From assembly GCF_009765165.1 (NCBI RefSeq), contig NZ_VLNU01000001.1:3292247-3356246 (forward strand): a stretch of 64,000 nt of DNA. Reading direction: 5' to 3'. Made by a program: the position numbers and the translations under genes. Of the stretch, positions 1 to 64,000 are shown piece after piece. This DNA is from Lysobacter panacisoli (GTDB lineage Bacteria > Pseudomonadota > Gammaproteobacteria > Xanthomonadales > Xanthomonadaceae). The notes below the pieces were generated by a model that was given only the letters and a program-made list of their open reading frames with translations, did not search any database and was not told where the DNA came from. The stretch's first letter is position 1; each line of letters begins with the position of its first letter.

Positions 1-421
1 CCTCGAAGTAGCCGACCAGCCGGTGCGCCGTGCGTCGCGAGGCCAGGTAGAGCGTCAGGAAGAAGGTGAAGAACAGCGCCTGCGCGACCAGCACCATCAT
101 GCGTTCGAACCAGCTCGGCCGCGCGATCTCCATGAAGGTCATCAGGTGCATGCGCTCGTTGTCGGCTTCCTCCAGCAAGGCGCGGATCCAGCCCTCGTCG
201 TCGCGCATCCAGCGCAGGCAATGCAGATGCAGCAGCGCGCCGCCGACCATGCCCGGCACCGCCGCGACCGTCTCCAGCACGATCGCGCGATTGCCGTAGC
301 GCTTGGCGAACAGCGTGTCGGCGAAGAAGCGCAGGGCCCGCGTGGTGCCATAGGCCACCCGATCAGAAAGGTTGCGCACCGGGTGGTGGACGTCGACCGG
401 AATCGGGTCGCCAGCGTTCAT
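1..421 (-). CDS. aox: Alternative oxidase, 3' part cut by window edge
   Basis: This is the N-terminal 140 residues of a cyanide-resistant alternative oxidase, a di-iron quinol oxidase of the inner membrane that moves electrons from quinol to oxygen without pumping protons. Visible family features are a first iron-ligand glutamate in IVLETVAAVPG (about residue 50), the second motif EEADNERMHLM carrying the ExxH pair (E89, H92), and a hydrophobic membrane-associated stretch after residue 105. The start is the ATG at 421. The C-terminal third, with the last Glu and His ligands, lies outside the window. The divergent neighbour is an acyl-CoA dehydrogenase 350 bp away, and a 13-bp palindrome sits between them. 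The family call is firm; how it is regulated is not known from sequence. Confidence 0.93.
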   Translation of the reverse strand, partial: MNAGDPIPVDVHHPVRNLSDRVAYGTTRALRFFADTLFAKRYGNRAIVLETVAAVPGMVGGALLHLHCLRWMRDDEGWIRALLEEADNERMHLMTFMEIARPSWFERMMVLVAQALFFTFFLTLYLASRRTAHRLVGYFE

Positions 422-578
422 TCGTGTCTCCAGTCGGAAAGGCCGCCAACGGCGGATGCGCAATCTTTGGGGGCGCCGGCGCGTGCCGGAAGACGGTGCG
501 CAGGACATGCATTGTTGACCGCCGCGCACCGTACGGCGCCGACAAGGCCGCCCGGAGCCGCGCAGAGAGCGTATTCAG

Positions 579-591
579 TTCCCAATGGGAA
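579..591. promoter_or_regulatory. Palindrome TTCCCA-A-TGGGAA between divergent genes
   Basis: A perfect 6-bp inverted repeat with a single central base lies in the 354-bp gap between the alternative oxidase (start 421, minus) and the acyl-CoA dehydrogenase (start 776, plus). It is a candidate operator for one of them. Nothing else in this gap looks like a gene or RNA. Confidence 0.35.
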
Positions 592-775
592 ACACGTTGT
601 TGATCCGGGCACGACTTCTTGCCGCGAGCCCGTCTTCCTACCATCGGGGTCATGCAATGCGGTCCGCAGTCGAAATCCGGATGCCGACCGCCATTCCCAC
701 GACGGCGAGCCCGCTGACGCGGCCGCTGCGGGCACCCACGAGCCGATCCCGGTCGGCGGATAGAGGAATGCAGTC

Positions 776-1990
776 ATGAGTCCAGCCGACACGCCCGCCC
801 ACAAGGTTCCCGCCCAGCTTCCGGAAGTCGACGGCGACTTCTACCTCTTCGCCAGAACGCTGTCCGAGGAGGAGAACGAGATCCGCCTGAAGGTCCGCGC
901 CTTCATGGAGCAGGACGTCCAGCCGATCATTTCCGATTACTGGGAGCGCGACGAGTTCCCGTTCGAGATCCTGCCCGGGTTCAAGCAGCTGGGTATCAGC
1001 GGACTTTCCTACGAGGGATACGGCTGCACGCCGTGCAGCTCGGCCCTCCTGGGCTTCGTGATGATGGAAATGGCGCGGGTGGATTCGTCGATCTCCACCT
1101 TCTTCGGCGTGCACACCGGGCTGGCGATGGGCTCGATCTACCTGTGCGGATCCGAGGAGCAGAAGCAGAAGTGGCTGCCTCAGATGGCGAGGCTGGAGAA
1201 GGTCGGATCGTTCGGCTTGACCGAGCCGGAAGTCGGCTCCGGTACCGCCGGAGGCCTCACCACCACGGCCAAGCGCGATGGCGACAGCTGGATCCTCAAT
1301 GGCCAGAAGAAGTGGATCGGCAACGCCACGTGGGGTGATCTCACCATCATCTGGGCGCGCGACCTCGACGACGGCCAGGTCAAGGGGTTCATCGTCGAGA
1401 ACGCCACTCCGGGCTTCCACGTCGAGAAGATCCTGCACAAGATGGCGCTGCGGGTCGTGCAGAACGGCCTGATCACGCTCGAGAACTGCCGCGTCAGCGA
1501 GTCCGATCGCCTGCAGAACGCGAACTCGTTCAAGGACACGGCGCGTGTGCTGGCGACGACGCGCGCGGGCGTCGCATGGGAATCCGTCGGTTGTGCACGC
1601 GGCGCGTACGAGCACGCGCTCAGGTACGCACAACGCCGGGTGCAGTTCGGAAGGCCGATCGGCAGCTTCCAGCTGGTGCAGGACCTGCTGTTCCGCATGC
1701 TGTGCAACATCACGTCCACGCAGGCGCTGTGCCTGCGCCTGTCGCAGTTGCAGGACCAGGGCCTGATGCGCGACGAGCACGCCTCGCTCGCCAAGGGCGT
1801 GTGCACGGTGCGCATGCGCGAAACGGTGGGCTGGGCGCGTGAACTGCTCGGTGGCAACGGCATCCTGCTGGACCACCAGGTGGGACGTTTCGTCGCGGAT
1901 GCCGAAGCGCTCTACTCGTACGAAGGAACCCGCGAGATGAACGCGCTGATCGTGGGCAGGGCCATCACGGGATTCAGCGCGTTCGTCTGA
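776..1990 (+). CDS. Acyl-CoA dehydrogenase, glutaryl-CoA dehydrogenase-like
   Basis: This 404-residue protein is a flavin-dependent acyl-CoA dehydrogenase that oxidises an acyl-CoA at C2-C3 in the cytoplasm. The FAD/substrate signature LTEPEVGSG lies near residues 148-156, followed by the NGQKKWIGN beta-domain motif. The C-terminal catalytic motif YEGTREMNALIVGRAITGF places the base at E383, the position used by glutaryl-CoA dehydrogenases rather than by medium-chain enzymes. Length fits the family. The start ATG has a purine-rich AGAGGA about 7 bases upstream. No glutarate or lysine catabolic partners are adjacent, so the substrate is uncertain: glutaryl-CoA or a short branched acyl-CoA are both possible. 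Confidence 0.9.
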   Translation: MSPADTPAHKVPAQLPEVDGDFYLFARTLSEEENEIRLKVRAFMEQDVQPIISDYWERDEFPFEILPGFKQLGISGLSYEGYGCTPCSSALLGFVMMEMARVDSSISTFFGVHTGLAMGSIYLCGSEEQKQKWLPQMARLEKVGSFGLTEPEVGSGTAGGLTTTAKRDGDSWILNGQKKWIGNATWGDLTIIWARDLDDGQVKGFIVENATPGFHVEKILHKMALRVVQNGLITLENCRVSESDRLQNANSFKDTARVLATTRAGVAWESVGCARGAYEHALRYAQRRVQFGRPIGSFQLVQDLLFRMLCNITSTQALCLRLSQLQDQGLMRDEHASLAKGVCTVRMRETVGWARELLGGNGILLDHQVGRFVADAEALYSYEGTREMNALIVGRAITGFSAFV

Positions 1991-2039
1991 CCTACTTTGA
2001 GGGCATCGCCTCGAGGAGAGGCCGGACAGGGATGGAACG

Positions 2040-3596
2040 GTGCGACGCGTGTTGAGCTGGTTCGCCATTGCCTCGCTGGTAATCCTGGCGGTGCTCGTCG
2101 GCGGCGTGCTGGTCGCGAACCGTCTCGCGCCACCGGCCACGGGCGAGCCGAGCCATGCGTTGCCGTTGCAGTCGGCGCAGACGGAACTCGATCGCGAGCT
2201 GTCGCCGCTGCTCGCGGCCCATCCCGGCAGGACCGGCGTGATCTTCCTCGTCGATGGCGTGGACGCGTTCGCCGCGCGGGCGATCGCGGCGCGCAAGGCC
2301 GGTCGCACGCTCGACCTCCAATACTTCATCTGGCACAACGACCTCACCGGTCGCCTGTTGGCGAGCGAAGCCCACGATGCCGCCGAGCGCGGCGTGCGCG
2401 TGCGGATCCTGCTCGACGACATGAACGCCCGCGGCCTCGATCCACACCTGCTCGCGCTGGACGCGCATCCGAACATCGAACTGCGCCTGTACAACCCGTT
2501 CCGCAATCGCGAGAACATCGGGCGCGCGTTCGAGCTGGCCCGGCGCATGGTCAGCATGAATCATCGCATGCACAACAAGGCGTGGATCGCCGACGGTCGG
2601 GTCGCGGTCATCGGTGGACGCAACATCGGCGAGCAGTATTTCAGCGCCGACGCCGAAGTGAACTTCCGCGACCTCGACCTGCTCTTGCTCGGGCCGGCGG
2701 TGGAGCAGGCGAGTGCCATCTTCGACCGCTACTGGAACAGCACCGCCGCGGTGCCGATGGCGACGCTGGGGGCGCGGGAACCGAAAGCGCTGCGCGACCT
2801 TCTTGCGGCCGTGGTTCGCGATGCCCGCGGCGAGCGCGCCCGACAATACCTGGATCGCGTGGAAGAGTCGCAACTGGTTCGCGAGCACTACCGCAGCGCC
2901 CTGCATCCGCATTGGAGCGCGGGCATCGAAGTCGTCGCCGATCCGCCCGTGAAATCGACGGACGACGATCGCGCGCAATGGATGGTCGCGCGGCTGACCT
3001 CGATGATCTCCGCCACACAACGCGAAGCGCTGGTGATCTCGCCCTATTTCGTGCCGGGCGAAGACGGGACGGCGAGGCTCGCGGCGCTGACCGGTCGCGG
3101 TATCCAGGTTGGCGTCGTCACCAACTCCCTTGCAGCAAACGACGTCTACGCCGTGCACAGCGGATACGCGGGATACCGGGAACGCCTGCTGCGGCAAGGC
3201 GTGGAGTTGTACGAGCTGCGCACGAACGAGCACGTTCATGCCGCGACGACGTTCGTCGGAACGCGCGCGGCGCTGCACACCAAGGCGTTCGTGCTGGACC
3301 GCTCGCGCGGGTTCGTCGGTTCCTTCAACGTCGATCCGCGTTCGAAGAACCTCAATACCGAGATGGGCGTTCTGTTCGACGATCCGGTGATGGCAGGGCA
3401 CCTTCGCGAGGAGTATTTGCGGCTTGCAGGACCCGCGCTGAGCTACCGCGTGCAGATGGAGAAGGACGGTGCCTTGCGATGGATCGACGGTTCGCAATCT
3501 CCTCCGGTCGTCCTTGATTCCGAGCCGGACGCTGGCTTCGTGCGTCGCGTTCTCGCGCGCGCATCGGGCTGGCTGCCCATCGAGTCGCAACTGTAG
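2040..3596 (+). CDS. Phospholipase D family protein, cardiolipin synthase C-like
   Basis: This 518-residue membrane-anchored protein has an N-terminal transmembrane segment (about residues 6-27) followed by two PLD domains. The first HKD motif reads HNKAWIADG (H178) and is followed by GGRNIGEQYF. The second reads HTKAFVLDR (H413) and is followed by GSFNVDPRSKNLNTE, which is typical of ClsC-type cardiolipin synthases that make cardiolipin from phosphatidylglycerol and phosphatidylethanolamine. The start is GTG at 2040; an ATG eight bases earlier is out of frame. The lipase-fold gene follows after 48 bp on the same strand, so an operon is likely. Other PLD-superfamily phosphodiesterase activities cannot be excluded. 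Confidence 0.87.
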   Translation: MRRVLSWFAIASLVILAVLVGGVLVANRLAPPATGEPSHALPLQSAQTELDRELSPLLAAHPGRTGVIFLVDGVDAFAARAIAARKAGRTLDLQYFIWHNDLTGRLLASEAHDAAERGVRVRILLDDMNARGLDPHLLALDAHPNIELRLYNPFRNRENIGRAFELARRMVSMNHRMHNKAWIADGRVAVIGGRNIGEQYFSADAEVNFRDLDLLLLGPAVEQASAIFDRYWNSTAAVPMATLGAREPKALRDLLAAVVRDARGERARQYLDRVEESQLVREHYRSALHPHWSAGIEVVADPPVKSTDDDRAQWMVARLTSMISATQREALVISPYFVPGEDGTARLAALTGRGIQVGVVTNSLAANDVYAVHSGYAGYRERLLRQGVELYELRTNEHVHAATTFVGTRAALHTKAFVLDRSRGFVGSFNVDPRSKNLNTEMGVLFDDPVMAGHLREEYLRLAGPALSYRVQMEKDGALRWIDGSQSPPVVLDSEPDAGFVRRVLARASGWLPIESQL

Positions 3597-3644
3597 CGCC
3601 GCGCCAGTCGTCCCTCCCATCGACGCAACCATCCGCGACACTTC

Positions 3645-5252
3645 ATGACTTCATCACCGTCGAATACCGGATCATCGGGCGATCTCACCACGGCGTCCGC
3701 GCCGACGTCCATGTCCGCCGCCGAATCCCTGGAATCCGCGCGCTCGTGGGCCCTGCGAGCCGAGCAGGGCGACGGAAGTGCATCGAAGGCGTGGTTGAAC
3801 TGTGCGATCGATGCCTGGCGCGCGATGGACACGGCCGACGACGCGCTGGCCGATGCGGCCACGGCCATTGCGACGCATGCGATCGACGAAGTGCTCTCAC
3901 GAGCGATTCCTCGCATGGACGGTTGGGCGCCGGGACCGGTCGAGGTTGGGGAGGTGCGTCTTCAGGTCGAGTTCCGCGGCATTCCATCGCACCTGCGCGC
4001 GCCGTTTCGGATCCGACGCGCACGCGACGTGCCGATGGACGCGTTCGGTGGCCAGCGTTTCGGATGTGGTGGCTTCGGCGTGCCGCTGGCGGCGCTTTCC
4101 TCGGGCTGGCAGGAGGAGCCGATGAAGCGGCTCACGCCGCATTCGGGTGTGTTCCGCAATCTCACCGCCTGGATCGAGCCCGATCCCGAGCAAGTGCATG
4201 CGCCACCGCGTCTCGTATTGGCCGATCCGCAGGGTATCGACGGCGTCATGGTCGGTTCACGTCGGGTCGAACTCGCCCGCGATACGTCCGCAGCGTACGC
4301 GTGGGCGATGGATATCTCCAAGTTCGAGCGTTTGGGCCTGTGGGGATTGATCGGCGGCAAGCAGATCGGGCGCCGCGCCGGCGCGTACCTGCTCGAGGAC
4401 TTCGATCCAAACAAGCGCCCGCTGGTGATGATCCACGGCCTGGGCAGCAATCCACTGATCTGGTCGCACCTGTCCAATGCGGTGTGGGGTGCGGAGGATC
4501 TTCGTGCCCGGTTCCAGATTTGGCAGATCGTCTACCAGACGGATGCACCGTTGCTGGCGGCGCGGTTGCGCGTGCAGGAGTACCTCGACGAGGCGTGGCG
4601 CACGCTCGATCCGCACGGCGAGGGCAGGGCGCGCGCGAACGCGGTGCTGGTCGGACACAGCATGGGCGGTGTGGTCGCGCGGCTGCTGTGCGCGCAGAGT
4701 GGCGATGCGTTGTGGAACGCGGCTTTCGTGGTACCGCCCGAGTCGCTCGACGCCAGCGCGGAAGACGTTGCGATGGTCACGCGGATCTTCCGCTTCCATC
4801 CCTATCCGGGAGTCGCGCGCGCGATATTCCTAGCCGCGCCACATCGCGGAAGTCCCAGTGCCGGCACGGTGCTGGGGCGCCTCACGGGCGATATCGTCGG
4901 TCGTCGCGCGGCCGAGGTGCATGCGCTGCGCCGCATCGCCACCGCGAACCCGTCCGCCATCCGCCCGGAAGTGCGCGAACTGTTCCAGGAAGGCTGGATC
5001 AACAGCATCACCACCCTGCGTTCGGAGCAGCCCGTGCGCCGCGCGGCCGAAGCGTTGTTGCCGTCGCCCGGATTCCCTTATCACACCATTGCCGGAGTAC
5101 GGCCGGGCGATGGGGAAAGGACGGACGGCGTCGTGCCGCTCGACAGCGCGCTGATTCCCGGCGCTGCGTCGTCGCTCGTGGTCGAGTCTGGCCATCGAGT
5201 CCACGAGAACGCGCAGGCCATCGCGGAAGTGCTGCGGATCCTGCGCGAGTGA
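3645..5252 (+). CDS. Alpha/beta-hydrolase (lipase-like esterase)
   Basis: This 535-residue protein has a C-terminal alpha/beta-hydrolase domain with oxyanion segment MIHGLGSNPLIWSHL (near residue 260) and nucleophile elbow GHSMGG (S339). A likely acid and base lie in the C-terminal DGVVPLDSA and VESGHRVHEN segments. No signal peptide is visible, so it probably acts in the cytoplasm. The N-terminal 240 residues are not a domain I recognise. It resembles PGAP1/LipA-type triacylglycerol lipase folds and follows the phospholipase D gene by 48 bp, which suggests a joint role in membrane lipid turnover. The substrate is unknown. Confidence 0.78.
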   Translation: MTSSPSNTGSSGDLTTASAPTSMSAAESLESARSWALRAEQGDGSASKAWLNCAIDAWRAMDTADDALADAATAIATHAIDEVLSRAIPRMDGWAPGPVEVGEVRLQVEFRGIPSHLRAPFRIRRARDVPMDAFGGQRFGCGGFGVPLAALSSGWQEEPMKRLTPHSGVFRNLTAWIEPDPEQVHAPPRLVLADPQGIDGVMVGSRRVELARDTSAAYAWAMDISKFERLGLWGLIGGKQIGRRAGAYLLEDFDPNKRPLVMIHGLGSNPLIWSHLSNAVWGAEDLRARFQIWQIVYQTDAPLLAARLRVQEYLDEAWRTLDPHGEGRARANAVLVGHSMGGVVARLLCAQSGDALWNAAFVVPPESLDASAEDVAMVTRIFRFHPYPGVARAIFLAAPHRGSPSAGTVLGRLTGDIVGRRAAEVHALRRIATANPSAIRPEVRELFQEGWINSITTLRSEQPVRRAAEALLPSPGFPYHTIAGVRPGDGERTDGVVPLDSALIPGAASSLVVESGHRVHENAQAIAEVLRILRE

Positions 5253-5313
5253 ATGAGTGCGACACGGAATCCATCGCGCGATGATGGTCCGCGCAGCGCG
5301 TGCTCAGGTACCC

Positions 5314-5332
5314 GGGGTAACCTGGTGACCCC
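5314..5332. terminator. Hairpin GGGGTAACC-T-GGTGACCCC without T-tract
   Basis: An imperfect inverted repeat (one mismatch) lies 62 bp after the lipase-like gene. No T-run follows, so it may slow transcription but is not a convincing intrinsic terminator. The remainder of the gap 5253-5669 shows nothing else I can support. Confidence 0.3.
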
Positions 5333-5669
5333 GATTCACCGCGATGTGTGCCCTGGCGGTACCGCACCGCGGCGCGAGCCGCGCACAAGCGTCTCACGAG
5401 CGAGCAACCCGTCCATCGCGCGACCGATGTTCACCTAGACGTCCGAGCTGCGTTGGCCGCGAGCGGTTCGACGTGACGTGGCTATCAATGGATTCGAACA
5501 GACCGCTCGCGCGTTTGACGGCGCGACACATGCCACGGACGAGCTACGGCGAATAGACGCCCAACCATCGAATACCTCTGACTGGTGCCCGCGCAGCCGC
5601 ACGTCGGCTCGCCTGCGTGCGGACGCCGCGCATCGCGATCCCCCGCATGACGCATGAGGAGACATCGCC

Positions 5670-8600
5670 ATGACCCACGCGCTAGGACGCGTCGTCGCCG
5701 ACGGCCGCACGTTCACACACGCCGCACCGCTCAGTCTCAATCCCGGCCCCGGTCCGCTCGGCGGTCCGCGCTTCGTGTTCCTGCACTTCGATTCGGTGGT
5801 GCTCAATGGCGGCGCCCGGCTCGAAGTGGACCTCGGCTACGACACGGATGTGTTCACTGCCGCATCCGGCAGCGACTTCTGGTCGCGACCGATCAGCGGC
5901 GCGACCAGTCCGATCACGATGCGCATCGTCGGCGGTACGGGCAGCGCGAGGTTGCTGGAGTTCGGCAGCGGCGAGCCGACCCAGACCGCCAATCCACCGG
6001 GAACATCGATCGGCAGCCGGTCGAATCCAGATCCGTTCCTGATCACCAATCCGTACCAGGAGCCGATCTACGAAACCCGTCTGGAATGCCATCCTGGCTT
6101 CACATGGCGCAATGCACGCTGTTCGTTGCCGACCATTCCCGACGCCGTACGCGACCGCGTGCGCGCGGCGACGGGCATCATCGTCGAAGGGCACGATTTC
6201 ACGCCGGGTGGCGGCGGCCACGTCAGCAGTTGCAGCGGAACGCTGATCGCGGGCGACCTGTTCCTCACCGCGCGCCATTGCATCACCGATCCATCGGGAC
6301 GCGACGTGCGCAGCGCGTCGGTGACGTTCGACTACGAGACCGCATGCGATGGTAGTCGTCCCGCAGGACACAACCCGCGTTTCTTCAAGGTGGTGGAGGA
6401 GGTCGCATCGGGCACGTCCGCGACCGGCGGCACCAACACCAGCAACGACTGGGTGGTCGTGCGACTGGATGGCGCGCCAGGCGAACTGCCGGCGCCGCTG
6501 GAAATGCGCGATGCGGCGCTGATGGCGGGCGAAACCGTGTTCACCATGCACCATCCCAACGGTTCGGTGAAGAAGACCCAGGAGGGCGTGCACGGCGGCG
6601 GTACCAACATCATCGGCTTCGATTACTGCGGCGGCAGTTCGGGTTCGGCATTGTTCGACAGCAGCGGACGACTGGTGCGTGGACCGCTCAGCGTCGGGCC
6701 CCTCGGCAGCGCGTGCACGGTTGCTTACACCCAGCTCGCCGGCATCAAGTCGGCGCTGACCAGTCCGCCGCCACCGCCGGCGCCGCTGGACGTGATGATC
6801 GTGTTCGACCGTTCCGGCAGCATGGCCGGGCCCGCGCCGCCGATCGGACGCAGCAAGCTGGAGGAAGCGCAGGATGCATCCTCGCTGTTCGTCCAGCTCG
6901 TGCGGGAAGGGGTGGGCGATCGCCTCGGACTGGTGACTTTCAGTTCCGGCGCCGGCCTCGATCGTCCGCCCGGCGCCGCGGCCACGGTAAAACCGCTGCT
7001 GGTCGGACCGCCGCCGTTCACGAGTGGACAGATCGGTGCGATCAGCGCGGGCGGAGCGACGAGCATCGGTGCGGGCCTGGGCATGGCGCAGCTCGGCTTC
7101 GGCGCGAGTGTGGGCAATGGCCGCGCCATGTTGCTGCTCACCGACGGACTGCAGAACACCGCGCCGATGATCGAGGAGGTCGAATCGTTCCTCGGCACCA
7201 CCAAGCTCAACGTGATCGGTTTCGGCTCGGATGCCGACATCGACGGTCCGCTGTTGACGCGCGTGGCGCATCAGCACGGCGGGCATTTCACGCGTGCGCT
7301 CGACGGCCTGGGGCTGCGCAAGTTCTTCGGCCTGAGTTTCGGCAACATCTTCGAAAGCGGTGCGCTGGCCGATCCGGAATTCGTGCTGCGCAAGGACCAG
7401 GCCGAGGCGACCCATCTGTTCCGCGTCTGCGGTGAGGAACACATCACCGTGATCCTTGGCTGGGACGATCCCGACACACGTCTGCGCGCACGGATCTACA
7501 CGCCGAGCGGCAAGCTGGTGGCAGCGGACCGGCGCGTGCGCACCGTCTCCGGCCGCAGCTGGCTGTTCTGGAAGATCCCGCTTCCGTATGCGACCGAACG
7601 CGACGGCCAGTGGAAACTGATCGTCGATCGCGAACCGCAGATCCCGGTCATCCTGCGCAAGGTCCGCAAGTCCGCGAAGAGCGCCAAGGCCACGAAGAGC
7701 GTCAAGGCGAGCGTCGCCACGCACGCCGATACGACGCAGTTCCCGAGCGAGGTGCGCTACTTCTACCTCGTCACCGCGATCGGTGGACCGAAGCTCACCT
7801 ATCTGGGGGCGCCTCGCCACGTCTACACCGGCGACGTGCTGCATCCGCGCGTGGCACTGCAGTACGGCAATGGCACGGTGCCGCACGATGCCGACGTGGA
7901 GCTGATCACCGAAACGCCGACCGTCGCGCTTGGAAGGCTGGCGATGGACGCCGGCCTGCGTGCACCGACGACATCGGGCGACGCGGTCGATGCGTTCCAC
8001 GCCACGCTTCAGGCTGTCGCGCGTGGTCACGGCGGCAACTTGCCGGTCGGCACGACGCGAACCACGCTGTCGCTGTTCGATGATGGCGCGCACGAGGACG
8101 GCGCGATGGAGCCGGACGGCATCTACAACCATCCGTTGCATGACTTCACCCGCGCGGAAGGCACTTACACATTCCGTGCGGTCGCGACCTACGGCGAGAA
8201 CTGTCGAGCGACGCGGGAAGTGCACTGGTCGGTGCATGTCGAACCGGGCATCGATCCGACGCGCACGCAGGTCACGCTGGTCGACGTACACGACGTCGGC
8301 GGCGGACGGCGCGGCACGCTGGTGCTGGTTCCGCACGATCGCTACGGCAATCCACTGGGTCCGGGACGAGGCGGCGTCTTCACCGTCGACCCGATCCCTG
8401 GCGTGGAGGTCATCGGCCCGGTGAAGGATCGCGGCGACGGCAGCTACGGCGTGGACGTGAGCTGGGATCCGGACGACACCAGCACGCCGGGCGTGATCGT
8501 GCAGCAGCCCGATCGTCCGCCGGTACCGGTCAGGCCGGGCAAGGACGGCAAGCCCGATTGCCCGCCTGATTGCAGCGACGCCGCGGGCAAACTGCTCGAT

Positions 8601-8774
8601 TGCCTCGGCCTGCACGATCCGTCGGTCGAACGGGTGCGCGTCACGCGCGTCAACGTCGAGATCGACCTCAAGGACGATCCGTGCGACCCGTGCCGCGATC
8701 GCGACGACGACGGGCCGCACGATCCGAAGAAGCCGTCGAAGCCACGAAAGCCCGAGGGCGATTGCGGATGCTGA
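5670..8774 (+). CDS. Trypsin-like serine protease fused to a VWA domain
   Basis: This 1034-residue protein combines a chymotrypsin-fold protease (about 165-370) with a von Willebrand factor A domain (about 374-560) and a long C-terminal region. The protease triad is visible: TARHC (H about 203), SNDWVVV (D about 259) and CGGSSGSA (S about 324). The VWA begins after a PPPPP linker and keeps a DRSGS MIDAS motif. The C-terminal third has beta-rich segments (FTRAEGTYTFRAVATY) like extracellular adhesin domains and ends in a Cys/Asp/Lys-rich tail (PDCPPDCSDAAGKLLDCLG and EGDCGC). The start ATG follows GAGGAGAC. No classical signal peptide is seen, which is odd for such a protein. An export route is not evident. 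Confidence 0.85.
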   Translation: MTHALGRVVADGRTFTHAAPLSLNPGPGPLGGPRFVFLHFDSVVLNGGARLEVDLGYDTDVFTAASGSDFWSRPISGATSPITMRIVGGTGSARLLEFGSGEPTQTANPPGTSIGSRSNPDPFLITNPYQEPIYETRLECHPGFTWRNARCSLPTIPDAVRDRVRAATGIIVEGHDFTPGGGGHVSSCSGTLIAGDLFLTARHCITDPSGRDVRSASVTFDYETACDGSRPAGHNPRFFKVVEEVASGTSATGGTNTSNDWVVVRLDGAPGELPAPLEMRDAALMAGETVFTMHHPNGSVKKTQEGVHGGGTNIIGFDYCGGSSGSALFDSSGRLVRGPLSVGPLGSACTVAYTQLAGIKSALTSPPPPPAPLDVMIVFDRSGSMAGPAPPIGRSKLEEAQDASSLFVQLVREGVGDRLGLVTFSSGAGLDRPPGAAATVKPLLVGPPPFTSGQIGAISAGGATSIGAGLGMAQLGFGASVGNGRAMLLLTDGLQNTAPMIEEVESFLGTTKLNVIGFGSDADIDGPLLTRVAHQHGGHFTRALDGLGLRKFFGLSFGNIFESGALADPEFVLRKDQAEATHLFRVCGEEHITVILGWDDPDTRLRARIYTPSGKLVAADRRVRTVSGRSWLFWKIPLPYATERDGQWKLIVDREPQIPVILRKVRKSAKSAKATKSVKASVATHADTTQFPSEVRYFYLVTAIGGPKLTYLGAPRHVYTGDVLHPRVALQYGNGTVPHDADVELITETPTVALGRLAMDAGLRAPTTSGDAVDAFHATLQAVARGHGGNLPVGTTRTTLSLFDDGAHEDGAMEPDGIYNHPLHDFTRAEGTYTFRAVATYGENCRATREVHWSVHVEPGIDPTRTQVTLVDVHDVGGGRRGTLVLVPHDRYGNPLGPGRGGVFTVDPIPGVEVIGPVKDRGDGSYGVDVSWDPDDTSTPGVIVQQPDRPPVPVRPGKDGKPDCPPDCSDAAGKLLDCLGLHDPSVERVRVTRVNVEIDLKDDPCDPCRDRDDDGPHDPKKPSKPRKPEGDCGC

Positions 8775-8889
8775 GCGCTCGTCGGAGAGGGCGGGGTAGC
8801 CATCGCAACCCGCCACGGCACTATGCTTGGAGCGGAGCAGGGCGGTCTATCGACCGCCTGCTTCCCATCCCGCCTCCAAGGAGCAGACC

Positions 8890-9327
8890 GTGTCCATGAT
8901 GAGCCTCGTGCTGGCCGCTGCATCGGTAACGGCCGCCGTTCCTGCCGACACGATCGACCCGGCCACCCGCGCCGCGGTCGAAGCGACGTGCTTCGACTAT
9001 GTCGACGGACAACTGGAGGGCGACCCCGCGCGTGTCGCCCGCTCGCTGCATCCGGACCTCGCCAAGCGTCGCGTGCTCGGCGACACCCCCGACGAACGCC
9101 TGGGCCTGCGCCGCATGAGCAAGGAGGAACTGGTCGAGCTGACGAAGGAAGGCGCGTTGAAGACACCGAAGGCGCAGTGGGACCGCTCGTGCCGGGTGCT
9201 CGACGTCGCCGGAAATACCGCGTCAGTCCGCGCGGAAACGCCCTGGTTCGTCGATTTCTTCCACATGGGCAAGTTCGGCGATCGCTGGATCATCGTCAAC
9301 GCGCTGTGGTACTCGAAACCCAGGTAG
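8890..9327 (+). CDS. NTF2-fold (lumazine-binding-like) protein
   Basis: This is a small protein of about 145 residues whose core (ATCFDYVDGQLEGDPARVARSLHP ... GDRWIIVNALW, in segments) matches the SnoaL/NTF2 superfamily of the Lumazine_bd_2 type. I chose the GTG at 8890 because a strong AAGGAG (8878-8883) sits 6 bases upstream; ATGs at 8896 and 8899 are alternatives. The N-terminus SMMSLVLAAASVTAAVPA looks like a short signal peptide, so the protein may be periplasmic. Family members are mostly uncharacterised small ligand-binding proteins, and no function is assigned here. Confidence 0.72.
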   Translation: MSMMSLVLAAASVTAAVPADTIDPATRAAVEATCFDYVDGQLEGDPARVARSLHPDLAKRRVLGDTPDERLGLRRMSKEELVELTKEGALKTPKAQWDRSCRVLDVAGNTASVRAETPWFVDFFHMGKFGDRWIIVNALWYSKPR

Positions 9328-9338
9328 CGCGTCGGCCG

Positions 9339-10523
9339 TCACGCGCGACGCAGCGCGATGGTCTCCCATGCGGCCACGATCACCAGGATCAGCGTCGTCG
9401 CCGTCCCCAGCGCGAGCGGGGACAGCAGGTGCGCCAGCGCGGCCGGCGCCAGCGCAGCGAGCAGGACGATGCCCGCGCAGTGCGACAGCGGCGGCCCGCG
9501 GCGTTCGTTGCAGACCCACTTGAACAGTGCGACGCCGAGCAGATAGAGCATCGGTCCGCCGATCATCGCCGCCATCGCGGCACGCCCATCGCCCTCGAAA
9601 TGACCCGGATGCGCGAGCACCAGCTCGTCTGCCACGGCGCAGACGATGACGCCTGCGATGATCAGCAAGTGCAGGTAGGTGTAGGCCAGTCGCGCCTGGC
9701 GTCCGGGATCGCTCGAGTGCGCGATGCGATGGCTGGCCCGCTCGGCGCCGGTGTCGAAGTAGATCCACCACATCGCGACGCTGCCGAGGAAGGCCACGAC
9801 GAACGCGGCGACGGTCGGCGTGGTCCATATCTGACCGGCGAACGTCGCGCCCGTCACCAGGATCGACTCGCCCAGCGCGATGATGACGAACAGTGCGCAT
9901 CGCTCCGCCAGATGGTGGCCGTCGACGTCCCAGTCGACGGTGCTCGAACGCCCCATGCCGGGAACGTAGAAGTACAGCGCGGGCCCGAAGTACTCGATGG
10001 CGACCGCCGCGACCCACAAGGTCACGCGTGTCGTCTCTTCGGCCAGACCACCCGCCACCCAGAACGCACCCGAGATCATCAGCCACAGGGCGATGCGCAC
10101 GAAGTTCTCGTGCAGCACGCGATGGTGGCCCCGCATCGCCACGGCGAAGAAGACGGTTCGGCCCACCTGCATCGCGGCGAACACTGCGCCGAACATCAGC
10201 CCACGTTCCTCGAAGGCCTGCGGAATCGAGGAAGACAACAACAGGCCGCCGAGCATCAATGCAAAGAGCATCACCCGCACCGGCGTGCGATCGGGGTCCA
10301 GCCAGTTGGTCACCCACGAGGTGAAGATCCACAGCCACCACACCGCCAGGAACAGCAGCAGCGTCCGCAGTGCGCCCTGCAGGGTCAGGTGTTCGAGGAG
10401 CGTGTGCGAGAGCTGGGTGACAGCGAACACGAACACCAGGTCGAAGAACAGCTCGACCATCGCGACACGATTGCCGTCCGCGGTACCGCGTTGGCGCAGG
10501 AGGGGAGAGGAGGGCGGTGTCAT
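9339..10523 (-). CDS. Low-temperature-requirement A (LtrA) family membrane protein
   Basis: This 394-residue integral membrane protein has about ten hydrophobic segments. It begins with the LtrA signature ELFFDLVFVFAVTQLSH (around residues 24-40) and carries an internal copy-like segment ALGESILVTG. The family was named from Listeria, where LtrA is needed at low temperature; its biochemical role is unknown. The start is ATG 10523 (MTPPSSPLL); the reading frame is open further upstream but that stretch is antisense to the next gene. It is followed convergently by the NTF2-fold gene 11 bp away. The glutamate-synthase-like gene lies 86 bp upstream on the same strand. Confidence 0.87.
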   Translation of the reverse strand: MTPPSSPLLRQRGTADGNRVAMVELFFDLVFVFAVTQLSHTLLEHLTLQGALRTLLLFLAVWWLWIFTSWVTNWLDPDRTPVRVMLFALMLGGLLLSSSIPQAFEERGLMFGAVFAAMQVGRTVFFAVAMRGHHRVLHENFVRIALWLMISGAFWVAGGLAEETTRVTLWVAAVAIEYFGPALYFYVPGMGRSSTVDWDVDGHHLAERCALFVIIALGESILVTGATFAGQIWTTPTVAAFVVAFLGSVAMWWIYFDTGAERASHRIAHSSDPGRQARLAYTYLHLLIIAGVIVCAVADELVLAHPGHFEGDGRAAMAAMIGGPMLYLLGVALFKWVCNERRGPPLSHCAGIVLLAALAPAALAHLLSPLALGTATTLILVIVAAWETIALRRA

Positions 10524-10609
10524 GTGGGCTTCGGTCCCCGGCACGGTTTGGAAGTCTGGACTGCCGGTGTCTACGCTCGTCGATAAAGGATTCGACCTGA
10601 CTCCAGTGT

Positions 10610-12196
10610 TCACTTCAATGCAAATGAATCGATCCGCGAGCGATCCCAGAAGCTCTTGAAGACCGCGTGGTCCGGAATTCCGGTGACCAGCTCGCCCGGT
10701 TGCAGGAAACGGTAGAGCGCGCCGAGCGAACGGACTTCCACCTGCGACACACGGCGCAGCACGTGTTCGGGCCCGATCTGCTCCGGATGCTCCAGACCCG
10801 CCGCGCACAGAAGGTCGCGCAGGCCGCGCAGGGTGTTCTGGTGGAACTGGAACACGCGCGTGGCCTTGTCGGGAATGTCGAGCGAACGCCAGCGCGTCGG
10901 ATCCTGCGTGGCGATGCCGGTTGGGCATCGGTCGGTGTGACAGCTCTGCGACTGGATGCATCCCAGCGCGAACATGAAGCCGCGCGCGGCGTTGCACCAG
11001 TCCGCGCCCATCGCCATCGTGCGTGCGATGTCGAACGCACTGACGACCTTGCCGGCCGCACCGATGCGGATGCTGCCGCGCAGGTCCAGCCCGACCAGTG
11101 TGTTGTGTACCAGCATCAGCGATTCGTGCATCGGCACGCCGACGTGGTCCATGAATTCCGCCGGGGCCGCGCCGGTACCGCCTTCGGCGCCATCCACGAC
11201 GATGAAGTCCGGCAGCAGGCCGGTGTGGCGCATTGCCTTGGCGATGCCGAACCATTCCCACGGATGCCCGATCGCCAGCTTGAATCCCACCGGCTTGCCG
11301 CCCGACATGGACCGCAACCGTTCGACGAACTCCAGCAGTTCGATCGGCGTTGAGAACTCCGTGTGTCGCGACGGCGACACGCAGTCCACACCCTCGGGAA
11401 CGCCGCGCGTGGCGGCGATCTCCGCCGTGACCTTCGCACCCGGCAGCACGCCACCGTGCCCGGGCTTGGCGCCCTGCGACAGCTTGATCTCGATCATTCG
11501 CACTTGTGGCAGGCACGCGTTTTCGGCGAAACGCGACGGATCGAACCGGCCTTCCGCGTCGCGGCAACCGAAGTAGCCCGAGCCGATCTCCCACACCAGA
11601 TCGCCGCCCGGTCCGCGATGGTAGGGCGAGATCGAGCCTTCGCCGGTGTCGTGGTAGAAGTTGCCCCGTTTCGCACCTTCATTGAGCGCGTGGATCGCCG
11701 CAGCGGAGAGCGAACCGAAACTCATCGCCGAGATGTTCAGCACGCTGGCCGAGTAGGGCTGCTGCGCCTGGTTGCCGATGGTGAGGCGGAAGTCGTGCGA
11801 CTCGATCTCGGCGGGCACCAACGAATGGTTGATCCATTCGTAATCCAGGCCGTACACGTCCTGCTGCGTGCCGAACGGACGCGTGTCGTTGACCGACTTC
11901 GAGCGCTGGTAGACCAGGGCGCGCTGCTGTCGCGAGAAAGGAACTTCGGCCGTGTCGGACTCGATGAAGTACTGCCGCATCTCCGGCCCGATCGACTCCA
12001 GCCCATAGCGGAAGTAGGCCAGGATCGGGTAATTGCGCCGCAGCGTGCTCCTGCGTTGCAGGACGTCCCACGTGCCCAGCACCGCCAGCACACCGAACAC
12101 CACCGCGACCCACCACCAGTCCGGATCGATGAAGGCGACGACGGCGAAGAACACCGTGAGAACGATGCTCGCGATATAGGCGGAATACCGGGACAT
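10610..12196 (-). CDS. FMN-binding glutamate-synthase-like protein
   Basis: This 528-residue protein has an N-terminal pair of membrane helices (SAYIASIVLTVFFAVVAF and WWWVAVVFGVLAVLG) and a cytoplasmic domain related to the FMN-binding barrel of glutamate synthase. The barrel carries GAKPGHGGVLPG, VVDGAEGGTGAAP and a cysteine triad CIQSQSCHTDRC like the 3Fe-4S site of GltB. Stand-alone proteins of this type lack the amidotransferase domain and their reaction is not known; a flavin-dependent redox role is likely. The start ATG 12196 has AGGAG 9 bases upstream. Confidence 0.88.
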   Translation of the reverse strand: MSRYSAYIASIVLTVFFAVVAFIDPDWWWVAVVFGVLAVLGTWDVLQRRSTLRRNYPILAYFRYGLESIGPEMRQYFIESDTAEVPFSRQQRALVYQRSKSVNDTRPFGTQQDVYGLDYEWINHSLVPAEIESHDFRLTIGNQAQQPYSASVLNISAMSFGSLSAAAIHALNEGAKRGNFYHDTGEGSISPYHRGPGGDLVWEIGSGYFGCRDAEGRFDPSRFAENACLPQVRMIEIKLSQGAKPGHGGVLPGAKVTAEIAATRGVPEGVDCVSPSRHTEFSTPIELLEFVERLRSMSGGKPVGFKLAIGHPWEWFGIAKAMRHTGLLPDFIVVDGAEGGTGAAPAEFMDHVGVPMHESLMLVHNTLVGLDLRGSIRIGAAGKVVSAFDIARTMAMGADWCNAARGFMFALGCIQSQSCHTDRCPTGIATQDPTRWRSLDIPDKATRVFQFHQNTLRGLRDLLCAAGLEHPEQIGPEHVLRRVSQVEVRSLGALYRFLQPGELVTGIPDHAVFKSFWDRSRIDSFALK

Positions 12197-12504
12197 CCGG
12201 CCTCTCCTGGAAATGCGGGGCTGCACGACAGGGTAGCCCAGCGCTTCGGGATCCGCCTGGCCGGCGACTTAAGGGTAGTGCGCTCGCGCGGCTTGCGGAT
12301 TGGCACGCGAAGCGATTGATTCGGGGAGGGAGCTCAAGGGCTCTGTTGATCGACGGCGGTCCTTCCTTGATGAAGTGCGTGGCGCCCGTCACCGCCTCGA
12401 CGAATCGACGCAACGGCTGCGGCTGATGGAGCAGGAAGCGAGGGGAGGGGGTGTAGGCGCGAGCCCCCTTCCTTTAGTGAATGCATCGAGGAAGTGAGGT
12501 GGGC

Positions 12505-12532
12505 AAAACTGGCGCTTGTACCTGCGCCAGTT
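12505..12532 (-). terminator. Intrinsic terminator after the Cys-rich peptide gene
   Basis: A perfect 9-bp stem (AACTGGCGC at 12507-12515, GCGCCAGTT at 12524-12532) with an 8-base loop is followed on the minus strand by TTTT. It lies about 80 bp past the stop of the minus-strand gene at 12614-12883. The rest of the gap 12197-12613 holds a GGGGG/CCCCC repeat and a 65-codon open frame that I do not support as a gene. Confidence 0.65.
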
Positions 12533-12613
12533 GGCCCTGCCCGCGCGGAATAGCGCATGGCATTAGCTCGCAGGTTGTAGATCACCCTCGGAACGGAAAA
12601 GTTGGACAACAGA

Positions 12614-12883
12614 CTATGGCTTCCAGCAGGCCATGTTTGTAACGTATCCATTCGGTGAGGGGCCGTTGCCCGTAACGGTGATAGCGCATTGCGCAGCGCC
12701 GCACTGACAGCCGAGGATCGTCAGGTGAGAGATGCTTGTGTTGCCTCTTGCACAAGTGCAGGCAGGGGGCGCCGTCGCAGATTGGGCTGACGCACTGGGT
12801 GAAATCCAGGTGCTACCAAAGTAACCGATGATTGCTACACCCAAGGCCGCAGCAATGAGCGTCAACTTCGCTCTGTATGTCAT
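12614..12883 (-). CDS. Small exported cysteine-rich protein
   Basis: This 89-residue protein starts with a clear signal peptide (MTYRAKLTLIAAALGVAIIG) with a predicted cut after SPSASA. The mature part of about 55 residues has six cysteines (PACTC, GCQCG, QC, ACW), enough for three disulfides. I chose ATG 12883 because AGGAG lies 7 bases before it; an ATG six bases upstream is too close to that site. It is followed by an intrinsic terminator. I do not recognise the family. GC is lower than in the genes to the left, and it lies at the left edge of the accessory region. Confidence 0.6.
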   Translation of the reverse strand: MTYRAKLTLIAAALGVAIIGYFGSTWISPSASAQSATAPPACTCARGNTSISHLTILGCQCGAAQCAITVTGNGPSPNGYVTNMACWKP

Positions 12884-13147
12884 GTCCATTCTCCTGTGCT
12901 CTTGGCGATCCGCGGAAGCGACTGGGACAGCGGGTGAGAGGCGCACGGCCTCGTCGATGGCAACGGCACTTGGACGCAAGACCGGCCGTTGGTCGCGCTT
13001 GACGAGTCATCTCTGGCGTGCACAATCGGGTTGTTGCCCGTAAGGCAAGCCCGTTCTCTATAGAGGCGCGGCCCAGTCGATTCTCATCGCTGGCTCCCGA
13101 ACCCAAGCCGCTTTTAAGCGCTTGAGGTTCATCACTTGGAGCTGATG

Positions 13148-13504
13148 ATGAATCGATCTGCCAAGCAGCGTTCTGCTGCTTTCCATTCCCAGAATGGTCT
13201 TTGCTACTACTGTGACCAGCCGATGTGGCTCCGTGATTGCGCTGCATTTGCCAGGGTGCACGGACTATCCAGGAAGCAAGCGCGGCAGTTTGAATGTACT
13301 GCCGAGCACTTGCTGCCTCGCTCTGCGGGCGGAACGCTGCGCTTGGACAACGTTGCGGCAGCATGTCGGTGCTGCAACTGGCGACGGGGACGCTTGCCCG
13401 TACTGATAGCGCCGGAGGCGTTTCGACGACACGTCCAAGAACGCTGCAAGGTCGGCAAGTGGCACAGCACGCTTCCTGCACGGCCGCATAAGGACCACCG
13501 TTAA
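13148..13504 (+). CDS. HNH endonuclease family protein
   Basis: This 118-residue protein has the HNH nuclease layout: an early zinc pair NGLCYYCDQP, the catalytic region CTAEHLLPRSAGG, an LDNVAAAC segment with the central Asn, and a second zinc pair CRCCNWRR. Such proteins cut DNA; small ones occur in phages, restriction systems and mobile elements. Start ATG 13148 has GGAG 6 bases upstream, with ATG 13145 and TTG 13136 as alternatives. Its stop codon overlaps the stop of the convergent 59-residue gene. The DNA is lower in GC than the flanking chromosome, consistent with recent acquisition. The 260-bp gap before it shows no gene. Confidence 0.82.
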   Translation: MNRSAKQRSAAFHSQNGLCYYCDQPMWLRDCAAFARVHGLSRKQARQFECTAEHLLPRSAGGTLRLDNVAAACRCCNWRRGRLPVLIAPEAFRRHVQERCKVGKWHSTLPARPHKDHR

Positions 13505-13680
13505 GACGCAGCGATTCCTCGGTACCGATAGTCGGCCAGGCCTGCGAGCCGGAGTTCCATCTGATCCCGCCACATCAGTCCGCGTAGACGCTCGATGGTC
13601 ATCCGCTGGCCGTCAGCCGAAACGAGATGGCGGCCTCGCAGCCGCCATCCGTACCATTCGTTCTCGAAGTCGAAGTTCAT
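13501..13680 (-). CDS. Small phage-like protein (59 residues)
   Basis: This short frame is supported by a good ribosome site (AGGAG with 7 bases to ATG 13680) and a coherent sequence with WYGWRLRGRHLVSADGQR followed by ERLRGLMWRDQ. The pattern of an aromatic patch, then RG-x-LVSxDGxR, then RLRGLxWR resembles small DUF3653-type phage proteins of Xanthomonas filamentous and temperate phages, as I recall them. Their role is not established, although some sit with phage repressors. It converges on the HNH gene with overlapping stop codons. The family link is moderately sure; no function is claimed. Confidence 0.55.
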   Translation of the reverse strand: MNFDFENEWYGWRLRGRHLVSADGQRMTIERLRGLMWRDQMELRLAGLADYRYRGIAAS

Positions 13681-13732
13681 GCGGGCGCTCCTGGGGTAAT
13701 GAGGGGGCGTGATGTCGACCGGAAGCAGGACA

Positions 13733-13746
13733 GTTCTGCACAGAAC
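13733..13746. promoter_or_regulatory. Palindrome GTTCTG-CA-CAGAAC upstream of the 59-residue gene
   Basis: A perfect 6-bp inverted repeat lies 53 bp upstream of ATG 13680 and is a candidate operator. The rest of the gap 13681-14017 contains GC-rich inverted repeats near 13950-13975 that could end the minus-strand transcript of the 242-residue gene, and no gene. Confidence 0.3.
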
Positions 13747-14017
13747 AGCCGCGCCAACGCCTCAGAAATGTCGGTGTGCCGTAGTTAATGTCTTCTTGGT
13801 TTGCCTTGCGGATCAATCGCTTGCGACGCTGATGGGGCGCGTCGCGTCCAAATCAGCGCCGCCGAGACGCGATCTAAGGTCAAGAATAGGGCGGAGGACG
13901 CGAATTAGCGTCTACCAACTTACCAGCTGTTGGACGGCGACGGAGAGTGCCCCGCGCGCTCATCGGGGCGCGCTGAGCGCCGCCCCGGGAATCAAGCCGG
14001 CGGAGCTGCAAGGCCGT

Positions 14018-14746
14018 CTATCGCTTGGCGATTACCTCCGCTGTCGCTGACGTCGTCCAGTAGAGCTCGGCTGACCCAAGCAACAAGAAGGCAGTCAGTT
14101 GCCCAAGGGCGCTCCGGGGTGTGAGGTCGAAGGGCGGGAGCGCACACGTACTCCATTGCCCTTGAGAGAGTTGGGTCGCCCTTCGACGTAGCTCGGCATA
14201 TATCGACTCCCGAATCAGTTCGTCATCGCGAACGGCCTGCCGCATAGCTAATGCGGCGCCTTGCCTAACGGCGGCCCAGCAACAGTATCGCCATTGAGCG
14301 ATCGACAGCGCAGGGTGAGTGTCACGATGTGCGAAAGCTACGTCCTTACACCAGGCTCGATCAAGCCGATGGCGTAGCAGTTGTCGCTCTAGGAAATGTT
14401 CTGCTTCGGCGAGAGCAAGTTCGTCCCATACCTGCAAGCGTACAAGCGCGCCGCCATCATCGAATGGGAGGCGCCTAAGCCTATGGCCGAGCGCGACCAT
14501 GAGGGTTACGTGCGGCGGCTCGTGCCAGTTGCAGGACCCTCGAATACCTTCAAGCGGGGTCTCCTGAGAGGGATGCGAGGGCGTTTCCGCACCTGGTGAC
14601 TCAATGACGCCCTGAGCTGAGAGCTGTGAGATCAACTGCTCCGTCAACCGACGCATCGGAGTAACGGCGAGGCGGCATTCCTGCGCACCAAGGAGCGCAG
14701 CAAAGTAGATGCACTGCCGGGGGCTTAGATCGTCAAGCATGGGCAT
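14018..14746 (-). CDS. Hypothetical protein, 242 residues
   Basis: I do not recognise this protein. It is a soluble-looking, mostly helical sequence, rich in Leu, Ala and Arg (ERQLLRHRLDRAWCKDV, AELRRRATQLSQGQW), with several Trp and Cys residues and no signal peptide. The start is ATG 14746; an ATG two codons later is possible, and no strong ribosome site is seen for either. It is divergent from the XRE regulator 94 bp away, and the intervening DNA carries an operator-like repeat, so the regulator may control it. Two minus-strand genes (this one and the 59-residue one) lie in series. Confidence 0.6.
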   Translation of the reverse strand: MPMLDDLSPRQCIYFAALLGAQECRLAVTPMRRLTEQLISQLSAQGVIESPGAETPSHPSQETPLEGIRGSCNWHEPPHVTLMVALGHRLRRLPFDDGGALVRLQVWDELALAEAEHFLERQLLRHRLDRAWCKDVAFAHRDTHPALSIAQWRYCCWAAVRQGAALAMRQAVRDDELIRESIYAELRRRATQLSQGQWSTCALPPFDLTPRSALGQLTAFLLLGSAELYWTTSATAEVIAKR

Positions 14747-14789
14747 GGAGCCGGTGGCGAGGCGCGCTCGCTACGCGCTTGTGTCGAAT

Positions 14790-14804
14790 CTAAGAATAAC
14801 TTAG
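14790..14804. promoter_or_regulatory. Operator-like repeat CTAAG-AATAA-CTTAG
   Basis: This inverted repeat (5-bp arms, 5-bp AT spacer) sits between the divergent 242-residue gene and the XRE regulator gene. Its size and symmetry are typical of XRE-family operators, so autoregulation is a reasonable inference. Confidence 0.45.
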
Positions 14805-14840
14805 TATCCGACTGAGGCGAACTTCCACACCCTATGGGCG

Positions 14841-15194
14841 ATGCTCATTGGGGTAGTGGATGTGGTCGCGCCTGACAAAGAACGCTCGGTTTTTGCGCTG
14901 CGCCTTCGTGAGGCGCGCGAGCGGCTGGGCATCTCCCAAGTAGAACTCGGACGCCGAGCTGGGCTGGATCCTTCAGTGGCAAGTCCCAGGATCAACCAAT
15001 ACGAACAGGGACAGCACGTCCCGCACCATGCCACCGCTCGGCGGTTAGCCGAGGTGCTCGGTGTTCCGACGGCGTTCCTGTTCGCGGAGGACGACCAACT
15101 GGCGAGGCTCCTGGTTCTGTGGAGTGAAATGAACCCGTCAGAACGCAAGAAGCTTCTCAAACTTGTGGAGATTGAGCGCGGCGCCAACGCTTAA
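14841..15194 (+). CDS. XRE-family transcriptional regulator
   Basis: This 117-residue DNA-binding protein has a Cro/CI-type helix-turn-helix at about 20-80: LRLREARERLGISQVELG, then DPSVASPRINQYEQGQHVP, then LAEVLGVPTAFLF. A short C-terminal helix (NPSERKKLLKLVEIE) probably serves dimerisation. The start is uncertain; ATG 14841 gives a 17-residue lead, and in-frame GTG codons follow. It is divergent from the 242-residue gene, and its stop overlaps the convergent exonuclease gene by 4 bases. It is likely a local repressor of the accessory region. Confidence 0.87.
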   Translation: MLIGVVDVVAPDKERSVFALRLREARERLGISQVELGRRAGLDPSVASPRINQYEQGQHVPHHATARRLAEVLGVPTAFLFAEDDQLARLLVLWSEMNPSERKKLLKLVEIERGANA

Positions 15195-15712
15195 TCCGGC
15201 GTGTCCGGGGAGTGACCGGCTACTAGCCACGCTGCGTAGAGGGCGCGCGCATCGACTAGTGCATGGTGCCGGCGAGCGCGTTCCGACGCTCGCTCCGTGA
15301 AGTAGTCCTCGATGGCTTGCGACACGCGTTCGTCCTGCAGGAGGGTGGACCGCAGATTAGCTGGCGGCGCCGTGCACTCACTGAGCTCGGACGGAAGCAG
15401 ATCGAAGCCCGATATGGCCGCCAGCAGCAGCTGGCCATCGGTTGGATAGTCGTAGAGCACCACCGGCTCAGCTACATCGGCCAGGAATGTGCGTAGCGCA
15501 TGGGTGAACTGGAGGTCGTTGAGCGCGACCTCACCGCCGTCGAGCAACGGGTACACGACTTCGCGGACAAAATCGGTGGGGTTGCCCGGCAGGGGATTGC
15601 GCTCAGCGTAGAAGGACGCGCCCGTCCGGCTATTCACCAAGGCGAGGCTTACCAGCTCACGTCCCTCCCAGTCCGCCCATTCGGTGTCCAAAAATAGGTA
15701 GGTATGTGGCAT
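15191..15712 (-). CDS. DEDD-family 3'-5' exonuclease, Rv2179c-like
   Basis: This 173-residue protein opens with FLDTEWADWEGRELVSLALV, the DxE Exo-I motif of RNase-T-fold nucleases, and ends with HHALVDARALYAAW, an Exo-III motif with HxxxxD. The strand pattern and length match the Rv2179c-like group of 3'-5' exoribonucleases, which trim single-stranded RNA or DNA. A start at ATG 15712 is supported by GGAG 5 bases upstream. The family is usually chromosomal in actinobacteria; here it sits in low-GC accessory DNA beside a regulator and an HNH nuclease. Activity is inferred from motifs only. Confidence 0.68.
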   Translation of the reverse strand: MPHTYLFLDTEWADWEGRELVSLALVNSRTGASFYAERNPLPGNPTDFVREVVYPLLDGGEVALNDLQFTHALRTFLADVAEPVVLYDYPTDGQLLLAAISGFDLLPSELSECTAPPANLRSTLLQDERVSQAIEDYFTERASERARRHHALVDARALYAAWLVAGHSPDTPD

Positions 15713-15820
15713 CAATGCTCCGAATCATGTGGGCCACCACTCGTTCGGCGCCATGAGCCCCTCACTCGTCTTCGATAACGTATCAGCAGAAGGCGTGCGA
15801 GCTCACGTTTGGAGGCCAGC

Positions 15821-16078
15821 ATGACCAGTAAGAGACCGCCAACCGAATACGATCCGGCCACGTTGCACCTGCTCGACGGCTTATCGCCTGTTCGCGAGCG
15901 TGGTCCGACGATCTTGAATGGCGCGGACCTTTCCGCTGACGAACTACATCGGCTTTGCGAGATCCTGGCGGCAAACAAACACGTGTGGCAGGTCGAAGTG
16001 CTGGACGTGCAGTTGCGGAAGACCACGATATTTCGTGGGCAGATGCCGCCTGACAAGTGGCTTCGCGATCACAGTTAG
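15821..16078 (+). CDS. Hypothetical protein, 85 residues
   Basis: This small, soluble, acidic-to-neutral protein (DPATLHLLDGLSPVRERG, then LSADELHRLCEILAANKHV) is unrecognised. The start ATG 15821 has GGAGG 5 bases upstream, which supports it as a real gene. It is divergent from the exonuclease across a 108-bp gap. The following 570 bp (16079-16649) hold no gene, only hairpins, an AT-rich stretch at 16355-16420 and the transposition module's leader. Confidence 0.55.
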   Translation: MTSKRPPTEYDPATLHLLDGLSPVRERGPTILNGADLSADELHRLCEILAANKHVWQVEVLDVQLRKTTIFRGQMPPDKWLRDHS

Positions 16079-16424
16079 AGGTGGACGCAAGGCAACTGGC
16101 TGACAGAGCTAATAGATACGGCGACAAGCCTGCTTGGCGCGCAACGCCCTTAGTGTGATCGCTTGGATCACGGCGGGGGGATAGAACCCATTCGCGAACC
16201 TGCCCGGCAGCACTCGCAAAAGCCGGGTGCATAGTCGCGAGCACTTCTGGCGTTAGCGGAGCCATATGTGTGGAGGCGCACGCGTTATCGCACTGGCGCG
16301 ATTGCATGCTGCGAGGATGCTTGGAGAAGCGTGACAACGGATCGACCGCAAGTCCGATATAAATATATCAAACTGCATAAAAATCATGGACTTGCTAGCT
16401 ATTTTGTATATCTAGCTCTAAGGC

Positions 16425-16477
16425 CAAAAAAGGCGTATGAGTAGGCTCTAACTTTCTCGCAGAGCCTTGATGACGCC
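16425..16477 (-). terminator. Minus-strand hairpin with T6 tract
   Basis: An inner stem AGAGCCT/AGGCTCT (16461-16467 with 16443-16449) and an outer ACGCC/GGCGT extension form a hairpin that, read on the minus strand, is followed by TTTTTT (16425-16430). It looks like an intrinsic terminator for a minus-strand transcript, yet no minus-strand protein gene lies upstream of it, so an unannotated small RNA is possible. Confidence 0.45.
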
Positions 16478-16518
16478 TATCCGCTAGCCCGCCGTTGCCC
16501 TCCACACTGGGAAAAGAC

Positions 16519-16550
16519 GAAAGCCCGGGCGCTGGCACGCCCGGGCTTTC
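16519..16550. terminator. Strong 13-bp GC-rich hairpin upstream of tniA
   Basis: A perfect stem, GAAAGCCCGGGCG (16519-16531) with CGCCCGGGCTTTC (16538-16550), has a 6-base loop. The closing A/T base pairs make it look like a bidirectional terminator that would insulate the transposition genes from upstream transcription. Confidence 0.65.
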
Positions 16551-16649
16551 ATTGGTAACCGGTTTCGCTCCGATTGCCCCCAGCCTGCTCCCCTGAATCC
16601 TCGTCGTCAAGAGGAGGGCACCGTGCGGCCTGCATTTTCAGGAGGCCCG

Positions 16650-18458
16650 ATGAAGCAGGTCAAACGAGTAGCGCGCCCTCTCGCCCCGCTCAATTTGCAC
16701 GTGGGTGCTCAGGCCGTGTGGGAGAAGCGTCTGGTGCGCATAGAGGCGCTAAGCAGTGCCTCGCAGATCTATGTGCGCTGTATCGGCACTGGTGACACCG
16801 CGTGCGTGTCGTTGCAGGACTTGTCCGTACCGCGTCCGCTCAACTCGCGCGGGCCCATCCGGGCCGCCACGGAACCTGAGGCCGATGCCAAGGCTGTGGA
16901 GTGGTGCACGCAGCTCAAGCAGCTGGAGGCTAAGCAGTGCGCAGCGGAGGACGTCGCCCGACAGATGCACGTGTCGGTCAAGACCGTCATGCGGCGCCTG
17001 TCCAACTTTCGCGACAATCCGTTGCCTGGCGCGCAGGTGAAGGGGGTGCCCGGTCCGCCCCGCGGTTCCAAGCGCCTGACTCCGGCGCAGGAAGCGATCG
17101 TCGCGCACGTGATCGATCAGGACTACTTGCGTCCGGAGCGCCGCACGATCAGGGCCGTGGTCCGACGAATTGAGCAGGAATGCCGCGCAGCCAAGGTTAA
17201 GCCGCCGGAAATGAGGGCGGTGCGCGCCCGCATTCGCGCGCGTGAGCCGCTGCAGGTGGCGAAGGCCCGTCTGGGACCACACGAAGCGGAAGCAAAGCAG
17301 GCTCCTTCGATTCGCGGGGTTGAGACCTCCCGCGCGTTAGAGCTGGTGCAAATTGACCATGCCCTGATTGATCTGATCCTGGTCACGCCCGGCGAGGGGC
17401 GTCAGGTGATAGGTCGCCCATGGATCACGTTGGCAATCGACGTACATACCCGCTGCATCCTCGGCTACTACTTGGGCTTCGAATATCCAAACCAAACTGC
17501 GGTAGGCCTTTGCTTGGAACATGCCTGCTTGCCCAAGGGTTCTTGGCTGAAGCGCCTCGAGGTTGATGTCGACTACCCGATGTGCGGCCGCATGGAATGC
17601 GTTGCCTGGGACAACGGCAAGACGTTCCAGGCGCTCGGCGTACAGGCGCAATGCGAACGCTACGGCATCGCCCGGCGCACACGGCCGCCGTACAAGCCGC
17701 ATTTCGGCGCCTACATCGAACGTTACATCGGTACCCTCATGGGCAAGGTGCATATGTTGCCCGGCACGACGTTCTCCAACAGCAAGCAGCGCGGTGATTA
17801 CCCATCCGAGCGCCGGGCCGTGATGACGTTGCGGGAGTTTGAGCGTTGGGTCGCCTACGCAATTGCGGGCGAATACCACCACAGTCCGCATCGTGGTTTG
17901 AACGGGCTGACGCCGATGCAGGCCTGGACCAAAGCGTGGGCCGGTCCACGCGGCGAATGCCAGCTGCCGCCCCTAATCTCCGACCCCCGCGAGTTTATGC
18001 TGGGCTTCCTGCCGGCGAAAATGCGCAAGGTCACGCGCGAGGGGCTGGCTTTGCACGGGCTGCGGTACTGGGATCCCGCGCTGGCGCCGTTGATCAACAG
18101 CCAGCAGCTGTACCGCGTGCATTACCACCAAGGAGACCTGTCCAGGGTGTACCTGTACGTGGATGGCCATCATGTGGACATTCCACTGCTGGATCGCACA
18201 CAGCCGCCTTTTTCCTTCTACGAGTTACAGGAAGCGCGCCGCGCGATGCGTGCCGAGGGCCGCCGCGCCCAGGATGAGACTGCGCTGTTCTCGGCACTGG
18301 ACAAGCAACGTCAGATCGAAGACATCGCCGCGGCAACCAGCAAGAAGGCGCGGCGCAAGCAAGCGCTACGGCCGCAAGCTTCTCTTCCCGCGAAGACAGC
18401 CGTCGACTTCAGCCGGCCCGTCACCCCGATCGACACCAATTGGGAGGACGAGCTGTGA
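16650..18458 (+). CDS. tniA: TniA/TnsB-type DDE transposase
   Basis: This 602-residue transposase would catalyse the strand-transfer step of a Tn7/Mu-like element. It has an N-terminal helix-turn-helix (EDVARQMHVSVKTVMRRL, about 96-113) and a retroviral-integrase-type catalytic core. The acidic triad is visible: LVQIDHALID (D236), AWDNGKTF (D321) and AYIERYIG (E357), a DD(35)E spacing. A Mu-type beta-barrel and a basic C-terminus follow. Length is normal for TniA. A start at ATG 16650 is supported by AGGAGG 4 bases upstream; a GTG at 16623 is in frame. Its stop overlaps the tniB start (GTGA). The catalytic residues are intact, so it may be active. Confidence 0.93.
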   Translation: MKQVKRVARPLAPLNLHVGAQAVWEKRLVRIEALSSASQIYVRCIGTGDTACVSLQDLSVPRPLNSRGPIRAATEPEADAKAVEWCTQLKQLEAKQCAAEDVARQMHVSVKTVMRRLSNFRDNPLPGAQVKGVPGPPRGSKRLTPAQEAIVAHVIDQDYLRPERRTIRAVVRRIEQECRAAKVKPPEMRAVRARIRAREPLQVAKARLGPHEAEAKQAPSIRGVETSRALELVQIDHALIDLILVTPGEGRQVIGRPWITLAIDVHTRCILGYYLGFEYPNQTAVGLCLEHACLPKGSWLKRLEVDVDYPMCGRMECVAWDNGKTFQALGVQAQCERYGIARRTRPPYKPHFGAYIERYIGTLMGKVHMLPGTTFSNSKQRGDYPSERRAVMTLREFERWVAYAIAGEYHHSPHRGLNGLTPMQAWTKAWAGPRGECQLPPLISDPREFMLGFLPAKMRKVTREGLALHGLRYWDPALAPLINSQQLYRVHYHQGDLSRVYLYVDGHHVDIPLLDRTQPPFSFYELQEARRAMRAEGRRAQDETALFSALDKQRQIEDIAAATSKKARRKQALRPQASLPAKTAVDFSRPVTPIDTNWEDEL

Positions 18459-19312
18459 ATGACAACCATCGTCCGCAGCCCTCGACGCCAACTGACGCCG
18501 GCGAGAGCAAGGAGCTTCGCTTTATCCCGGTCAGCAGTCACCTTGCCGCACTCAAATGGTTGCGACACCTGTACTGCCACGAGTACGGGCGCACGCGTCC
18601 GCTTAGTCTGCACCTGATGGGCGAGGCCGGCATGGGGAAATCGCGCATCCTTAAGCACTATCACGCCTTGCACCAGGGACGGCTGCGCGACCCGTCCGGC
18701 TTTCATCCCCTCCATGTGATTCTCGTGGAAGCGCCTGACGACGGAGACTGCCGGCGCTTGTGCGAAGGCTTGATCCGCGAGTGCCTGCCTAGCTTCGAAC
18801 CAGGTCGACGGTTCCGCCACGTCGAGATGTGTGTCGAGGTGCTGATTCGTTCCGGTGTGCGCCAGGTTCTGATCGACGAGGCCGGGAACCTGCTGCATGC
18901 CGGACGTGTTCGCCAACAGCAAACGCTGGCCGTTCTCAAACGGCTTACCAACTGTGGCCTGACGTTGTGCATTGCCACTACCGAGAATATGCGCAATGTG
19001 CTCGCCGCGGACGAGCAACTGCATTCGCGCTTTCGCCCACTGCTCTTGCCGCGTTTTCAGGAGTCGGAGGAGTTCCGTGTGCTGCTGGCCGGCATTGACG
19101 CGCAGCAGCTAGGACCGTCGCACTTGGACAGCCAGCGCTTTGTGCGCTGGTTTCTCGCCAATGGCTATTGCACGACAGGCGCCATCGAGAAACTGATCTA
19201 CAACGCAAGCCTGCGGGCGACGGGGCAGGGCAACACGGCATTGACGTTGGAACTGCTGCAGGAGGCCATGGCCGATCCGCTGCCGCCAGCGACACGTGGA
19301 GAAAGACGATGA
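18455..19312 (+). CDS. tniB: TniB/TnsC-like AAA+ ATPase
   Basis: This 285-residue ATP-binding protein is the regulator that links target choice to the transposase. Walker A GEAGMGKS lies at about 56-63 and Walker B VLIDEAGNLL around residue 140, followed by a sensor region (LCIATTENMRNVL). The start is GTG 18455, overlapping the tniA stop in a GTGA, with GGAGG 8 bases upstream. Its own stop overlaps the tniQ ATG in an ATGA, so the three proteins are translationally coupled. Length and motifs match TniB. Confidence 0.92.
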   Translation: MNDNHRPQPSTPTDAGESKELRFIPVSSHLAALKWLRHLYCHEYGRTRPLSLHLMGEAGMGKSRILKHYHALHQGRLRDPSGFHPLHVILVEAPDDGDCRRLCEGLIRECLPSFEPGRRFRHVEMCVEVLIRSGVRQVLIDEAGNLLHAGRVRQQQTLAVLKRLTNCGLTLCIATTENMRNVLAADEQLHSRFRPLLLPRFQESEEFRVLLAGIDAQQLGPSHLDSQRFVRWFLANGYCTTGAIEKLIYNASLRATGQGNTALTLELLQEAMADPLPPATRGERR

Positions 19313-20202
19313 ATTTCGCCACGCTTCCACGCTGGGCAATGCCGGAGCCCGGTGAATCGCGGGCGTCATGGCTGGCGGCCACTGGGCGCCTGCAGCCGAT
19401 GGGCCTCTCCGAATGGGAAGGCTGGATACGAGCGTCACCTGACGAGCCTGAACGCCCGCAGGCCGGTACTTGCTGGGAGCACCTGCCGAGTGTGCTGGGC
19501 GACCTCGGCGCGGTCGCGCCGACCTGGCGCCTGCACCCCGGCCAGCGCTCGGTGTACTGCGCACGCTGTTACGTCGACGACGGGCCGCAGCGGCGCTGGG
19601 TGATCCGGACCGAGTGGCTGGATGCGCGCCGGCTGACGTGCCGTTTGCATGCGCTGCCACTCTCGCCGACGCTCCCGGCGCTAGGCGAGGAGCCGGGCTG
19701 GACCCGCTGCATGACGCAACCTGAGCTGAGGGGCCTGGCCAACTGGTTGCACGGTTGGTGCCGTTGGGACGGCCGCGTGCCCGACTGGCAGCGGGAGTCG
19801 CTGTGGTGTCGCGACCTCGTGCGGTTGGCGGTGCGCAACTGGAGCCCCTTCAACGATCACCCGCCAGCAGTATTGGCGGCGTGGGAGCTGTACCTGTGGG
19901 GCTGGCAGTATCAGACGCGATCGCCGGTGTTCCGGCCTGGCGAACCGGGCCGGCTAGGGAGCCTGTCGGCGGCGGAGCGGGTGGGAGCGCTGCTAGTCAT
20001 GCACCGCTGCTGGGCGGCGCTGCGTGGCATCGAGGCCGACACCCCGCTGCCGCGTTTACCTGCGGCCGCCTGGGAGTGGTTCCTGCGCCGCTGGTGGCCA
20101 CGCTTGCGCGCCGCCGATCGCGCGCGGGTGGCGCAGGTGGCGGCGCAGTGCACCGACTCCGCGCGGCGTCCGTTGCCCAGGCGCGCCGCCGACTCGAGCT
20201 AG
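19309..20202 (+). CDS. tniQ: TniQ family target-site protein
   Basis: This 297-residue protein carries the TniQ N-terminal region: an opening LPRWAMPEPGESRASWLA, then a zinc-ribbon-like set YCARCYVDDG (C84, C87) and CRLHALPL (Cys and His near 110-113). TniQ/TnsD proteins bind target or resolution sites and recruit the ATPase. It is shorter than many homologues of about 400 residues, and its C-terminus is a Trp/Arg-rich helical region with no recognised DNA-binding domain, so it may direct a specific target not deducible here. The start overlaps the tniB stop. No resolvase gene follows. The gap 20203-20393 has a weak GATAA/TTATC repeat and nothing else. Confidence 0.85.
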   Translation: MNFATLPRWAMPEPGESRASWLAATGRLQPMGLSEWEGWIRASPDEPERPQAGTCWEHLPSVLGDLGAVAPTWRLHPGQRSVYCARCYVDDGPQRRWVIRTEWLDARRLTCRLHALPLSPTLPALGEEPGWTRCMTQPELRGLANWLHGWCRWDGRVPDWQRESLWCRDLVRLAVRNWSPFNDHPPAVLAAWELYLWGWQYQTRSPVFRPGEPGRLGSLSAAERVGALLVMHRCWAALRGIEADTPLPRLPAAAWEWFLRRWWPRLRAADRARVAQVAAQCTDSARRPLPRRAADSS

Positions 20203-20393
20203 CTCTTCGAACAAGGCGAAGGGCGTCAGTATCGCGATCGACGAGCCGCGCCGCGGGACTAGTGGGCGGTTCGCCGGCGTGCTGCCGACGGCGAGTGGTG
20301 CAACGCCTATGAGCAGGGATGATGCGGAAGATCAGAGTGGGGATAAGGCCAGGTTATCGGGGTAGGGCGGCCGACTCGCGGTACCCATTGCCC

Positions 20394-23300
20394 TCACTTC
20401 TCTGCCTGATCCCTTGCGTCGAGGTCTGCGGCATTGGGAATCGGTGTGGTAGGAATCGAAAAGGCGAAGGTTGCGCCCGGCCCGTCGTTGGCGCTCGCCC
20501 AGAGCTTGCCCCCGTGGCGGTCCACGATCGTCTTGCTTACCGACAGCCCCATGCCCATGCCGTGCGGCTTGGTCGTGAAGAATGCTTCGAAGATCCTGTC
20601 TAGGTCTTCAGCTGCCACGCCGGAACCCGTGTCGCGTACTGTGAATTGCACGATGCCGGGCTCTGCTCCAGACGATTCGACGGTGATCGTGCGTGAGCCC
20701 TTGCTGGTGCTCGAAAGGGCGTCCGCAGCGTTCAGCAAGAGGTTGAGGATGACCTGCTGCAGCTGGATGCGGTCGCCCATGAGCGGCGGCACGCGCTCGT
20801 CGAAGCTGGACTTCAACGCAATACCGCGCCGTTGCATGTCGTGGGCGCAGATTGACAGGACTTCCTGCGCGGCTTCGTTGAAGTTGAACAGCTCGGAAGC
20901 GAAGTCCTGTTTCCGGTAAAGCCCGCGAAGACGCTTGATGACCTCGGAAGCCCGGTTCGCGTCGCGGATACTGCGCTGGGCCGTTCGGGTCGCACCCTCG
21001 ATGTCCGGTTCATCGGCCGCCAGCATGCGCAGGCATGTGCTGGCGTTGGCCAGGATCCCGGAGAGAGGTTGGTTGACCTCGTGCGCGATCGAGGCAGTCA
21101 GTTCGCCAAGGGTCATTACCCGAGTCGCATGGGTCAGCTCGGAACGTAGTTTCTCGACCGCGTCCTCTGCTCGGCGGCGGCGCGTGATGTCTTGCGAAAC
21201 GCCAATGCACTCCCGACGTCCGTCGTCGTAGTTGAACAGCACCGTGGATTGGCTCAGATACTTGATCCGGCCGTCCGGCATGATGATCCGCTCGATGTTC
21301 TCGACGCTCTCCTCACCCCTGAAGATGCGTGCGATCTTTTCCTCGACGATGGCGCGATCGTCGGGGTGGACGATAGGCAGGAGCGCCGGTGGGCCGAGAT
21401 CCGTAGTGGGTTCCACTTCCCAGATCCGAAACATCTGCTCGGACCAGACGAGCTTGTTGTTGACAAGGTCCCACGAAAAGGAGCCCGTTTCGCTGATTCG
21501 TTCGGCGGTGCGCAGGAGATACTCGCGTCGCCTGAGTTCGTCCTCGGCCCGAGATCGTTCGATGGCGATGCTCGCGATGTGGACAGCGCGTTGGATGATG
21601 TCCTGCTCATGCGCTTGCATCGCAGTAGAGCGGCGATGGTAGATGCACAGCGTCCCCAGGATGCCGCCCGCCCTTGAACGGATCGGCGTGCTCCACACGG
21701 CTCGCAAGCCGTGTTCAAGCAGCTGCGTGCGGTGCGGTGACTCCAACCAGCGTGGGTCGGTTTCCAGGTCGTCTACGATCACCTGGACGCTGTCGGCCAC
21801 AGCCAATGCGCAGGGTGCCAATCCGACTTCGACCGCCTGCCCGGTAATCAGGTCCTCAAGCGAGGAGGGGCGCGATGGAGATACGCTGAACTCGAAAACC
21901 GTGCCTGTCCCTTCTAGCAGGTGCGCCTCGCATACACAGCCGGGTAGGACGCTTTCGGTCACGCTGCACAGCGTTGCGAGTATGTCGTGCAGGAATCTGC
22001 CCGAAGCGATCAGCTCAAGCAGTTGTCTTTCGCCCGCCAGCATCAGAGTGGCGCGCTTCTGTTCGTCGATATCGACGTTCGCGCCGTACCACTTAACGAC
22101 CTCACCCCTATCATTGCGCAACGGATGGGCGCGGAAGCTGAACCAGCGATACGCACCATCGTGTCTTCGCACACGTGCCTGCGCCTCGCCCCCTGTCCCG
22201 CTTGCGCCCAGTTGCTGCCAGGTCGCGATGATCGCAGCCAGATCGTCGGGGTGGATCACGCGCGTCCATTGCCAGTCGCGTAACTCCTCCTCCGGAAGCC
22301 CGACGTAGTCCAGGTAATGCCTGTTAAAGAAGTCCGCACCGCCGTCCGCTCGCGCCGACCAGGCCAGCGTGGGGATCGTGTCGATGGTCAACCTCAGATT
22401 GCGTTCGCTTTCCAGCAGTGCTTCTTCAGCCAGAGTGCGGTCGTGGACGTCGTTGACCACGCCGTGCCAGGCGATGATCGCTCCCTGTGCGTCGCGAAGT
22501 GGGTGGGCCTGGTTGTCGCACCAGCGGTACTCGCCGCTGTTGTGCAGGAAGCGGACCTTGCGACGATAAGGCGTTTCCGCGGCCACCGCGCCCAGCCACG
22601 CCTCGACTGTCCCGTCACGGTCTTCGGGATGGGTCAGGTGCACCCATTCCGACGCCATGATCTTCTCGTCGGCACGTCCGAACCACTCCCGCATGCGCGC
22701 GTTGAGGTAATTGACAGAGCCGTCCGTGCCCGCCGAGAACACGTTCGCGGGGATGGTGTCGATCGTCTGGGCGAGGCGACGTTCGCTCGCCCGGAGTGCT
22801 TCCTCGGCGAGCTTGCGATCGTGGATGTCGACGCATGAGCCGTACCATTTGACGATCCTCCCCTCGCCGTCGCGCAGGGGGAGTGCCAACGTCAGGATCC
22901 AACGATACGTTTGGTCGGCGACATGGAAGTGGCGTACTTCGACGGAATAAGGTGCGCCGGTTGCGATGCAGCCGCGCCAGATTTCGGCAGTGGGCGCGCG
23001 ATCGTCCGGATGGAGCAGGTTCACCCACTTATCGTTCATCACCGTCTCGGCGGTGAGGCCGCTATAGGCCAGCAGGCGTTCGTTGCAATAGTCGATGTCG
23101 CCTTCGGCCGTGGCGCTCCACAGCATCTGCGGGAACGTTTCGGCCTGATGGTGCAGATTCCTCTCGTTCGTGCGGATGGCCTGCTCAGCGCGCTTGCGAT
23201 CGTCGATATCAAAGAGCAGTACGTACCAGGCGACGATCGTGCCCCTCGCATCGCGTAGCGGTTGACCGCGATTGTCGAACCAGCGGTACTCCCCGTCGAA

Positions 23301-24053
23301 GCGCCGCAACCGTTGCTCGATCACATACGGCATGCCAGACGCAATCGAGCCTCCGAATGCCTCGGCGACATGAGGCATGTCCTCGGGGTGGACCGTGCCG
23401 TTGGTGCCCCAGTCACGCAGCTCCTCGATTGTCTGTCCGCAGTACTCCTTGATCTTCGTGTTGACCTGTTCGACGCGGCCGTCGGGACCGAGGATCGCGA
23501 CGAGCCCGGGTAGCCCTTCGATCAGCGACGCCGCGCCGAGCTGCATCGGCTGACGGCGCTCCTCGCTCCGCAGTTTGGTCTCTTGCAGGGCGCGCTGCGC
23601 CTGGTCGCGGGCAACGGAGAGAACCAGCAGCTCGGAATCGGATGGAAAATCGCGGCGCGCGGCGGCCGCTACGAGCATTCCAGAGCCGTGAGGAGGGTCG
23701 ATGGAAAGGGTGGCTATCGACGTCGGGTGGCCGAAGAGGGTGGCAAGCGCGGTAGCGGGCCATTGATGCGGATCGGCGCCGAGTGATCGCCGCAGTTCCT
23801 CGTTGACCACCTTCGTGTCGGAGAGGCCGGCCCCGTGCGCGCCGGCCGCGTGGAGTTCGTCGTCGAGCATGACCAGCACGAAGTCGACACGGAGCAACGA
23901 GAGGAGCGCTTCGGCCACTGAGCTGCCGATCTCCGGTACCTGGCGCTCAGGCCATGAAGCCGAGCGTGCAAGCAGATCCAGCAGGTCGTCGAGGCAGCCG
24001 CGTAGCCCTGCTATCTCCAGGTCCCGCTTGTCGCGCCTGACGGTATCGCTCAC
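20394..24053 (-). CDS. Multi-PAS/GAF sensor histidine kinase, FixL-type transmitter
   Basis: This is a 1219-residue kinase with no transmembrane segment, so it should sense inside the cell. The order is: N-terminal GAF-like region (about 1-165), four PAS/PAC repeats (about 175-295, 297-422, 423-547, 548-670; each ends in a D(I/V)DDRK-like PAC motif), GAF (671-840), a fifth PAS (841-965), HisKA with SIAHEVNQPLSG (H991), and HATPase with NLLLNAADAL, DTGSGV and GMGMGLSVS. There is no receiver. GTG 24053 overlaps the stop of a 45-residue upstream gene, suggesting translational coupling. The transmitter is closely similar to those of the kinases at 31469 and 56402, implying a common response regulator, most plausibly the FixJ-type protein at 29536. 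Confidence 0.92.
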   Translation of the reverse strand: MSDTVRRDKRDLEIAGLRGCLDDLLDLLARSASWPERQVPEIGSSVAEALLSLLRVDFVLVMLDDELHAAGAHGAGLSDTKVVNEELRRSLGADPHQWPATALATLFGHPTSIATLSIDPPHGSGMLVAAAARRDFPSDSELLVLSVARDQAQRALQETKLRSEERRQPMQLGAASLIEGLPGLVAILGPDGRVEQVNTKIKEYCGQTIEELRDWGTNGTVHPEDMPHVAEAFGGSIASGMPYVIEQRLRRFDGEYRWFDNRGQPLRDARGTIVAWYVLLFDIDDRKRAEQAIRTNERNLHHQAETFPQMLWSATAEGDIDYCNERLLAYSGLTAETVMNDKWVNLLHPDDRAPTAEIWRGCIATGAPYSVEVRHFHVADQTYRWILTLALPLRDGEGRIVKWYGSCVDIHDRKLAEEALRASERRLAQTIDTIPANVFSAGTDGSVNYLNARMREWFGRADEKIMASEWVHLTHPEDRDGTVEAWLGAVAAETPYRRKVRFLHNSGEYRWCDNQAHPLRDAQGAIIAWHGVVNDVHDRTLAEEALLESERNLRLTIDTIPTLAWSARADGGADFFNRHYLDYVGLPEEELRDWQWTRVIHPDDLAAIIATWQQLGASGTGGEAQARVRRHDGAYRWFSFRAHPLRNDRGEVVKWYGANVDIDEQKRATLMLAGERQLLELIASGRFLHDILATLCSVTESVLPGCVCEAHLLEGTGTVFEFSVSPSRPSSLEDLITGQAVEVGLAPCALAVADSVQVIVDDLETDPRWLESPHRTQLLEHGLRAVWSTPIRSRAGGILGTLCIYHRRSTAMQAHEQDIIQRAVHIASIAIERSRAEDELRRREYLLRTAERISETGSFSWDLVNNKLVWSEQMFRIWEVEPTTDLGPPALLPIVHPDDRAIVEEKIARIFRGEESVENIERIIMPDGRIKYLSQSTVLFNYDDGRRECIGVSQDITRRRRAEDAVEKLRSELTHATRVMTLGELTASIAHEVNQPLSGILANASTCLRMLAADEPDIEGATRTAQRSIRDANRASEVIKRLRGLYRKQDFASELFNFNEAAQEVLSICAHDMQRRGIALKSSFDERVPPLMGDRIQLQQVILNLLLNAADALSSTSKGSRTITVESSGAEPGIVQFTVRDTGSGVAAEDLDRIFEAFFTTKPHGMGMGLSVSKTIVDRHGGKLWASANDGPGATFAFSIPTTPIPNAADLDARDQAEK

Positions 24054-24187
24054 AACGCACCGCCGGTACTGCGCTGCCGTACGGCGTAGAGATCGAGTTG
24101 CTCCAGCAGGGCATCAAGGAATGCAGGCACATTCCGTGCCGTTTTGGGAGGCCGGCGGTCGTACCGAATTGAATCCAACTGACTCAT
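24050..24187 (-). CDS. 45-residue peptide coupled to the kinase gene
   Basis: This short open frame starts at ATG 24187 with GGGAG 8 bases upstream and ends in a TGA that overlaps the GTG start of the sensor kinase (GTGA). The peptide has a basic N-terminal half (RYDRRPPKTARN) and a leucine-rich helix (VPAFLDALLEQLDLYAVRQ). I do not recognise it. The overlap and the ribosome site argue that it is translated, either as a partner or simply to deliver ribosomes to the kinase. A 22-bp perfect palindrome lies 41 bp upstream. Confidence 0.55.
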   Translation of the reverse strand: MSQLDSIRYDRRPPKTARNVPAFLDALLEQLDLYAVRQRSTGGAL

Positions 24188-24228
24188 ACAGTGACTCCCA
24201 TCGCCCATCCGGCCAGAGACGTTGGCGC

Positions 24229-24250
24229 CCGTCAGGATGCATCCTGACGG
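24229..24250. promoter_or_regulatory. 22-bp perfect palindrome upstream of the kinase operon
   Basis: Each half reads CCGTCAGGATG and its complement. It lies 41 bp upstream of ATG 24187, and a further partial copy, GCCTGACG, follows at once. A perfect repeat of this length by chance is unlikely, so it is probably an operator for an unidentified dimeric regulator, or less likely a terminator (no T-run). Confidence 0.55.
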
Positions 24251-24326
24251 CCTGACGCGGCACAAATATCACAGTATGGTTCCGCAGGACACGCGGTTTG
24301 CTTCTCCGGCTCATGCGCGGACGAAT

Positions 24327-24345
24327 CCATACCTAGGTGCCATCG
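24327..24345 (+). promoter_or_regulatory. Regulon box copy upstream of SDR gene
   Basis: CCATACCTAGGTGCCATCG matches the recurring element CGAYACCWWSGTNNNATCG in plus orientation, 173 bp before the SDR start in the 331-bp gap between the kinase operon and the SDR-hydrolase operon. Confidence 0.55.
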
Positions 24346-24435
24346 CGCTTCGCGTCCTCGGCTGATTACATGGCGATGACCGCGCTCCATTGACCCGGCG
24401 GCCTGCCGTTCGAACATTCGGATACGAAAGTTGGC

Positions 24436-24447
24436 GTGTCCGGACAC
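24436..24447. promoter_or_regulatory. Palindrome GTGTCCGGACAC
   Basis: A perfect 12-bp palindrome lies 71 bp upstream of the SDR start (24519). It is a candidate operator distinct from the regulon box. Confidence 0.35.
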
Positions 24448-24518
24448 ATCACCGATACACGGGCGCCGCAGTCTGTTGGTCGCCATGAATCCCGCATCGA
24501 CTGATGGAGCGCAGTGAC

Positions 24519-25346
24519 ATGACACAACGATGGTTGATCACCGGCAGTTCCCGTGGCATGGGGCGGGCCCTCGCGCAGGCCGTGCTGCAGCAGGGGCACC
24601 GCCTGGTGGCCACGGCGCGAGATCCGTCCCAGTTGCACGATCTGGTTGACCATGGCGACGCCGTGCGCGTGGTGGCGCTGGATGTCACCGATCCGGTTGC
24701 TGCCGAAGCGGCAATCCAGGCGGCCGTCGAGGCGTTCGGTGGTCTCGACGTACTCGTGAACAACGCCGGCTACGGGAACGTCAACTCCGTCGAGGACAGC
24801 TCACTCGAGGATTTCCGCCGTCAGATCGAAACGAATCTGTTTGGCACCATCATCATGACCAAGGCGGCGATCCCGCTGATGCGGCAACAACGCAGTGGCC
24901 ACATCATCCAGTTTTCCTCCGTCGGCGGCCGCGTCGGCGCACCTGGGCGCGCACCGTACTCTGCCGCGAAGTGGGGTGTCGAAGGGTTCTCTGAAGTACT
25001 CGCGCAGGAGATGGCCCTCGTCGGCGTCCGCGTGACGATCATGGAGCCGGGCGGGTTCCGCACCGACTTCGCGGGCGCATCGACCTCGCTCGCGGAAGGT
25101 CGCCCGGAGTACGACGCCGTGGTCGGCAATGCTGCGCGCATGCAGCGCGAGTACGACGGTCGTCAGCCAGGCGATCCGGCACGAGCCGCGCGGGCCATCC
25201 TCGCCGTCGCCGCAATGGAATCACCTCCGTTGCGGCTTGCCCTAGGCAGCGATGCAGTGACCGCGATCGAACGCGTCGAGCATGCGCGCCTGGACGAACT
25301 TGCACGATGGCGAGAACTCAGCATTTCCACCGACTTCCCCCGCTGA
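24519..25346 (+). CDS. SDR-family oxidoreductase
   Basis: This 275-residue classical short-chain dehydrogenase has TGSSRGMG cofactor-binding near the N-terminus, LDVTD, NNAGYGN, catalytic serine in IIQFSSVGG and the YSAAK pair, all in order, so it should be an active NAD(P)-dependent oxidoreductase of the cytoplasm. The ATG at 24519 is preferred because GGAG lies 9 bases upstream; ATG 24504 is also in frame. It is followed after 27 bp by an exported hydrolase, and the pair ends at a strong terminator, so they form one operon downstream of a regulon box. The substrate is unknown. Confidence 0.9.
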   Translation: MTQRWLITGSSRGMGRALAQAVLQQGHRLVATARDPSQLHDLVDHGDAVRVVALDVTDPVAAEAAIQAAVEAFGGLDVLVNNAGYGNVNSVEDSSLEDFRRQIETNLFGTIIMTKAAIPLMRQQRSGHIIQFSSVGGRVGAPGRAPYSAAKWGVEGFSEVLAQEMALVGVRVTIMEPGGFRTDFAGASTSLAEGRPEYDAVVGNAARMQREYDGRQPGDPARAARAILAVAAMESPPLRLALGSDAVTAIERVEHARLDELARWRELSISTDFPR

Positions 25347-25373
25347 ACCACCACCCCACGAAAGGAGATCGAC

Positions 25374-26150
25374 ATGAAATACCTGCTTGCCGCACTGGCC
25401 CTGGGCGCCGCCTCGCTGGCAGCGTCGGCCGCTTCCGCACAAACCGCCAAGCCCACGGTCGTACTGGTGCACGGTGCGTTCGCCGAGGCCTCCAGCTGGG
25501 ACGGCGTCATCCGCATCCTGCAGAAGGACGGCTATCCGGTCATCGCCGTCGCCAATCCACTGCGCGGTGTCGCGAGCGATGGCGCGTACGTGGGAGATGT
25601 CGTGACCAGCATCGGCAAGCCGGTGGTGCTGGTCGGCCACTCGTATGGCGGAAGCGTGATCACCGAGGCCGCTCGCGGCAAGGCCAACGTGAAAGCGCTG
25701 GTATACGTGGCTGCGTTCGCGCCCGATGCAGGTGAGACCGCGGCTGGGCTGTCGGGCAAGTTTCCGGGTAGCACGCTTGGTCCTGCCGTCGCGCCGCCAG
25801 TGAAGTTGGCGACGGGGGGCAACGACCTGTACATTCGGCAGGACAAATTCCACCAGCAGTTCGCGGCGGATGTGCCGAAGACGGACGCCGCGCTGATGGC
25901 CGCCACGCAGCGTCCCATCACCGAAGCCGCGCTCAACGAGAAGTCGGGCGAGCCCACGTGGACGGGCATTCCTTCGTGGTTCGTCTATGGCGACAAGGAC
26001 CTCAACATCCCACCGAAAGCCCTGGCGTTCATGGCCGAGCGTGCGAAGTCGCGGAAGACCGAAGTGGTCGCGGGCGCATCGCACGTCGTCATGATCTCGC
26101 ACCCTGACGTCGTTGCACGCCAGATTGAGCGCGCTGCGGAAGCGAAGTAA
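25374..26150 (+). CDS. Exported alpha/beta-hydrolase
   Basis: This 258-residue protein has a textbook signal peptide (MKYLLAALALGAASLAAS, cut near SAQ) and an alpha/beta-hydrolase fold: VVLVHGAFAEASSW oxyanion segment, nucleophile GHSYGGS (S90), a likely acid in YGDKDLNIPP and histidine in GASHVVM. It belongs to the small EstC-like esterase group often found exported in Proteobacteria. A ribosome site AAAGGAG precedes ATG 25374. It is operonic with the SDR upstream and followed by an intrinsic terminator. It should act on an ester or related compound in the periplasm; the substrate is not known. Confidence 0.88.
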   Translation: MKYLLAALALGAASLAASAASAQTAKPTVVLVHGAFAEASSWDGVIRILQKDGYPVIAVANPLRGVASDGAYVGDVVTSIGKPVVLVGHSYGGSVITEAARGKANVKALVYVAAFAPDAGETAAGLSGKFPGSTLGPAVAPPVKLATGGNDLYIRQDKFHQQFAADVPKTDAALMAATQRPITEAALNEKSGEPTWTGIPSWFVYGDKDLNIPPKALAFMAERAKSRKTEVVAGASHVVMISHPDVVARQIERAAEAK

Positions 26151-26176
26151 CCCCCCTCACGCTTTGCTTCCCGCGT

Positions 26177-26207
26177 AGCCCCGGATCTTGTGTCCGGGGC
26201 TTTTTTT
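26177..26207 (+). terminator. Intrinsic terminator of the SDR-hydrolase operon
   Basis: A perfect 9-bp stem, AGCCCCGGA (26177-26185) with TCCGGGGCT (26193-26201), has a 7-base loop and is followed by a run of seven T (26201-26207). It is a classic Rho-independent terminator 26 bp after the hydrolase stop. Confidence 0.93.
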
Positions 26208-26309
26208 CCTGGCCGGTTCGCGAGAGAAGGATGCAGGCGGAGCGGCGGCGGGTACAACCCTCGTCACGGGGGGCCCCCTGGACGGACACGAACGCAGGTG
26301 CAGGGCAGC

Positions 26310-27146
26310 TCAATCCGTACGCGCTTCCGTGGGCTGCGCAACGTGCCTGCCCAGATCGAGTTCCACCTCAGACCGCGTCTGGAGCCCGGCCGCCAACAGC
26401 CTCGACATTCGCGCCTTCGTTTCCGGCCGGGCCACGGAGCGGAAGAACTCATCCAGGGCAGGGGGAAACAATGCGTCGTCGGGAAGCGAGGTTTCATCGA
26501 CGAGTCGCTTCGCGGCAACCAGCGCTTCCTTCTCGAATCCTGCGATGCGCCGTGCGAACGCGTCGACGAACGCGTCAAGCTCGTCGTCGGGCAGCGCCCG
26601 GTTGACATAGCCGTAGCGCTCGGCGAGGTCACCGCGGAAATCGTCCGCGCCAAGAATCACCTCGAGCGCTCGTCCGCGCCCGGCGAGACCGGCGAGCCGG
26701 ACCATCGGATTGCCGCCAGGCACCGCACCGACGCCTACTTCGAACTGGCCAAGGAACGCCTTCTCCGCGCTAGCGAACCGCATGTCGCAAGCGAGCACGA
26801 ACTCGCTTCCCGCGCCGCGGGCGCGGCCGCGTATCGCAGCAATCGTGACGACCGGTACGCGGCTGATACGCACCAGCACGTCGAGCCATGGGTGCATGCC
26901 GGTCGGGCCCAGCGGCATCGCGGCCGTGCGCGCCTTGTCGATGAGCACGTCGTAGTGGGCCATGAAGAAGTCGGGATCCGCGCTCGCGAATACGACCACC
27001 TTGACCGAAGGATCCTGCTCCAGCGACGAGATGAGGTCGGACAGCTGCGTGATGGTGTCCAGGTCGATCAGGTTGATCGGCGGGTTGGAGAACTCCGCAC
27101 GCCAGTAGCCCGGTGCAGGTTGCGTGACACGAATCTGCTCGCGCAT
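26310..27146 (-). CDS. Crotonase (enoyl-CoA hydratase/isomerase) family protein
   Basis: This 278-residue cytoplasmic protein has the crotonase core: IAAIRGRARGAGSEFVLACDM (oxyanion hole plus first glutamate, in segments) and FLGQFEVGVGAVPGG with the second glutamate. The motifs correspond to the two catalytic Glu of enoyl-CoA hydratases, although the substrate loop (DFFMAHYDV) is unusual. It shares ERYGYVNRALPD and other segments with the exported crotonase at 44552, so the two are paralogues. The start ATG 27146 has GAGG 6 bases upstream; the frame is open further upstream but only as antisense of the next gene. Two minus-oriented regulon boxes lie 69 and 109 bp upstream. Confidence 0.85.
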   Translation of the reverse strand: MREQIRVTQPAPGYWRAEFSNPPINLIDLDTITQLSDLISSLEQDPSVKVVVFASADPDFFMAHYDVLIDKARTAAMPLGPTGMHPWLDVLVRISRVPVVTIAAIRGRARGAGSEFVLACDMRFASAEKAFLGQFEVGVGAVPGGNPMVRLAGLAGRGRALEVILGADDFRGDLAERYGYVNRALPDDELDAFVDAFARRIAGFEKEALVAAKRLVDETSLPDDALFPPALDEFFRSVARPETKARMSRLLAAGLQTRSEVELDLGRHVAQPTEARTD

Positions 27147-27214
27147 GGGACGCCTCGCTTCGCCGACGTGGAGCGGCGGATGCAGGCAGGTTAAGGAGCC
27201 AGGCGCGCTCGACG

Positions 27215-27233
27215 GAAGAGCACGAAGGTATCG
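27215..27233 (-). promoter_or_regulatory. Regulon box copy, crotonase-proximal
   Basis: On the minus strand CGATACCTTCGTGCTCTTC matches the first twelve positions of the element, 68 bp upstream of the crotonase start. The block CACGAAGGTATCGGT recurs exactly 40 bp further on (27221 and 27261). Confidence 0.5.
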
Positions 27234-27254
27234 GTTCGCACGCATGAATGCGGC

Positions 27255-27273
27255 GCATTGCACGAAGGTATCG
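27255..27273 (-). promoter_or_regulatory. Regulon box, minus half of a back-to-back pair
   Basis: On the minus strand CGATACCTTCGTGCAATGC matches the element. With the plus copy at 27276-27294 it forms a 17-bp inverted repeat (27257-27273 and 27276-27292, two mismatches, 2-bp spacer) between the divergent crotonase and DUF6130 operons. Confidence 0.65.
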
Positions 27274-27275
27274 GT

Positions 27276-27294
27276 CGACACCTTGGTGCAATCG
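27276..27294 (+). promoter_or_regulatory. Regulon box, plus half of a back-to-back pair
   Basis: CGACACCTTGGTGCAATCG is a near-consensus copy, 59 bp upstream of ATG 27354. Confidence 0.65.
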
Positions 27295-27353
27295 ACGATC
27301 GCGCGCCTCACTGTTGAGATGGCTCGTACACACCGTACACGGGAAACCGGGTC

Positions 27354-27779
27354 ATGAAGAATCGTGCAAGAGCGCATGCGGTCGCCGTGGTTGCGTTGAT
27401 GTTCGCCATGGACGCGCTCGCGCAGCCCGCGCGATCGCTGGTCGTGCCGTACGAGAACGAACCGCCGCCGAAGCTCACCATCGACCCGCCGCTTCCCGGC
27501 CCGCTTGCGAAGGGCGTCGCGTTCATTCCGTATCGCGTGGAGAACCTTCGCATCCTCCCCGTGGGTGGCGAGCCCGCACGCCGGTTGTCGCCGCGCGTCG
27601 GGCATCTCCACATCACGCTCGACGATCTCCCGTGGCAATGGGCCGATTACGGCGGCAGCAGCACGATCATCCTGGTCAACCTACCCAAAGGCCGGCACAA
27701 GGTCCTGATCGAAGCGGTGGACCCGGAAGGCGGACTGCTCACGTCGCAAAGCATCACCTTCGACGCTCCCGGCAAGTAG
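27354..27779 (+). CDS. Exported DUF6130-like protein
   Basis: This 141-residue protein has a signal peptide (HAVAVVALMFAMDALAQ) and a beta-rich mature part with FIPYRVENLRILPV, RVGHLHITLDDLPWQWADY and LPKGRHKVLIEAVDPEG. This pattern matches a family of small periplasmic proteins I recall as DUF6130; the repeated His and beta strands suggest a cupredoxin-like fold, but no metal site is proven. It is the first gene of a three-gene operon with a P460-like protein (24 bp later) and an MBL-fold lipoprotein, all exported, directly behind a regulon box. Function unknown. Confidence 0.7.
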   Translation: MKNRARAHAVAVVALMFAMDALAQPARSLVVPYENEPPPKLTIDPPLPGPLAKGVAFIPYRVENLRILPVGGEPARRLSPRVGHLHITLDDLPWQWADYGGSSTIILVNLPKGRHKVLIEAVDPEGGLLTSQSITFDAPGK

Positions 27780-27802
27780 CCGAACTCATTAGAGGATCAG
27801 CC

Positions 27803-28336
27803 ATGAAACGCACGACGAGGATTTCCATCGCAGTGGCCACGGCCGTGCTCGCGATCGTGGGCGGCGCGGCTTTCTCCGCACAGGACAAGTACACGCTGAA
27901 GTCGCCTGGCGGGATCGCCTTCGCCGATTTCAAGGGGTACGAGGACTGGGCCGTCGTCTCTTCTGCCCGTACCGACGAAGTGCTGAAGGTGATTGTCGCC
28001 AACCCGACCATGATCAAGGCTTACAAGGCCGGCGTGCCGAAGAACGGTCAGCATTTTCCAGAAGGCTCGAGAATCGTGAAGCTTCAGTGGAAGCCGAAGA
28101 AGAGCACCGACGCTCCGTTCGTCGTGGACGTGCCGGATGTCTTCACCCAGGCGTTCGTGATGGAGAAGGACAGCAAGCGCTTCCCGAAGACCGGTGGCTG
28201 GGGATACGCGCTGTTCAACTACGACGCGCCGTCGGACACGTTCGTCGCCGATCCGGCCCCGGCCGATTGCGGCCAGGCCTGTCACGTGAAGGTGAAGACG
28301 AAGGACTACATCTTCCACCCCTACCAGAAGCGTTGA
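27803..28336 (+). CDS. Cytochrome P460-like exported protein
   Basis: This 177-residue protein has a signal peptide (ISIAVATAVLAIVGGAAFS) and the P460/cytochrome c'-beta layout: YEDWAVVSSARTDEVLKVIVAN near the start, GWGYALFNY in the middle, and a C-terminal haem-like motif followed by KTKDYIFHPYQKR. In P460 proteins a c-type haem is cross-linked to the protein and oxidises hydroxylamine or binds NO. Here the motif reads CGQACH, that is C156-x-x-x-C160-H, one residue longer than the normal CxxCH. Haem attachment is therefore uncertain. It lies between the DUF6130-like and MBL genes with short spacing, so it is operonic. Confidence 0.8.
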   Translation: MKRTTRISIAVATAVLAIVGGAAFSAQDKYTLKSPGGIAFADFKGYEDWAVVSSARTDEVLKVIVANPTMIKAYKAGVPKNGQHFPEGSRIVKLQWKPKKSTDAPFVVDVPDVFTQAFVMEKDSKRFPKTGGWGYALFNYDAPSDTFVADPAPADCGQACHVKVKTKDYIFHPYQKR

Positions 28337-28347
28337 GGAGCATCGCC

Positions 28348-29439
28348 ATGTTCACCGTTCGCGTGTTGCCGCTTGTGCTGGTTTCGATGCTCGCCGCGTG
28401 CGGGCGCCAGGAATCCGTCCCGCCTGCCGTCCAGTCCGTTTCTGCATCCCAGACACCGGCGACGGAGGCGTCCGAGCCCGGCACGCCTGCCGTCGTTCCT
28501 TACGCCAACATGCCGAAGATCGCCCCCATCGGCGTGCGCATCGACAAGCATCTGGACGTGCCCGAATCCGCACGCGGCCCAGCGATCGATCCGGCAAAGG
28601 GTTATCGGTTGCAGGACCTAGGCGATGGCCTCTATATGGTCACTGAAGGCGCCTACCAGTCGATGTTCCTGGTCTACGACAAGGGCGTGGTCGTCGTCGA
28701 CGCACCGCCGACCTACGCCGCGAAGCTGCCCGCGGCGATCGCGGAAGTCACGAAGAATCCGATTACCCATGTCGTATACAGCCATTCGCACAAGGATCAC
28801 ATCGGCGGAATGCCGACCCTTGGTGGCAAGCCGATCATCATTGCGCAGGAGGAAACCCTGCGGCTGCTCAAGCGCGACAACGATCCGGATCGACCGTTGC
28901 CGACGGTGACGTTCAAGGACGCCTACACACTTAACGTGGGTGGGAAGAAGCTGGAGCTGTCCTATCACGGCAACGGACACGAGCCCGGCAACATCTTCAT
29001 CAGCGCGCCGAAGCAGAAAGTGCTGATGGTCGTGGACGTCGTGTTTCCCGGCTGGATGCCGTGGCGCAGGTTCGCCGTCGCGCAGGACGTGTTCGGATCG
29101 ATCGCGCAGGTCGACAAGATCGGCTCGATGGAATGGGACACGTTCGTAGGCGGGCACGTCACGCGCACGGGCACGCACGCAGACGTGGCCGTGCAGGCCG
29201 AGTTCTATCGGGACCTGAAGGCGGCCGCCGGCAAGGCGCTGTCCACGACGAAGCCGGGCGAGGGAGTGAATCCGCAGGATCTGAACAACCCCTGGGCCGT
29301 GTTCGACGACTACATCGACCGCGTCGTCGTGCAGTGTGTCGACACGCTGACGCCGAAATGGCAGTCGCGCCTCGGCGGTTACGACGTCTATATCTGGGAC
29401 CAGTGCTACTCGATGGAGCAGGCGCTGCGCATCGATTGA
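28348..29439 (+). CDS. Lipoprotein MBL-fold metallo-hydrolase
   Basis: This 363-residue protein has a lipoprotein signal ending in LAAC (Cys 19), so it should be anchored on the periplasmic side of a membrane. The metallo-beta-lactamase fold is shown by VYSHSHKDHIGG (H146, H148, D150, H151), a third zinc histidine probably in YHGNGHEPGN, and VGGHVTRTG later. The closest general types are hydrolases of the quinoprotein-relay (SoxH-like) or glyoxalase II-like groups; I cannot tell which. ATG 28348 has GAGGAG 7 bases upstream. It ends the DUF6130-P460-MBL operon and converges with the response-regulator genes. Confidence 0.87.
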   Translation: MFTVRVLPLVLVSMLAACGRQESVPPAVQSVSASQTPATEASEPGTPAVVPYANMPKIAPIGVRIDKHLDVPESARGPAIDPAKGYRLQDLGDGLYMVTEGAYQSMFLVYDKGVVVVDAPPTYAAKLPAAIAEVTKNPITHVVYSHSHKDHIGGMPTLGGKPIIIAQEETLRLLKRDNDPDRPLPTVTFKDAYTLNVGGKKLELSYHGNGHEPGNIFISAPKQKVLMVVDVVFPGWMPWRRFAVAQDVFGSIAQVDKIGSMEWDTFVGGHVTRTGTHADVAVQAEFYRDLKAAAGKALSTTKPGEGVNPQDLNNPWAVFDDYIDRVVVQCVDTLTPKWQSRLGGYDVYIWDQCYSMEQALRID

Positions 29440-29535
29440 GGCCTCATACGTCCGCGCGTGGCGAAGGCTGCCGGCAGACCCGTGCAGTCCGGCAGTGCGC
29501 CACGCCGGACGTTCCTCGAGACGGCGCGGTCGCGG

Positions 29536-30252
29536 TCAACGGCCGGGCGGTTCGCCGCCTGGTTCCAGTACGGCCGCCATCTTCACCAGGTCCGGCACCG
29601 ATCGCGCATGCATCTTCTGCATCACCCGGCCGCGATGTGCCTTCACCGTGATCTCACTGATGCCCAGGTGTCCGCCGATCTGCTTGTTGAGCAGGCCCGT
29701 CACCACCAGCGCCATGACCTCCCGCTCGCGTCGCGTAAGCGATGCATGGGCCTGCTGCAGCGAATGGACCCGTTTCACATCGTCCAGTGACGCAGCGCTT
29801 CGCTCGAGCGCTCCGCGGATGCAGTCGAGAAGCTTGTCGTCGTCGATGGGCTTGGTCAGGAATTCGATGGCACCGGCGCGCATGGCGCGCACGGTCATGG
29901 GGATGTCGCCATAGCCGGAGATGAAGATGATCGGCATGTCGGCACGGTCGGCGGCGATGAGTGCCTGCAGGTCGAGGCCGTTAATGTCGGGCAGGGTCAC
30001 GTCCAGCACGAGGCACGACGGGAGAAGCTCCCTCGGGTGCGCGAGGAATTCCCCTGCGCTGGCAAATGTCCTGGGTACCCAGCCGGCGAACCTCACCAGC
30101 GATTCGAGCGCCTCCCGAACCGAGATGTCGTCGTCCACGATGAACACGATGGGGGGAGCATCGTTCACGAAAGCCACCTCGTCAGAGTCATGCGCCTCGT
30201 ACCCGGTTGAATAATCCTTCCTGCGAACCGATGCAACAGCTTTGCTGTTCAT
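29536..30252 (-). CDS. FixJ-type response regulator (receiver plus LuxR HTH)
   Basis: This 238-residue DNA-binding response regulator has an unusual N-terminal extension of about 33 residues, then a receiver domain with VFIVDDDISVRE, phosphorylation site VLDVTLPD (D84) and FLTKPIDDD. A LuxR/FixJ helix-turn-helix follows: LTRREREVMALVVTG, ISEITVKAHRGRVMQKM. This is the only response regulator with an output domain in the window and is the natural partner of the three FixL-type kinases. Its ATG overlaps the stop of the receiver-only gene (ATGA), so both are translated together. A minus-oriented regulon box lies upstream of that pair, which suggests autoregulation. Confidence 0.93.
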   Translation of the reverse strand: MNSKAVASVRRKDYSTGYEAHDSDEVAFVNDAPPIVFIVDDDISVREALESLVRFAGWVPRTFASAGEFLAHPRELLPSCLVLDVTLPDINGLDLQALIAADRADMPIIFISGYGDIPMTVRAMRAGAIEFLTKPIDDDKLLDCIRGALERSAASLDDVKRVHSLQQAHASLTRREREVMALVVTGLLNKQIGGHLGISEITVKAHRGRVMQKMHARSVPDLVKMAAVLEPGGEPPGR

Positions 30253-30620
30253 CGCCCCTGAATCGCCACTCCCACCGCCTCCAGCAGAACCTCGCCGCCG
30301 AATGGCTTGAACAGGCAGTCGACGGCGCCGCGCGCGATGAGCTCACGGCGGATGTCGGCGTCGATCTGCGCGCTCATGAACACGATGGGGATGCGGATGC
30401 GGCGGCGGGACAGCTCTTCCTGCAGCGCCGGTCCCGACATGCCGGGCATGTAGACGTCCAGCACGAGGCAGTCCACGCGGCTGGACGCGGCGCTCGCGAG
30501 GAAGGCCTCGGCGCTCTCGAACACGTCGGTGTCGTACCCGCCGGTTCGGAGCAGATCAGGGAGGGATTCGCGGACGGACTGGTCATCGTCCACGACCGAC
30601 ACAAGTGGCCGAACGGTCAT
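30249..30620 (-). CDS. Receiver-only response regulator
   Basis: This 123-residue single-domain protein has VSVVDDDQSVRESLPDLL, phosphorylation site VLDVYMPG (D55), a conserved Ser in FMSAQ and LFKPFGG, and no output domain. Such proteins act as phosphate sinks, shuttles or allosteric regulators. It probably competes with, or feeds, the FixJ-type protein whose ATG overlaps its stop. I chose ATG 30620 (MTVRPL) because it gives a normal receiver start; the frame is open upstream to 30716. The three FixL-type kinases lack receivers, so a shared phosphate sink is plausible. Confidence 0.88.
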   Translation of the reverse strand: MTVRPLVSVVDDDQSVRESLPDLLRTGGYDTDVFESAEAFLASAASSRVDCLVLDVYMPGMSGPALQEELSRRRIRIPIVFMSAQIDADIRRELIARGAVDCLFKPFGGEVLLEAVGVAIQGR

Positions 30621-30731
30621 CAAAGTCCATCCGCGTCGTGCACAAGGCCCCCGCGGGTCTGACCGATCTTCATGCCGGATCCTCCGGAATGCGCTCCTGC
30701 GACGAGGATGCACCACTCCGGAGTCGGATTC

Positions 30732-30750
30732 ACATGGTACTTAGGTGTCG
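30732..30750 (-). promoter_or_regulatory. Regulon box upstream of response-regulator pair
   Basis: On the minus strand CGACACCTAAGTACCATGT matches the element, 111 bp upstream of ATG 30620. It supports autoregulation of the FixJ-type regulator. Confidence 0.6.
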
Positions 30751-30793
30751 GTTTCCGTGGCGGGACGGGCTATTGCGGCTCCCGACCGGCGGT

Positions 30794-30812
30794 CGATACC
30801 TAGGTGTAATCG
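30794..30812 (+). promoter_or_regulatory. Regulon box upstream of the Ohr gene
   Basis: CGATACCTAGGTGTAATCG is a near-perfect copy, 56 bp before GTG 30869, facing away from the minus copy at 30732-30750. Confidence 0.65.
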
Positions 30813-30868
30813 CCCGAGCCGCCCCTCTGCTGTTAGATCGAAGCTCCCCACGAACCCAGGTGAACGAC

Positions 30869-31291
30869 GTGAACGATCAGGAGAGGAAGCTTCTCTACAC
30901 CGGCCGTACCCACACGGTAGGCGGCCGCGACGGCGGACACGCGAAGAGTTCCGATGGCGTCCTGGAGGTCGGCTTCTCAACGCCGGGCACCCACGGCACG
31001 GGCACCAACCCCGAGCAGCTGCTCGCGGCCGGCTGGTCCGCATGCTTCATCGGAGCGATGGGCATCGCCGCTCGAAAGATGCGGGTCACCTTGCCCCCCG
31101 ACACGGCGATCGATGCCGAAGTGGACCTCCGGCTGGGCGACGACGGCTATTCGCTGGCCGCGCGGCTCAACATCACGCTGCCCGGGCTGGAGCGCGACGT
31201 CGCGCAGGCGCTCGCCGACGCGGGACACGAGACGTGCCCATACTCCAAGGCACTCAAGGACAGCATCGACGTCACCATTCACGTCGTGTGA
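30869..31291 (+). CDS. ohr: Ohr/OsmC-family organic hydroperoxide peroxidase
   Basis: This 140-residue protein is a thiol peroxidase that reduces organic hydroperoxides in the cytoplasm. It shows the Ohr features LLYTGRTHTVGGRDG, the peroxidatic cysteine in GWSACFIGAM, and the resolving cysteine in ETCPYSKALK. The start is GTG 30869 with AGGTG 6 bases before it; GTG 30860 is also in frame. No OhrR (MarR) gene is adjacent; instead a regulon box lies 56 bp upstream, so control by the FixJ-type system is inferred. It stands between the regulator pair and the trifunctional kinase. Confidence 0.92.
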   Translation: MNDQERKLLYTGRTHTVGGRDGGHAKSSDGVLEVGFSTPGTHGTGTNPEQLLAAGWSACFIGAMGIAARKMRVTLPPDTAIDAEVDLRLGDDGYSLAARLNITLPGLERDVAQALADAGHETCPYSKALKDSIDVTIHVV

Positions 31292-31468
31292 TCGCCACTG
31301 CGCGCGGCCACGCCGCGGTGGCATGACTATTGCGTGCTGGCGCAAACGCATAGCACGCGAATGATCGGGGCGATGCACGGATTGCCATCGTCGTGACGCG
31401 ACGGGTAAGGTCCAGTGGCACGTCGCCCACTCCCGTGGAGGCGGCGATCCGGTGGCCGGAGGTCCTTG

Positions 31469-34400
31469 ATGACCCAGACGACCCTGCTCGACGCCGACCG
31501 CGAGGGCGCCGATGGCGACCTGCTGTGGGACGACGGCGAGCGGGGCTTCCATCGTCGCCGTCACGAGGCCGAGGACGGCAGCGTACTGGATTGCATTGCG
31601 GTGGTTCCGCTCGATGAGCGGCCCTCTGCCTCGGTCATCGCGCGGCTCAACCACGAACATGCGTTGAAGGCGCAGCTCGATGGCGAGTGGGCGCTGCGTC
31701 CGCTCGACCTGGTGCGGGAAGGTGGGCGCATGCTGCTCCTGCTGGAGCACCAGGAAGGCATTCCGCTGGAGCGGCTGCTGGACGGTCGACCGATGCCGCC
31801 GCCGCGCTTGCTCGCGATCGCGGTGTGGCTGGCCGACGCCATCGGTCGCCTGCACGCGACCGGCCTGGTCCATCGCGACATCAAGCCTGCAAATGTCCTG
31901 GTATCCGAGCGGGAAGGGCGAGTGTGGCTGATCGGGTTCGGCGTCGCCTCGCGCCTACCGCGCGAACGCCAGTCGCCGGATCCGCCGGAACTGATCGCGG
32001 GAACGCTGGCCTACATGGCGCCCGAACAGACCGGCCGCATGAACCGGTCGGTCGACTCGCGCAGCGACCTGTACTCGCTTGGGGTTGTCCTCTACCGGAT
32101 GGCGACGGGCGTGCTCCCATTCACTGCGTCGGACCCGATGGAATGGGTGCACAGCCACATCGCACGCGCGCCCGTTCCTCCGCGCGATCGCGTGGCTGAC
32201 GTGCCAACGGCGATCTCCGACATCGTGATGCGATTGCTGGCCAAGACACCGGAAGGCCGCTACCGCACGGCGAAGGGCGTCGCACACGATCTGCGCCACT
32301 GCCTCGCCATGCTCGAACGCGGCGAAGAGGCAGACGCGTTCTCCTTGGGCGAACGCGATCATCCCGACCGGCTGCTCATCCCGGAAAAGCTCTACGGCCG
32401 CGAGATAGAGATCAACCGGCTGATCCATGCATTCAACGATGTCGTGACCGGCGGGGCGCCGGCGCTGGTGCTGGTCGCGGGCTACTCCGGCATCGGCAAG
32501 TCGTCGGTCGTCAACGAATTGCACAAGGTGCTGGTGCCGCCGCGCGGACTGTTCGCTTCGGGCAAGTTCGACCAGTACAAGGCGGACATTCCGTATGCGA
32601 CATTCGCACAGGCATTCCAGCAACTGGTCAGGCCGCTGCTCGGCAAGCCTGAGGAGGAACTGGGCCACTGGCGCGAGGCATTCGCCAAGGCACTGGGCGA
32701 CAACGGTGCGCTCGTGCTCGAGCTGGTGCCCGAGCTCGCGCCGATCATCGGGGAGCAGCCGCCCGTTGCCGAACTGCCGGCGCAGGAGGCACAGAGGCGG
32801 TTCCAGACGATGGTGCGACGGTTCATCTCGGTATTCGCGCGTCCCGAGCATCCGCTGGCGCTGTTCCTCGACGACCTGCAGTGGCTCGATTCGGCGACGC
32901 TCGATCTGCTAGGCGACCTGCTCACCGCGGATGACCTGCGCCATGTGCTGCTGATCGGCGCCTATCGCGACAATGAAGTGACCGCGTTGCATCCATTGGC
33001 GCGCAAGCTGGAAGCGCTCGCGCACGTAGGCGCCAATGTCACCACGGTGACGCTGCCGCCTCTGGCGCGTCACCACCTGCAGCAACTGGTCGCAGAATCG
33101 CTGCACGAAGATGCGGCTCACGCGGGGCCGCTGGCCGCACTGGTTCATGCGAAGACGGCGGGCAACCCGTTTTTCGCGATCCAGTTCCTCCATGCGCTGG
33201 CGGAGGAAGACCTGCTCGCGTTCGATCATGCGACGAGCCACTGGTCGTGGAACCGCGAACTCACACTCGCCAAGGGTTCTTCGGACAACATTGTCGATCT
33301 GATGGTGCGCAAGCTGTCCCGGCTTCCGCCGCGAACGAGGAAGGCGCTGCAGACCTTCGCCTGCCTCGGTAATGCCACGACCATCGAAACGCTCTGCGTG
33401 ATCAACGCGGCCTCCGCACAGGAGGTCGAAGCGGACCTCTGGGAGGCGCTGCGACAGGAGCTGGTCTTCCGCCACAACGGGACGTACCGCTTCGCCCATG
33501 ACCGGGTACAGGAAGCGGCGTACTCGCAGGTGCCGACGGGCGAGCGCGCAGCGGCGCACCTGCGCATAGGGCGGCTGCTGGCGGCACACACGCCACCGGA
33601 GCGCCTGGAGGAAGTGATCTTCGAGATCGTGAACCAGCTCAATCGCGCGACGCACCTGCTCGACTCGCACGACGAACGCGTGCAGCTGGCCCGCTTTAAC
33701 CTCATCGCGGCGCAGCGTGCGCGCGCCGCGAGCGCGTACGTGTCCGCGCTGAACCATCTGCGCGCTGGTCGCACGTTGCTTGAGGAACAAGACTGGCAGC
33801 AAGAGTACTCGCTGGTCTTCTCGCTCGAATCGCTGATGGCCGAATGCGAGCTGATGACGGCCGAGCTCGCTGCGGCAGAGGGCCGCCTGGAGATGCTTGC
33901 AGGCCACGCACGGACGCGCCACGACTTCGCGGTCGTGACCCGGCTGCGCCTGACGCTGTTCACCACGCGCTCGCGCGGCGACCTGTGCGTGGAGGTGTTT
34001 CTCGACTACCTGCGTCGCAACGGTACGGATTGGCCCGCGCGACCCTCGCACGAAGACGTGACGCGCGAGTACGACCGCATCTGGACGCTGCTCGGCGACC
34101 GGTCCATCGAAGAGCTCGTGGATTCACCACTGGCGACTGACCAGGACGTGCTGGACATGCTGGACGTGTTCACCGAGATCGTGACGCCAGCTTTCTTCTT
34201 CGACGAGAACCTGTCGTCGCTGGTGCTGTGCCGCATGGTCAATCTCAGCCTGGAGCACGGGCCCTGCGATGGCTCCTGCTTTGGATTCGTGTTCTTCGCC
34301 ACGTTCGCCGGGCCGAGGTTCGGCAACTACCGCGACGGCTACCGTTTCGGCCGCCTCGGGTACGACCTGGTGGAGAAGCGCGGGCTGAAGCGTTACCAGG

Positions 34401-37018
34401 CGCGCACCTACATCGTGTTCGGCAACATGGTCGTGCCGTGGTTCAAGCCGTTCTCCAGCGGCCGCGACCTCATCCGCCGCGCGTTCGACACGGCATTCAA
34501 CATGGGCGACCTGACGTTCGCCGCCTACAGCTGGGATGCGCTGATCACCAACTGCCTCTCGGCAGGTGATGAACTCGCAGGCATCCAGACCGACGCCGAG
34601 AACGGCCTGGCCTTCGCGCACAAGGCCGGCTTCGGCATGGTGGTCGACCTGTGCGCGGCGCAGGTGGGTTTGATCCGCATGCTCCGCGGCCTCACCCCGA
34701 CATTCGGCACTTTCGACGATGCGGACTACAACGAGGCACAGGCCGAAGCGCACCTCACTGGCAGTCCCGTGCTGGCCCTGGCGACGTTCTTCTACTGGAC
34801 GCGGAAACTGCAGGGCCGCTGGTTCGGCGGTGATATCGATGAAGCGGTCCGGGCGGCCGAGAACGCCGACCGCCTGCTGTGGACATCGCCCTCGCAGCTG
34901 GAAACCGCGGATTTCTTCTTCTACGGCGCGCTCGCGCACGCCGCGCAGTGGCATCGCGTTCCGGTCGAACAGCGGCAGGGCCATCTGGACATCGTCATCG
35001 CCTATCACCGGCAACTGGAGATCTGGCGCGACGACTGTTCGGTGGAGAACTTCGAGAACCGCGCTGCGTTGGTGGCCGCGGAAATCGCACGGATCGAGGG
35101 GAGGTGGCCGCTGGCACAGGAGCTGTACGAACTTGCCGTCCGCTCGGCAAGCGTGAACGGCTACGTACACAACGAAGCGGTTGCCTGCGAATGCGCGGGC
35201 CACGCGTTCCTCGCACGAGGGCAGGAGCGAGCCGCACGCGGCTGGCTGCGCGATGCGCAGGAGTGCTACCGCCGCTGGGGCGCGGGCGGCAAGGTGCGGC
35301 AGCTGGGGCGATTGCACCCGTGGTTGGAGGCGGCCGGCAGCAGTACGGATGCGACGAACACGCTGCTGGCTCCCGTGGACCAGCTGGATCTGGCAACGGT
35401 CATGCGCATCTCGCAGGCCGTGTCATCCGAGATCGCACTCGACCGACTCATCGACATGGTCATGCGCGTGGCAATCGAGCATGCGGGCGCTGAGCGTGGC
35501 GTGCTGATCCTCCCGGCAGGCGGGGGCTTTCGCATCGAGGCCGAAGTGGTCACCCGTAGCGACGCGGTCGATGTTTCGTTGCAGCGGGCCGAGCTGTCGC
35601 CACAGCGGCTTCCAATGTCGGTGTTCCAGTACGTCGTGCGGACGAAGGAAGCGTTGCTGCTGAACGATGCCGGCAACCAGGGCGGGCCAGATGCCGAACC
35701 TTACTTCGCCGATAACGCCAGCCGATCGATTCTTTGCCTTCCGCTGCTGAAGCAGGCGCGCATGACCGGCGTGCTGTACCTGGAGAACCACCTTGCCGCC
35801 GATGTCTTCACGCCATCGCGCCTGGCCGTTCTGAAGCTGCTGGCGTCGGAAGCCGCCATCTCACTGGAGAACGCGCGCCTCTATGAGGAGCTCCAGGAGC
35901 GCGAGGCGAGGGTGCGGCGGCTGTTCAACTCGAACATCATCGGCATCTTCATCTGGAACCTCGACGGCCGGATCCTGGACGGCAACGAAGCGTTCCTGCG
36001 GATCGTCGGTTACGACGCGGCGGATTTGGCAGAGGGGCGCATGGGCTGGAAGCAGCTGCTTCCGCCGGAATGGGATCCTGACGACGACAGCATCATGGAG
36101 GCCATGCTGGCCACCGGCGTCGCGCCGCCGTTCGAAGGCGCATACATGCGCAAGGACGGCAATCGCGTGCCGGTGCTGATCGGCGCCGCGCTGTTCGAAG
36201 GCGCGCCGACGGAGGGCGTTTCCTTCGTGCTGGACCTGTCCGACCGCGTCGCTGCCGAAGCCGCCGCCAAGGACAGTCTGCGTCGCTACCACGACGCGCA
36301 GCTGCGCCTGGCCGATGCCAACCGCGTTGCGAGTATCGGCCAGCTGTCGGCGTCGATCGCGCACGAGTTGAACCAGCCACTGTCCGGGATCATGACCAAC
36401 GCCTCGACGTGCCTGCGCATGCTGGCCGTCGATCCTCCAGCGGTGGACGGTGCCGTCGAGACGGCGCGCCGCACCATACGCGATGCCAACCGCGCCTCGG
36501 AAGTCATCAAACGCCTGCGTTCGCTGTTCAGCCGCAAGGAGACCAGCAACGAACGCGTCGATCTGAACGAAGCGGCGGGCGAGGTCGTGGCGCTGGCCAC
36601 CAACGCGCTCGTGCGTAACCGCGTGACGCTCAAGTGCGAATTCGCGGCCGACCTGCCGCAAGTGACGGGTGACCGCGTGCAGTTGCAGCAGGTCATCCTC
36701 AACCTGCTGACCAATGCATCCGACGCTATGGGCGGACTCGAACCCGGGCGGCCGAGGCAGCTTCTGATCCGCACGTGGCATGAAGGCGACAACGCGTGCC
36801 TGAGCGTGCGCGACACCGGCATCGGCCTGGACCCGGAACTGCTCGAGCGCTACTTCGAGGCGTTCTACACCACGAAGGCCGAGGGGATGGGAGTCGGGTT
36901 GTCCGTCAGCCGCTCCATCATCGAACGCCACCACGGCCACCTTCGTGCGCTTGCGAACGAGGACGGCGGCGCCACGTTCGCCTTCGTGATCCCGCTCGAC
37001 ATCCCGGAAGCGACCTGA
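31469..37018 (+). CDS. Trifunctional kinase-like/AAA/sensor histidine kinase
   Basis: This giant 1849-residue signalling protein lacks transmembrane segments. Its domains are a Ser/Thr-kinase-like region (1-270), an AAA/STAND ATPase (from YGREIEINRL near 312; Walker A GYSGIGKSS about 338-346; Walker B LALFLDDLQW about 466), a long helical TPR-like region (about 700-1290), GAF (about 1306-1470), PAS (1480-1600), HisKA with SIAHELNQPLSG (H1632) and HATPase (NLLTNASDAM, DTGIGLD, GMGVGLSVS). The kinase-like region keeps HRDIKPAN (H135) but has GFG (G156) in place of DFG and no obvious VAIK lysine, so it is probably a pseudokinase. ATG 31469 has GGAGG 6 bases upstream. The PAS-transmitter part closely resembles the kinase at 56402. 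Confidence 0.93.
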   Translation: MTQTTLLDADREGADGDLLWDDGERGFHRRRHEAEDGSVLDCIAVVPLDERPSASVIARLNHEHALKAQLDGEWALRPLDLVREGGRMLLLLEHQEGIPLERLLDGRPMPPPRLLAIAVWLADAIGRLHATGLVHRDIKPANVLVSEREGRVWLIGFGVASRLPRERQSPDPPELIAGTLAYMAPEQTGRMNRSVDSRSDLYSLGVVLYRMATGVLPFTASDPMEWVHSHIARAPVPPRDRVADVPTAISDIVMRLLAKTPEGRYRTAKGVAHDLRHCLAMLERGEEADAFSLGERDHPDRLLIPEKLYGREIEINRLIHAFNDVVTGGAPALVLVAGYSGIGKSSVVNELHKVLVPPRGLFASGKFDQYKADIPYATFAQAFQQLVRPLLGKPEEELGHWREAFAKALGDNGALVLELVPELAPIIGEQPPVAELPAQEAQRRFQTMVRRFISVFARPEHPLALFLDDLQWLDSATLDLLGDLLTADDLRHVLLIGAYRDNEVTALHPLARKLEALAHVGANVTTVTLPPLARHHLQQLVAESLHEDAAHAGPLAALVHAKTAGNPFFAIQFLHALAEEDLLAFDHATSHWSWNRELTLAKGSSDNIVDLMVRKLSRLPPRTRKALQTFACLGNATTIETLCVINAASAQEVEADLWEALRQELVFRHNGTYRFAHDRVQEAAYSQVPTGERAAAHLRIGRLLAAHTPPERLEEVIFEIVNQLNRATHLLDSHDERVQLARFNLIAAQRARAASAYVSALNHLRAGRTLLEEQDWQQEYSLVFSLESLMAECELMTAELAAAEGRLEMLAGHARTRHDFAVVTRLRLTLFTTRSRGDLCVEVFLDYLRRNGTDWPARPSHEDVTREYDRIWTLLGDRSIEELVDSPLATDQDVLDMLDVFTEIVTPAFFFDENLSSLVLCRMVNLSLEHGPCDGSCFGFVFFATFAGPRFGNYRDGYRFGRLGYDLVEKRGLKRYQARTYIVFGNMVVPWFKPFSSGRDLIRRAFDTAFNMGDLTFAAYSWDALITNCLSAGDELAGIQTDAENGLAFAHKAGFGMVVDLCAAQVGLIRMLRGLTPTFGTFDDADYNEAQAEAHLTGSPVLALATFFYWTRKLQGRWFGGDIDEAVRAAENADRLLWTSPSQLETADFFFYGALAHAAQWHRVPVEQRQGHLDIVIAYHRQLEIWRDDCSVENFENRAALVAAEIARIEGRWPLAQELYELAVRSASVNGYVHNEAVACECAGHAFLARGQERAARGWLRDAQECYRRWGAGGKVRQLGRLHPWLEAAGSSTDATNTLLAPVDQLDLATVMRISQAVSSEIALDRLIDMVMRVAIEHAGAERGVLILPAGGGFRIEAEVVTRSDAVDVSLQRAELSPQRLPMSVFQYVVRTKEALLLNDAGNQGGPDAEPYFADNASRSILCLPLLKQARMTGVLYLENHLAADVFTPSRLAVLKLLASEAAISLENARLYEELQEREARVRRLFNSNIIGIFIWNLDGRILDGNEAFLRIVGYDAADLAEGRMGWKQLLPPEWDPDDDSIMEAMLATGVAPPFEGAYMRKDGNRVPVLIGAALFEGAPTEGVSFVLDLSDRVAAEAAAKDSLRRYHDAQLRLADANRVASIGQLSASIAHELNQPLSGIMTNASTCLRMLAVDPPAVDGAVETARRTIRDANRASEVIKRLRSLFSRKETSNERVDLNEAAGEVVALATNALVRNRVTLKCEFAADLPQVTGDRVQLQQVILNLLTNASDAMGGLEPGRPRQLLIRTWHEGDNACLSVRDTGIGLDPELLERYFEAFYTTKAEGMGVGLSVSRSIIERHHGHLRALANEDGGATFAFVIPLDIPEAT

Positions 37019-37021
37019 CCG

Positions 37022-37645
37022 TCAGCGGGGCAGGGCGTCCAGAAGCGCCGCCGTATCGAGGATCGCATGCGCGTAGGTCGGCCCGTTGAGCTCATGGGCC
37101 GCGTGCATCAGCTCGTGCGAGTACGCGGCAGTCGCGTCCCGCACGAGCGTCACGTGATAGCCCAGCTCCATCGCGAAGCGCCCTGTGGATTCAATGCAAG
37201 AGTTGGCCAGCAGGCCGATGATGACCACGTGGCTGATTCCGTGCTGCTTGAGGCGCATGTCGAGGTCGGTGTTCGCGAAGCCGCTCTGTCCCCAGTGCTG
37301 CTGGACGACGACATCGCCCTCGCGCGGCACGAAGTCCGGATGGAACTCTCCACCCCATGTTCCCTTGGCAAAGCTGTGGCGCTTCATGATCGCCTGCTGC
37401 GTCGGGTTGATGTGGCGCCAGCCCTCGTAATCGCTCGGCTCCCATTGGTGGTGGGGCACGATGAAGATGCGGATCCCCGCCGCGCGAGCGGCGGCGTGGA
37501 TCGCACGCAGGTTGTCCAGCAAGCCCACTTCCTCGGCGACATCCTTCAATCGCGGCCAGGCAATGCCGCCGTCGGAAAGGAAGTCGTTGTAGGGATCCAC
37601 AAGCAGAAGCGCCGTGGTGGCATGTTCGTATCGGGTCTGGGACAT
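37022..37645 (-). CDS. Isochorismatase-family cysteine hydrolase
   Basis: This 207-residue protein has the isochorismatase-like fold: LLLVDPYNDFLSDGG with the catalytic aspartate, QQHWGQSGFANTDLDMRL and the cysteine segment IGLLANSCIESTGR, then VRDATAAYSHE. Relatives hydrolyse amides, imides or isochorismate; this subgroup is uncharacterised, and the usual mid-chain lysine is not obvious at the expected place. ATG 37645 has GGAG upstream. It lies 28 bp after the SRPBCC gene on the same strand, so both belong to one operon behind the box at 38273. Its stop nearly meets the trifunctional kinase stop. Confidence 0.88.
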   Translation of the reverse strand: MSQTRYEHATTALLLVDPYNDFLSDGGIAWPRLKDVAEEVGLLDNLRAIHAAARAAGIRIFIVPHHQWEPSDYEGWRHINPTQQAIMKRHSFAKGTWGGEFHPDFVPREGDVVVQQHWGQSGFANTDLDMRLKQHGISHVVIIGLLANSCIESTGRFAMELGYHVTLVRDATAAYSHELMHAAHELNGPTYAHAILDTAALLDALPR

Positions 37646-37673
37646 GGTCCTGCTCCGGGCATGGGCATGCGGT

Positions 37674-38210
37674 TCAGCCGTTCTTCTTCTTGCGCAACGC
37701 GAAGCGTTCGATGCTGGCGGCGAAGAACGGGGTTTCCTGCTTGTTGTGCGCCGTGCTCACTGGCTTGCGCTGTTCGCGGAACAGCTCGAACGGAATGCCC
37801 TGCCGCGCGAGGTAGTCGGTGAACGCCTCGGTGGGGCGGGTACGCACGTGGTTGGTGAACGTGCAGCGGCCCTCATCCAGCGGCTCCACCTTCAGCTCCC
37901 ACATGACCTTCATGCTCGTGCGGCCCGACGTCGTGAACAGGTCGGACACGGAGTCGAGGACGAGGTGATGGGGTTCGGCGACCTGCTCGACATAGTGCTG
38001 CACCATGGGCACGCCACCGATCACTTCCACGTTGATCGACATGCGGCGGCCGTCCTCGGACGTGGTCGCGCCCGCGGCGAAGTGGCACGGCGAGCAACCC
38101 TGGTACTCCTTGTCGGGCAGGCTGAAGGCCCACGCGGGAATGTCGATGGCATCGATCGGCGCGTTGATGATCGCCGAGAAACTCGAGTCGACGATGATTT
38201 GCTCGTCCAT
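37674..38210 (-). CDS. SRPBCC (START/PYR-like) family protein
   Basis: This 178-residue protein has a pattern of strands and a long C-terminal helix consistent with the SRPBCC helix-grip fold (FSAIINAPIDAIDIPAWAF at the start, then VMWELKVEPLDEGRCTFTN), a hydrophobic-ligand-binding fold. No signal peptide is present. ATG 38210 is preferred over the GTG at 38219 because GAGGTGA lies 5 bases upstream. It ends with a basic tail (LRKKKNG). It is the first gene of an operon with the isochorismatase-like gene, and a regulon box sits 62 bp upstream. The ligand is unknown. Confidence 0.65.
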   Translation of the reverse strand: MDEQIIVDSSFSAIINAPIDAIDIPAWAFSLPDKEYQGCSPCHFAAGATTSEDGRRMSINVEVIGGVPMVQHYVEQVAEPHHLVLDSVSDLFTTSGRTSMKVMWELKVEPLDEGRCTFTNHVRTRPTEAFTDYLARQGIPFELFREQRKPVSTAHNKQETPFFAASIERFALRKKKNG

Positions 38211-38272
38211 CTGGGTCACCTCGTTGTGGGGAGTGGCGGTATGGTCACGCTACGCCCGCAGTTGCGCGGTGG

Positions 38273-38291
38273 AAATCGTACGATGGTGTCG
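38273..38291 (-). promoter_or_regulatory. Regulon box upstream of the SRPBCC operon
   Basis: On the minus strand CGACACCATCGTACGATTT matches the element 62 bp upstream of ATG 38210. It is especially close to the copy at 61545-61563, sharing GACACCATCGT and GATTT. Confidence 0.55.
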
Positions 38292-38315
38292 ATTCGTCGC
38301 GCCCGCATCGTCGAA

Positions 38316-39371
38316 TCACGTCGTCGGGATGCGCGTGGCCTCGAAGCGGTTCAACACCGCGTGCGTGAGGTAGATGCACAGCAGCATCGTGCAGACGGCC
38401 ACTAAGACCGACACGAACCGGTAGAGGGAGATTCCGTACAGATCCGCCGACGGCCTGAGCTGACCGACCAGCACCGCGACGGCGGTGGCGGCGCTGAGAC
38501 CGACGGCCGATCCCGAGTTCTCCCGCACGTGCAGGGTCGCGAACAGCGTCACGCCCGCGGCGTAGAGCGGCAGCAGGAGCAACACGCGCGTGACATGCGT
38601 GTAGAGCAGCAGCTGCATCGCCAGTACGTACGCAGAACCCAGCAACGTACCAGCCACGCGCGTGCATGCGGCCCAGCGTCCACCGGCAAGCGTCATCGGG
38701 AACAGCACCAGCACGGAGGCCGCCTGGGCCGACAATGAGTCGCTCAGGTCCACCACCTGGAAGGCAACGTAGGACGCGGTGGCGCAGATCGCGCCGAGCA
38801 GCATTCGGTGGCGGATCAATGCCGGCGTCTGGTCGACGATCCGCGCCGGCAGCACGCGTCGTTCGGGCAGCCAGATGTACACGATGGTCGAGAAGAGGAC
38901 CGATAGCAGCGTCGCAAGGACGTGCGCCGTGTACAGCTCGCGCGGGACGATCTGCGAGTACGTCGCCAAATGCACCAGCAGTGACGTGGACAGGATCGTC
39001 AGTGCATGGAAGAGGAAGCCGCGATCCAGCGCCATCATGCGGAAACATCGGGCCGCCACCGCGAAGAACAGCAGGGTTGCGAGCACGGGCGACAGCTGCG
39101 CCAGCAGGACCAGCACGTTGGCGATCGCGATTCCCGCCGCGCTGCTGGCGACGAACTGCAGCACCGCGCGCACGTTCAATGCCGGTACCAGCCCTACCAG
39201 CACGATGGGGTAGAACGCGAAGAACGCACCATATGGCCAGCCGAGGAGCTTCGCCGTCGCCAGCCCTGCGACGCTGGCGAGTGCGATGCGGCGCGCATGC
39301 CGCCAACCGTCTTCGGTCAATGCCGCAAGGCCTGGACGCGGGGTGCTTTCGGCGGCCGCATCAGTAGACAT
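38316..39371 (-). CDS. DUF2955/FUSC-like inner-membrane protein
   Basis: This 351-residue protein has about ten hydrophobic segments arranged in two sets (WPYGAFFAFYPIVLVGLVPAL opening, QAASVLVLFPMTLAGGRW in the second half). It matches the DUF2955 branch of the fusaric-acid-resistance (FUSC/AaeB) superfamily, which works with a HlyD-type membrane fusion protein to export aromatic acids or similar toxicants. Its ATG overlaps the 3' end of the HlyD gene by 11 bp, which supports coupled expression. It should be the inner-membrane pump of a two-component exporter. Confidence 0.8.
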   Translation of the reverse strand: MSTDAAAESTPRPGLAALTEDGWRHARRIALASVAGLATAKLLGWPYGAFFAFYPIVLVGLVPALNVRAVLQFVASSAAGIAIANVLVLLAQLSPVLATLLFFAVAARCFRMMALDRGFLFHALTILSTSLLVHLATYSQIVPRELYTAHVLATLLSVLFSTIVYIWLPERRVLPARIVDQTPALIRHRMLLGAICATASYVAFQVVDLSDSLSAQAASVLVLFPMTLAGGRWAACTRVAGTLLGSAYVLAMQLLLYTHVTRVLLLLPLYAAGVTLFATLHVRENSGSAVGLSAATAVAVLVGQLRPSADLYGISLYRFVSVLVAVCTMLLCIYLTHAVLNRFEATRIPTT

Positions 39372-40422
39372 AGTGGAGCGCGCTGATGAGGCGGATCTGC
39401 ACGTGGCCCAGCCAGCGCGACAGCCCGTGATCGCGTGGGTGCAGCTGCACGGTGGCCCGTGCGCCGGTTATGAGCGTTGCCGGCGGTGCGTCGATCAGGC
39501 GCAGGTTCACCCGGACGCGCTCGGCGTCGCGGACCCACCGGTCGTTTTCCTCCGGCGCCGCGAGGCCGCCGTCCGGATCGATCTGCCCATGCGCGACGCC
39601 CGCATCCAGCGAAGTGACTTCCGCCAGGAACAGGCGACCGGGCAGCGCATCGAACGCGACCTCGGCCGGTGTGCCGGGACGCACGCGCAACAGCGACTTC
39701 TCCCGGAAGTCGGCGAACAGGTTCGGTGCCGTGCTCACCAGTGCGAGTTTCGGCTCGCCGGCCTGGGCATACGCGCCGGCTTCCAGCCGCATGTTGCTGA
39801 CGATACCGGGCTCGTGCGCGACCACCTGTGCCCGATCGAGGTCCAGCTCCGCCCGCGTCAACGTATTGCGCGCGCGACGAAGGCGGAGGCTGCGATCGCC
39901 CTGGTCACCCCGCTGCACCTGCGCGGCATTCAGCGTGGCGTGCGCGACGCGAACCTGCGCGGAAGCGACGTCCCGACGCGCGAGGGCCGCATCTACGCTC
40001 GCGCGCGAGACGTAACGATCGCGCTCGAGATCGCGGAACCGATGGAGTTGGCGTTCCGCGTCTTCCAGCTCGCTGCGCGCGCGGGCCACATCGGCGCGCG
40101 CCGCAACGATGCCGGCGTCCAGTTGCGCGTTGTCCTGCGAGGCCTGCTCGACCTCAAGCCGCGCTTCGTCGACGTTCGCGACGTAACGGTCGGGGTCGAT
40201 GCGAAACAGCAGCTGGCCGCGCTCGACGCGCTGGTTGTTCGCCACGCGCACGTCCACCACGCGTCCGCTTACTTCCGGCGCCACGCGGGTCACGCGATAC
40301 GTCAGTCGTGCGTCCGGCGACACCGGCATGTGGATGTCGGCCGCGACGTAGTAGGCGAAGATCGCCGACGCGAGCACCAGCGAGACCAGCATCCACACGC
40401 GGAAACGGACGTCGGGACTCAT
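39361..40422 (-). CDS. HlyD-family membrane fusion protein
   Basis: This protein of about 353 residues has one N-terminal transmembrane helix (VWMLVSLVLASAIFAYYVAAD), a lipoyl half-motif (APEVSGRVVDVRVANNQRV), a long coiled-coil hairpin (about 80-190, rich in Ala, Arg and Glu) and a closing beta-barrel segment (VAHEPGIVSNMRLEAGAYA). It is the periplasmic adaptor of an AaeA/EmrA-type exporter and overlaps the DUF2955 pump gene. ATG 40422 gives the usual short cytoplasmic lead and puts the regulon box 70 bp upstream; ATG 40455 is also possible. No outer-membrane factor is encoded nearby. Confidence 0.87.
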   Translation of the reverse strand: MSPDVRFRVWMLVSLVLASAIFAYYVAADIHMPVSPDARLTYRVTRVAPEVSGRVVDVRVANNQRVERGQLLFRIDPDRYVANVDEARLEVEQASQDNAQLDAGIVAARADVARARSELEDAERQLHRFRDLERDRYVSRASVDAALARRDVASAQVRVAHATLNAAQVQRGDQGDRSLRLRRARNTLTRAELDLDRAQVVAHEPGIVSNMRLEAGAYAQAGEPKLALVSTAPNLFADFREKSLLRVRPGTPAEVAFDALPGRLFLAEVTSLDAGVAHGQIDPDGGLAAPEENDRWVRDAERVRVNLRLIDAPPATLITGARATVQLHPRDHGLSRWLGHVQIRLISALHYVY

Positions 40423-40462
40423 GATGACTGCGGGTGCCGGTACGCCCGGCGACATGACCTGT

Positions 40463-40479
40463 GCGCACGTTACGTGCGC
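40463..40479. promoter_or_regulatory. Inverted repeat GCGCACG-TTA-CGTGCGC
   Basis: A perfect 7-bp repeat with a 3-bp spacer lies between the exporter operon and the molybdoenzyme gene. It could bind an additional regulator. Confidence 0.35.
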
Positions 40480-40492
40480 GCGTCAACGCGGG

Positions 40493-40511
40493 CCATCATA
40501 CGAAGGTGTCG
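40493..40511 (-). promoter_or_regulatory. Regulon box upstream of the HlyD-DUF2955 operon
   Basis: On the minus strand CGACACCTTCGTATGATGG matches the element, 70 bp from ATG 40422. No plus-oriented copy faces the molybdoenzyme gene at 40598. Confidence 0.6.
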
Positions 40512-40597
40512 GGACGTGGCGGCTGCGTCGGGCGTACGCTCGCCGTGTGCCCGTGCAGATGTGCCGGGCTACGCCGTCCTCCTTAAAGAGGTGCGCC

Positions 40598-42883
40598 ATG
40601 GCCGAGAGCGAACCGCGTGGCATTCGCCGCTATTCATATCCCGCCGGCGGCTGGGGCGCGTTGCGCGCGACGGCCCGGACGATACGCGAGCAGATGGACG
40701 CGCCAGACGCCGCTGCGACGTTGCTGCGCACGAACAAGCCTGACGGTTTCGATTGCCCCGGCTGCGCCTGGCCCGACAGCCGACACGGTTCGAGCTTCCA
40801 GTTCTGCGAGAACGGCGCGAAGGCGGTCACGTGGGAGGCGACGAAGAAGCGCGTGCCGGCTTCCTTCTTCACCGGGCATACCGTGGCGTCGCTGCTGGAG
40901 TGGAACGACCACGCGTTGGAGGATCTGGGCCGACTTACCGAGCCGATGGCCTACAACGCGGACAAGGACATCTACGAAGCCATCGGTTGGGACGCGGCCT
41001 TCGCGCGCATAGGCGCATTGCTGCGTACGTTCGATCCCGATGCGGTCGAGTTCTACACCTCCGGCCGCACTTCGAACGAAGCGGCCTTCCTCTACCAGAT
41101 ATTCGCGCGCGAGTTCGGGACCAACAATTTCCCCGACTGTTCGAACATGTGTCACGAAGCGACCAGCGTAGGCCTGCCGACGTCCATCGGCATAGGGAAG
41201 GGCACCGTGTCGCTGGAAGATTTCGACCACTGCGAGCTGATCATCGCGATGGGCCACAACCCCGGCACGAACCATCCGCGCATGATGGGAACACTGCATG
41301 AAGTGGCACGCCGGGGCGCACCGATCATCGCAATCAACCCGTTGCGGGAGCTGGCGCTGGAGCGCTTTGCCGACCCACAGGATCCACTGGAAATGGCGAC
41401 GCTCGGTGCGACGGATATCGCGTCGAACTACCTGCAGCCGAGGGTTGGTGGCGACGCGGCCGCGCTTCAGGGGATCATGAAGGCGTTGATCGAGATGGAC
41501 GACGAGGCAGGCCCGCAGGCAGGCGTACTCGACCATGCGTTCATCGCTGCGCATACCAACGGTTTCGAAGGGCTGGCGGTGGATCTTCGCGCGAAGCGCT
41601 GGATCGATATCGAAGCCGTATCGGGCCTCCCGCAGGCGCGCTTGCGCGACGTCGCGCGGGCGTACGCCGCATCCAGCGCGACGATCGTGACCTACGGCAT
41701 GGGGTTGACCCAGCACAGCACCGGGACGCACAACGTCCAGCAGGTCGCGAACCTGCTGCTCCTGCGCGGGAACTTCGGCAAGCCCGGCGCCGGGATCTGC
41801 CCGCTACGGGGTCATTCGAACGTGCAGGGCGATCGCACTGTCGGGATCACGGAGAAGCCAGGCGCGCAGATGCTTGCGCGGATCGAGCAGCGATTCGGTT
41901 TCGTTCCGCCGGCCTCGCATGGACATGATGCGGTCGCGGCGATGAAAGCCATTGTTGACGGGCGATCGAAAGCGCTGGTGTGCATGGGCGGCAATCTCGC
42001 GGTCGCATTGCCCGATCCCGAAGTCTGCCTGCCGGCGATGCGTCGCCTCGAGCTCGCCGTTCATGTCGCCACGAAGCTCAATCGCACGCACCTGCTCGTG
42101 GGTCGCCACGCGTTCCTGCTGCCGTGCCTGGGGCGTACGGAACTGGACGAGCAGTCGAGCGGGCCGCAGGCCGTCACCGTGGAGGATTCGATGTCGATGG
42201 TGCACGCCTCGCGCGGCCGCCTGCCGCCTGCGTCCGGCCTGCTGAAGTCCGAGCCTGCAATTGTGGCCGGCATCGCGTCGGCGACGCTGCCGGAGAGCAA
42301 GGTGTCCTGGACCGAGCTGGTGGCCGATTACGACCGTATCCGCGACGCAATCGAAGCGGTGATCCCGAGTTTCGAGGCCTACAACGCGCGGATCCGCGAG
42401 CCTGGCGGATTCAGGCTTCCGTTGCCGCCGACGGAGCGGGTCTGGAAGACGCCTTCCGGGCGCGCGGAGTTCCTGGTTTTCGATGGCCTGGTGGAAGACG
42501 CTGCCGCTGGCGATCCCTCCGTGCTCACGCTGACGACCGTCCGCAGCCACGACCAGTACAACACCACGATCTACGGCTTCGACGACCGTTATCGCGGCGT
42601 CTTCGGGCGACGCGACGTGGTGTTCATGAACGAGGACGACATGGCATCGCGTGGCATCGCGCATGGCGATGCCATCGTCGTGGAGACGGCGTTCGGCGGG
42701 GCAGGCGAGCGCGTACTGCGTGACGTGATCGCGGTGGCGTACCCGATTGCGCGCGGGTCGGTGGCCACCTATTACCCAGAAGGCAATTGCCTCGTCCCGC
42801 TGGACCATGTCGACCGGGCGAGTGGCACACCGTCGTACAAGTCGGTTCCTGTGCGCATCCGCCGCGATTCGAACGTCGGCTGA
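40598..42883 (+). CDS. FdhF/YdeP-family molybdopterin oxidoreductase
   Basis: This 761-residue protein belongs to the formate-dehydrogenase-like molybdopterin superfamily. It has an N-terminal cluster-like pair CPGCAW (about residues 53-58) and a later FCENG, the molybdopterin segments TSGRTSNEAAFLYQ, IAMGHNPGTNHPRMMG and GLTQHSTGTHNVQQVANLLLLRGNFGKPG (in parts), and a C-terminal dinucleotide-binding domain (VRSHDQYNTTIYG, GRRDVVFMNEDD). E. coli YdeP is linked to acid resistance, but the reaction of the family is unknown. ATG 40598 has an AGAGG site 6 bases upstream. No signal peptide is present, so it is cytoplasmic. Confidence 0.9.
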   Translation: MAESEPRGIRRYSYPAGGWGALRATARTIREQMDAPDAAATLLRTNKPDGFDCPGCAWPDSRHGSSFQFCENGAKAVTWEATKKRVPASFFTGHTVASLLEWNDHALEDLGRLTEPMAYNADKDIYEAIGWDAAFARIGALLRTFDPDAVEFYTSGRTSNEAAFLYQIFAREFGTNNFPDCSNMCHEATSVGLPTSIGIGKGTVSLEDFDHCELIIAMGHNPGTNHPRMMGTLHEVARRGAPIIAINPLRELALERFADPQDPLEMATLGATDIASNYLQPRVGGDAAALQGIMKALIEMDDEAGPQAGVLDHAFIAAHTNGFEGLAVDLRAKRWIDIEAVSGLPQARLRDVARAYAASSATIVTYGMGLTQHSTGTHNVQQVANLLLLRGNFGKPGAGICPLRGHSNVQGDRTVGITEKPGAQMLARIEQRFGFVPPASHGHDAVAAMKAIVDGRSKALVCMGGNLAVALPDPEVCLPAMRRLELAVHVATKLNRTHLLVGRHAFLLPCLGRTELDEQSSGPQAVTVEDSMSMVHASRGRLPPASGLLKSEPAIVAGIASATLPESKVSWTELVADYDRIRDAIEAVIPSFEAYNARIREPGGFRLPLPPTERVWKTPSGRAEFLVFDGLVEDAAAGDPSVLTLTTVRSHDQYNTTIYGFDDRYRGVFGRRDVVFMNEDDMASRGIAHGDAIVVETAFGGAGERVLRDVIAVAYPIARGSVATYYPEGNCLVPLDHVDRASGTPSYKSVPVRIRRDSNVG

Positions 42884-42967
42884 CGACTTCGGCATCCTTC
42901 GCGTTCACTCCATCGTTGCGCACCATGCGATGCGTGTGATCGCGCGTGTCGCAATGATCGTTTGCGC

Positions 42968-42986
42968 ATCGCATACGAAGGTATCG
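42968..42986 (-). promoter_or_regulatory. Regulon box, minus half of a pair
   Basis: On the minus strand CGATACCTTCGTATGCGAT matches the core. Together with the plus copy it forms a 14-bp inverted repeat (42973-42986 and 42989-43002, two mismatches, 2-bp spacer). There is no divergent gene here, as the molybdoenzyme gene ends at 42883. Confidence 0.55.
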
Positions 42987-42988
42987 GA

Positions 42989-43007
42989 CGACACCTTCGT
43001 GTAATCG
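42989..43007 (+). promoter_or_regulatory. Regulon box upstream of the epoxide-hydrolase operon
   Basis: CGACACCTTCGTGTAATCG is a perfect consensus copy, 101 bp before ATG 43109. Confidence 0.65.
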
Positions 43008-43108
43008 ACCTTGCGCTGCGTCCTTGGTGTGATCTTCCACGCGCATTGTGCATGGAAGACCTTGGCGCCGGCTCCGGCCGGCGCACCTCTCCCCACCGAG
43101 GAATCGCC

Positions 43109-44521
43109 ATGATCGCCAGACCCTCCACGCACGCGTTGCGACGCGGCGCGATGTCCGCACCGCGGATGCAGAGCTCCGCGACCACCGTTCGGGCCTTGTC
43201 GACCCGCCTTTGCCTGCTCGCGCTTCCGATGGCGGCGTTGCTCGCCTGCCGCGTTGCAGTCGCCTCTCCCTACGAAGAGTCCGCCATGAACACCACGACC
43301 GCAGCAACCGCGAGCGCATCGGCCGCCACGAGCGCCGCCGCCCAGGATCAGTCGATCCGCCCGTTCAAGTTCCATGCGACGCAGGAACAGCTCGACGACC
43401 TTCGCCGGCGCGTCAAGGCAACGAAGTGGCCGGACAAGGAAACCGTCGGCGACCAGTCGCAGGGTGTGCAGCTGGCAACCCTGCGCAAGCTCGCCGAGTA
43501 CTGGGGCAGCGAGTACGACTGGCGTCCGTTCGAAGCTAGGCTGCAGGCGCTGCCCCAGTTCGTCACCAACATCGACGGCGTCGACATCCACTTCATCCAT
43601 GTGCGTTCCAAGCATGCGGGCGCGCTGCCGGTGATCGTCACGCACGGCTGGCCGGGTTCGATCGCCGAGCAGATGAAGATCATCGGACCGCTGACCGACC
43701 CGACCGCGCATGGCGGCAAGGCGAGTGATGCGTTCGACGTAGTGATTCCCTCGCTTCCCGGCTACGGATTTTCTGGAAAGCCGACTGAAACCGGATGGGA
43801 TCCGATCCGCATCGCCCGCGCCTGGGTCGTGCTGATGAAGCGCCTGGGCTACAACCGGTTCGTGGCGCAAGGCGGTGACTGGGGCAATGCCGTCACCGAA
43901 CAGATGGCTCTGCTGAAGGCGCCGGAACTGATCGGCATCCACACGAACATGCCTGCAACCGTGCCGGCGGACATCGAGGCGGCGCTACAGGCGCGCCAGC
44001 CGGCGCCGGCGGGATTGTCCGCTGACGAGAAGCGCGCGTATGAGCAACTCGACTACTTCTATCGCCACGGCCTGGGCTACGCGCAGGAAATGGCGGGGCG
44101 CCCGCAGACCCTGTACGCCATCGCCGACTCCCCGGTCGGCCTGGCGGCGTGGATGCTCGACCACGACGCGACCAGCCTGGCGCTCATCACGCGCGTGTTC
44201 GATGGACAGCCCGAAGGGTTGTCGCGCGACGACGTGCTCGACAACGTGACGCTGTACTGGCTCAGCAATACCGCGGTGTCGTCCGCACGGCTGTACTGGG
44301 AAAGCAAGCTCGCATTCTTCGCGCCGAAGGGCGTGCCGATCCCGGTGGGCGTGAGCGCCTTCCCCGACGAGCTGTACCAGGCACCCAAGAGCTGGACCGA
44401 GCGCGCCTATCCGAAGCTCATCCACTACAACCGGCTCCCGAAGGGCGGCCACTTCGCTGCGTGGGAGCAGCCGGCCGACTTCGTGGACGAGCTTCGGGCG
44501 ACCTTCCGTCCGCTGCGCTGA
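43109..44521 (+). CDS. Exported epoxide hydrolase (EPHX1-like)
   Basis: This 470-residue protein has an EHN N-terminal lid (IRPFKFHATQEQLDDLRRR, about 91-190) and an alpha/beta-hydrolase core: HGWPGS oxyanion motif, nucleophile GGDWGN (D257), and C-terminal histidine in KGGHFAAWEQP. It should open epoxides to diols. Unusually, residues 1-55 form a long basic lead and a hydrophobic stretch (LCLLALPMAALLACRVAVA) that looks like a signal peptide, with LLAC also possible as a lipobox, so it is probably periplasmic. ATG 43109 has GAGGA upstream; later in-frame ATGs exist. It heads an operon with an exported crotonase, a porin and a hydrolase. Confidence 0.88.
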   Translation: MIARPSTHALRRGAMSAPRMQSSATTVRALSTRLCLLALPMAALLACRVAVASPYEESAMNTTTAATASASAATSAAAQDQSIRPFKFHATQEQLDDLRRRVKATKWPDKETVGDQSQGVQLATLRKLAEYWGSEYDWRPFEARLQALPQFVTNIDGVDIHFIHVRSKHAGALPVIVTHGWPGSIAEQMKIIGPLTDPTAHGGKASDAFDVVIPSLPGYGFSGKPTETGWDPIRIARAWVVLMKRLGYNRFVAQGGDWGNAVTEQMALLKAPELIGIHTNMPATVPADIEAALQARQPAPAGLSADEKRAYEQLDYFYRHGLGYAQEMAGRPQTLYAIADSPVGLAAWMLDHDATSLALITRVFDGQPEGLSRDDVLDNVTLYWLSNTAVSSARLYWESKLAFFAPKGVPIPVGVSAFPDELYQAPKSWTERAYPKLIHYNRLPKGGHFAAWEQPADFVDELRATFRPLR

Positions 44522-44551
44522 TGCCGGGTCCGTCCCAACAGGAGCCATGAC

Positions 44552-45499
44552 ATGAAACTGCACACGCTCGTCGCAGCGATCCTTGCCGGAAGCCTCGTGT
44601 TCGCCGCGCCCGCCCGGGCACAGAAGGCGTCCGGGTCCAGCGTCGCCCTGAAGTCCGCCACCGACGCGGAGGACCAGGTCCGTCTTACGCGCGTCACGCC
44701 CGAGTACTGGCGCGTCACGTTCCACAACCCGCCTTACAACATCTACGGCCCGAAGACGATGCCGCAGTTGAACGAGGTCGTCACGGCACTGGAAACCGAT
44801 CCGCGCGTGCGCGTGGTGGTGTTCGAGAGCGACGTGCCCGACTTCTTCCTCACGCATTACGACTTCGTGCCGCCCCTGACCGACACCACCGGTTTGCCTG
44901 ATGGCGCCACCGGACTGCCCCCCCTCCCCGACATGCTGGTGCGTATCAGCAAGGCGCCGGTGGTGTCGATCGCTTCCATCCGCGGCCGCGCGACGGGCGT
45001 CGGCAGCGAGCTCGCGCTGGCCAGCGACATGCGCTTCGCCAGCCGCGAGAAGGCAGTGCTGTCGCAATGGGAGATCGCAGCCGGCCTGGTGCCGGGCGGC
45101 GGCCCCATGTCGCGGCTGCCACGCCTGGTGGGGCGTGGACGTGCGCTCGAGGTCCTGCTGACCGGCAATGACATCGACGGCCCGACCGCCGAGCGTTATG
45201 GCTACGTCAACCGCGCATTGCCCGACGCCGAACTCGATGCGTTCGTCGAGACGATGGCGCGCCGCATCTCCCGCTTCGACAAGCAGGCCATCGCGGACAT
45301 AAAGCGGATCGTGGACGACAGCAGCCTGCCGTCGAACGAGCAGATCGGCGCCGAATGGGCCGGCTTCATCAACTCGGTGCAGCGGCCCGCTGCGCAGCAA
45401 CGCGTGAAGCAGTTGATGGAACTGGGCCTGCAGCAGAAGCCGGACGTCGAGAAGCGCCTGCCCGAGTACACGGGCAAGCTCGGCGGCACCGCGGATTGA
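44552..45499 (+). CDS. Crotonase-fold protein with signal peptide
   Basis: This 315-residue protein begins with a clear signal peptide (MKLHTLVAAILAGSLVFA, cut after APARA). The crotonase domain keeps both catalytic-type glutamates: IRGRATGVGSELALASDM and VLSQWEIAAGLVPGGGP. It shares ERYGYVNRALPD with the cytoplasmic paralogue at 26310. A crotonase outside the cytoplasm is unexpected because CoA thioesters are cytoplasmic, so the substrate may not be a CoA ester. CAGGAG lies upstream of ATG 44552. It sits between the epoxide hydrolase (30 bp) and the porin (20 bp). Confidence 0.87.
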   Translation: MKLHTLVAAILAGSLVFAAPARAQKASGSSVALKSATDAEDQVRLTRVTPEYWRVTFHNPPYNIYGPKTMPQLNEVVTALETDPRVRVVVFESDVPDFFLTHYDFVPPLTDTTGLPDGATGLPPLPDMLVRISKAPVVSIASIRGRATGVGSELALASDMRFASREKAVLSQWEIAAGLVPGGGPMSRLPRLVGRGRALEVLLTGNDIDGPTAERYGYVNRALPDAELDAFVETMARRISRFDKQAIADIKRIVDDSSLPSNEQIGAEWAGFINSVQRPAAQQRVKQLMELGLQQKPDVEKRLPEYTGKLGGTAD

Positions 45500-45519
45500 G
45501 TCGGGCGGGCAGGGCGGAC

Positions 45520-46818
45520 ATGGACACCCGGACGAAACCGCTCCTGCCGATGGTGCTCGCAGCGGCGCTGTCATGGACGAACAGTGCCGCCGCGCAAAAC
45601 GTCACGGATGGCAGATTCGACGATCGCATCACCGGAGACTGGGGTGGCGCCCGGACGCAGCTCTCGCAACGAGGACTCGACATGTCGCTGGCGTACATCA
45701 ACGAGTGGTTGCACAACACGTCGGGCGGCGAACGTGACGCGACCGCGTGTGCGGACCAGTTCGCGCTGGCCTTCGATGCGGACCTGGACACCATGCTCGG
45801 ATGGCGCGGCGCGTCCTTCCACGTCCTGGTCACCAACCGCAACGGCCCGCAGCTGGACGCCAGGGCCGGCCTTGGCACGCTGCTGGAGACGCATGAGATC
45901 TACGGCCGCGGCCACTACACGCGACTGACGCGGTTCTACCTGCAGCAGGCGTTGTTCGACGACCGCCTTGTGTTGAAGCTCGGCCGCAGCGACGTCGATT
46001 TCTTCCCGCTGTCGTGCGAGTTCATCAACATCAGCTTCTGCGGCGCGTTGCCGGGCTACCACAGCAACGGCTGGTACACGTGGCCGATCGGCCAGTACTT
46101 CGCCAACGCAACCTTCCGGCCGACGGCGCGGACCTATGTGAAAGTCGGCGCCAACGATGTCAATCCGCGCAACCTCGAGGGCGACCAGAGCCTGCGACTA
46201 CGTACGCCGCACGACGACAACGACGGCGTGCTGGCCAACCTCGAGGCGGGCTGGCTACCGGTGCTGGCGGGCCGTCTGGACGGCGCGTATCGCGTCGGCG
46301 CATGGCGCAACAGCGTGGACCAGCCGGACCTGTTGCTCGACACACAGCGGCAACCGGTGCCGGTGACGGGCGGCGATCCTCTGATGCGCACACGTTCCGA
46401 CGGCTGGTACGCCATGGCGCAGCAGGCGCTATGGACGAACGGCACCGGACGCTCGCTGACGATGTTCGCCAACCTCTCCAAGTCCGACCCCGACGTGGAT
46501 CGCGTGGATCAGGTCGCGTCGATTGGTCTGTGGCTGCACGCGCCGTTCGCCAGACGACCCCATGATCGCCTCGGCTTCGCTGTCGGCCAGAACCGCGTGA
46601 GCGCGCAGGCGCGGGAGTCGGAACGGCTGTCGAATACCGCGACCGGCACAGACGGCGCGCTGCCGCACAAGGAAACACCTGTGGAAGTGAACTACCAGTT
46701 CGCCATCGCGCGCGGGCTCTGGCTGATGCCGAGCGTGCAGCACGTACGCAACCCAGGCGGGCGCGACGAAAACAACGATGCGCTCGTCTGGGGCCTGAAG
46801 TTGAGCGCGATGTTCTAG
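45520..46818 (+). CDS. OprB-family carbohydrate-selective porin
   Basis: This 432-residue outer-membrane protein has a signal peptide (PMVLAAALSWTNSAAAQ) and the OprB start DRITGDWGGARTQLSQRGLD, followed by repeating amphipathic strands and a terminal aromatic residue (LSAMF), as expected for a beta-barrel. OprB-type porins admit sugars or other small solutes. Here it lies in an operon of exported hydrolases, so it may admit their substrate or release a product. The spacing from the crotonase gene is 20 bp; ATG 45520 has an AGGGCGG site. Confidence 0.9.
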   Translation: MDTRTKPLLPMVLAAALSWTNSAAAQNVTDGRFDDRITGDWGGARTQLSQRGLDMSLAYINEWLHNTSGGERDATACADQFALAFDADLDTMLGWRGASFHVLVTNRNGPQLDARAGLGTLLETHEIYGRGHYTRLTRFYLQQALFDDRLVLKLGRSDVDFFPLSCEFINISFCGALPGYHSNGWYTWPIGQYFANATFRPTARTYVKVGANDVNPRNLEGDQSLRLRTPHDDNDGVLANLEAGWLPVLAGRLDGAYRVGAWRNSVDQPDLLLDTQRQPVPVTGGDPLMRTRSDGWYAMAQQALWTNGTGRSLTMFANLSKSDPDVDRVDQVASIGLWLHAPFARRPHDRLGFAVGQNRVSAQARESERLSNTATGTDGALPHKETPVEVNYQFAIARGLWLMPSVQHVRNPGGRDENNDALVWGLKLSAMF

Positions 46819-46871
46819 ACAGCGACACAGTGCGTCACATGTCGCCATTCGAACCTGCCACGGAGATCGTC

Positions 46872-47954
46872 ATGGACAGTTACAGAAACAGCAGTGCCGA
46901 CAACATCGATGAGGACCGCCGCCTGATCGTGGGCGTTGCAGCCCTCGGCGCGATCACCGCTCCCTTCGTCATGGTGTCGAGCGCTAGCGCGCGTGCACGT
47001 GCCCAGGCGGCGTCGCCAAAAGTCGGCAGCTCCAGCGTGGCCTCCGATTTGTTGGGCCCGCTCAAGCACGTGCGTGCCGGCGTTCTGGACGTGGCGTACA
47101 TCGACCGCGGTCCGGCCGACGGCCCGCCGGTACTGCTGCTGCATGGATGGCCTTACGACATCCACAGCTACGAAGAAGTGGTTCCGCTGCTGGTGGCAGC
47201 GGGGCATCGCGTGATCGTTCCGTATCTGCGCGGTTACGGAGAAACGCGGTTCACCTCCGCCGATGCGACGCGCAATGGACAGCCGGCGGCGCTCGCCGAC
47301 GACGTCGTCCAGCTGATGGACGCATTGCATATCGGCAAGGCGCTTCTGGCCGGTTTCGACTGGGGCGCGCGCTCGGCGGCGATCGTCGCGGCGCTGTGGC
47401 CCGATCGCGTGAGCGCGCTGGTCTCCGTCAGCGGATATCTGATCGGAAGCCAGCAGGCGGCATTAACCCCGTTACCGCCCGCCGCGGAGCTGCAGTGGTG
47501 GTACCAGTTCTACTTCGCGACGGAGCGCGGCCGTGTGGGTTACGAGCAGAACCGTCGGGACTTCGCGCGCCTCATCTGGAAGCTCGCCTCGCCGCAGTGG
47601 GCGTTCGACGACTCGACCTTCGAGCGCACCGCGGCGTCGCTGGAGAATCCCGACCACGTCGCGATCGTCATCCACAACTACCGCTGGCGACTCGCATTGG
47701 CGCAGGGCGAGGCGCGGTACGACGACATCGAGCGGCAGCTGGCGGCCGCGCCGTCGATCTCCGTACCGACGATCACCATCGAGGGCGATGCCAACGGCGC
47801 GCCGCATCCGGCGCCTGAAAGCTACGCCAAACGCTTCACGGGACCGTACGAGCATCGCCTGTTCACCGGTGGCATAGGCCACAACCCGCCGCAGGAGTCC
47901 CCGAAGGACTTCGCGAAGGCGGTGATTGACGCGGCGCGCATCGGGCCGGCGTAA
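46872..47954 (+). CDS. Alpha/beta-hydrolase, epoxide-hydrolase/dehalogenase type, probably exported
   Basis: This 360-residue protein has an alpha/beta-hydrolase core with LLLHGWPYDIHSY and an aspartate nucleophile in AGFDWGARSA (D163), as in epoxide hydrolases and haloalkane dehalogenases; a C-terminal histidine lies in GGIGHNPPQE. The N-terminus has EDRRLIVGVAALGAITAPF followed by SASARARAQA, which looks like a Tat-type signal with one RR pair, so export is likely. ATG 46872 is chosen for its CGGAGA site; ATG 46839 is in frame. It closes the epoxide hydrolase-crotonase-porin operon. Confidence 0.82.
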   Translation: MDSYRNSSADNIDEDRRLIVGVAALGAITAPFVMVSSASARARAQAASPKVGSSSVASDLLGPLKHVRAGVLDVAYIDRGPADGPPVLLLHGWPYDIHSYEEVVPLLVAAGHRVIVPYLRGYGETRFTSADATRNGQPAALADDVVQLMDALHIGKALLAGFDWGARSAAIVAALWPDRVSALVSVSGYLIGSQQAALTPLPPAAELQWWYQFYFATERGRVGYEQNRRDFARLIWKLASPQWAFDDSTFERTAASLENPDHVAIVIHNYRWRLALAQGEARYDDIERQLAAAPSISVPTITIEGDANGAPHPAPESYAKRFTGPYEHRLFTGGIGHNPPQESPKDFAKAVIDAARIGPA

Positions 47955-47963
47955 CGGTGGTGT

Positions 47964-48007
47964 GTGTCGAAACGTATCCGCCGCGCGGACGGATACATCC
48001 GCGACAC
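47964..48007. promoter_or_regulatory. Nested inverted repeats in the 276-bp gap
   Basis: An inner repeat GTATCCG (47974-47980) with CGGATAC (47990-47996) is nested in an outer GTGTCG (47964-47969) with CGACAC (48002-48007). It could be an RNA hairpin ending the upstream operon or an operator for the CcdA gene. No gene is supported in 47955-48230. Confidence 0.35.
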
Positions 48008-48230
48008 GAAACCGGCGATACGCGAAACAGATGGGATACACGCGGGGCGTGAACTGCGCGCACGCCGAAGCCGCAACCGGTTCCGGCGTCGAGCGATGCC
48101 ACCCGGTGTCGCGACAACGGCAGGAGCGTGCCATGACCATCGCGCAACGCAATCAGCGGAGCCGCTTCCGCGGCCCGCATCGCATCCGTCGAAGGGCGGA
48201 CGTCGTGGTATCGGAACCGGAGGGCGAAGG

Positions 48231-48935
48231 ATGATCGAGTACCTACTCGCAGCCGCTGCAGGCGTTGCGACCGTGCTGTCGCCCTGCATCCTGCCGATCC
48301 TCCCGATCGTGCTCGCGACGACCGCCGGGCAATCGCGCAGCCAGCCGTTGCTGATCGTCATCGGATTCACGGCGACGTTCGCGGCGGGCGGCATCGCGCT
48401 CGGCACGCTGGCCGGATCGTCCGGACAGGCCCAGGACGCGATCCGCACGGGCGCGATCCTGCTCCTGCTGCTCGCCGGCATTGTTTGCGTCTGGAGCCGG
48501 CCATTCGACTGGCTCACGGCACGCGTGCAGGGTCTGCTCGCGCCGTTCTCGAACGGCGCGCCTGGCGCGCTGCAAGGCGTCGGTCCAACCGGTCCGTTGC
48601 TCATCGGCGCGTCGCTCGGCGTGGCGTGGACGCCCTGTGCCGGGCCCGTGCTCGCATCGGTCCTTGCACTCGCTGCGAGTGCACAGGCTCCGGGCAAATC
48701 CACCGCGTTGCTCGGGCTCTACGCGATCGGCGCGGGCGTGCCGATGCTCGCCATCGCCTACGGCGGGAACTGGGTCTCCTCGCGGTTGACCTCGTTGACG
48801 CGTCGCGCCGATCTGCTTCGCAAGGGCTTCGGAGTAATCGCGATCGCGGTCGCCGTGCTCCAGCTTCTTCATTACGACATCGCATTCACCGCATGGGCCA
48901 CGCAGTGGCTGCCTGCGGTCTCCACCGGACTTTGA
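48231..48935 (+). CDS. CcdA-like thiol-disulfide transporter
   Basis: This 234-residue membrane protein has six hydrophobic segments and the two CcdA cysteine motifs, LSPCILPILPIVLA (near residue 18) and AWTPCAGPVLASVLAL (near residue 138). CcdA/DsbD-core proteins carry reducing equivalents across the inner membrane to periplasmic thioredoxin-like proteins. The thioredoxin-like lipoprotein gene begins 3 bp after its stop, so the pair works as a split DipZ/DsbD. ATG 48231 has GGAGGG 5 bases upstream. Confidence 0.9.
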   Translation: MIEYLLAAAAGVATVLSPCILPILPIVLATTAGQSRSQPLLIVIGFTATFAAGGIALGTLAGSSGQAQDAIRTGAILLLLLAGIVCVWSRPFDWLTARVQGLLAPFSNGAPGALQGVGPTGPLLIGASLGVAWTPCAGPVLASVLALAASAQAPGKSTALLGLYAIGAGVPMLAIAYGGNWVSSRLTSLTRRADLLRKGFGVIAIAVAVLQLLHYDIAFTAWATQWLPAVSTGL

Positions 48936-48938
48936 ATC

Positions 48939-49496
48939 ATGATCAAGCAAACCATCAGCGTTCTCGCCGCCTGCCTGCTCGCCGTCGCGTGCAGTAGCGG
49001 GGCACAGGAAGATCCGCGCGAGCCGTCGAGCGAAACGCCGGAGCTCGCCACCGGCGCGCCGGAGTTCACGGGTATCTCCCATTGGCTCAACAGCGATCCA
49101 CTGACCATGCAGCAGCTGCGCGGCAAGGTGGTGCTGGTCGAGTTCTGGACCTACGACTGCATCAACTGCATCCACGTGATGCCTCATGTGAAGCAGTGGC
49201 ACCAGCGGTACAAGGACCAGGGACTGGTGGTCGTCGGCGTGCACACGCCCGAGTACGGCCACGAACGCATCCTCGACAACCTGCAATCGGCCGTGAAGCG
49301 TTTCGGCATCGAGTATCCGGTCGCGCAGGACAACGGCTACCACACCTGGAACGCGTTCGGGAACCGCTACTGGCCGGCGCTCTATCTGATCGACCAGCAG
49401 GGACAGATCGTCTACCGCCATGCGGGCGAGGGCGATTACGACACCACCGAGGCACAGATCCAGCGCCTCCTGCGCAAGAACGCGACAGGCGCGTGA
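48939..49496 (+). CDS. Thioredoxin-like lipoprotein (DipZ C-terminal type)
   Basis: This 185-residue protein has a lipoprotein signal (VLAACLLAVACSS) and a thioredoxin fold with the active site WTYDCINCIHVMP (C74 and C77), as in the periplasmic domain of DipZ and in TlpA-like reductases. It should receive electrons from the adjacent CcdA-like protein and reduce periplasmic disulfides or peroxides. MsrA, cupin and other redox genes lie within a few kilobases, which fits a periplasmic redox-repair role. Confidence 0.88.
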   Translation: MIKQTISVLAACLLAVACSSGAQEDPREPSSETPELATGAPEFTGISHWLNSDPLTMQQLRGKVVLVEFWTYDCINCIHVMPHVKQWHQRYKDQGLVVVGVHTPEYGHERILDNLQSAVKRFGIEYPVAQDNGYHTWNAFGNRYWPALYLIDQQGQIVYRHAGEGDYDTTEAQIQRLLRKNATGA

Positions 49497-49515
49497 GAAC
49501 ACAGGAGACCACCCC

Positions 49516-50319
49516 ATGACCACGCAAGACAAAGGCACGGCACTGATTACCGGCGCATCCGCCGGCATCGGCGCCATCTACGCCGACCGGCTGGCCCGCG
49601 AAGGCTACGACCTCGTCCTGGTTGCACGCAGTGCAGACAGGCTCGAGCAACTGGCGAAACGAATTTCCGAGACGACCGGGCGCACGGTCCGGACCATCGC
49701 GGCCGACCTCACCCACACGCAGGACCTGGAGTGGGTGGAGGAGGCGCTGACCACCGACGCGAGGATCTCGATGCTGGTGAACAACGCGGGCGCGGGATCC
49801 ACAGCACACCTCCAGGACCTCGATAACGCCAGCATCGAACGGATGATCGCCCTCAACGTCACCGCGCTGACACGCCTCGCGCGCGCAGCCGCGACCGCGT
49901 TCGTCGCGAGGGGAGGGGGCACCATCGTCAACATGGGCTCCATTCTCGCCGTGGCACCGGAAGTGCTGAGCGGCGGCGTCTACGGGGGCACCAAGGCGTA
50001 TGTGCTGGCGTTCTCGCAGTCGCTCCTGCACGAGTTCGGCGACAAGGGCGTCCGCGTCCAGGTCGTCCTTCCGGGCGCGACGGCCACCGATTTCTGGGAG
50101 CTATCCGGAACGCCGGTCGAAGCATTGCCGTCGAACATCGTCATGAGCGCCGACGACGCGGTCGACGCTGCGCTGGCTGGGCTCAAGCTCGGCGAGTTCG
50201 CCACGTTCCCGTCGCTCCCGGACATCAACGACTGGAATGCGTTCGACAGTTCGCGTCGCGCGTTGCTGCCGGGGCTTTCACGCACAACGCCGGCGCCACG
50301 CTACGGCACCGGCGGATGA
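49516..50319 (+). CDS. SDR-family oxidoreductase
   Basis: This 267-residue short-chain dehydrogenase has TGASAGIG cofactor loop, ADLTH, NNAGAGS, a serine in VNMGSILA and catalytic YGGTK. It is close in pattern to the SDR group that includes DltE-like ketoreductases. The start ATG 49516 has AGGAG about 8 bases upstream and follows the thioredoxin gene by 19 bp, so it may be part of that operon. The divergence in function is unclear; no substrate can be named. Confidence 0.9.
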   Translation: MTTQDKGTALITGASAGIGAIYADRLAREGYDLVLVARSADRLEQLAKRISETTGRTVRTIAADLTHTQDLEWVEEALTTDARISMLVNNAGAGSTAHLQDLDNASIERMIALNVTALTRLARAAATAFVARGGGTIVNMGSILAVAPEVLSGGVYGGTKAYVLAFSQSLLHEFGDKGVRVQVVLPGATATDFWELSGTPVEALPSNIVMSADDAVDAALAGLKLGEFATFPSLPDINDWNAFDSSRRALLPGLSRTTPAPRYGTGG

Positions 50320-50379
50320 ACGCGCGCGACGCCCTGCGCTCTGGCAGGCTGGGCGTCTCCCCACACGAAGCAGGCGCCC

Positions 50380-51297
50380 ATGGACCGCATCGAAGCGATG
50401 AAGATCTTCATTGCCGCGCTGGACGAGGGCAGCCTTGCCGGCGCGAGCCGCAAGACCGGCAGATCCGCGGCGGCGGTGAGTCGCGCCGTCGCGTACCTGG
50501 AAGCGCACGTTGGCGTGCCGTTGTTGCACCGGACGACCCGTTCGATCCGCCTGAGCGAAGCAGGCGAACGGTACTCGGCGGCGTGTCGGAAGATCCTCGC
50601 CGATCTGGATGAGGCCGACCGCCAGGCCGCGGGCGAACGCTCGGTGCCGCGAGGAACGCTGACCATCAGTTCCACCGTGTTCGTGGGAGTGGAAGTCCTT
50701 CGTCCGATCGTCGACGCGTTCATGAGCGAATTCCCGACGGTGAACGTGCGCATGTACCTGCTGGAGCGTCCCGTGAACCTGGTGGACGAAGGCATCGATG
50801 TGGCGCTTCGCATCACGCACCTGTCGGATTCCACGCTGGTGGCGCAGCACATCGGCGAAGCGCGGCGCGTTGTCGTGGCGTCGCCGCGCTATCTCGCTAC
50901 GCACCCGCGCATCGACGAACCGGGCGACCTGGCGCGCCACTCGATCGTCACGATGCAGCACATGGGCCTGGATTCATGGAGCTTTCCTGCCCCGGAAGGC
51001 TCGACCGTCCCGCGCTCGGTGGCGTTCGTGCCGCGGTTGGTGGTCAACAACGTGCAGGCGGCGGTGGGATCTGCCGTGGACGGCAACGGCGTGACGCGGC
51101 TGCTTTCTTACCACGTAGCAGGCCAGGTGGAGCGCGATGAACTGCGGGTGATCCTGCCTGAGTTTGAACCGGCGCCGCTTCCCATCAGCCTTGTGTCGCC
51201 GTATGGACGCCTGTCCGTGCCGAAGGTGCGGGCGTTCGTCGATTTTGCTTTGCCGAGGCTCAGGGCGCAGTTCGCCCGCTCGACGCTGGCATCGTAG
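50380..51297 (+). CDS. LysR-family transcriptional regulator
   Basis: This 305-residue regulator has the winged helix-turn-helix (MKIFIAALDEGSLAGASRK, AAVSRAVAYLEAHVGVPLLHRTTR in parts) and an effector domain with typical VDVALRI-like (EGIDVALRITHL) and VVVASPRYLATHP segments, resembling the CrgA/DmlR branch. It lies 60 bp after an SDR gene in the same direction and 143 bp before another SDR, and either could be its target. No T-N11-A box stands out in the gap 51298-51440. Confidence 0.93.
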   Translation: MDRIEAMKIFIAALDEGSLAGASRKTGRSAAAVSRAVAYLEAHVGVPLLHRTTRSIRLSEAGERYSAACRKILADLDEADRQAAGERSVPRGTLTISSTVFVGVEVLRPIVDAFMSEFPTVNVRMYLLERPVNLVDEGIDVALRITHLSDSTLVAQHIGEARRVVVASPRYLATHPRIDEPGDLARHSIVTMQHMGLDSWSFPAPEGSTVPRSVAFVPRLVVNNVQAAVGSAVDGNGVTRLLSYHVAGQVERDELRVILPEFEPAPLPISLVSPYGRLSVPKVRAFVDFALPRLRAQFARSTLAS

Positions 51298-51440
51298 GAG
51301 ACGATTCCACCGTTTCGCGGAAGAATGTCTGCCGGAATGCATGGATTCGCAGAACCGGGTTGCGTCCCTAGATTGAGCTTCGTCGGAAACACGCCGCATC
51401 AAGTGGCGAAACCGATCCCCCATCAATCCGGAGCAACACC

Positions 51441-52151
51441 ATGAGCAGTTCCCGCAAAGTAGTCATCATTACCGGCGCCTCGCAGGGCATCGGTGCCGGC
51501 CTGGTCCAGGCCTTCCGCGATCGTGACTTCCGCGTCATCGCCAACTCGCGGTCGATCAAGCCGTCGACCGATCCCGACGTTCTCGCCGTCGCCGGCGACA
51601 TCTCCGACCGCGCCGTCGCACAGCGCATCGTCGAAGAAGGCCTCGCGCGTTTCGGCCGCATCGATACGCTAGTGAACAACGCCGGCATCTTCACCGCCAA
51701 GCCTTTCACCCAGTTCGACGCCGACGATTACGCGAACAACGTCGCGATCAACCTGACGGGCTTCTTCCACATCACGCAGCTCGCCATCGAGCAGATGGAG
51801 AAGCAGGGCGCGGGCCACGTGGTCACCATCACCACGAGTCTGACCGATCACGCGATCGACGGCGTTCCGTCCGTCCTCGCATCGCTGACCAAGGGTGGCC
51901 TCAATGCGGCGACGAAGTCGCTGGCCATCGAGTACGCGAAGCGCGGCATTCGCGTGAACGCCGTATCGCCGGGCGTGATCCGCACGCCGATGCACGCGCC
52001 GGAAACGCATGAATGGCTGGCCGCGCTGCACCCGGTCGGCCGCCTGGGCGAGATCTCCGACGTCACGCAGGCCGTGCTTTTCCTCGAGTCGGCCGGCTTC
52101 GTCACCGGCGAGATCCTGCACGTCGACGGCGGCCAGAGCGCCGGCCACTGA
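51441..52151 (+). CDS. SDR-fold protein lacking the catalytic tyrosine
   Basis: This 236-residue protein has the SDR fold with ITGASQGIG, NNAGIFT and a C-terminal FVTGEILHVDGGQ, as in classical enzymes. The active-site block reads PSVLASLTKGGLN: the lysine is in place but the position four before it, normally tyrosine, is alanine. The preceding serine region (TITTSLTD) is kept. It may be a non-classical enzyme or a binding protein. ATG 51441 has CGGAG upstream, and the tautomerase-like gene follows after 51 bp, probably in the same operon. Confidence 0.88.
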   Translation: MSSSRKVVIITGASQGIGAGLVQAFRDRDFRVIANSRSIKPSTDPDVLAVAGDISDRAVAQRIVEEGLARFGRIDTLVNNAGIFTAKPFTQFDADDYANNVAINLTGFFHITQLAIEQMEKQGAGHVVTITTSLTDHAIDGVPSVLASLTKGGLNAATKSLAIEYAKRGIRVNAVSPGVIRTPMHAPETHEWLAALHPVGRLGEISDVTQAVLFLESAGFVTGEILHVDGGQSAGH

Positions 52152-52202
52152 CCTCCAACCCGGGGCGGGGGAGACCTCGCCCCATTCGACAGGAGCAAGG
52201 CA

Positions 52203-52436
52203 ATGCCAATCGTCAACATACAGATCACCCGCGAGGGATCGGGCCCGGGGCGCGACGCCGCAACGGCCGAAGAGAAGGCCGCGTTGATACGCGGCGTAAG
52301 CCAGCTGCTGCTGGACGTACTCAACAAGCCGCTGGATTCGACTTTCGTCGTAATCGAGGAAGTGCCGCTGGAGAACTGGGGCTGGTACGGAATGCCGGTG
52401 CCCGAGCTGCGTAGGCGTCGCGCCGAAGAGACATGA
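52203..52436 (+). CDS. 4-oxalocrotonate tautomerase-like protein
   Basis: This 77-residue protein starts MPIVNIQITREG, leaving Pro1 as the N-terminal base used by the tautomerase superfamily, and continues with KAALIRGVSQLLLDVLNKP and FVVIEEVPLENWG. These match 4-OT/malonate-semialdehyde-decarboxylase-like proteins, with enzyme activities on enols and halogenated acrylates. The neighbouring SDR-like gene suggests a small catabolic or detoxification operon. Confidence 0.88.
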   Translation: MPIVNIQITREGSGPGRDAATAEEKAALIRGVSQLLLDVLNKPLDSTFVVIEEVPLENWGWYGMPVPELRRRRAEET

Positions 52437-52550
52437 CGGCCCGAAGCGGGCGCGACGCCGGCCGCGTCCGCGAGGGCAGCGCGTAGCACGCATCGGCACA
52501 AGAGAGTGCTAATGTCCCACCCGGTTGTCGTCGGTTGGGGATGCGTGGTG

Positions 52551-53102
52551 ATGATCGTCAAAACCGAAGCCGCGATCCTAGCCGGCGGCTGTTTCTGGGG
52601 AATGCAGGAGCTGCTGCGCCGCATACCGACGGTCGTGTCCACGCGCGTGGGATACACGGGCGGCGACATTTCGCATCCCACCTACCACGATCACGGCACG
52701 CATGCGGAGGCGATCGAGATCGTCTTCGATCCGGAACTGCTCTCCTACAGGCAGATCCTGGAGTTCTTCTTCCGCATCCACGATCCGACCACCCTCAATC
52801 GTCAGGGCGCCGACATCGGCACGCGCTACAGGTCCGCGATCTTCTATGCGAGCCAGGCGCAGCGGAGTATCGCGGAAGCCACCATTCGCGAGCTGGACTC
52901 TTCCGGACTGCTGCCCAGCCCGATTGTCACCTCGGTCGAGCCTGCGCGTACATTCTGGGAAGCCGAAGCGGAGCATCAGGCCTACTTTGAACGCCACCCC
53001 GAACAGCGCGCATGCAATCACATCCGTCCATCGACGATGCCCGCGTGTGATCGTGCATTAACGGTTGAACCCGACTCACTGGGGTTCTCCGCACGAACCT
53101 GA
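52551..53102 (+). CDS. msrA: Peptide methionine-S-sulfoxide reductase MsrA
   Basis: This 183-residue protein carries the MsrA active-site motif [12 protein letters not shown] near the N-terminus, then [20 protein letters not shown] and [14 protein letters not shown], all typical. It reduces methionine-S-sulfoxide in oxidised proteins. A start at ATG 52551 puts the catalytic Cys at residue 12; ATG 52512 or GTG 52506 are also in frame. The C-terminus (CNH, ACDR) differs from the usual resolving cysteine region, so the recycling route is uncertain. It fits the oxidative-repair theme of the region. Confidence 0.92.
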
Positions 53103-53173
53103 GTTCGACTTCATGCGTGCAGGCTCCGTCGCCGCACGTCGCGAAGCTGCAGTGACATGCGTTCGATCGAAAC

Positions 53174-53192
53174 CGATACCAAAGCGGGATAG
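53174..53192 (+). promoter_or_regulatory. Weak regulon-box copy upstream of the DJ-1-like gene
   Basis: CGATACCAAAGCGGGATAG fits the element with some mismatches, 234 bp before ATG 53427. The rest of the 324-bp gap 53103-53426 has no gene I can support. Confidence 0.35.
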
Positions 53193-53426
53193 ACGCTGAT
53201 CCATCGACAGCGCACGCTGCAGTTGTCGATCCAAGCCATGGCAAGTCCTGCTCGAATGCGAAGCGGCTACTGCACTGAGCGCAGTGGGTAGTCCTCGCCG
53301 AGCACCGCCATCGCCGATGGCGTCGACCAAAAGAACGCAGCGCGGATGTACCGCCCAAATCCGGCCACATCCTGCCCCTGCCCAGCGAGATTCCACCTAC
53401 GGCGTCCAGCCGGCGGAGAGAGAGAC

Positions 53427-54101
53427 ATGCGCATCCTCATGGTGCTGACATCACACGACACCCTCGGAGACACCGGACGAAAGACCGGCTTCTGGCTGGA
53501 AGAGTTCGCGTCCCCGTACTACGTTTTCACCGACGCAGGCGTGTCGGTAACGGTGGTATCGCCGAAGGGAGGACAGCCTCCAATCGATCCGAAAAGCGAC
53601 GATCCCGATAACCAGACGGAAGCGCAAACGCGCTTCAAGGCCGACCGCAATGCCATGGGTGTTCTGGCGAACACGCTGCGCCTGGACTCCGTGTCGGCAG
53701 ACGACTTCGACACCGTGTTCTATCCGGGTGGTCACGGCCCGATGTGGGACCTCGCAGAGGATCCGCACTCCATCAAGCTCATCGAGTCGTTCTACGACAG
53801 CGGAAAGCCGGTCGCGGCGGTGTGTCATGCGCCCGGCGTACTACGTCACGTCAAGCACAAGGGCGAGCCGATCGTGAAAGGCAAGCGAGTTTCCGGATTC
53901 ACCAACACCGAAGAAGCCGAAGTGCAGCTCACGGACGTGGTGCCCTTCCTCGTGGAAGACGAGCTGAAGCGCCTCGGCGGCTTGTACCAGAAGACCGACA
54001 ACTGGTACGCGTTCTGCGTCGTGGATGGACGCCTGATCACGGGACAGAATCCGTCGTCCTCGACGATCACCGCGGAAACGCTGCTGCGGTTGATGAAGTA
54101 G
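53427..54101 (+). CDS. DJ-1/PfpI (Hsp31-like) family protein
   Basis: This 224-residue protein has the class I glutamine-amidotransferase-like fold with nucleophile elbow AAVCHAPGVL, preceded by VFYPGGHGPMWDL and followed by GKRVSGFTNTEEA, as in Hsp31/YhbO-type glyoxalase III and protein-repair enzymes. It should deal with methylglyoxal or other electrophile damage in the cytoplasm. ATG 53427 has a GAGAGAGA site. The GlcG-like and cupin genes follow with short spacing, forming a likely operon. Confidence 0.9.
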   Translation: MRILMVLTSHDTLGDTGRKTGFWLEEFASPYYVFTDAGVSVTVVSPKGGQPPIDPKSDDPDNQTEAQTRFKADRNAMGVLANTLRLDSVSADDFDTVFYPGGHGPMWDLAEDPHSIKLIESFYDSGKPVAAVCHAPGVLRHVKHKGEPIVKGKRVSGFTNTEEAEVQLTDVVPFLVEDELKRLGGLYQKTDNWYAFCVVDGRLITGQNPSSSTITAETLLRLMK

Positions 54102-54153
54102 GTAGGCCAACCGCAGCCAGAAGTTTCACGCCCCCTCCAGGGAGGACGCATTC

Positions 54154-54558
54154 ATGGATCTACTCATGGCAGCCAAGTCGCTCGCCGACCGTGTTGAAGC
54201 TGAGGCGGCAAGGGCGCATGTCCCAGTCTCCGTCTCGATCGTGGACATTCACGGAAATATCGTGCTGCAGCATCGGATGAACGACGCGCCTGCCTTCTCG
54301 ATGGAGATCTCGGAGCGCAAGGCATACACCTCGGCGCTCGTCGGCCGGCGTACCGCTGAACTGGATCCGCTAGTGCAGCCGGGCCAGCCATTGTATGCGC
54401 TGCTGGCCATGGCGGGTGGCCGGTTCACGGCCATGGCGGGAGGCGTCCCGTTGAAACACGAGGGCAGGGTATTCGCCGGTGTAGGAGTGAGTGGCGGCAC
54501 GACCGATCAGGACGTCGCCATCGTCGATGCCGCGGTTGAATTGAATAACGTCGGTTGA
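54154..54558 (+). CDS. GlcG/HbpS-family heme-degrading-like protein
   Basis: This 134-residue protein matches the GlcG/HbpS (DUF336) family: VSVSIVDIHGNIVLQHRMN, RKAYTSALVGR, GGRFTAMAGGVPL and AGVGVSGGTTDQDVAI. Some members bind haem or cobalamin, and HbpS is part of an oxidative-stress sensing system in Streptomyces. GGGAGG precedes ATG 54154. It sits between DJ-1-like and cupin genes. Confidence 0.87.
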   Translation: MDLLMAAKSLADRVEAEAARAHVPVSVSIVDIHGNIVLQHRMNDAPAFSMEISERKAYTSALVGRRTAELDPLVQPGQPLYALLAMAGGRFTAMAGGVPLKHEGRVFAGVGVSGGTTDQDVAIVDAAVELNNVG

Positions 54559-54588
54559 TCTGCAGCACGCGAGACAGGAGTCCTTGCC

Positions 54589-55071
54589 ATGATCTCATCC
54601 ATGACTTTGCTACGCACCACTATGGGGCTGATCGCCTGCACGGCGTGCGTGGCGCAGGGCGCGGGATTGCCAACCAAGGCGTTCGGATCCATCCTGCAGG
54701 AAGACATCCAGTGGGCGCCGTTTCCCGCATTTCCCGAGCAGGCACGCCTCGCGGTGCTTGTGGGCGAACCCGCGAAGGCCGGCCCTTACCTGGTGCGGGT
54801 GAAGGTTCCCGCCGGTGTGACGTTGATGCCGCACACCCATCCGGAGGACCGGATCTATACGGTCATCTCCGGAGTGTTCTATATCGGGCTGGGCACGAAG
54901 TTCGACGAATCGAAACTCGTGGCCTACGCCCCCGGAAGCGTTGTGGTGCTACCCGCCAGAACACCGCACTTCCATCGAGCACGATCGGGCGAGTACGTCA
55001 CGCAGGTGACCGGCACCGGTCCGCTTGGTATCGATTATGTGGACCCCCACGACGATCCACGCACGCATTAG
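54589..55071 (+). CDS. Exported cupin-domain protein
   Basis: This 160-residue protein has a signal peptide (TTMGLIACTACVAQGAG) and a single cupin domain with first motif MPHTHPEDRIYTVISG and second motif PARTPHFHRA, giving probable metal-binding His and Glu residues. Exported cupins of this kind are uncharacterised. It is 30 bp after the GlcG-like gene, with CAGGAG upstream, so it is in the same operon. Confidence 0.87.
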   Translation: MISSMTLLRTTMGLIACTACVAQGAGLPTKAFGSILQEDIQWAPFPAFPEQARLAVLVGEPAKAGPYLVRVKVPAGVTLMPHTHPEDRIYTVISGVFYIGLGTKFDESKLVAYAPGSVVVLPARTPHFHRARSGEYVTQVTGTGPLGIDYVDPHDDPRTH

Positions 55072-55161
55072 CCTGGCGCCCATGACGATGCGTGCTGCAT
55101 CGACCGTCGGTGCTTGACAGCGGTGCAACGGACCCGGCCCCAACAGAGGGAGGGCGCGCCG

Positions 55162-56040
55162 GTGCTCCCCGTTTCGAATTCCGGAACCACGACGTACAAA
55201 CGCGTCAACGTGGAAGGTGTTGGCATCTTCTACCGCGAGGCGGGCCCCCCCGATGCGCCGACATTAGTGCTCCTGCACGGATTTCCGTCATCATCGCGTC
55301 AGTTCGACGCGTTGATCCCGCTGTTGGCGCCCTATTACCACGTGCTGGCACCGGACTATCCAGGCTTCGGCCAGAGCGATGTCCCATCGCCGTCCTCCTA
55401 CGAGTACACGTTCGACAGACTCGCGCAGACGATGCATCGCTTCCTGGCCGAGATCGGAGTCGAACGATGCAGCTTCTATCTGCATGACTATGGCGGCCCG
55501 ATTGGCTTTCGCGTGATCCTGACTCAACCGGAACGACTGCAGGCATTGGTCGTCCAGAACGCCAACGCCTACAAAGAAGGGCTTGGAGAAAAGTGGACGG
55601 ACATTGCCAGGTTCTGGAAGGACCCTGCGTTGCATCAGCGGGTCGTCGACATATTTCTCTCTCGTGAGAGCACGGAGCAACGCCACACGCTTGGCACCAC
55701 ACATCCAGAACGTTACAACCCGGACAGCTGGACAGATGAGTACACGCACTTGTCGAAGCCCGGCCAACGGGAGATTCAAGGCCAGCTGCTCTACGACTAC
55801 CGGACAAACGTTGCTTCCTATCCGGCGTGGCAGGCGTGGCTACGCAAACAGCAACCACCTGCCTTGGTGATGTGGGGGAAGAACGACCCGTCGTTCATTG
55901 CCGCGGGCGCGCTGGCGTACAGACGCGACCTGCCAGCTGGGGAGTTCCATTTGCTGGACGCCGGGCACTTCGTGCTCGACGAGAAAGTGGACGAGGTCGC
56001 CATGCTGATGCTGTCTTTCCTGCGCAGGCACGTGGGGTAG
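55162..56040 (+). CDS. Alpha/beta-hydrolase, haloalkane dehalogenase-like
   Basis: This 292-residue protein has LVLLHGFPSSSRQFD, an aspartate nucleophile in LHDYGGPIG (D109), and GKNDPSF and DAGHFVLDEK for acid and histidine, a set typical of haloalkane/fluoroacetate dehalogenases and epoxide hydrolases. No signal peptide, so cytoplasmic. GTG 55162 is chosen because GGGAGGG lies 7 bases before it; a TTG at 55114 is in frame. It follows the cupin gene by 90 bp. Confidence 0.85.
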   Translation: MLPVSNSGTTTYKRVNVEGVGIFYREAGPPDAPTLVLLHGFPSSSRQFDALIPLLAPYYHVLAPDYPGFGQSDVPSPSSYEYTFDRLAQTMHRFLAEIGVERCSFYLHDYGGPIGFRVILTQPERLQALVVQNANAYKEGLGEKWTDIARFWKDPALHQRVVDIFLSRESTEQRHTLGTTHPERYNPDSWTDEYTHLSKPGQREIQGQLLYDYRTNVASYPAWQAWLRKQQPPALVMWGKNDPSFIAAGALAYRRDLPAGEFHLLDAGHFVLDEKVDEVAMLMLSFLRRHVG

Positions 56041-56401
56041 CCGATACGTGTAGCGCTGATGTTGCGTTGCGATGTCACGTCTTGCCGATGCGCAACCACC
56101 GTCCTGGAGGGCGGGTCCCAAGGGATGCGCTCGTCATGGCGCTGGAAGCCAGGCCCGGTGGAGCATGTGGTCGCTGCGCCTTCTAGTGCGTCGGGCGCCA
56201 CCAAGGGCACCGGGCCGCCATGCTTCCGCTCAATGGTGGACTGAGGCAGAGTAGTCAAGAGCGCGCTAGCCGGAGGCGGACTTGCGATTGCGACGCTCTT
56301 CCTGATGCCATGGAACCGGGCATGCGGCCATGCCACACCAGCGGGCTCGAAGGGCTCACTGATGCGGCAACGGCGTGGTTTCCGTCCAGCGAGGTGGTCC
56401 T
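56041..56401. other. Gene-poor 361-bp interval
   Basis: Short open frames occur on both strands, but none has a supporting ribosome site or recognisable sequence. No regulon box is evident here. Confidence 0.5.
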
Positions 56402-59400
56402 GTGCGTGCACGCGTATTCGTGGCCCTGTTGCACGTCCTCGTCGGATTGTTTGCTACGGCAGGAGCGCCGGCTTGGGCACTTGATCCCGAGCTCACGATC
56501 TCCAACTACGGACATCGCTCGTGGCGCGGCTTCGAGGGTCTGGGCGCCGGCCCCATCACCGCCATCGCGCAGACCGCGGACGGCTATCTGTGGCTGGCCA
56601 CACCCAATGGCCTGCAACGCTTCGATGGAGTCAGCAGCGTTCCTTGGCCCCCACAGGCCAAAACCGTTCTCGCGGCCGACAGCATCCGTGCCCTGCTTGG
56701 ATCCCGGGACCGGACGTTGTGGATCGGCACGACGAAAGGACTCGTAAGCCTCGCGAACGACAAACTCATCGTCCATCCGGCCTTTACGGGCCGGACCATC
56801 AATGACATCGAAGAGAACGTGGATGGAACCATCTGGGTGGGGGGATCGGAGGGAAAGCACGCCTTGCTCTGCTCGATCCGTGGCGCGGACATCGAATGTC
56901 ACGGTCGTGACGGATCGCTCGGAGAGGAGATCAGCGCGCTTCATCGCGACAGCTTGAACGCGCTGTGGGTCAACGGTGGCAATCGCGTTTGGAACTGGAT
57001 GAGCGCACCAACGAAACCTTTTACGGTCAGCCCTCCGTCCGTCTCGCAAGCGCGTCGTGCCATGACCGAGATAACACCCGGCACTGTGGTCGTGGGGAGG
57101 GGCTACATGCGCGGGGTGGCTAAGGTCGGCCAAGGCAAGGTGGAAGCGCTGGAGCTGCCGGCCTGGGCGAAAGACTTTGTTTACATCAAGGCGATGCAGG
57201 ATCGCGATGGCGCTGTCTGGCTGGGCGCGGCCGACGCGGGGCTGATTCGAATCTTCAAAGGGCGCGTAGATGCGTTCACCGCGTCGGATGGACTTTCCGG
57301 CAACCACATCCTCGATTTGTTCGAGGATCGCGAGGGAAACTTCTGGGTCGCGACGTCCCGTGGCTTGGATCAGTTCCGGGCGGTGGCGGTAGCACGCCAT
57401 GAAAACGCGGAAGGCCTGACAGGACGCGGCCGCTCCCTGCTCGCGGCGCATGACGGCTCGCTTTGGGCGGGCACAACCACAGGCGTGTTTCAGCTGGACG
57501 CGACACGGCAACGATGGGAACTTCGCTGGCCGCGCATGGGGGGGCTGTTCGAGGACAGCCGCGGCACGATGTGGTCGGCGTCGCCCAGTGCCGCAGGGCT
57601 GCAGTCGTACTCCAACGGGCGCATCGGAACGGCGCCGGGCGTGCCGCCGGGCCCGGTCGAAGCGGTCACCGAAGATACTTCGGGCAACCTGTGGATTGCA
57701 CATCGTTCGGCCGGGCTGATGCGCCTGCGTCCAGGCGGGCGTGCCGAGGTAGTGACGGACCGGTACAGGTTCGCGACTGATCGAATCTCAATCATGACCG
57801 CCGACCCCGTCGATGGTTCGCTGTGGCTGGGGCTGTGGACAGGCGAAGTCGAGAATGTTCTCAACGGCCAGCGCCGCGCGCGCTTCGATCTCATTGCGCC
57901 TCGGCAACCGCGTGCACGGATCAACCATGTCCGCGTTGAAGCGGACGGGTCGGTCTGGGCATCCACGCGGCAAGCACTCAGCCGCATCAAGGACGGCCAC
58001 GTCGTCCATCTGGTTACAGGACTCGGGCCTCCGTGTGACGGGCCGTTGTGGTCGGTCGCCGATGCGCGGCGCGTCTGGATCTCGACACGCTGTGGCGTGG
58101 CCTGGAGCGACCGTGCAGACCTCGATGCGCGAGTTTCCGCGGCATCGCAAGGCGGCTCGCGAAAGGCGCACTTTCGCTTGCTCGAACCGTGGGATGGCGT
58201 CTCCCGAGAACTTGGCCCCGGGATGATCGGCTACACGACCATTCCGTATGTATTCGCACCCAAGATGGCGCAGACGCCGGATGGCCGGGTATGGGCAGCG
58301 AGCGGCGACGATATCGTCACCATCGATCCACAGCGCATTCCGGTCAACCTGTTGCCTCCGCCCGTCGACATCCAGAAAGTAATCAGCGACGGCCGCATCT
58401 TCGCCCCGACAGCTGACATGCGCATTCCACCACGGCCGCGGAATCTCAGAATCGAGTACACCGGCCTGAGCTTCAGGGCATTGGATAGGACCCAGTTCCG
58501 CTACAAGCTGGATGGCTGGGACGCCGATTGGCAGGATGTTGGGAACCGGCGTCAGGCCTTCTACACGGATCTTTCGCCTGGGCGGTACCGCTTCCATGTC
58601 ACAGCAGCCAACGATAGCGGCGTATGGAACCCGGTGGGTGACGCGCTGGAGTTCACGATCGAACCCGCCTGGTGGCAAAGGACCGACCTTCGAATCGCTG
58701 CCGCGGTAATGGTCGCACTGGCATTGTTCGCCTTCTACCGGCGTCGCGTGGATCACCTCTCCCGGATGCTTGCATCCGAAACGGCTTCCCGCCGCGAGAT
58801 CGGTCGCCTTTACAGCGACCTGCAGGAGCGTGAGTCGAGAGTGCGCCGATTGTTCAATGCGAACATCATCGGGATCTTCACCTGGAACCTGGACGGCCGC
58901 ATTCTCGAAGCGAATGAGGCCTTTGCAACGATCGTCGGCTACGACAGCGCCGAACTCGTTTCCGGACTGCGGAAGTGGAAAGACCTCATGCCGCCGGAGT
59001 GGGACCCTTCGGACGATAGGATCATGACCGACATGCTGGCTACGGGAGTTGCGACCCCATTCGAGGCGGAGTACATCCGGAAAGACGGCTCTCGCGTACC
59101 GGTTCTCGTCGGCGCGGCGCTGTTTGATGTCAGACCGGGGGAGGGCGTGGCGTTTGTCCTAGACCTGACCGATCGCAGGAGGGCGGAGCAGGCGGCGCGG
59201 GACAGTGATCGCCGATACCACGACATGGAAAGGCGACTGGCCGAGGCAAACCGTGTTGCGAGTGTCGGCTACCTGTCCGCTATGATCGCTCACGAGGTCA
59301 ATCAACCGTTGTCAGGTGTCATCACCAACGCCACTACTGCTCTGCGCATGCTCGATGTCGATCCGCCGAACATCGACGGTGTCTATGATGCGGCGCAACG

Positions 59401-59959
59401 CATCATCCGGGATGGCCACCGGGCTGCCGAGGTGATCAGGCGTTTGCGATCCATGTTCAGCAGGAAGGATCACGTGCTGGAGGTGATCGATCTGAACGAC
59501 GCTGCGCGCGAGGTCGTTGCCATGGCGCGCAACGACCTGGAAAAGCACGGCATCGAGATTCACCAGCAATTCGCCGATGGCCTTCCACGCATCAAGGGGG
59601 ATCGCATCCAGTTGCAGCAGGTGATCCTCAATCTGCTGCGCAATGCGTCTGACGCGATGGCGGGCGTCCAGGGCCGGCCTCGTAGCCTCCGGATCCGAAC
59701 CGAGCGCGAGGCAAGCGGAGGCGTCCGTCTGGCGGTTCGAGATGCAGGCATCGGGCTGCCTGCGGAGGATCTCGAACGGCTCTTCGATGCGTTCTACTCA
59801 ACCAAGGGCAGCGGGATGGGTATTGGCCTGTTCATCAGTCGGTCGGTCGTCGAGCGGCACCAGGGCCGCCTCTGGGCGGAACCGAACGACGATCATGGCC
59901 TCACTTTCTCGTTCTCCCTTCCGCTGGAGCCGAGCATCGTCCACACCGCGATCCGGTAG
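56402..59959 (+). CDS. Beta-propeller (two-component-regulator) sensor histidine kinase
   Basis: This 1185-residue membrane kinase has a signal sequence (RVFVALLHVLVGLFATAGAPAWA), a periplasmic double beta-propeller of repeats such as DGYLWLATPNGLQRF and EGNFWVATSRGLDQF (about 30-640), a Y_Y_Y domain (about 680-755), one transmembrane helix (about 760-780), PAS (from 813), HisKA with MIAHEVNQPLSG (H964) and HATPase (NLLRNASDAM, DAGIGL, GMGIGLFIS). There is no receiver. The family senses sugars or other periplasmic ligands. PAS and transmitter are closely similar to those at 31469. GTG 56402 has GAGGTGG 4 bases upstream. Confidence 0.93.
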   Translation: MRARVFVALLHVLVGLFATAGAPAWALDPELTISNYGHRSWRGFEGLGAGPITAIAQTADGYLWLATPNGLQRFDGVSSVPWPPQAKTVLAADSIRALLGSRDRTLWIGTTKGLVSLANDKLIVHPAFTGRTINDIEENVDGTIWVGGSEGKHALLCSIRGADIECHGRDGSLGEEISALHRDSLNALWVNGGNRVWNWMSAPTKPFTVSPPSVSQARRAMTEITPGTVVVGRGYMRGVAKVGQGKVEALELPAWAKDFVYIKAMQDRDGAVWLGAADAGLIRIFKGRVDAFTASDGLSGNHILDLFEDREGNFWVATSRGLDQFRAVAVARHENAEGLTGRGRSLLAAHDGSLWAGTTTGVFQLDATRQRWELRWPRMGGLFEDSRGTMWSASPSAAGLQSYSNGRIGTAPGVPPGPVEAVTEDTSGNLWIAHRSAGLMRLRPGGRAEVVTDRYRFATDRISIMTADPVDGSLWLGLWTGEVENVLNGQRRARFDLIAPRQPRARINHVRVEADGSVWASTRQALSRIKDGHVVHLVTGLGPPCDGPLWSVADARRVWISTRCGVAWSDRADLDARVSAASQGGSRKAHFRLLEPWDGVSRELGPGMIGYTTIPYVFAPKMAQTPDGRVWAASGDDIVTIDPQRIPVNLLPPPVDIQKVISDGRIFAPTADMRIPPRPRNLRIEYTGLSFRALDRTQFRYKLDGWDADWQDVGNRRQAFYTDLSPGRYRFHVTAANDSGVWNPVGDALEFTIEPAWWQRTDLRIAAAVMVALALFAFYRRRVDHLSRMLASETASRREIGRLYSDLQERESRVRRLFNANIIGIFTWNLDGRILEANEAFATIVGYDSAELVSGLRKWKDLMPPEWDPSDDRIMTDMLATGVATPFEAEYIRKDGSRVPVLVGAALFDVRPGEGVAFVLDLTDRRRAEQAARDSDRRYHDMERRLAEANRVASVGYLSAMIAHEVNQPLSGVITNATTALRMLDVDPPNIDGVYDAAQRIIRDGHRAAEVIRRLRSMFSRKDHVLEVIDLNDAAREVVAMARNDLEKHGIEIHQQFADGLPRIKGDRIQLQQVILNLLRNASDAMAGVQGRPRSLRIRTEREASGGVRLAVRDAGIGLPAEDLERLFDAFYSTKGSGMGIGLFISRSVVERHQGRLWAEPNDDHGLTFSFSLPLEPSIVHTAIR

Positions 59960-60009
59960 TGGTCGGAAGATCGTCGGGGAAGCAGGCGTGATGGCATGTG
60001 GTGCCTTTT

Positions 60010-60028
60010 GAATACCTAGGTCCAATCG
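60010..60028 (+). promoter_or_regulatory. Regulon box upstream of the FMN-reductase gene
   Basis: GAATACCTAGGTCCAATCG matches the element with one or two mismatches, 67 bp before ATG 60096. Confidence 0.6.
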
Positions 60029-60095
60029 ACGGGACGACGCCCCGGATAGATCATCGTTCGCCAACGGGTTTGGTAATCCCGAAGGAGTTCGAGCC

Positions 60096-60683
60096 ATGTC
60101 CATGCCTAGAATTGCCGTCATCATGAGCACGACGCGCGCAGGACGGTTCGCCGATATACCTGCTGCCTGGATCTCCGACCTTGCTCTAGCCCGCGGCGAC
60201 ATGGAGGTGGAGCTGATCGATCTGCGAGATTACCCGATGCCGTTCTTTGACGAGCCGGCATCCAATGCATGGGTTCCGTCCAGCAGCAACATTGCGCGGA
60301 CCTGGCAGGGCAGGGTGGCCAGCTTCGACGGCTACGTCTTCGTCACCGCCGAGTACAACCGCGGTGTCCCGGCCGTTCTGAAGAATGCACTCGACTATGC
60401 CTATCCCGAGTGGAACCGGAAGCCGTGTGCGTGTGTCGGCTATGGGAGCGTGGGCGGCGCCCGCGCGATTGAGCAGCTGCGGCTGAACTGCATTGAGTTG
60501 CAGATGGCGCCGACGCGGAGCGGGGTGCACATCCAGGGGCGCGATTTCTTCGATGCGCTTCGCGAAGGCAAGCCGTTGTCCGACATTCCCTACATTGCAG
60601 AGAACGCGGTGACGATGCTGGACGAGCTGCTCTGGTGGACGCTCGCTCTCAAGGACGCCCGCACGACGCGGAGCGGAACATAG
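60096..60683 (+). CDS. NADPH-dependent FMN reductase family protein
   Basis: This 195-residue flavodoxin-like protein has the FMN-phosphate loop STTRAGRFADIPA, VTAEYNRGVPAVLKNALDY and GYGSVGGARAIEQL, the signature of NADPH:FMN reductases/azoreductase-like quinone reductases. It should reduce quinones or flavins in the cytoplasm. AAGGAG precedes ATG 60096 by 8 bases, and a regulon box stands 67 bp upstream. It converges with the LolA-like gene after 25 bp. Confidence 0.92.
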   Translation: MSMPRIAVIMSTTRAGRFADIPAAWISDLALARGDMEVELIDLRDYPMPFFDEPASNAWVPSSSNIARTWQGRVASFDGYVFVTAEYNRGVPAVLKNALDYAYPEWNRKPCACVGYGSVGGARAIEQLRLNCIELQMAPTRSGVHIQGRDFFDALREGKPLSDIPYIAENAVTMLDELLWWTLALKDARTTRSGT

Positions 60684-60708
60684 CCGCATTCGTCACTTGG
60701 TAGGAACT

Positions 60709-61428
60709 TTACGAGTAGCTGATGTCGCTCAAGTCAATCCACACCATCAGCATGTCAAGGTTTGGACGCCCGTCCGGGCCGCGTGTGTAGGCGCGACGTC
60801 GTGTCGGCAGGGCGATTCCGCCGCTGCGTACGTGTTCCGAGGTCAGCTGCGAGGCGGCAAAGCCGCCGGCGATGTTCACCTGGTAGTCGTGGCGACGCAG
60901 CATGAACGACTCATCGAAGAAGAAGTCCTGAACCAAGCTGTGTGTTTCGATCGAACCAGGGAAACGCGCACGCAGTACGCGCCAGCGCTCCTCGCCCTCT
61001 TGCCACGGTTCGATCTCTTCGACCGCCACTTCTTGCATGGCAAGTAGGAACGGCGTCGCCAGATATGTCCATAGCGCCTCGCCATTGAAGTAGGCGCGGT
61101 GCAGTGGGTCCCAGGGCGTATTCATCTGGTGTCCGGCAAAGGAATCCTTGGGCGCGAGTCGCTCTGTAAGGACGCTGCCGTCCAGCCTTTCGACTGCCAC
61201 GCGGTTTGCTGTGAATGCCGAACGCTGGTCCGGCGCGCCGTACGGCTGCAGTGTCATGCGCTCCTCGTGAAGCCAGGACGTCACTCGCCTCGGATCGGCG
61301 TCCTGGATGATTCCCTTCAGAGCAAAGAAGCCGCCGCCACTAATGATCGTGGCATCAACGCGCTTCAGGCTACGCCAGCGGTCGATCCCACCATGTGCGT
61401 GTAGAACGTTCTGGAGCAGTATGTCCAC
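60709..61428 (-). CDS. Uncharacterised protein of a LolA-like fold family
   Basis: This 239-residue protein shows LLQNVLHAHGGIDRWRSLK at the start, then FAGHQMNTPWDPLHRAYFNG, RARFPGSIETHS and a strand-rich C-terminus with LPTRRRAYTRGPDGR. It resembles a family found in Actinobacteria and Proteobacteria with a lipoprotein-localisation-like (beta half-barrel) fold and no known function. I chose GTG 61428 because GGGAGG lies 5 bases upstream; the frame stays open to 61587. A minus-oriented regulon box lies 155 bp upstream. Confidence 0.68.
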   Translation of the reverse strand: MDILLQNVLHAHGGIDRWRSLKRVDATIISGGGFFALKGIIQDADPRRVTSWLHEERMTLQPYGAPDQRSAFTANRVAVERLDGSVLTERLAPKDSFAGHQMNTPWDPLHRAYFNGEALWTYLATPFLLAMQEVAVEEIEPWQEGEERWRVLRARFPGSIETHSLVQDFFFDESFMLRRHDYQVNIAGGFAASQLTSEHVRSGGIALPTRRRAYTRGPDGRPNLDMLMVWIDLSDISYS

Positions 61429-61544
61429 TTCGGCCTCCCAGGATCGTGCGCCGCGATAAAGCAGCCACAATTCTCGGTTCGTCCCAGGCGCCACGCCATT
61501 GACCATTGGTGTTGGTAATCGGAGGCGCGCCGGGACGATGGGGT

Positions 61545-61563
61545 AGACACCATCGTCTGATTT
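61545..61563 (+). promoter_or_regulatory. Regulon box copy in the 425-bp divergent gap
   Basis: AGACACCATCGTCTGATTT matches the element and is closely similar to the copy at 38273-38291. It faces the nitronate monooxygenase operon (start 61854) but is far from it (290 bp). Confidence 0.5.
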
Positions 61564-61583
61564 CGCCGGGACGGTTCCGTATC

Positions 61584-61602
61584 GCATCCTGCGAAGGTGC
61601 CG
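61584..61602 (-). promoter_or_regulatory. Regulon box upstream of the LolA-like gene
   Basis: On the minus strand CGGCACCTTCGCAGGATGC matches the element with about three mismatches, 155 bp upstream of GTG 61428. A weaker ACTTAGGT core also occurs at 61738-61745. Confidence 0.5.
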
Positions 61603-61853
61603 GGACCCCGTGTGGTAGCCGGCATCCGAACCGCAGGAGAAGCGCCTTGTCTCGCATCAATGTTCAGCTCATCAGCGGGGGCGCCGGGTGGAGCGCTGAC
61701 CACAGCATGTCCCGATCACGAGATCGTTTCGTTTCGGACTTAGGTTGTGATTTGGCAGATTGCGCGGGAAGAGAGCAATGCGGCGGGCGGTGCGTCGCGG
61801 ATCTCGTCCGCGAAACCGTGCGTTCCGGACTGGAACGGTAGCTCCGTACGAAC

Positions 61854-62915
61854 ATGCAGCACACCAAGCCACTCGACTTGCTCGGCATCGACCTGCCAAT
61901 CGTGCAGGCACCGATGGCCGGCGTCTCATCGCCCGCGATGGCTGCGGCGACAAGCAACGCTGGCGCGCTGGGTTCCATCGGTGTCGGTGCGCTCGACGCA
62001 CAGGCTGCGCGCACCATGATCGAAGCGGTGCGTACGGCGACCTCGGCTTCGTTCAACGTCAACCTGTTCTGCCATGCGCCGGCCCGGTCCCGGCCGGACG
62101 CAGAGCGCGAGTGGATCGATCGACTGCAGCCGGAGTTTGCTGCACTTGACGCGAAGGCGCCCGAGCGCCTGACCGAGATCTACCGCAGCTTCGTCATCGA
62201 CGAAGACATGCTTGCCATGTTGCTTGAAGAACGGCCGCCCGTCGTGAGTTTCCATTTTGGGTTGCCCACGCCTGGAGCCATCCGCGCGCTGCGGGACGCT
62301 GGTATCACTCTGATTGCCACGGCAACCAATCTGGCCGAGGCTCGCGCAATTGAGGCGGCTGAGCTCGACGCAATCGTGGCCCAGGGATGGGAGGCGGGCG
62401 GGCATCGCGGCTGCTTCGATCCGGATGCTTCCGACGAGGCACTTGGGACCATGGCGCTGACCCGACTGCTCGTGCAGAGGACGCGCTTACCGGTCATAGC
62501 CGCCGGCGGCATCATGGACGGCGCCGGAATCGCCGCGGCGCTCAAACTGGGCGCCGTCGCTACGCAACTTGGCACGGCCTTCGTTGGCTGCGACGAGGGT
62601 CTCGCCGACGACGGGTATCGGGAAGCGCTCACCGCGGCCGCCGGCACGGTGATGACGCGGGTCATCTCAGGACGACCCGCGCGGTGCCTGGCCAATCGCT
62701 TCACGGCGATGGGCTCGAACATCCCCGACGCAGCGGTGCCCGATTACCCGGTCGCATATGACGTGGGGAAGGCGCTCAACGCTGCCGCCAAGGCGCGGGG
62801 CATCTACGGATTCGGCGCGCAATGGGCGGGGCAGGGCGCGCCACTCGCACGATCGCTCCCCGTCACGGGACTTGTGCAGACCCTGGCACAGGAACTTGCG
62901 GAGGCACAGACATGA
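61854..62915 (+). CDS. Nitronate monooxygenase family protein
   Basis: This 353-residue FMN protein has the 2-nitropropane-dioxygenase layout: PIVQAPMAGVSSPAMAAA, FNVNLFCH, the catalytic-type histidine in EAGGHRGCF, VIAAGGIMDGAGIAAALKLGA and AVATQLGTAFVGCDE. It oxidises nitronates (toxins such as propionate-3-nitronate) to carbonyls and nitrite. Its stop overlaps the ATG of the DUF3237 gene, so the two are coupled. No strong ribosome site precedes ATG 61854. Confidence 0.9.
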   Translation: MQHTKPLDLLGIDLPIVQAPMAGVSSPAMAAATSNAGALGSIGVGALDAQAARTMIEAVRTATSASFNVNLFCHAPARSRPDAEREWIDRLQPEFAALDAKAPERLTEIYRSFVIDEDMLAMLLEERPPVVSFHFGLPTPGAIRALRDAGITLIATATNLAEARAIEAAELDAIVAQGWEAGGHRGCFDPDASDEALGTMALTRLLVQRTRLPVIAAGGIMDGAGIAAALKLGAVATQLGTAFVGCDEGLADDGYREALTAAAGTVMTRVISGRPARCLANRFTAMGSNIPDAAVPDYPVAYDVGKALNAAAKARGIYGFGAQWAGQGAPLARSLPVTGLVQTLAQELAEAQT

Positions 62916-63379
62916 CCGGCGCGATGCCCCTATGCTCGCGACTGCTGTTCACCATGGAACTGTCGGTCGGCGCTTTCCTGACTGTCGGTGGCCCGGAGGG
63001 AAGCGCCCGGCGGATCGCCAACGTTTCAGGGGGCACTTTCGACGGCGAACGGATGCGCGGAATCGTGCTTCCCGACGGCACCGATTGGCAGACACTTCGT
63101 GGTGATGGGGCCGTGATGCTTGACGCGCGGGTGGTGCTGAAGGCCCAAGATGGCGCGCTGATCGCGATGACTTATGCCGGCATCCGCCATGGACCACCCG
63201 ACGTGATGGCGCGGCTTACGCGCGGCGAGCATGTCGATGCTGGAAGCTACTACTTCCGCATCGCGCCCACCTTCGCGACCTCGGACCCGCATTACGAATG
63301 GCTCAACCGTATTGTCGCCGTGGGAACCGGGCAGCGACTTCCGGGTGGACCGCGCTATGACGTCCACGAGATTCTCTAA
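62912..63379 (+). CDS. DUF3237 domain protein
   Basis: This 155-residue protein fits DUF3237 (a beta-barrel family with no established function): FTMELSVGAFLTVGGPEGS, GGTFDGERMRGIVLPDG, DGALIAMTYAGIRHGP and YYFRIAPTFATSDPHYEWLNR. Its ATG lies in an ATGA overlap with the nitronate monooxygenase stop, which suggests the two proteins act together. It ends in a 4-bp overlap with the convergent LysR gene. Confidence 0.87.
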   Translation: MTGAMPLCSRLLFTMELSVGAFLTVGGPEGSARRIANVSGGTFDGERMRGIVLPDGTDWQTLRGDGAVMLDARVVLKAQDGALIAMTYAGIRHGPPDVMARLTRGEHVDAGSYYFRIAPTFATSDPHYEWLNRIVAVGTGQRLPGGPRYDVHEIL

Positions 63380-64000
63380 GCGTTGTGCGGCGGATCCAGC
63401 AGCCTTGCCTCGATCATCCGGGTCATCACGAAATCGATGAAGGCTGTCACCGCCTTCGGGGATTGGCGGCGACTGGCATAGACCAGGTAGACCCCGACGC
63501 CGGGAGTACCGTGGTCCGGCAATACTTCGAGCAATTGCCCTGCACGCAAATGCTCGGCGGTGACAAGGGTCGGGAGCAGGGCAATGCCGAGCCCTGCAAG
63601 TGCCGCGTCCAACTGCACACGAAGCGCGTTGGCGTGGAACCGTCCAGTCACTGCGACGGTCGTAGCGCCGGCGGGACCGATAATACGCCACTCGGTCAGG
63701 CCGGACGGGGTGGGCGCGGCAATGCATTCGTGCTGCGCCAACGCCTGCAGTGACTCAGGTCGGCCGTGTGATGCGACATACGCGGGACTTGCGACCAGGG
63801 TCGCGCGGGTGGTGCCGACCTGCCTGGCGACCAGGTTCGAGTCGGGATCGACGCCGCTGCGGATCGCCACATCGATTCCCTGTTCGATGAGGTCCACCTT
63901 GTCGTCGCCGAGCACGAATTCCAGCCGCACCCTGGGGTGTGCGGCCAGGAAGTCGCCAACCCAGGTCACGTCGAACCAGCGGAAGAAATCCGCAGCAGCG
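63376..64000 (-). CDS. LysR-family regulator, N-terminus cut by window edge
   Basis: Only the last 207 residues are in the window; the reading frame continues past base 64000, so the helix-turn-helix is not seen. The effector domain is typical of LysR proteins: RVRLEFVLGDDKVDLIEQGIDVAIRSG in parts, RQVGTTRATLVASPAYVASHG and LDAALAGLGIALLPTLV. It may control the adjacent convergent nitronate-monooxygenase operon, but its target is not evident from this window. Confidence 0.9.
   Translation of the reverse strand, partial: AAADFFRWFDVTWVGDFLAAHPRVRLEFVLGDDKVDLIEQGIDVAIRSGVDPDSNLVARQVGTTRATLVASPAYVASHGRPESLQALAQHECIAAPTPSGLTEWRIIGPAGATTVAVTGRFHANALRVQLDAALAGLGIALLPTLVTAEHLRAGQLLEVLPDHGTPGVGVYLVYASRRQSPKAVTAFIDFVMTRMIEARLLDPPHNA

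Follow-up and report, generated by a model that had tools for sequence, protein, structure and literature searches.

Does a short element that recurs in one region of the Lysobacter panacisoli genome mark a regulon, and if so, which protein would bind it? In a 64,000-nucleotide stretch of this genome (the window), a first-pass annotation had listed 14 copies of a 19-bp directional element, all said to lie between genes, and had proposed an undescribed regulon controlled by the FixJ-type regulator encoded at 29536. The analysis reported here partly confirmed that observation and partly supported its interpretation. As read from the sequence, the element is very probably an operator for the StyR/FixJ-type regulator that the island itself encodes (29536-30252), fused to a sigma-70-like promoter.

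Occurrence of the element in and beyond the window

At up to three mismatches, CGAYACCWWSGTNNNATCG matched the window 23 times against 5.5 matches expected, a count reached by none of 100 shuffles, and these matches included 12 of the 14 annotated sites, the missing two being 42968 and 61584. When scored under a matrix refined with 192 unique sites from relatives (M2), 11 of the 14 sites (24327, 27215, 27255, 27276, 30732, 30794, 38273, 40493, 42989, 60010, and 61545) reached at least 14, and a scan of the whole window found no other position that did so. The remaining three scored 12.5 (42968), 13.1 (53174), and 2.0 (61584), the last being dropped; of the 14 claimed copies, 11 thus fit the refined matrix, 42968 is kept as auxiliary and 53174 as weak. 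Twelve of the 14 lie in gaps between called genes, in a region (24-62 kb) with a coding fraction of 89.5% by the gene calls, and the claim that all are intergenic did not hold for the other two: an ORF on the minus strand (60709-61587) with an uncertain start overlaps 61545 and also the initial bases of 61584. Within the window, 10 of the 11 strong sites fall outside called genes; beyond it, the same comparison of coding and promoter matches was rough only. The claimed spacing to start codons was roughly right, with values that vary with the start chosen, and no Rfam family was found at gathering scores in a scan of the window.

The genome has three exact matches, all of them in the window, and three with one mismatch, two of which are in the window; the element is therefore local. 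Across 18 whole genomes, 50 of the 54 exact matches were located within 50 kb of the regulator, which argues for a local detoxification/redox island regulon, not a genome-wide one. Among 149 family genomes, more than one match was found only in G000, G129, and G146, so the proposed regulon stands as a local, island-bound one and is not general to the family; the second match in G146, at 272261 and 22 kb away from the regulator there, was taken as chance, as was the match in G072. At up to two mismatches the genome holds 54 matches against 13 with the reversed pattern, 46 of the 54 being off-window, an excess that we attribute, without proof, to coding sequence. Twenty-five of these 46 were taken as loci and run through long open frames, a test that does not discriminate because true sites also run through open frames; the off-window whole-locus score maxima were 18.2 (L010) and then 15.6. 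The narrow pattern GAYACCWWSGTGYAATCG occurred in this genome only among 229 genomes of the class, a result of little weight given so strict a pattern.

Predicted operator, promoter boxes and auxiliary copies

The element resolved into a 14-bp palindrome, GATAC-CWWS-GTATC, with its right half changed to a -35-like box, ATNGA, and with a -10 (TATNAT) 17 bp beyond that box, a spacing that puts the predicted operator centre, as computed from the -10 position, at about -43, the reference in StyR/TodT-type systems being an activating site near -40. The copies do look regulatory and directional, as had been proposed, but the unit is not a single 19-bp element: the 14-bp palindromic operator is joined to a -35-like box, with a -10 a set distance beyond it, and this accounts for the direction. 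In the set of 192 unique sites, drawn from 80 related loci (26 of 218 hits were removed as near-duplicates before the logo was made, and hits too near contig ends were also removed), conservation covered positions 1-20, and the next downstream information peak was at 38-46. At least four of the six bases of TATAAT were present exactly at position 40 in 68 of the 192 sites, to which a good -10 there is limited, at 41 in 14, and at each of the remaining offsets between 24 and 61 in at most 8, and the best TTGACA match among positions 12-29 was at position 17; the regulator promoters carry another conserved sequence, GGCGCATCCT. In the window, the match at position 40 was 3-4 of 6 at seven of the 14 sites and poorer elsewhere. 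Searching 87 sources with the left part alone gave 272 matches against 4 with the reversed pattern, and among 237 unique matches a -10 at position 40 accompanied 48 of the 139 that have ATNG but 3 of the 98 that lack it (odds ratio 16.7). An upstream auxiliary palindrome was found at 93 of the 192 sites, 82 of them at one of two adjacent distances, and at 0 of 192 after the upstream bases were shuffled once each, with 21 offsets scanned in this control against 26 in the real sequence. How each set was selected accounts in part for the difference seen between the right halves of primary and auxiliary sites.

Sequence, geometry, co-occurrence with the regulator and confinement to the island were observed in this analysis, and the mechanism we propose is as follows. 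A dimer of the regulator, presumably phosphorylated, would bind the palindrome; at promoters, the altered right half-site would double as the -35, 17 bp from the TATNAT -10, so placing the dimer where a class II activator would sit. The symmetric reverse copy, 17-18 bp further upstream, may often be occupied by another dimer. Acting as an activator rather than a repressor, the regulator would turn on its own operon and a set of private detoxification/redox operons, probably in response to a reactive electrophile or oxidant.

Sites and genes of the island

The genes next to the sites largely bear out their earlier description as detoxification and redox genes. The site at 24327..24345 (+) (M2 18.1) is a putative operator/-35 for the SDR (24519) and abhydrolase (25374) genes, with a -10, TTACAT, at 24366-24371. 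At 27215..27233 (-), a predicted promoter operator with a weak right half (M2 14.4) and a -10-like TAACCT (27188-27193) precedes a crotonase gene (26310-27146, -). The putative auxiliary operator at 27255..27273 (-), without a good -10 of its own, is placed head-to-head with 27276..27294 (+), their centres 18 bp apart, and a G129 pair (478956/478977) resembles this pair; 27276 (M2 24.9) is the candidate operator/-35 of the DUF6130, cytochrome P460, and MBL-fold genes, with a -10, TGAGAT, at 27315-27320. Back-to-back copies are real, as had been stated, and can consist of an auxiliary and a promoter operator, not two promoters.

The proposed binder is encoded at 29536..30252 (-), a FixJ/StyR-type response regulator with REC and GerE domains and the recognition helix ITVKAHRGRVMQKM, and a stand-alone receiver gene (30249..30602, -) overlaps it by four bases. 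Upstream of this operon lies a putative operator at 30732..30750 (-) (M2 20.5; G129 counterpart 482534), in a regulator-type promoter with CATCCT at 30705-30710, in agreement with the claim that the regulator's own upstream region carries a copy. The site at 30794..30812 (+) (M2 25.2; G129 counterpart 482588), with a -10, TTAGAT, at 30833-30838, would serve as operator/-35 for Ohr (30860) and perhaps a 1849-aa kinase (31469..37018, +) with Ser/Thr kinase, AAA, GAF, PAS, and histidine kinase domains, the candidate upstream sensor. A PAS/GAF histidine kinase (20394..24053, -) and a Reg_prop-PAS-histidine kinase (56402..59959, +), whose transmitters share 42% and 64% identity with the transmitter of the 1849-aa kinase, are a possible second and a possible third input, respectively.

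Further along, 38273..38291 (-) (M2 23.4; G129 counterpart 490068), with a -10, TAGCGT, at 38247-38252, is the putative operator/-35 of 37674-38210 (-), a gene without a Pfam match for which the label SRPBCC was not confirmed, and of isochorismatase (37022, -), and 40493..40511 (-) (M2 25.5; counterpart 492273), with a -10, TAACGT, at 40467-40472, that of HlyD (39361, -) and DUF2955/FUSC (38316, -). The near-symmetric putative auxiliary operator at 42968..42986 (-) (counterpart 494750), without a -10, lies in reverse, head-to-head orientation with its centre 18 bp upstream of that of 42989..43007 (+) (M2 26.1; counterpart 494771), which as operator/-35 with a -10, TGTGAT (43028-43033), would drive epoxide hydrolase (43109), crotonase (44552), and OprB porin (45520) onward. 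The weak candidate operator 53174..53192 (+), upstream of DJ-1/PfpI (53427), has no good -10; its counterpart in G129, a genome of the same genus, is 18/19 identical (469243) and lies upstream of the orthologous gene. The last two sites, both with M2 19.1, are 60010..60028 (+), predicted operator/-35 of FMN reductase (60096) with a -10, GATCAT, at 60049-60054, and 61545..61563 (+), a predicted operator upstream of nitronate monooxygenase (61854) with the regulator-type CATCCT at 61585-61590; the G129 site 502472 is likewise upstream of the best match to this enzyme there (502628, 60% identity).

The regulator, rival readings and known systems

A site of at least 18 bits was found in 70 of 80 loci encoding this FixJ/StyR-type regulator (57-71% identity, several phyla), which upholds the earlier link between the copies and the regulator at 29536; such sites numbered 200 over the 80 loci, where 20 column-permuted matrices gave 0.7 on average. 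Phylum labels, with Burkholderiales counted as Betaproteobacteria, were set by hand from the titles of the records, a large share of which are MAGs. None of 18 paralogous regulator/receiver loci of the own genome carried a strong site within 1.5-kb flanks (best 13.3). From a phylum sample of 397 genomes, 20 exact-match regions were taken (G683 omitted as a duplicate of G616), three with clustered sites, and all three encode the regulator (64-65% identity, helix KAHRG), two being records already among the 80 loci; in the 17 lone exact-match regions, such a regulator was not found within the stretch. The residue following the recognition lysine is Ala in most loci and Met in four Burkholderia/Paraburkholderia loci, the palindromes of which spread over CATAC, TATAC, AATAC, and GATAC. 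Five of 68 Ala-type loci (L114, L133, L144 on a 3.6-kb contig, L152, and L165) had no site of at least 18 bits and 7 of 12 non-Ala loci had one, so the correlation between helix and site is partial. In 12 hand-picked plasmid regions, examined out of 40 listed hits (420 records), sites accompanied all five KAHRG regulators and none of six KVHR/KIHR regulators, helix type being confounded here with overall identity (54-64% and 47-52%, respectively). As for the downstream genes, four of the 192 sites had no downstream ORF and a Pfam scan covered 132 of the 188 downstream proteins, the others being long kinases, incomplete or distant, plus 27 long, short or doubtful ones chosen by hand.

That another island regulator, the LysR encoded at 50380 or one of another type, binds the element while the response regulator is merely linked appears improbable. 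The island does contain this LysR gene, to which the G129 cluster offers a 73% match, and in L202, one of four annotated site-bearing plasmid loci, a LysR gene adjoins the regulator; however, L192, L193, and L194 have no LysR gene, whereas all four encode a PAS kinase, a receiver, and the regulator. Across phyla it is the KAHRG regulator that co-occurs with the sites, in a comparison that took in other shared neighbours only unsystematically, and the element core ACN4GT is the StyR/TodT core. Still less likely, in our judgement, is a promoter read by an alternative (ECF-type) sigma factor. Such promoters pair a non-palindromic -35 with a -10, and the operator here is palindromic; the auxiliary copies are symmetric and lack the promoter part (ATNG), the -10 is of TATNAT type, and a sigma factor family was never the best match among the island proteins scanned, although the regulator HTH weakly matches Sigma70_r4 models, a conserved element does stand at a fixed distance upstream of a second one, and the regulator promoters differ in their conserved sequence. 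Remnants of a REP/MITE-like mobile element with no regulatory role, which several copies grouped in one region and some of them back to back might suggest, are hardly credible: likeness between copies stops at the operators, -35 and -10, the corresponding promoters in G129 retain copies, and in other phyla the same sites precede different genes.

With the element read as the regulator's operator, the occurrence of the pair among soil bacteria from several phyla suggests that the circuit is transferred as a whole. Tentatively, a module may cross phyla that comprises the StyR-like regulator and its private operator, the sensor kinases and the receiver, together with a variable cargo of enzymes that detoxify electrophiles and oxidants; it would be insulated from host regulation because the operator lies almost only inside it, and the post-lysine residue may contribute to the choice of the half-site's outer base and so keep sister modules apart. 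In soil bacteria, a patchy group of stress genes with poor annotation (epoxide hydrolases, crotonases, P460, DUF6130, and others) would thereby become one testable regulon, and with predicted operator, start sites, and regulator in hand, one reporter would be enough to look for the inducer. Regulator and DNA site appear to have moved jointly between phyla, which offers natural recognition-helix variants for specificity studies.

No account of the regulon, the operator, DUF6130, or FixJ with epoxide hydrolase was found in a literature search that covered subscription journals thinly, nor did the TodT box, as a literal string, match any paper. In HstK-type dual kinases a Ser/Thr kinase domain and a histidine kinase domain belong to a single protein; the 31469-37018 product resembles them in this domain make-up and is clustered here with a FixJ-type regulator. 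The FixJ model was the best NCBIfam hit of the regulator, below cut-off (187 vs 255 bits), and unlike FixLJ the island had no nitrogen-fixation genes among the proteins scanned. REC and LuxR/GerE DNA-binding domains were found in the regulator by Pfam, and the closest solved relative is StyR (1yio), its best PDB match (2e-55). A REC+GerE regulator is common to the island and to the FixJ/NarL-family systems StyS/StyR and TodS/TodT of styrene and toluene catabolism, as is the ACN4GT operator framework. For StyR, PMC2442086 describes promoters with several sites each, among them one of high affinity near -40, and PMC5874301 gives the StyR/TodT consensus ATAAACN4GTTTAT, which has only ACN4GT in common with GATACN4GTATC, and the recognition residues K175, V176, and H179. 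In the alignment, the helix TVKAHRG keeps the lysine alone of these, with A205 and G208 in place of the other two (TVKVHRH in StyR). Whereas descriptions of TodS-type systems give them a single hybrid kinase, the island combines several kinases and a receiver with many stress-type operons.

The element in the window and its island

The 19-bp directional repeat is real and local. Its pattern was matched 23 times in the window at three or fewer mismatches, against 5.5 expected, and a matrix refined on 192 unique sites from relatives gave scores of at least 14 at 11 of the 14 copies listed by the first-pass annotation and nowhere else in the window. Among the other three, 61584 scored 2.0 and was dropped as a site, 42968 (12.5) is an auxiliary copy, a reverse upstream operator lacking a promoter, and 53174 (13.1) is a weak copy with a counterpart, 18/19 identical, at the orthologous promoter of the same-genus genome G129. 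All copies had been placed between genes, which held for 10 of the 11 strong sites and not for the remaining one, gene calls spanning 89.5% of 24-62 kb. The 3.88-Mb genome as a whole contains three exact and three one-mismatch matches, of which three and two, respectively, fall inside the window, and no site of at least 14 was found in the 57 kb adjoining it, both sides summed (L188-L190).

The detoxification and redox island encodes SDR, abhydrolase, crotonase, DUF6130, cytochrome P460 and MBL-fold proteins; Ohr, isochorismatase, HlyD, FUSC-like proteins, molybdopterin oxidoreductase, epoxide hydrolase and OprB; and redoxin, MsrA, DJ-1, HbpS, cupin, FMN reductase, nitronate monooxygenase and DUF3237. 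Its signalling genes are the FixJ-type regulator (29536-30252, minus strand), a stand-alone receiver and an 1849-aa Ser/Thr kinase-AAA-GAF-PAS-histidine kinase (31469-37018). Three island sensor kinases (the large kinase, 56402-59959 and 20394-24053) differ in input architecture and have related transmitters. Those of 56402-59959 and 20394-24053 are 64% and 42% identical, respectively, to the transmitter of the large one, as would be expected if one regulator received several signals. In the stretch at about 12200-16600, beside the island, convincing gene calls are few and GC at third positions is lower; this is possibly a mobile or decayed region.

Predicted operator-promoter anatomy and candidate target genes

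The 192 unique sites share the consensus CRAYACCWWSGTNYAATNGA, with little further conservation until a peak at positions 38-46, which holds TATNAT at 40-45. TATAAT was matched at four or more of six positions in 68 of the 192 sites at position 40, in 14 at 41 and in at most 8 at each of the remaining offsets between 24 and 61. The best TTGACA match lies at position 17, giving a 17-bp spacer; with the -10 at 40, the operator centre would lie at about -43. Symmetric upstream copies were present at 93/192 sites and at none with shuffled upstreams, the centre distance being 17 or 18 bp in 82 of the 93. The right half was GTAT in 53% and ATNG in 10% of auxiliary copies (n=104, looser rule), versus 6% and 93% of promoter copies with a -10 (n=68), a contrast due partly to the selection of the two sets. 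A less biased search with the left part CRAYACCWWNGT alone (272 matches versus 4 for the reversed pattern) linked the two strongly, a -10 being present in 48/139 with ATNG versus 3/98 without. These results indicate that the direction of the element derives from a -35 box within the right half of the palindrome.

First genes were scanned behind 132 of 188 sites, the downstream ORFs being chosen by a simple script. The commonest were epoxide hydrolase N-terminus (24), response regulators (18) and enoyl-CoA hydratase (11), followed by cytochrome P460 (7), SDR (7), glyoxalase (4), OsmC/Ohr (3), AhpC/TSA (3) and DJ-1 (3); these targets suggest that the signal may be reactive electrophiles or oxidants. 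At annotated plasmid loci a PAS kinase, receiver and regulator occur together, followed in one by a trifunctional kinase and an epoxide hydrolase. Regulator/kinase promoters form a conserved subclass with a CAAA core, represented in the window at 30732-30750 and 61545-61563 and also in related loci (L088-L167). In this subclass a GGCGCATCCT-like sequence (26/45, versus 6/143 for other genes) replaces TATNAT at 40, where TATAAT was found in 3/45 versus 64/143.

Co-occurrence of the element with the regulator

Exact matches to GAYACCWWSGTNNNATCG occurred in 14 of 149 family genomes, the own one included, and more than once only in the own genome (3), G129 (3) and the family genome G146 (2). The G129 cluster is largely syntenic, with an 82% identical regulator (tblastn) and sites, head-to-head pairs among them, at the corresponding promoters. 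Among the matches listed for the large kinase, the single close relative is in G129 (74%), those in G126, G014, G100 and G033 reach 33-34% over most of the length, and the rest cover single domains. In G146 the cluster is small: it encodes a regulator of 56% identity together with epoxide hydrolases and MsrA, and it contains a perfect site.

Beyond the family, a matrix built on 12 window sites (cut-off 18 bits) was applied to 80 regulator loci (57-71% identical), the best-matching among 191 that were confirmed when genome contigs were scanned with the regulator. Sites were found in 70 of the 80, totalling 200 versus a mean of 0.7 for 20 column-permuted matrices. The positive loci, many of them from MAGs whose phylum placement depends on binning, comprise Acidobacteriota 21/24, Gemmatimonadota 4/4, Verrucomicrobiota 1/2, Alphaproteobacteria 18/19, Betaproteobacteria 10/15, Gammaproteobacteria 12/12, unspecified Proteobacteria 1/1, and Nitrospirota, Planctomycetota and Armatimonadota 1/1 each. 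Across 18 whole genomes (the own genome, G129, G146 and 15 of the 80, by our choice), matches at up to one mismatch numbered 144 for the refined pattern versus 8 for its reverse, and 50 of 54 exact matches lay within 50 kb of the regulator. By table count, 22 of 397 phylum genomes had an exact match versus 17 with a reversed-control match, so that lone matches are mostly chance. In the site-to-regulator direction, 20 regions were read: all three with clustered sites encode the regulator (L207 and L220, already in the 80-locus scan, and L221, which is new), and it was not found in the 17 with lone matches. The element is best read as the predicted operator-promoter of a StyR-like regulator travelling with its own regulon.

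Recognition helix and relation to StyR

A strong site was absent at 18 paralogous regulator/receiver loci of the own genome, drawn from the 20 best of 53 matches (best score 13.3). A second FixJ-type regulator, 44% identical, lies outside the window, about 23 kb to its left (G000:C1:3269062-3269643); no site was found in the short flanks of this gene. Sites accompanied 63/68 Ala-type loci versus 7/12 others (Fisher 0.005, not a strict probability since the sequences are related). Among plasmid regions, sites were present in 5/5 with KAHRG and 0/6 with KVHR/KIHR, the latter regulators being also less similar overall (47-52% versus 54-64%); L196, a plasmid locus with no readable helix, likewise had no site. 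Exact xxxAC-N4-GTxxx palindromes, counted with C or G required at an N4 end, were GATAC 17 times at 64 Ala/Gly-type loci, the runner-up occurring 3 times. Four Burkholderia/Paraburkholderia loci (L110, L115, L135, L147) have Met after the recognition lysine and gave CATAC 4, TATAC 3, AATAC 2 and GATAC 2, which, these loci being close relatives, is a lead only.

The predicted operator, its regulon and its spread were found described in none of the literature searched; the mechanism belongs to a known kind. The nearest solved protein is StyR, whose putative contact residues are named as K175, V176 and H179 in PMC5874301; for the operators of StyR-like regulators the same paper gives the consensus ATAAACN4GTTTAT. 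The helix here, TVKAHRG, retains the lysine and differs at the other two contact residues, and the operators share the ACN4GT core but differ in their flanks, which fits the helix changes.
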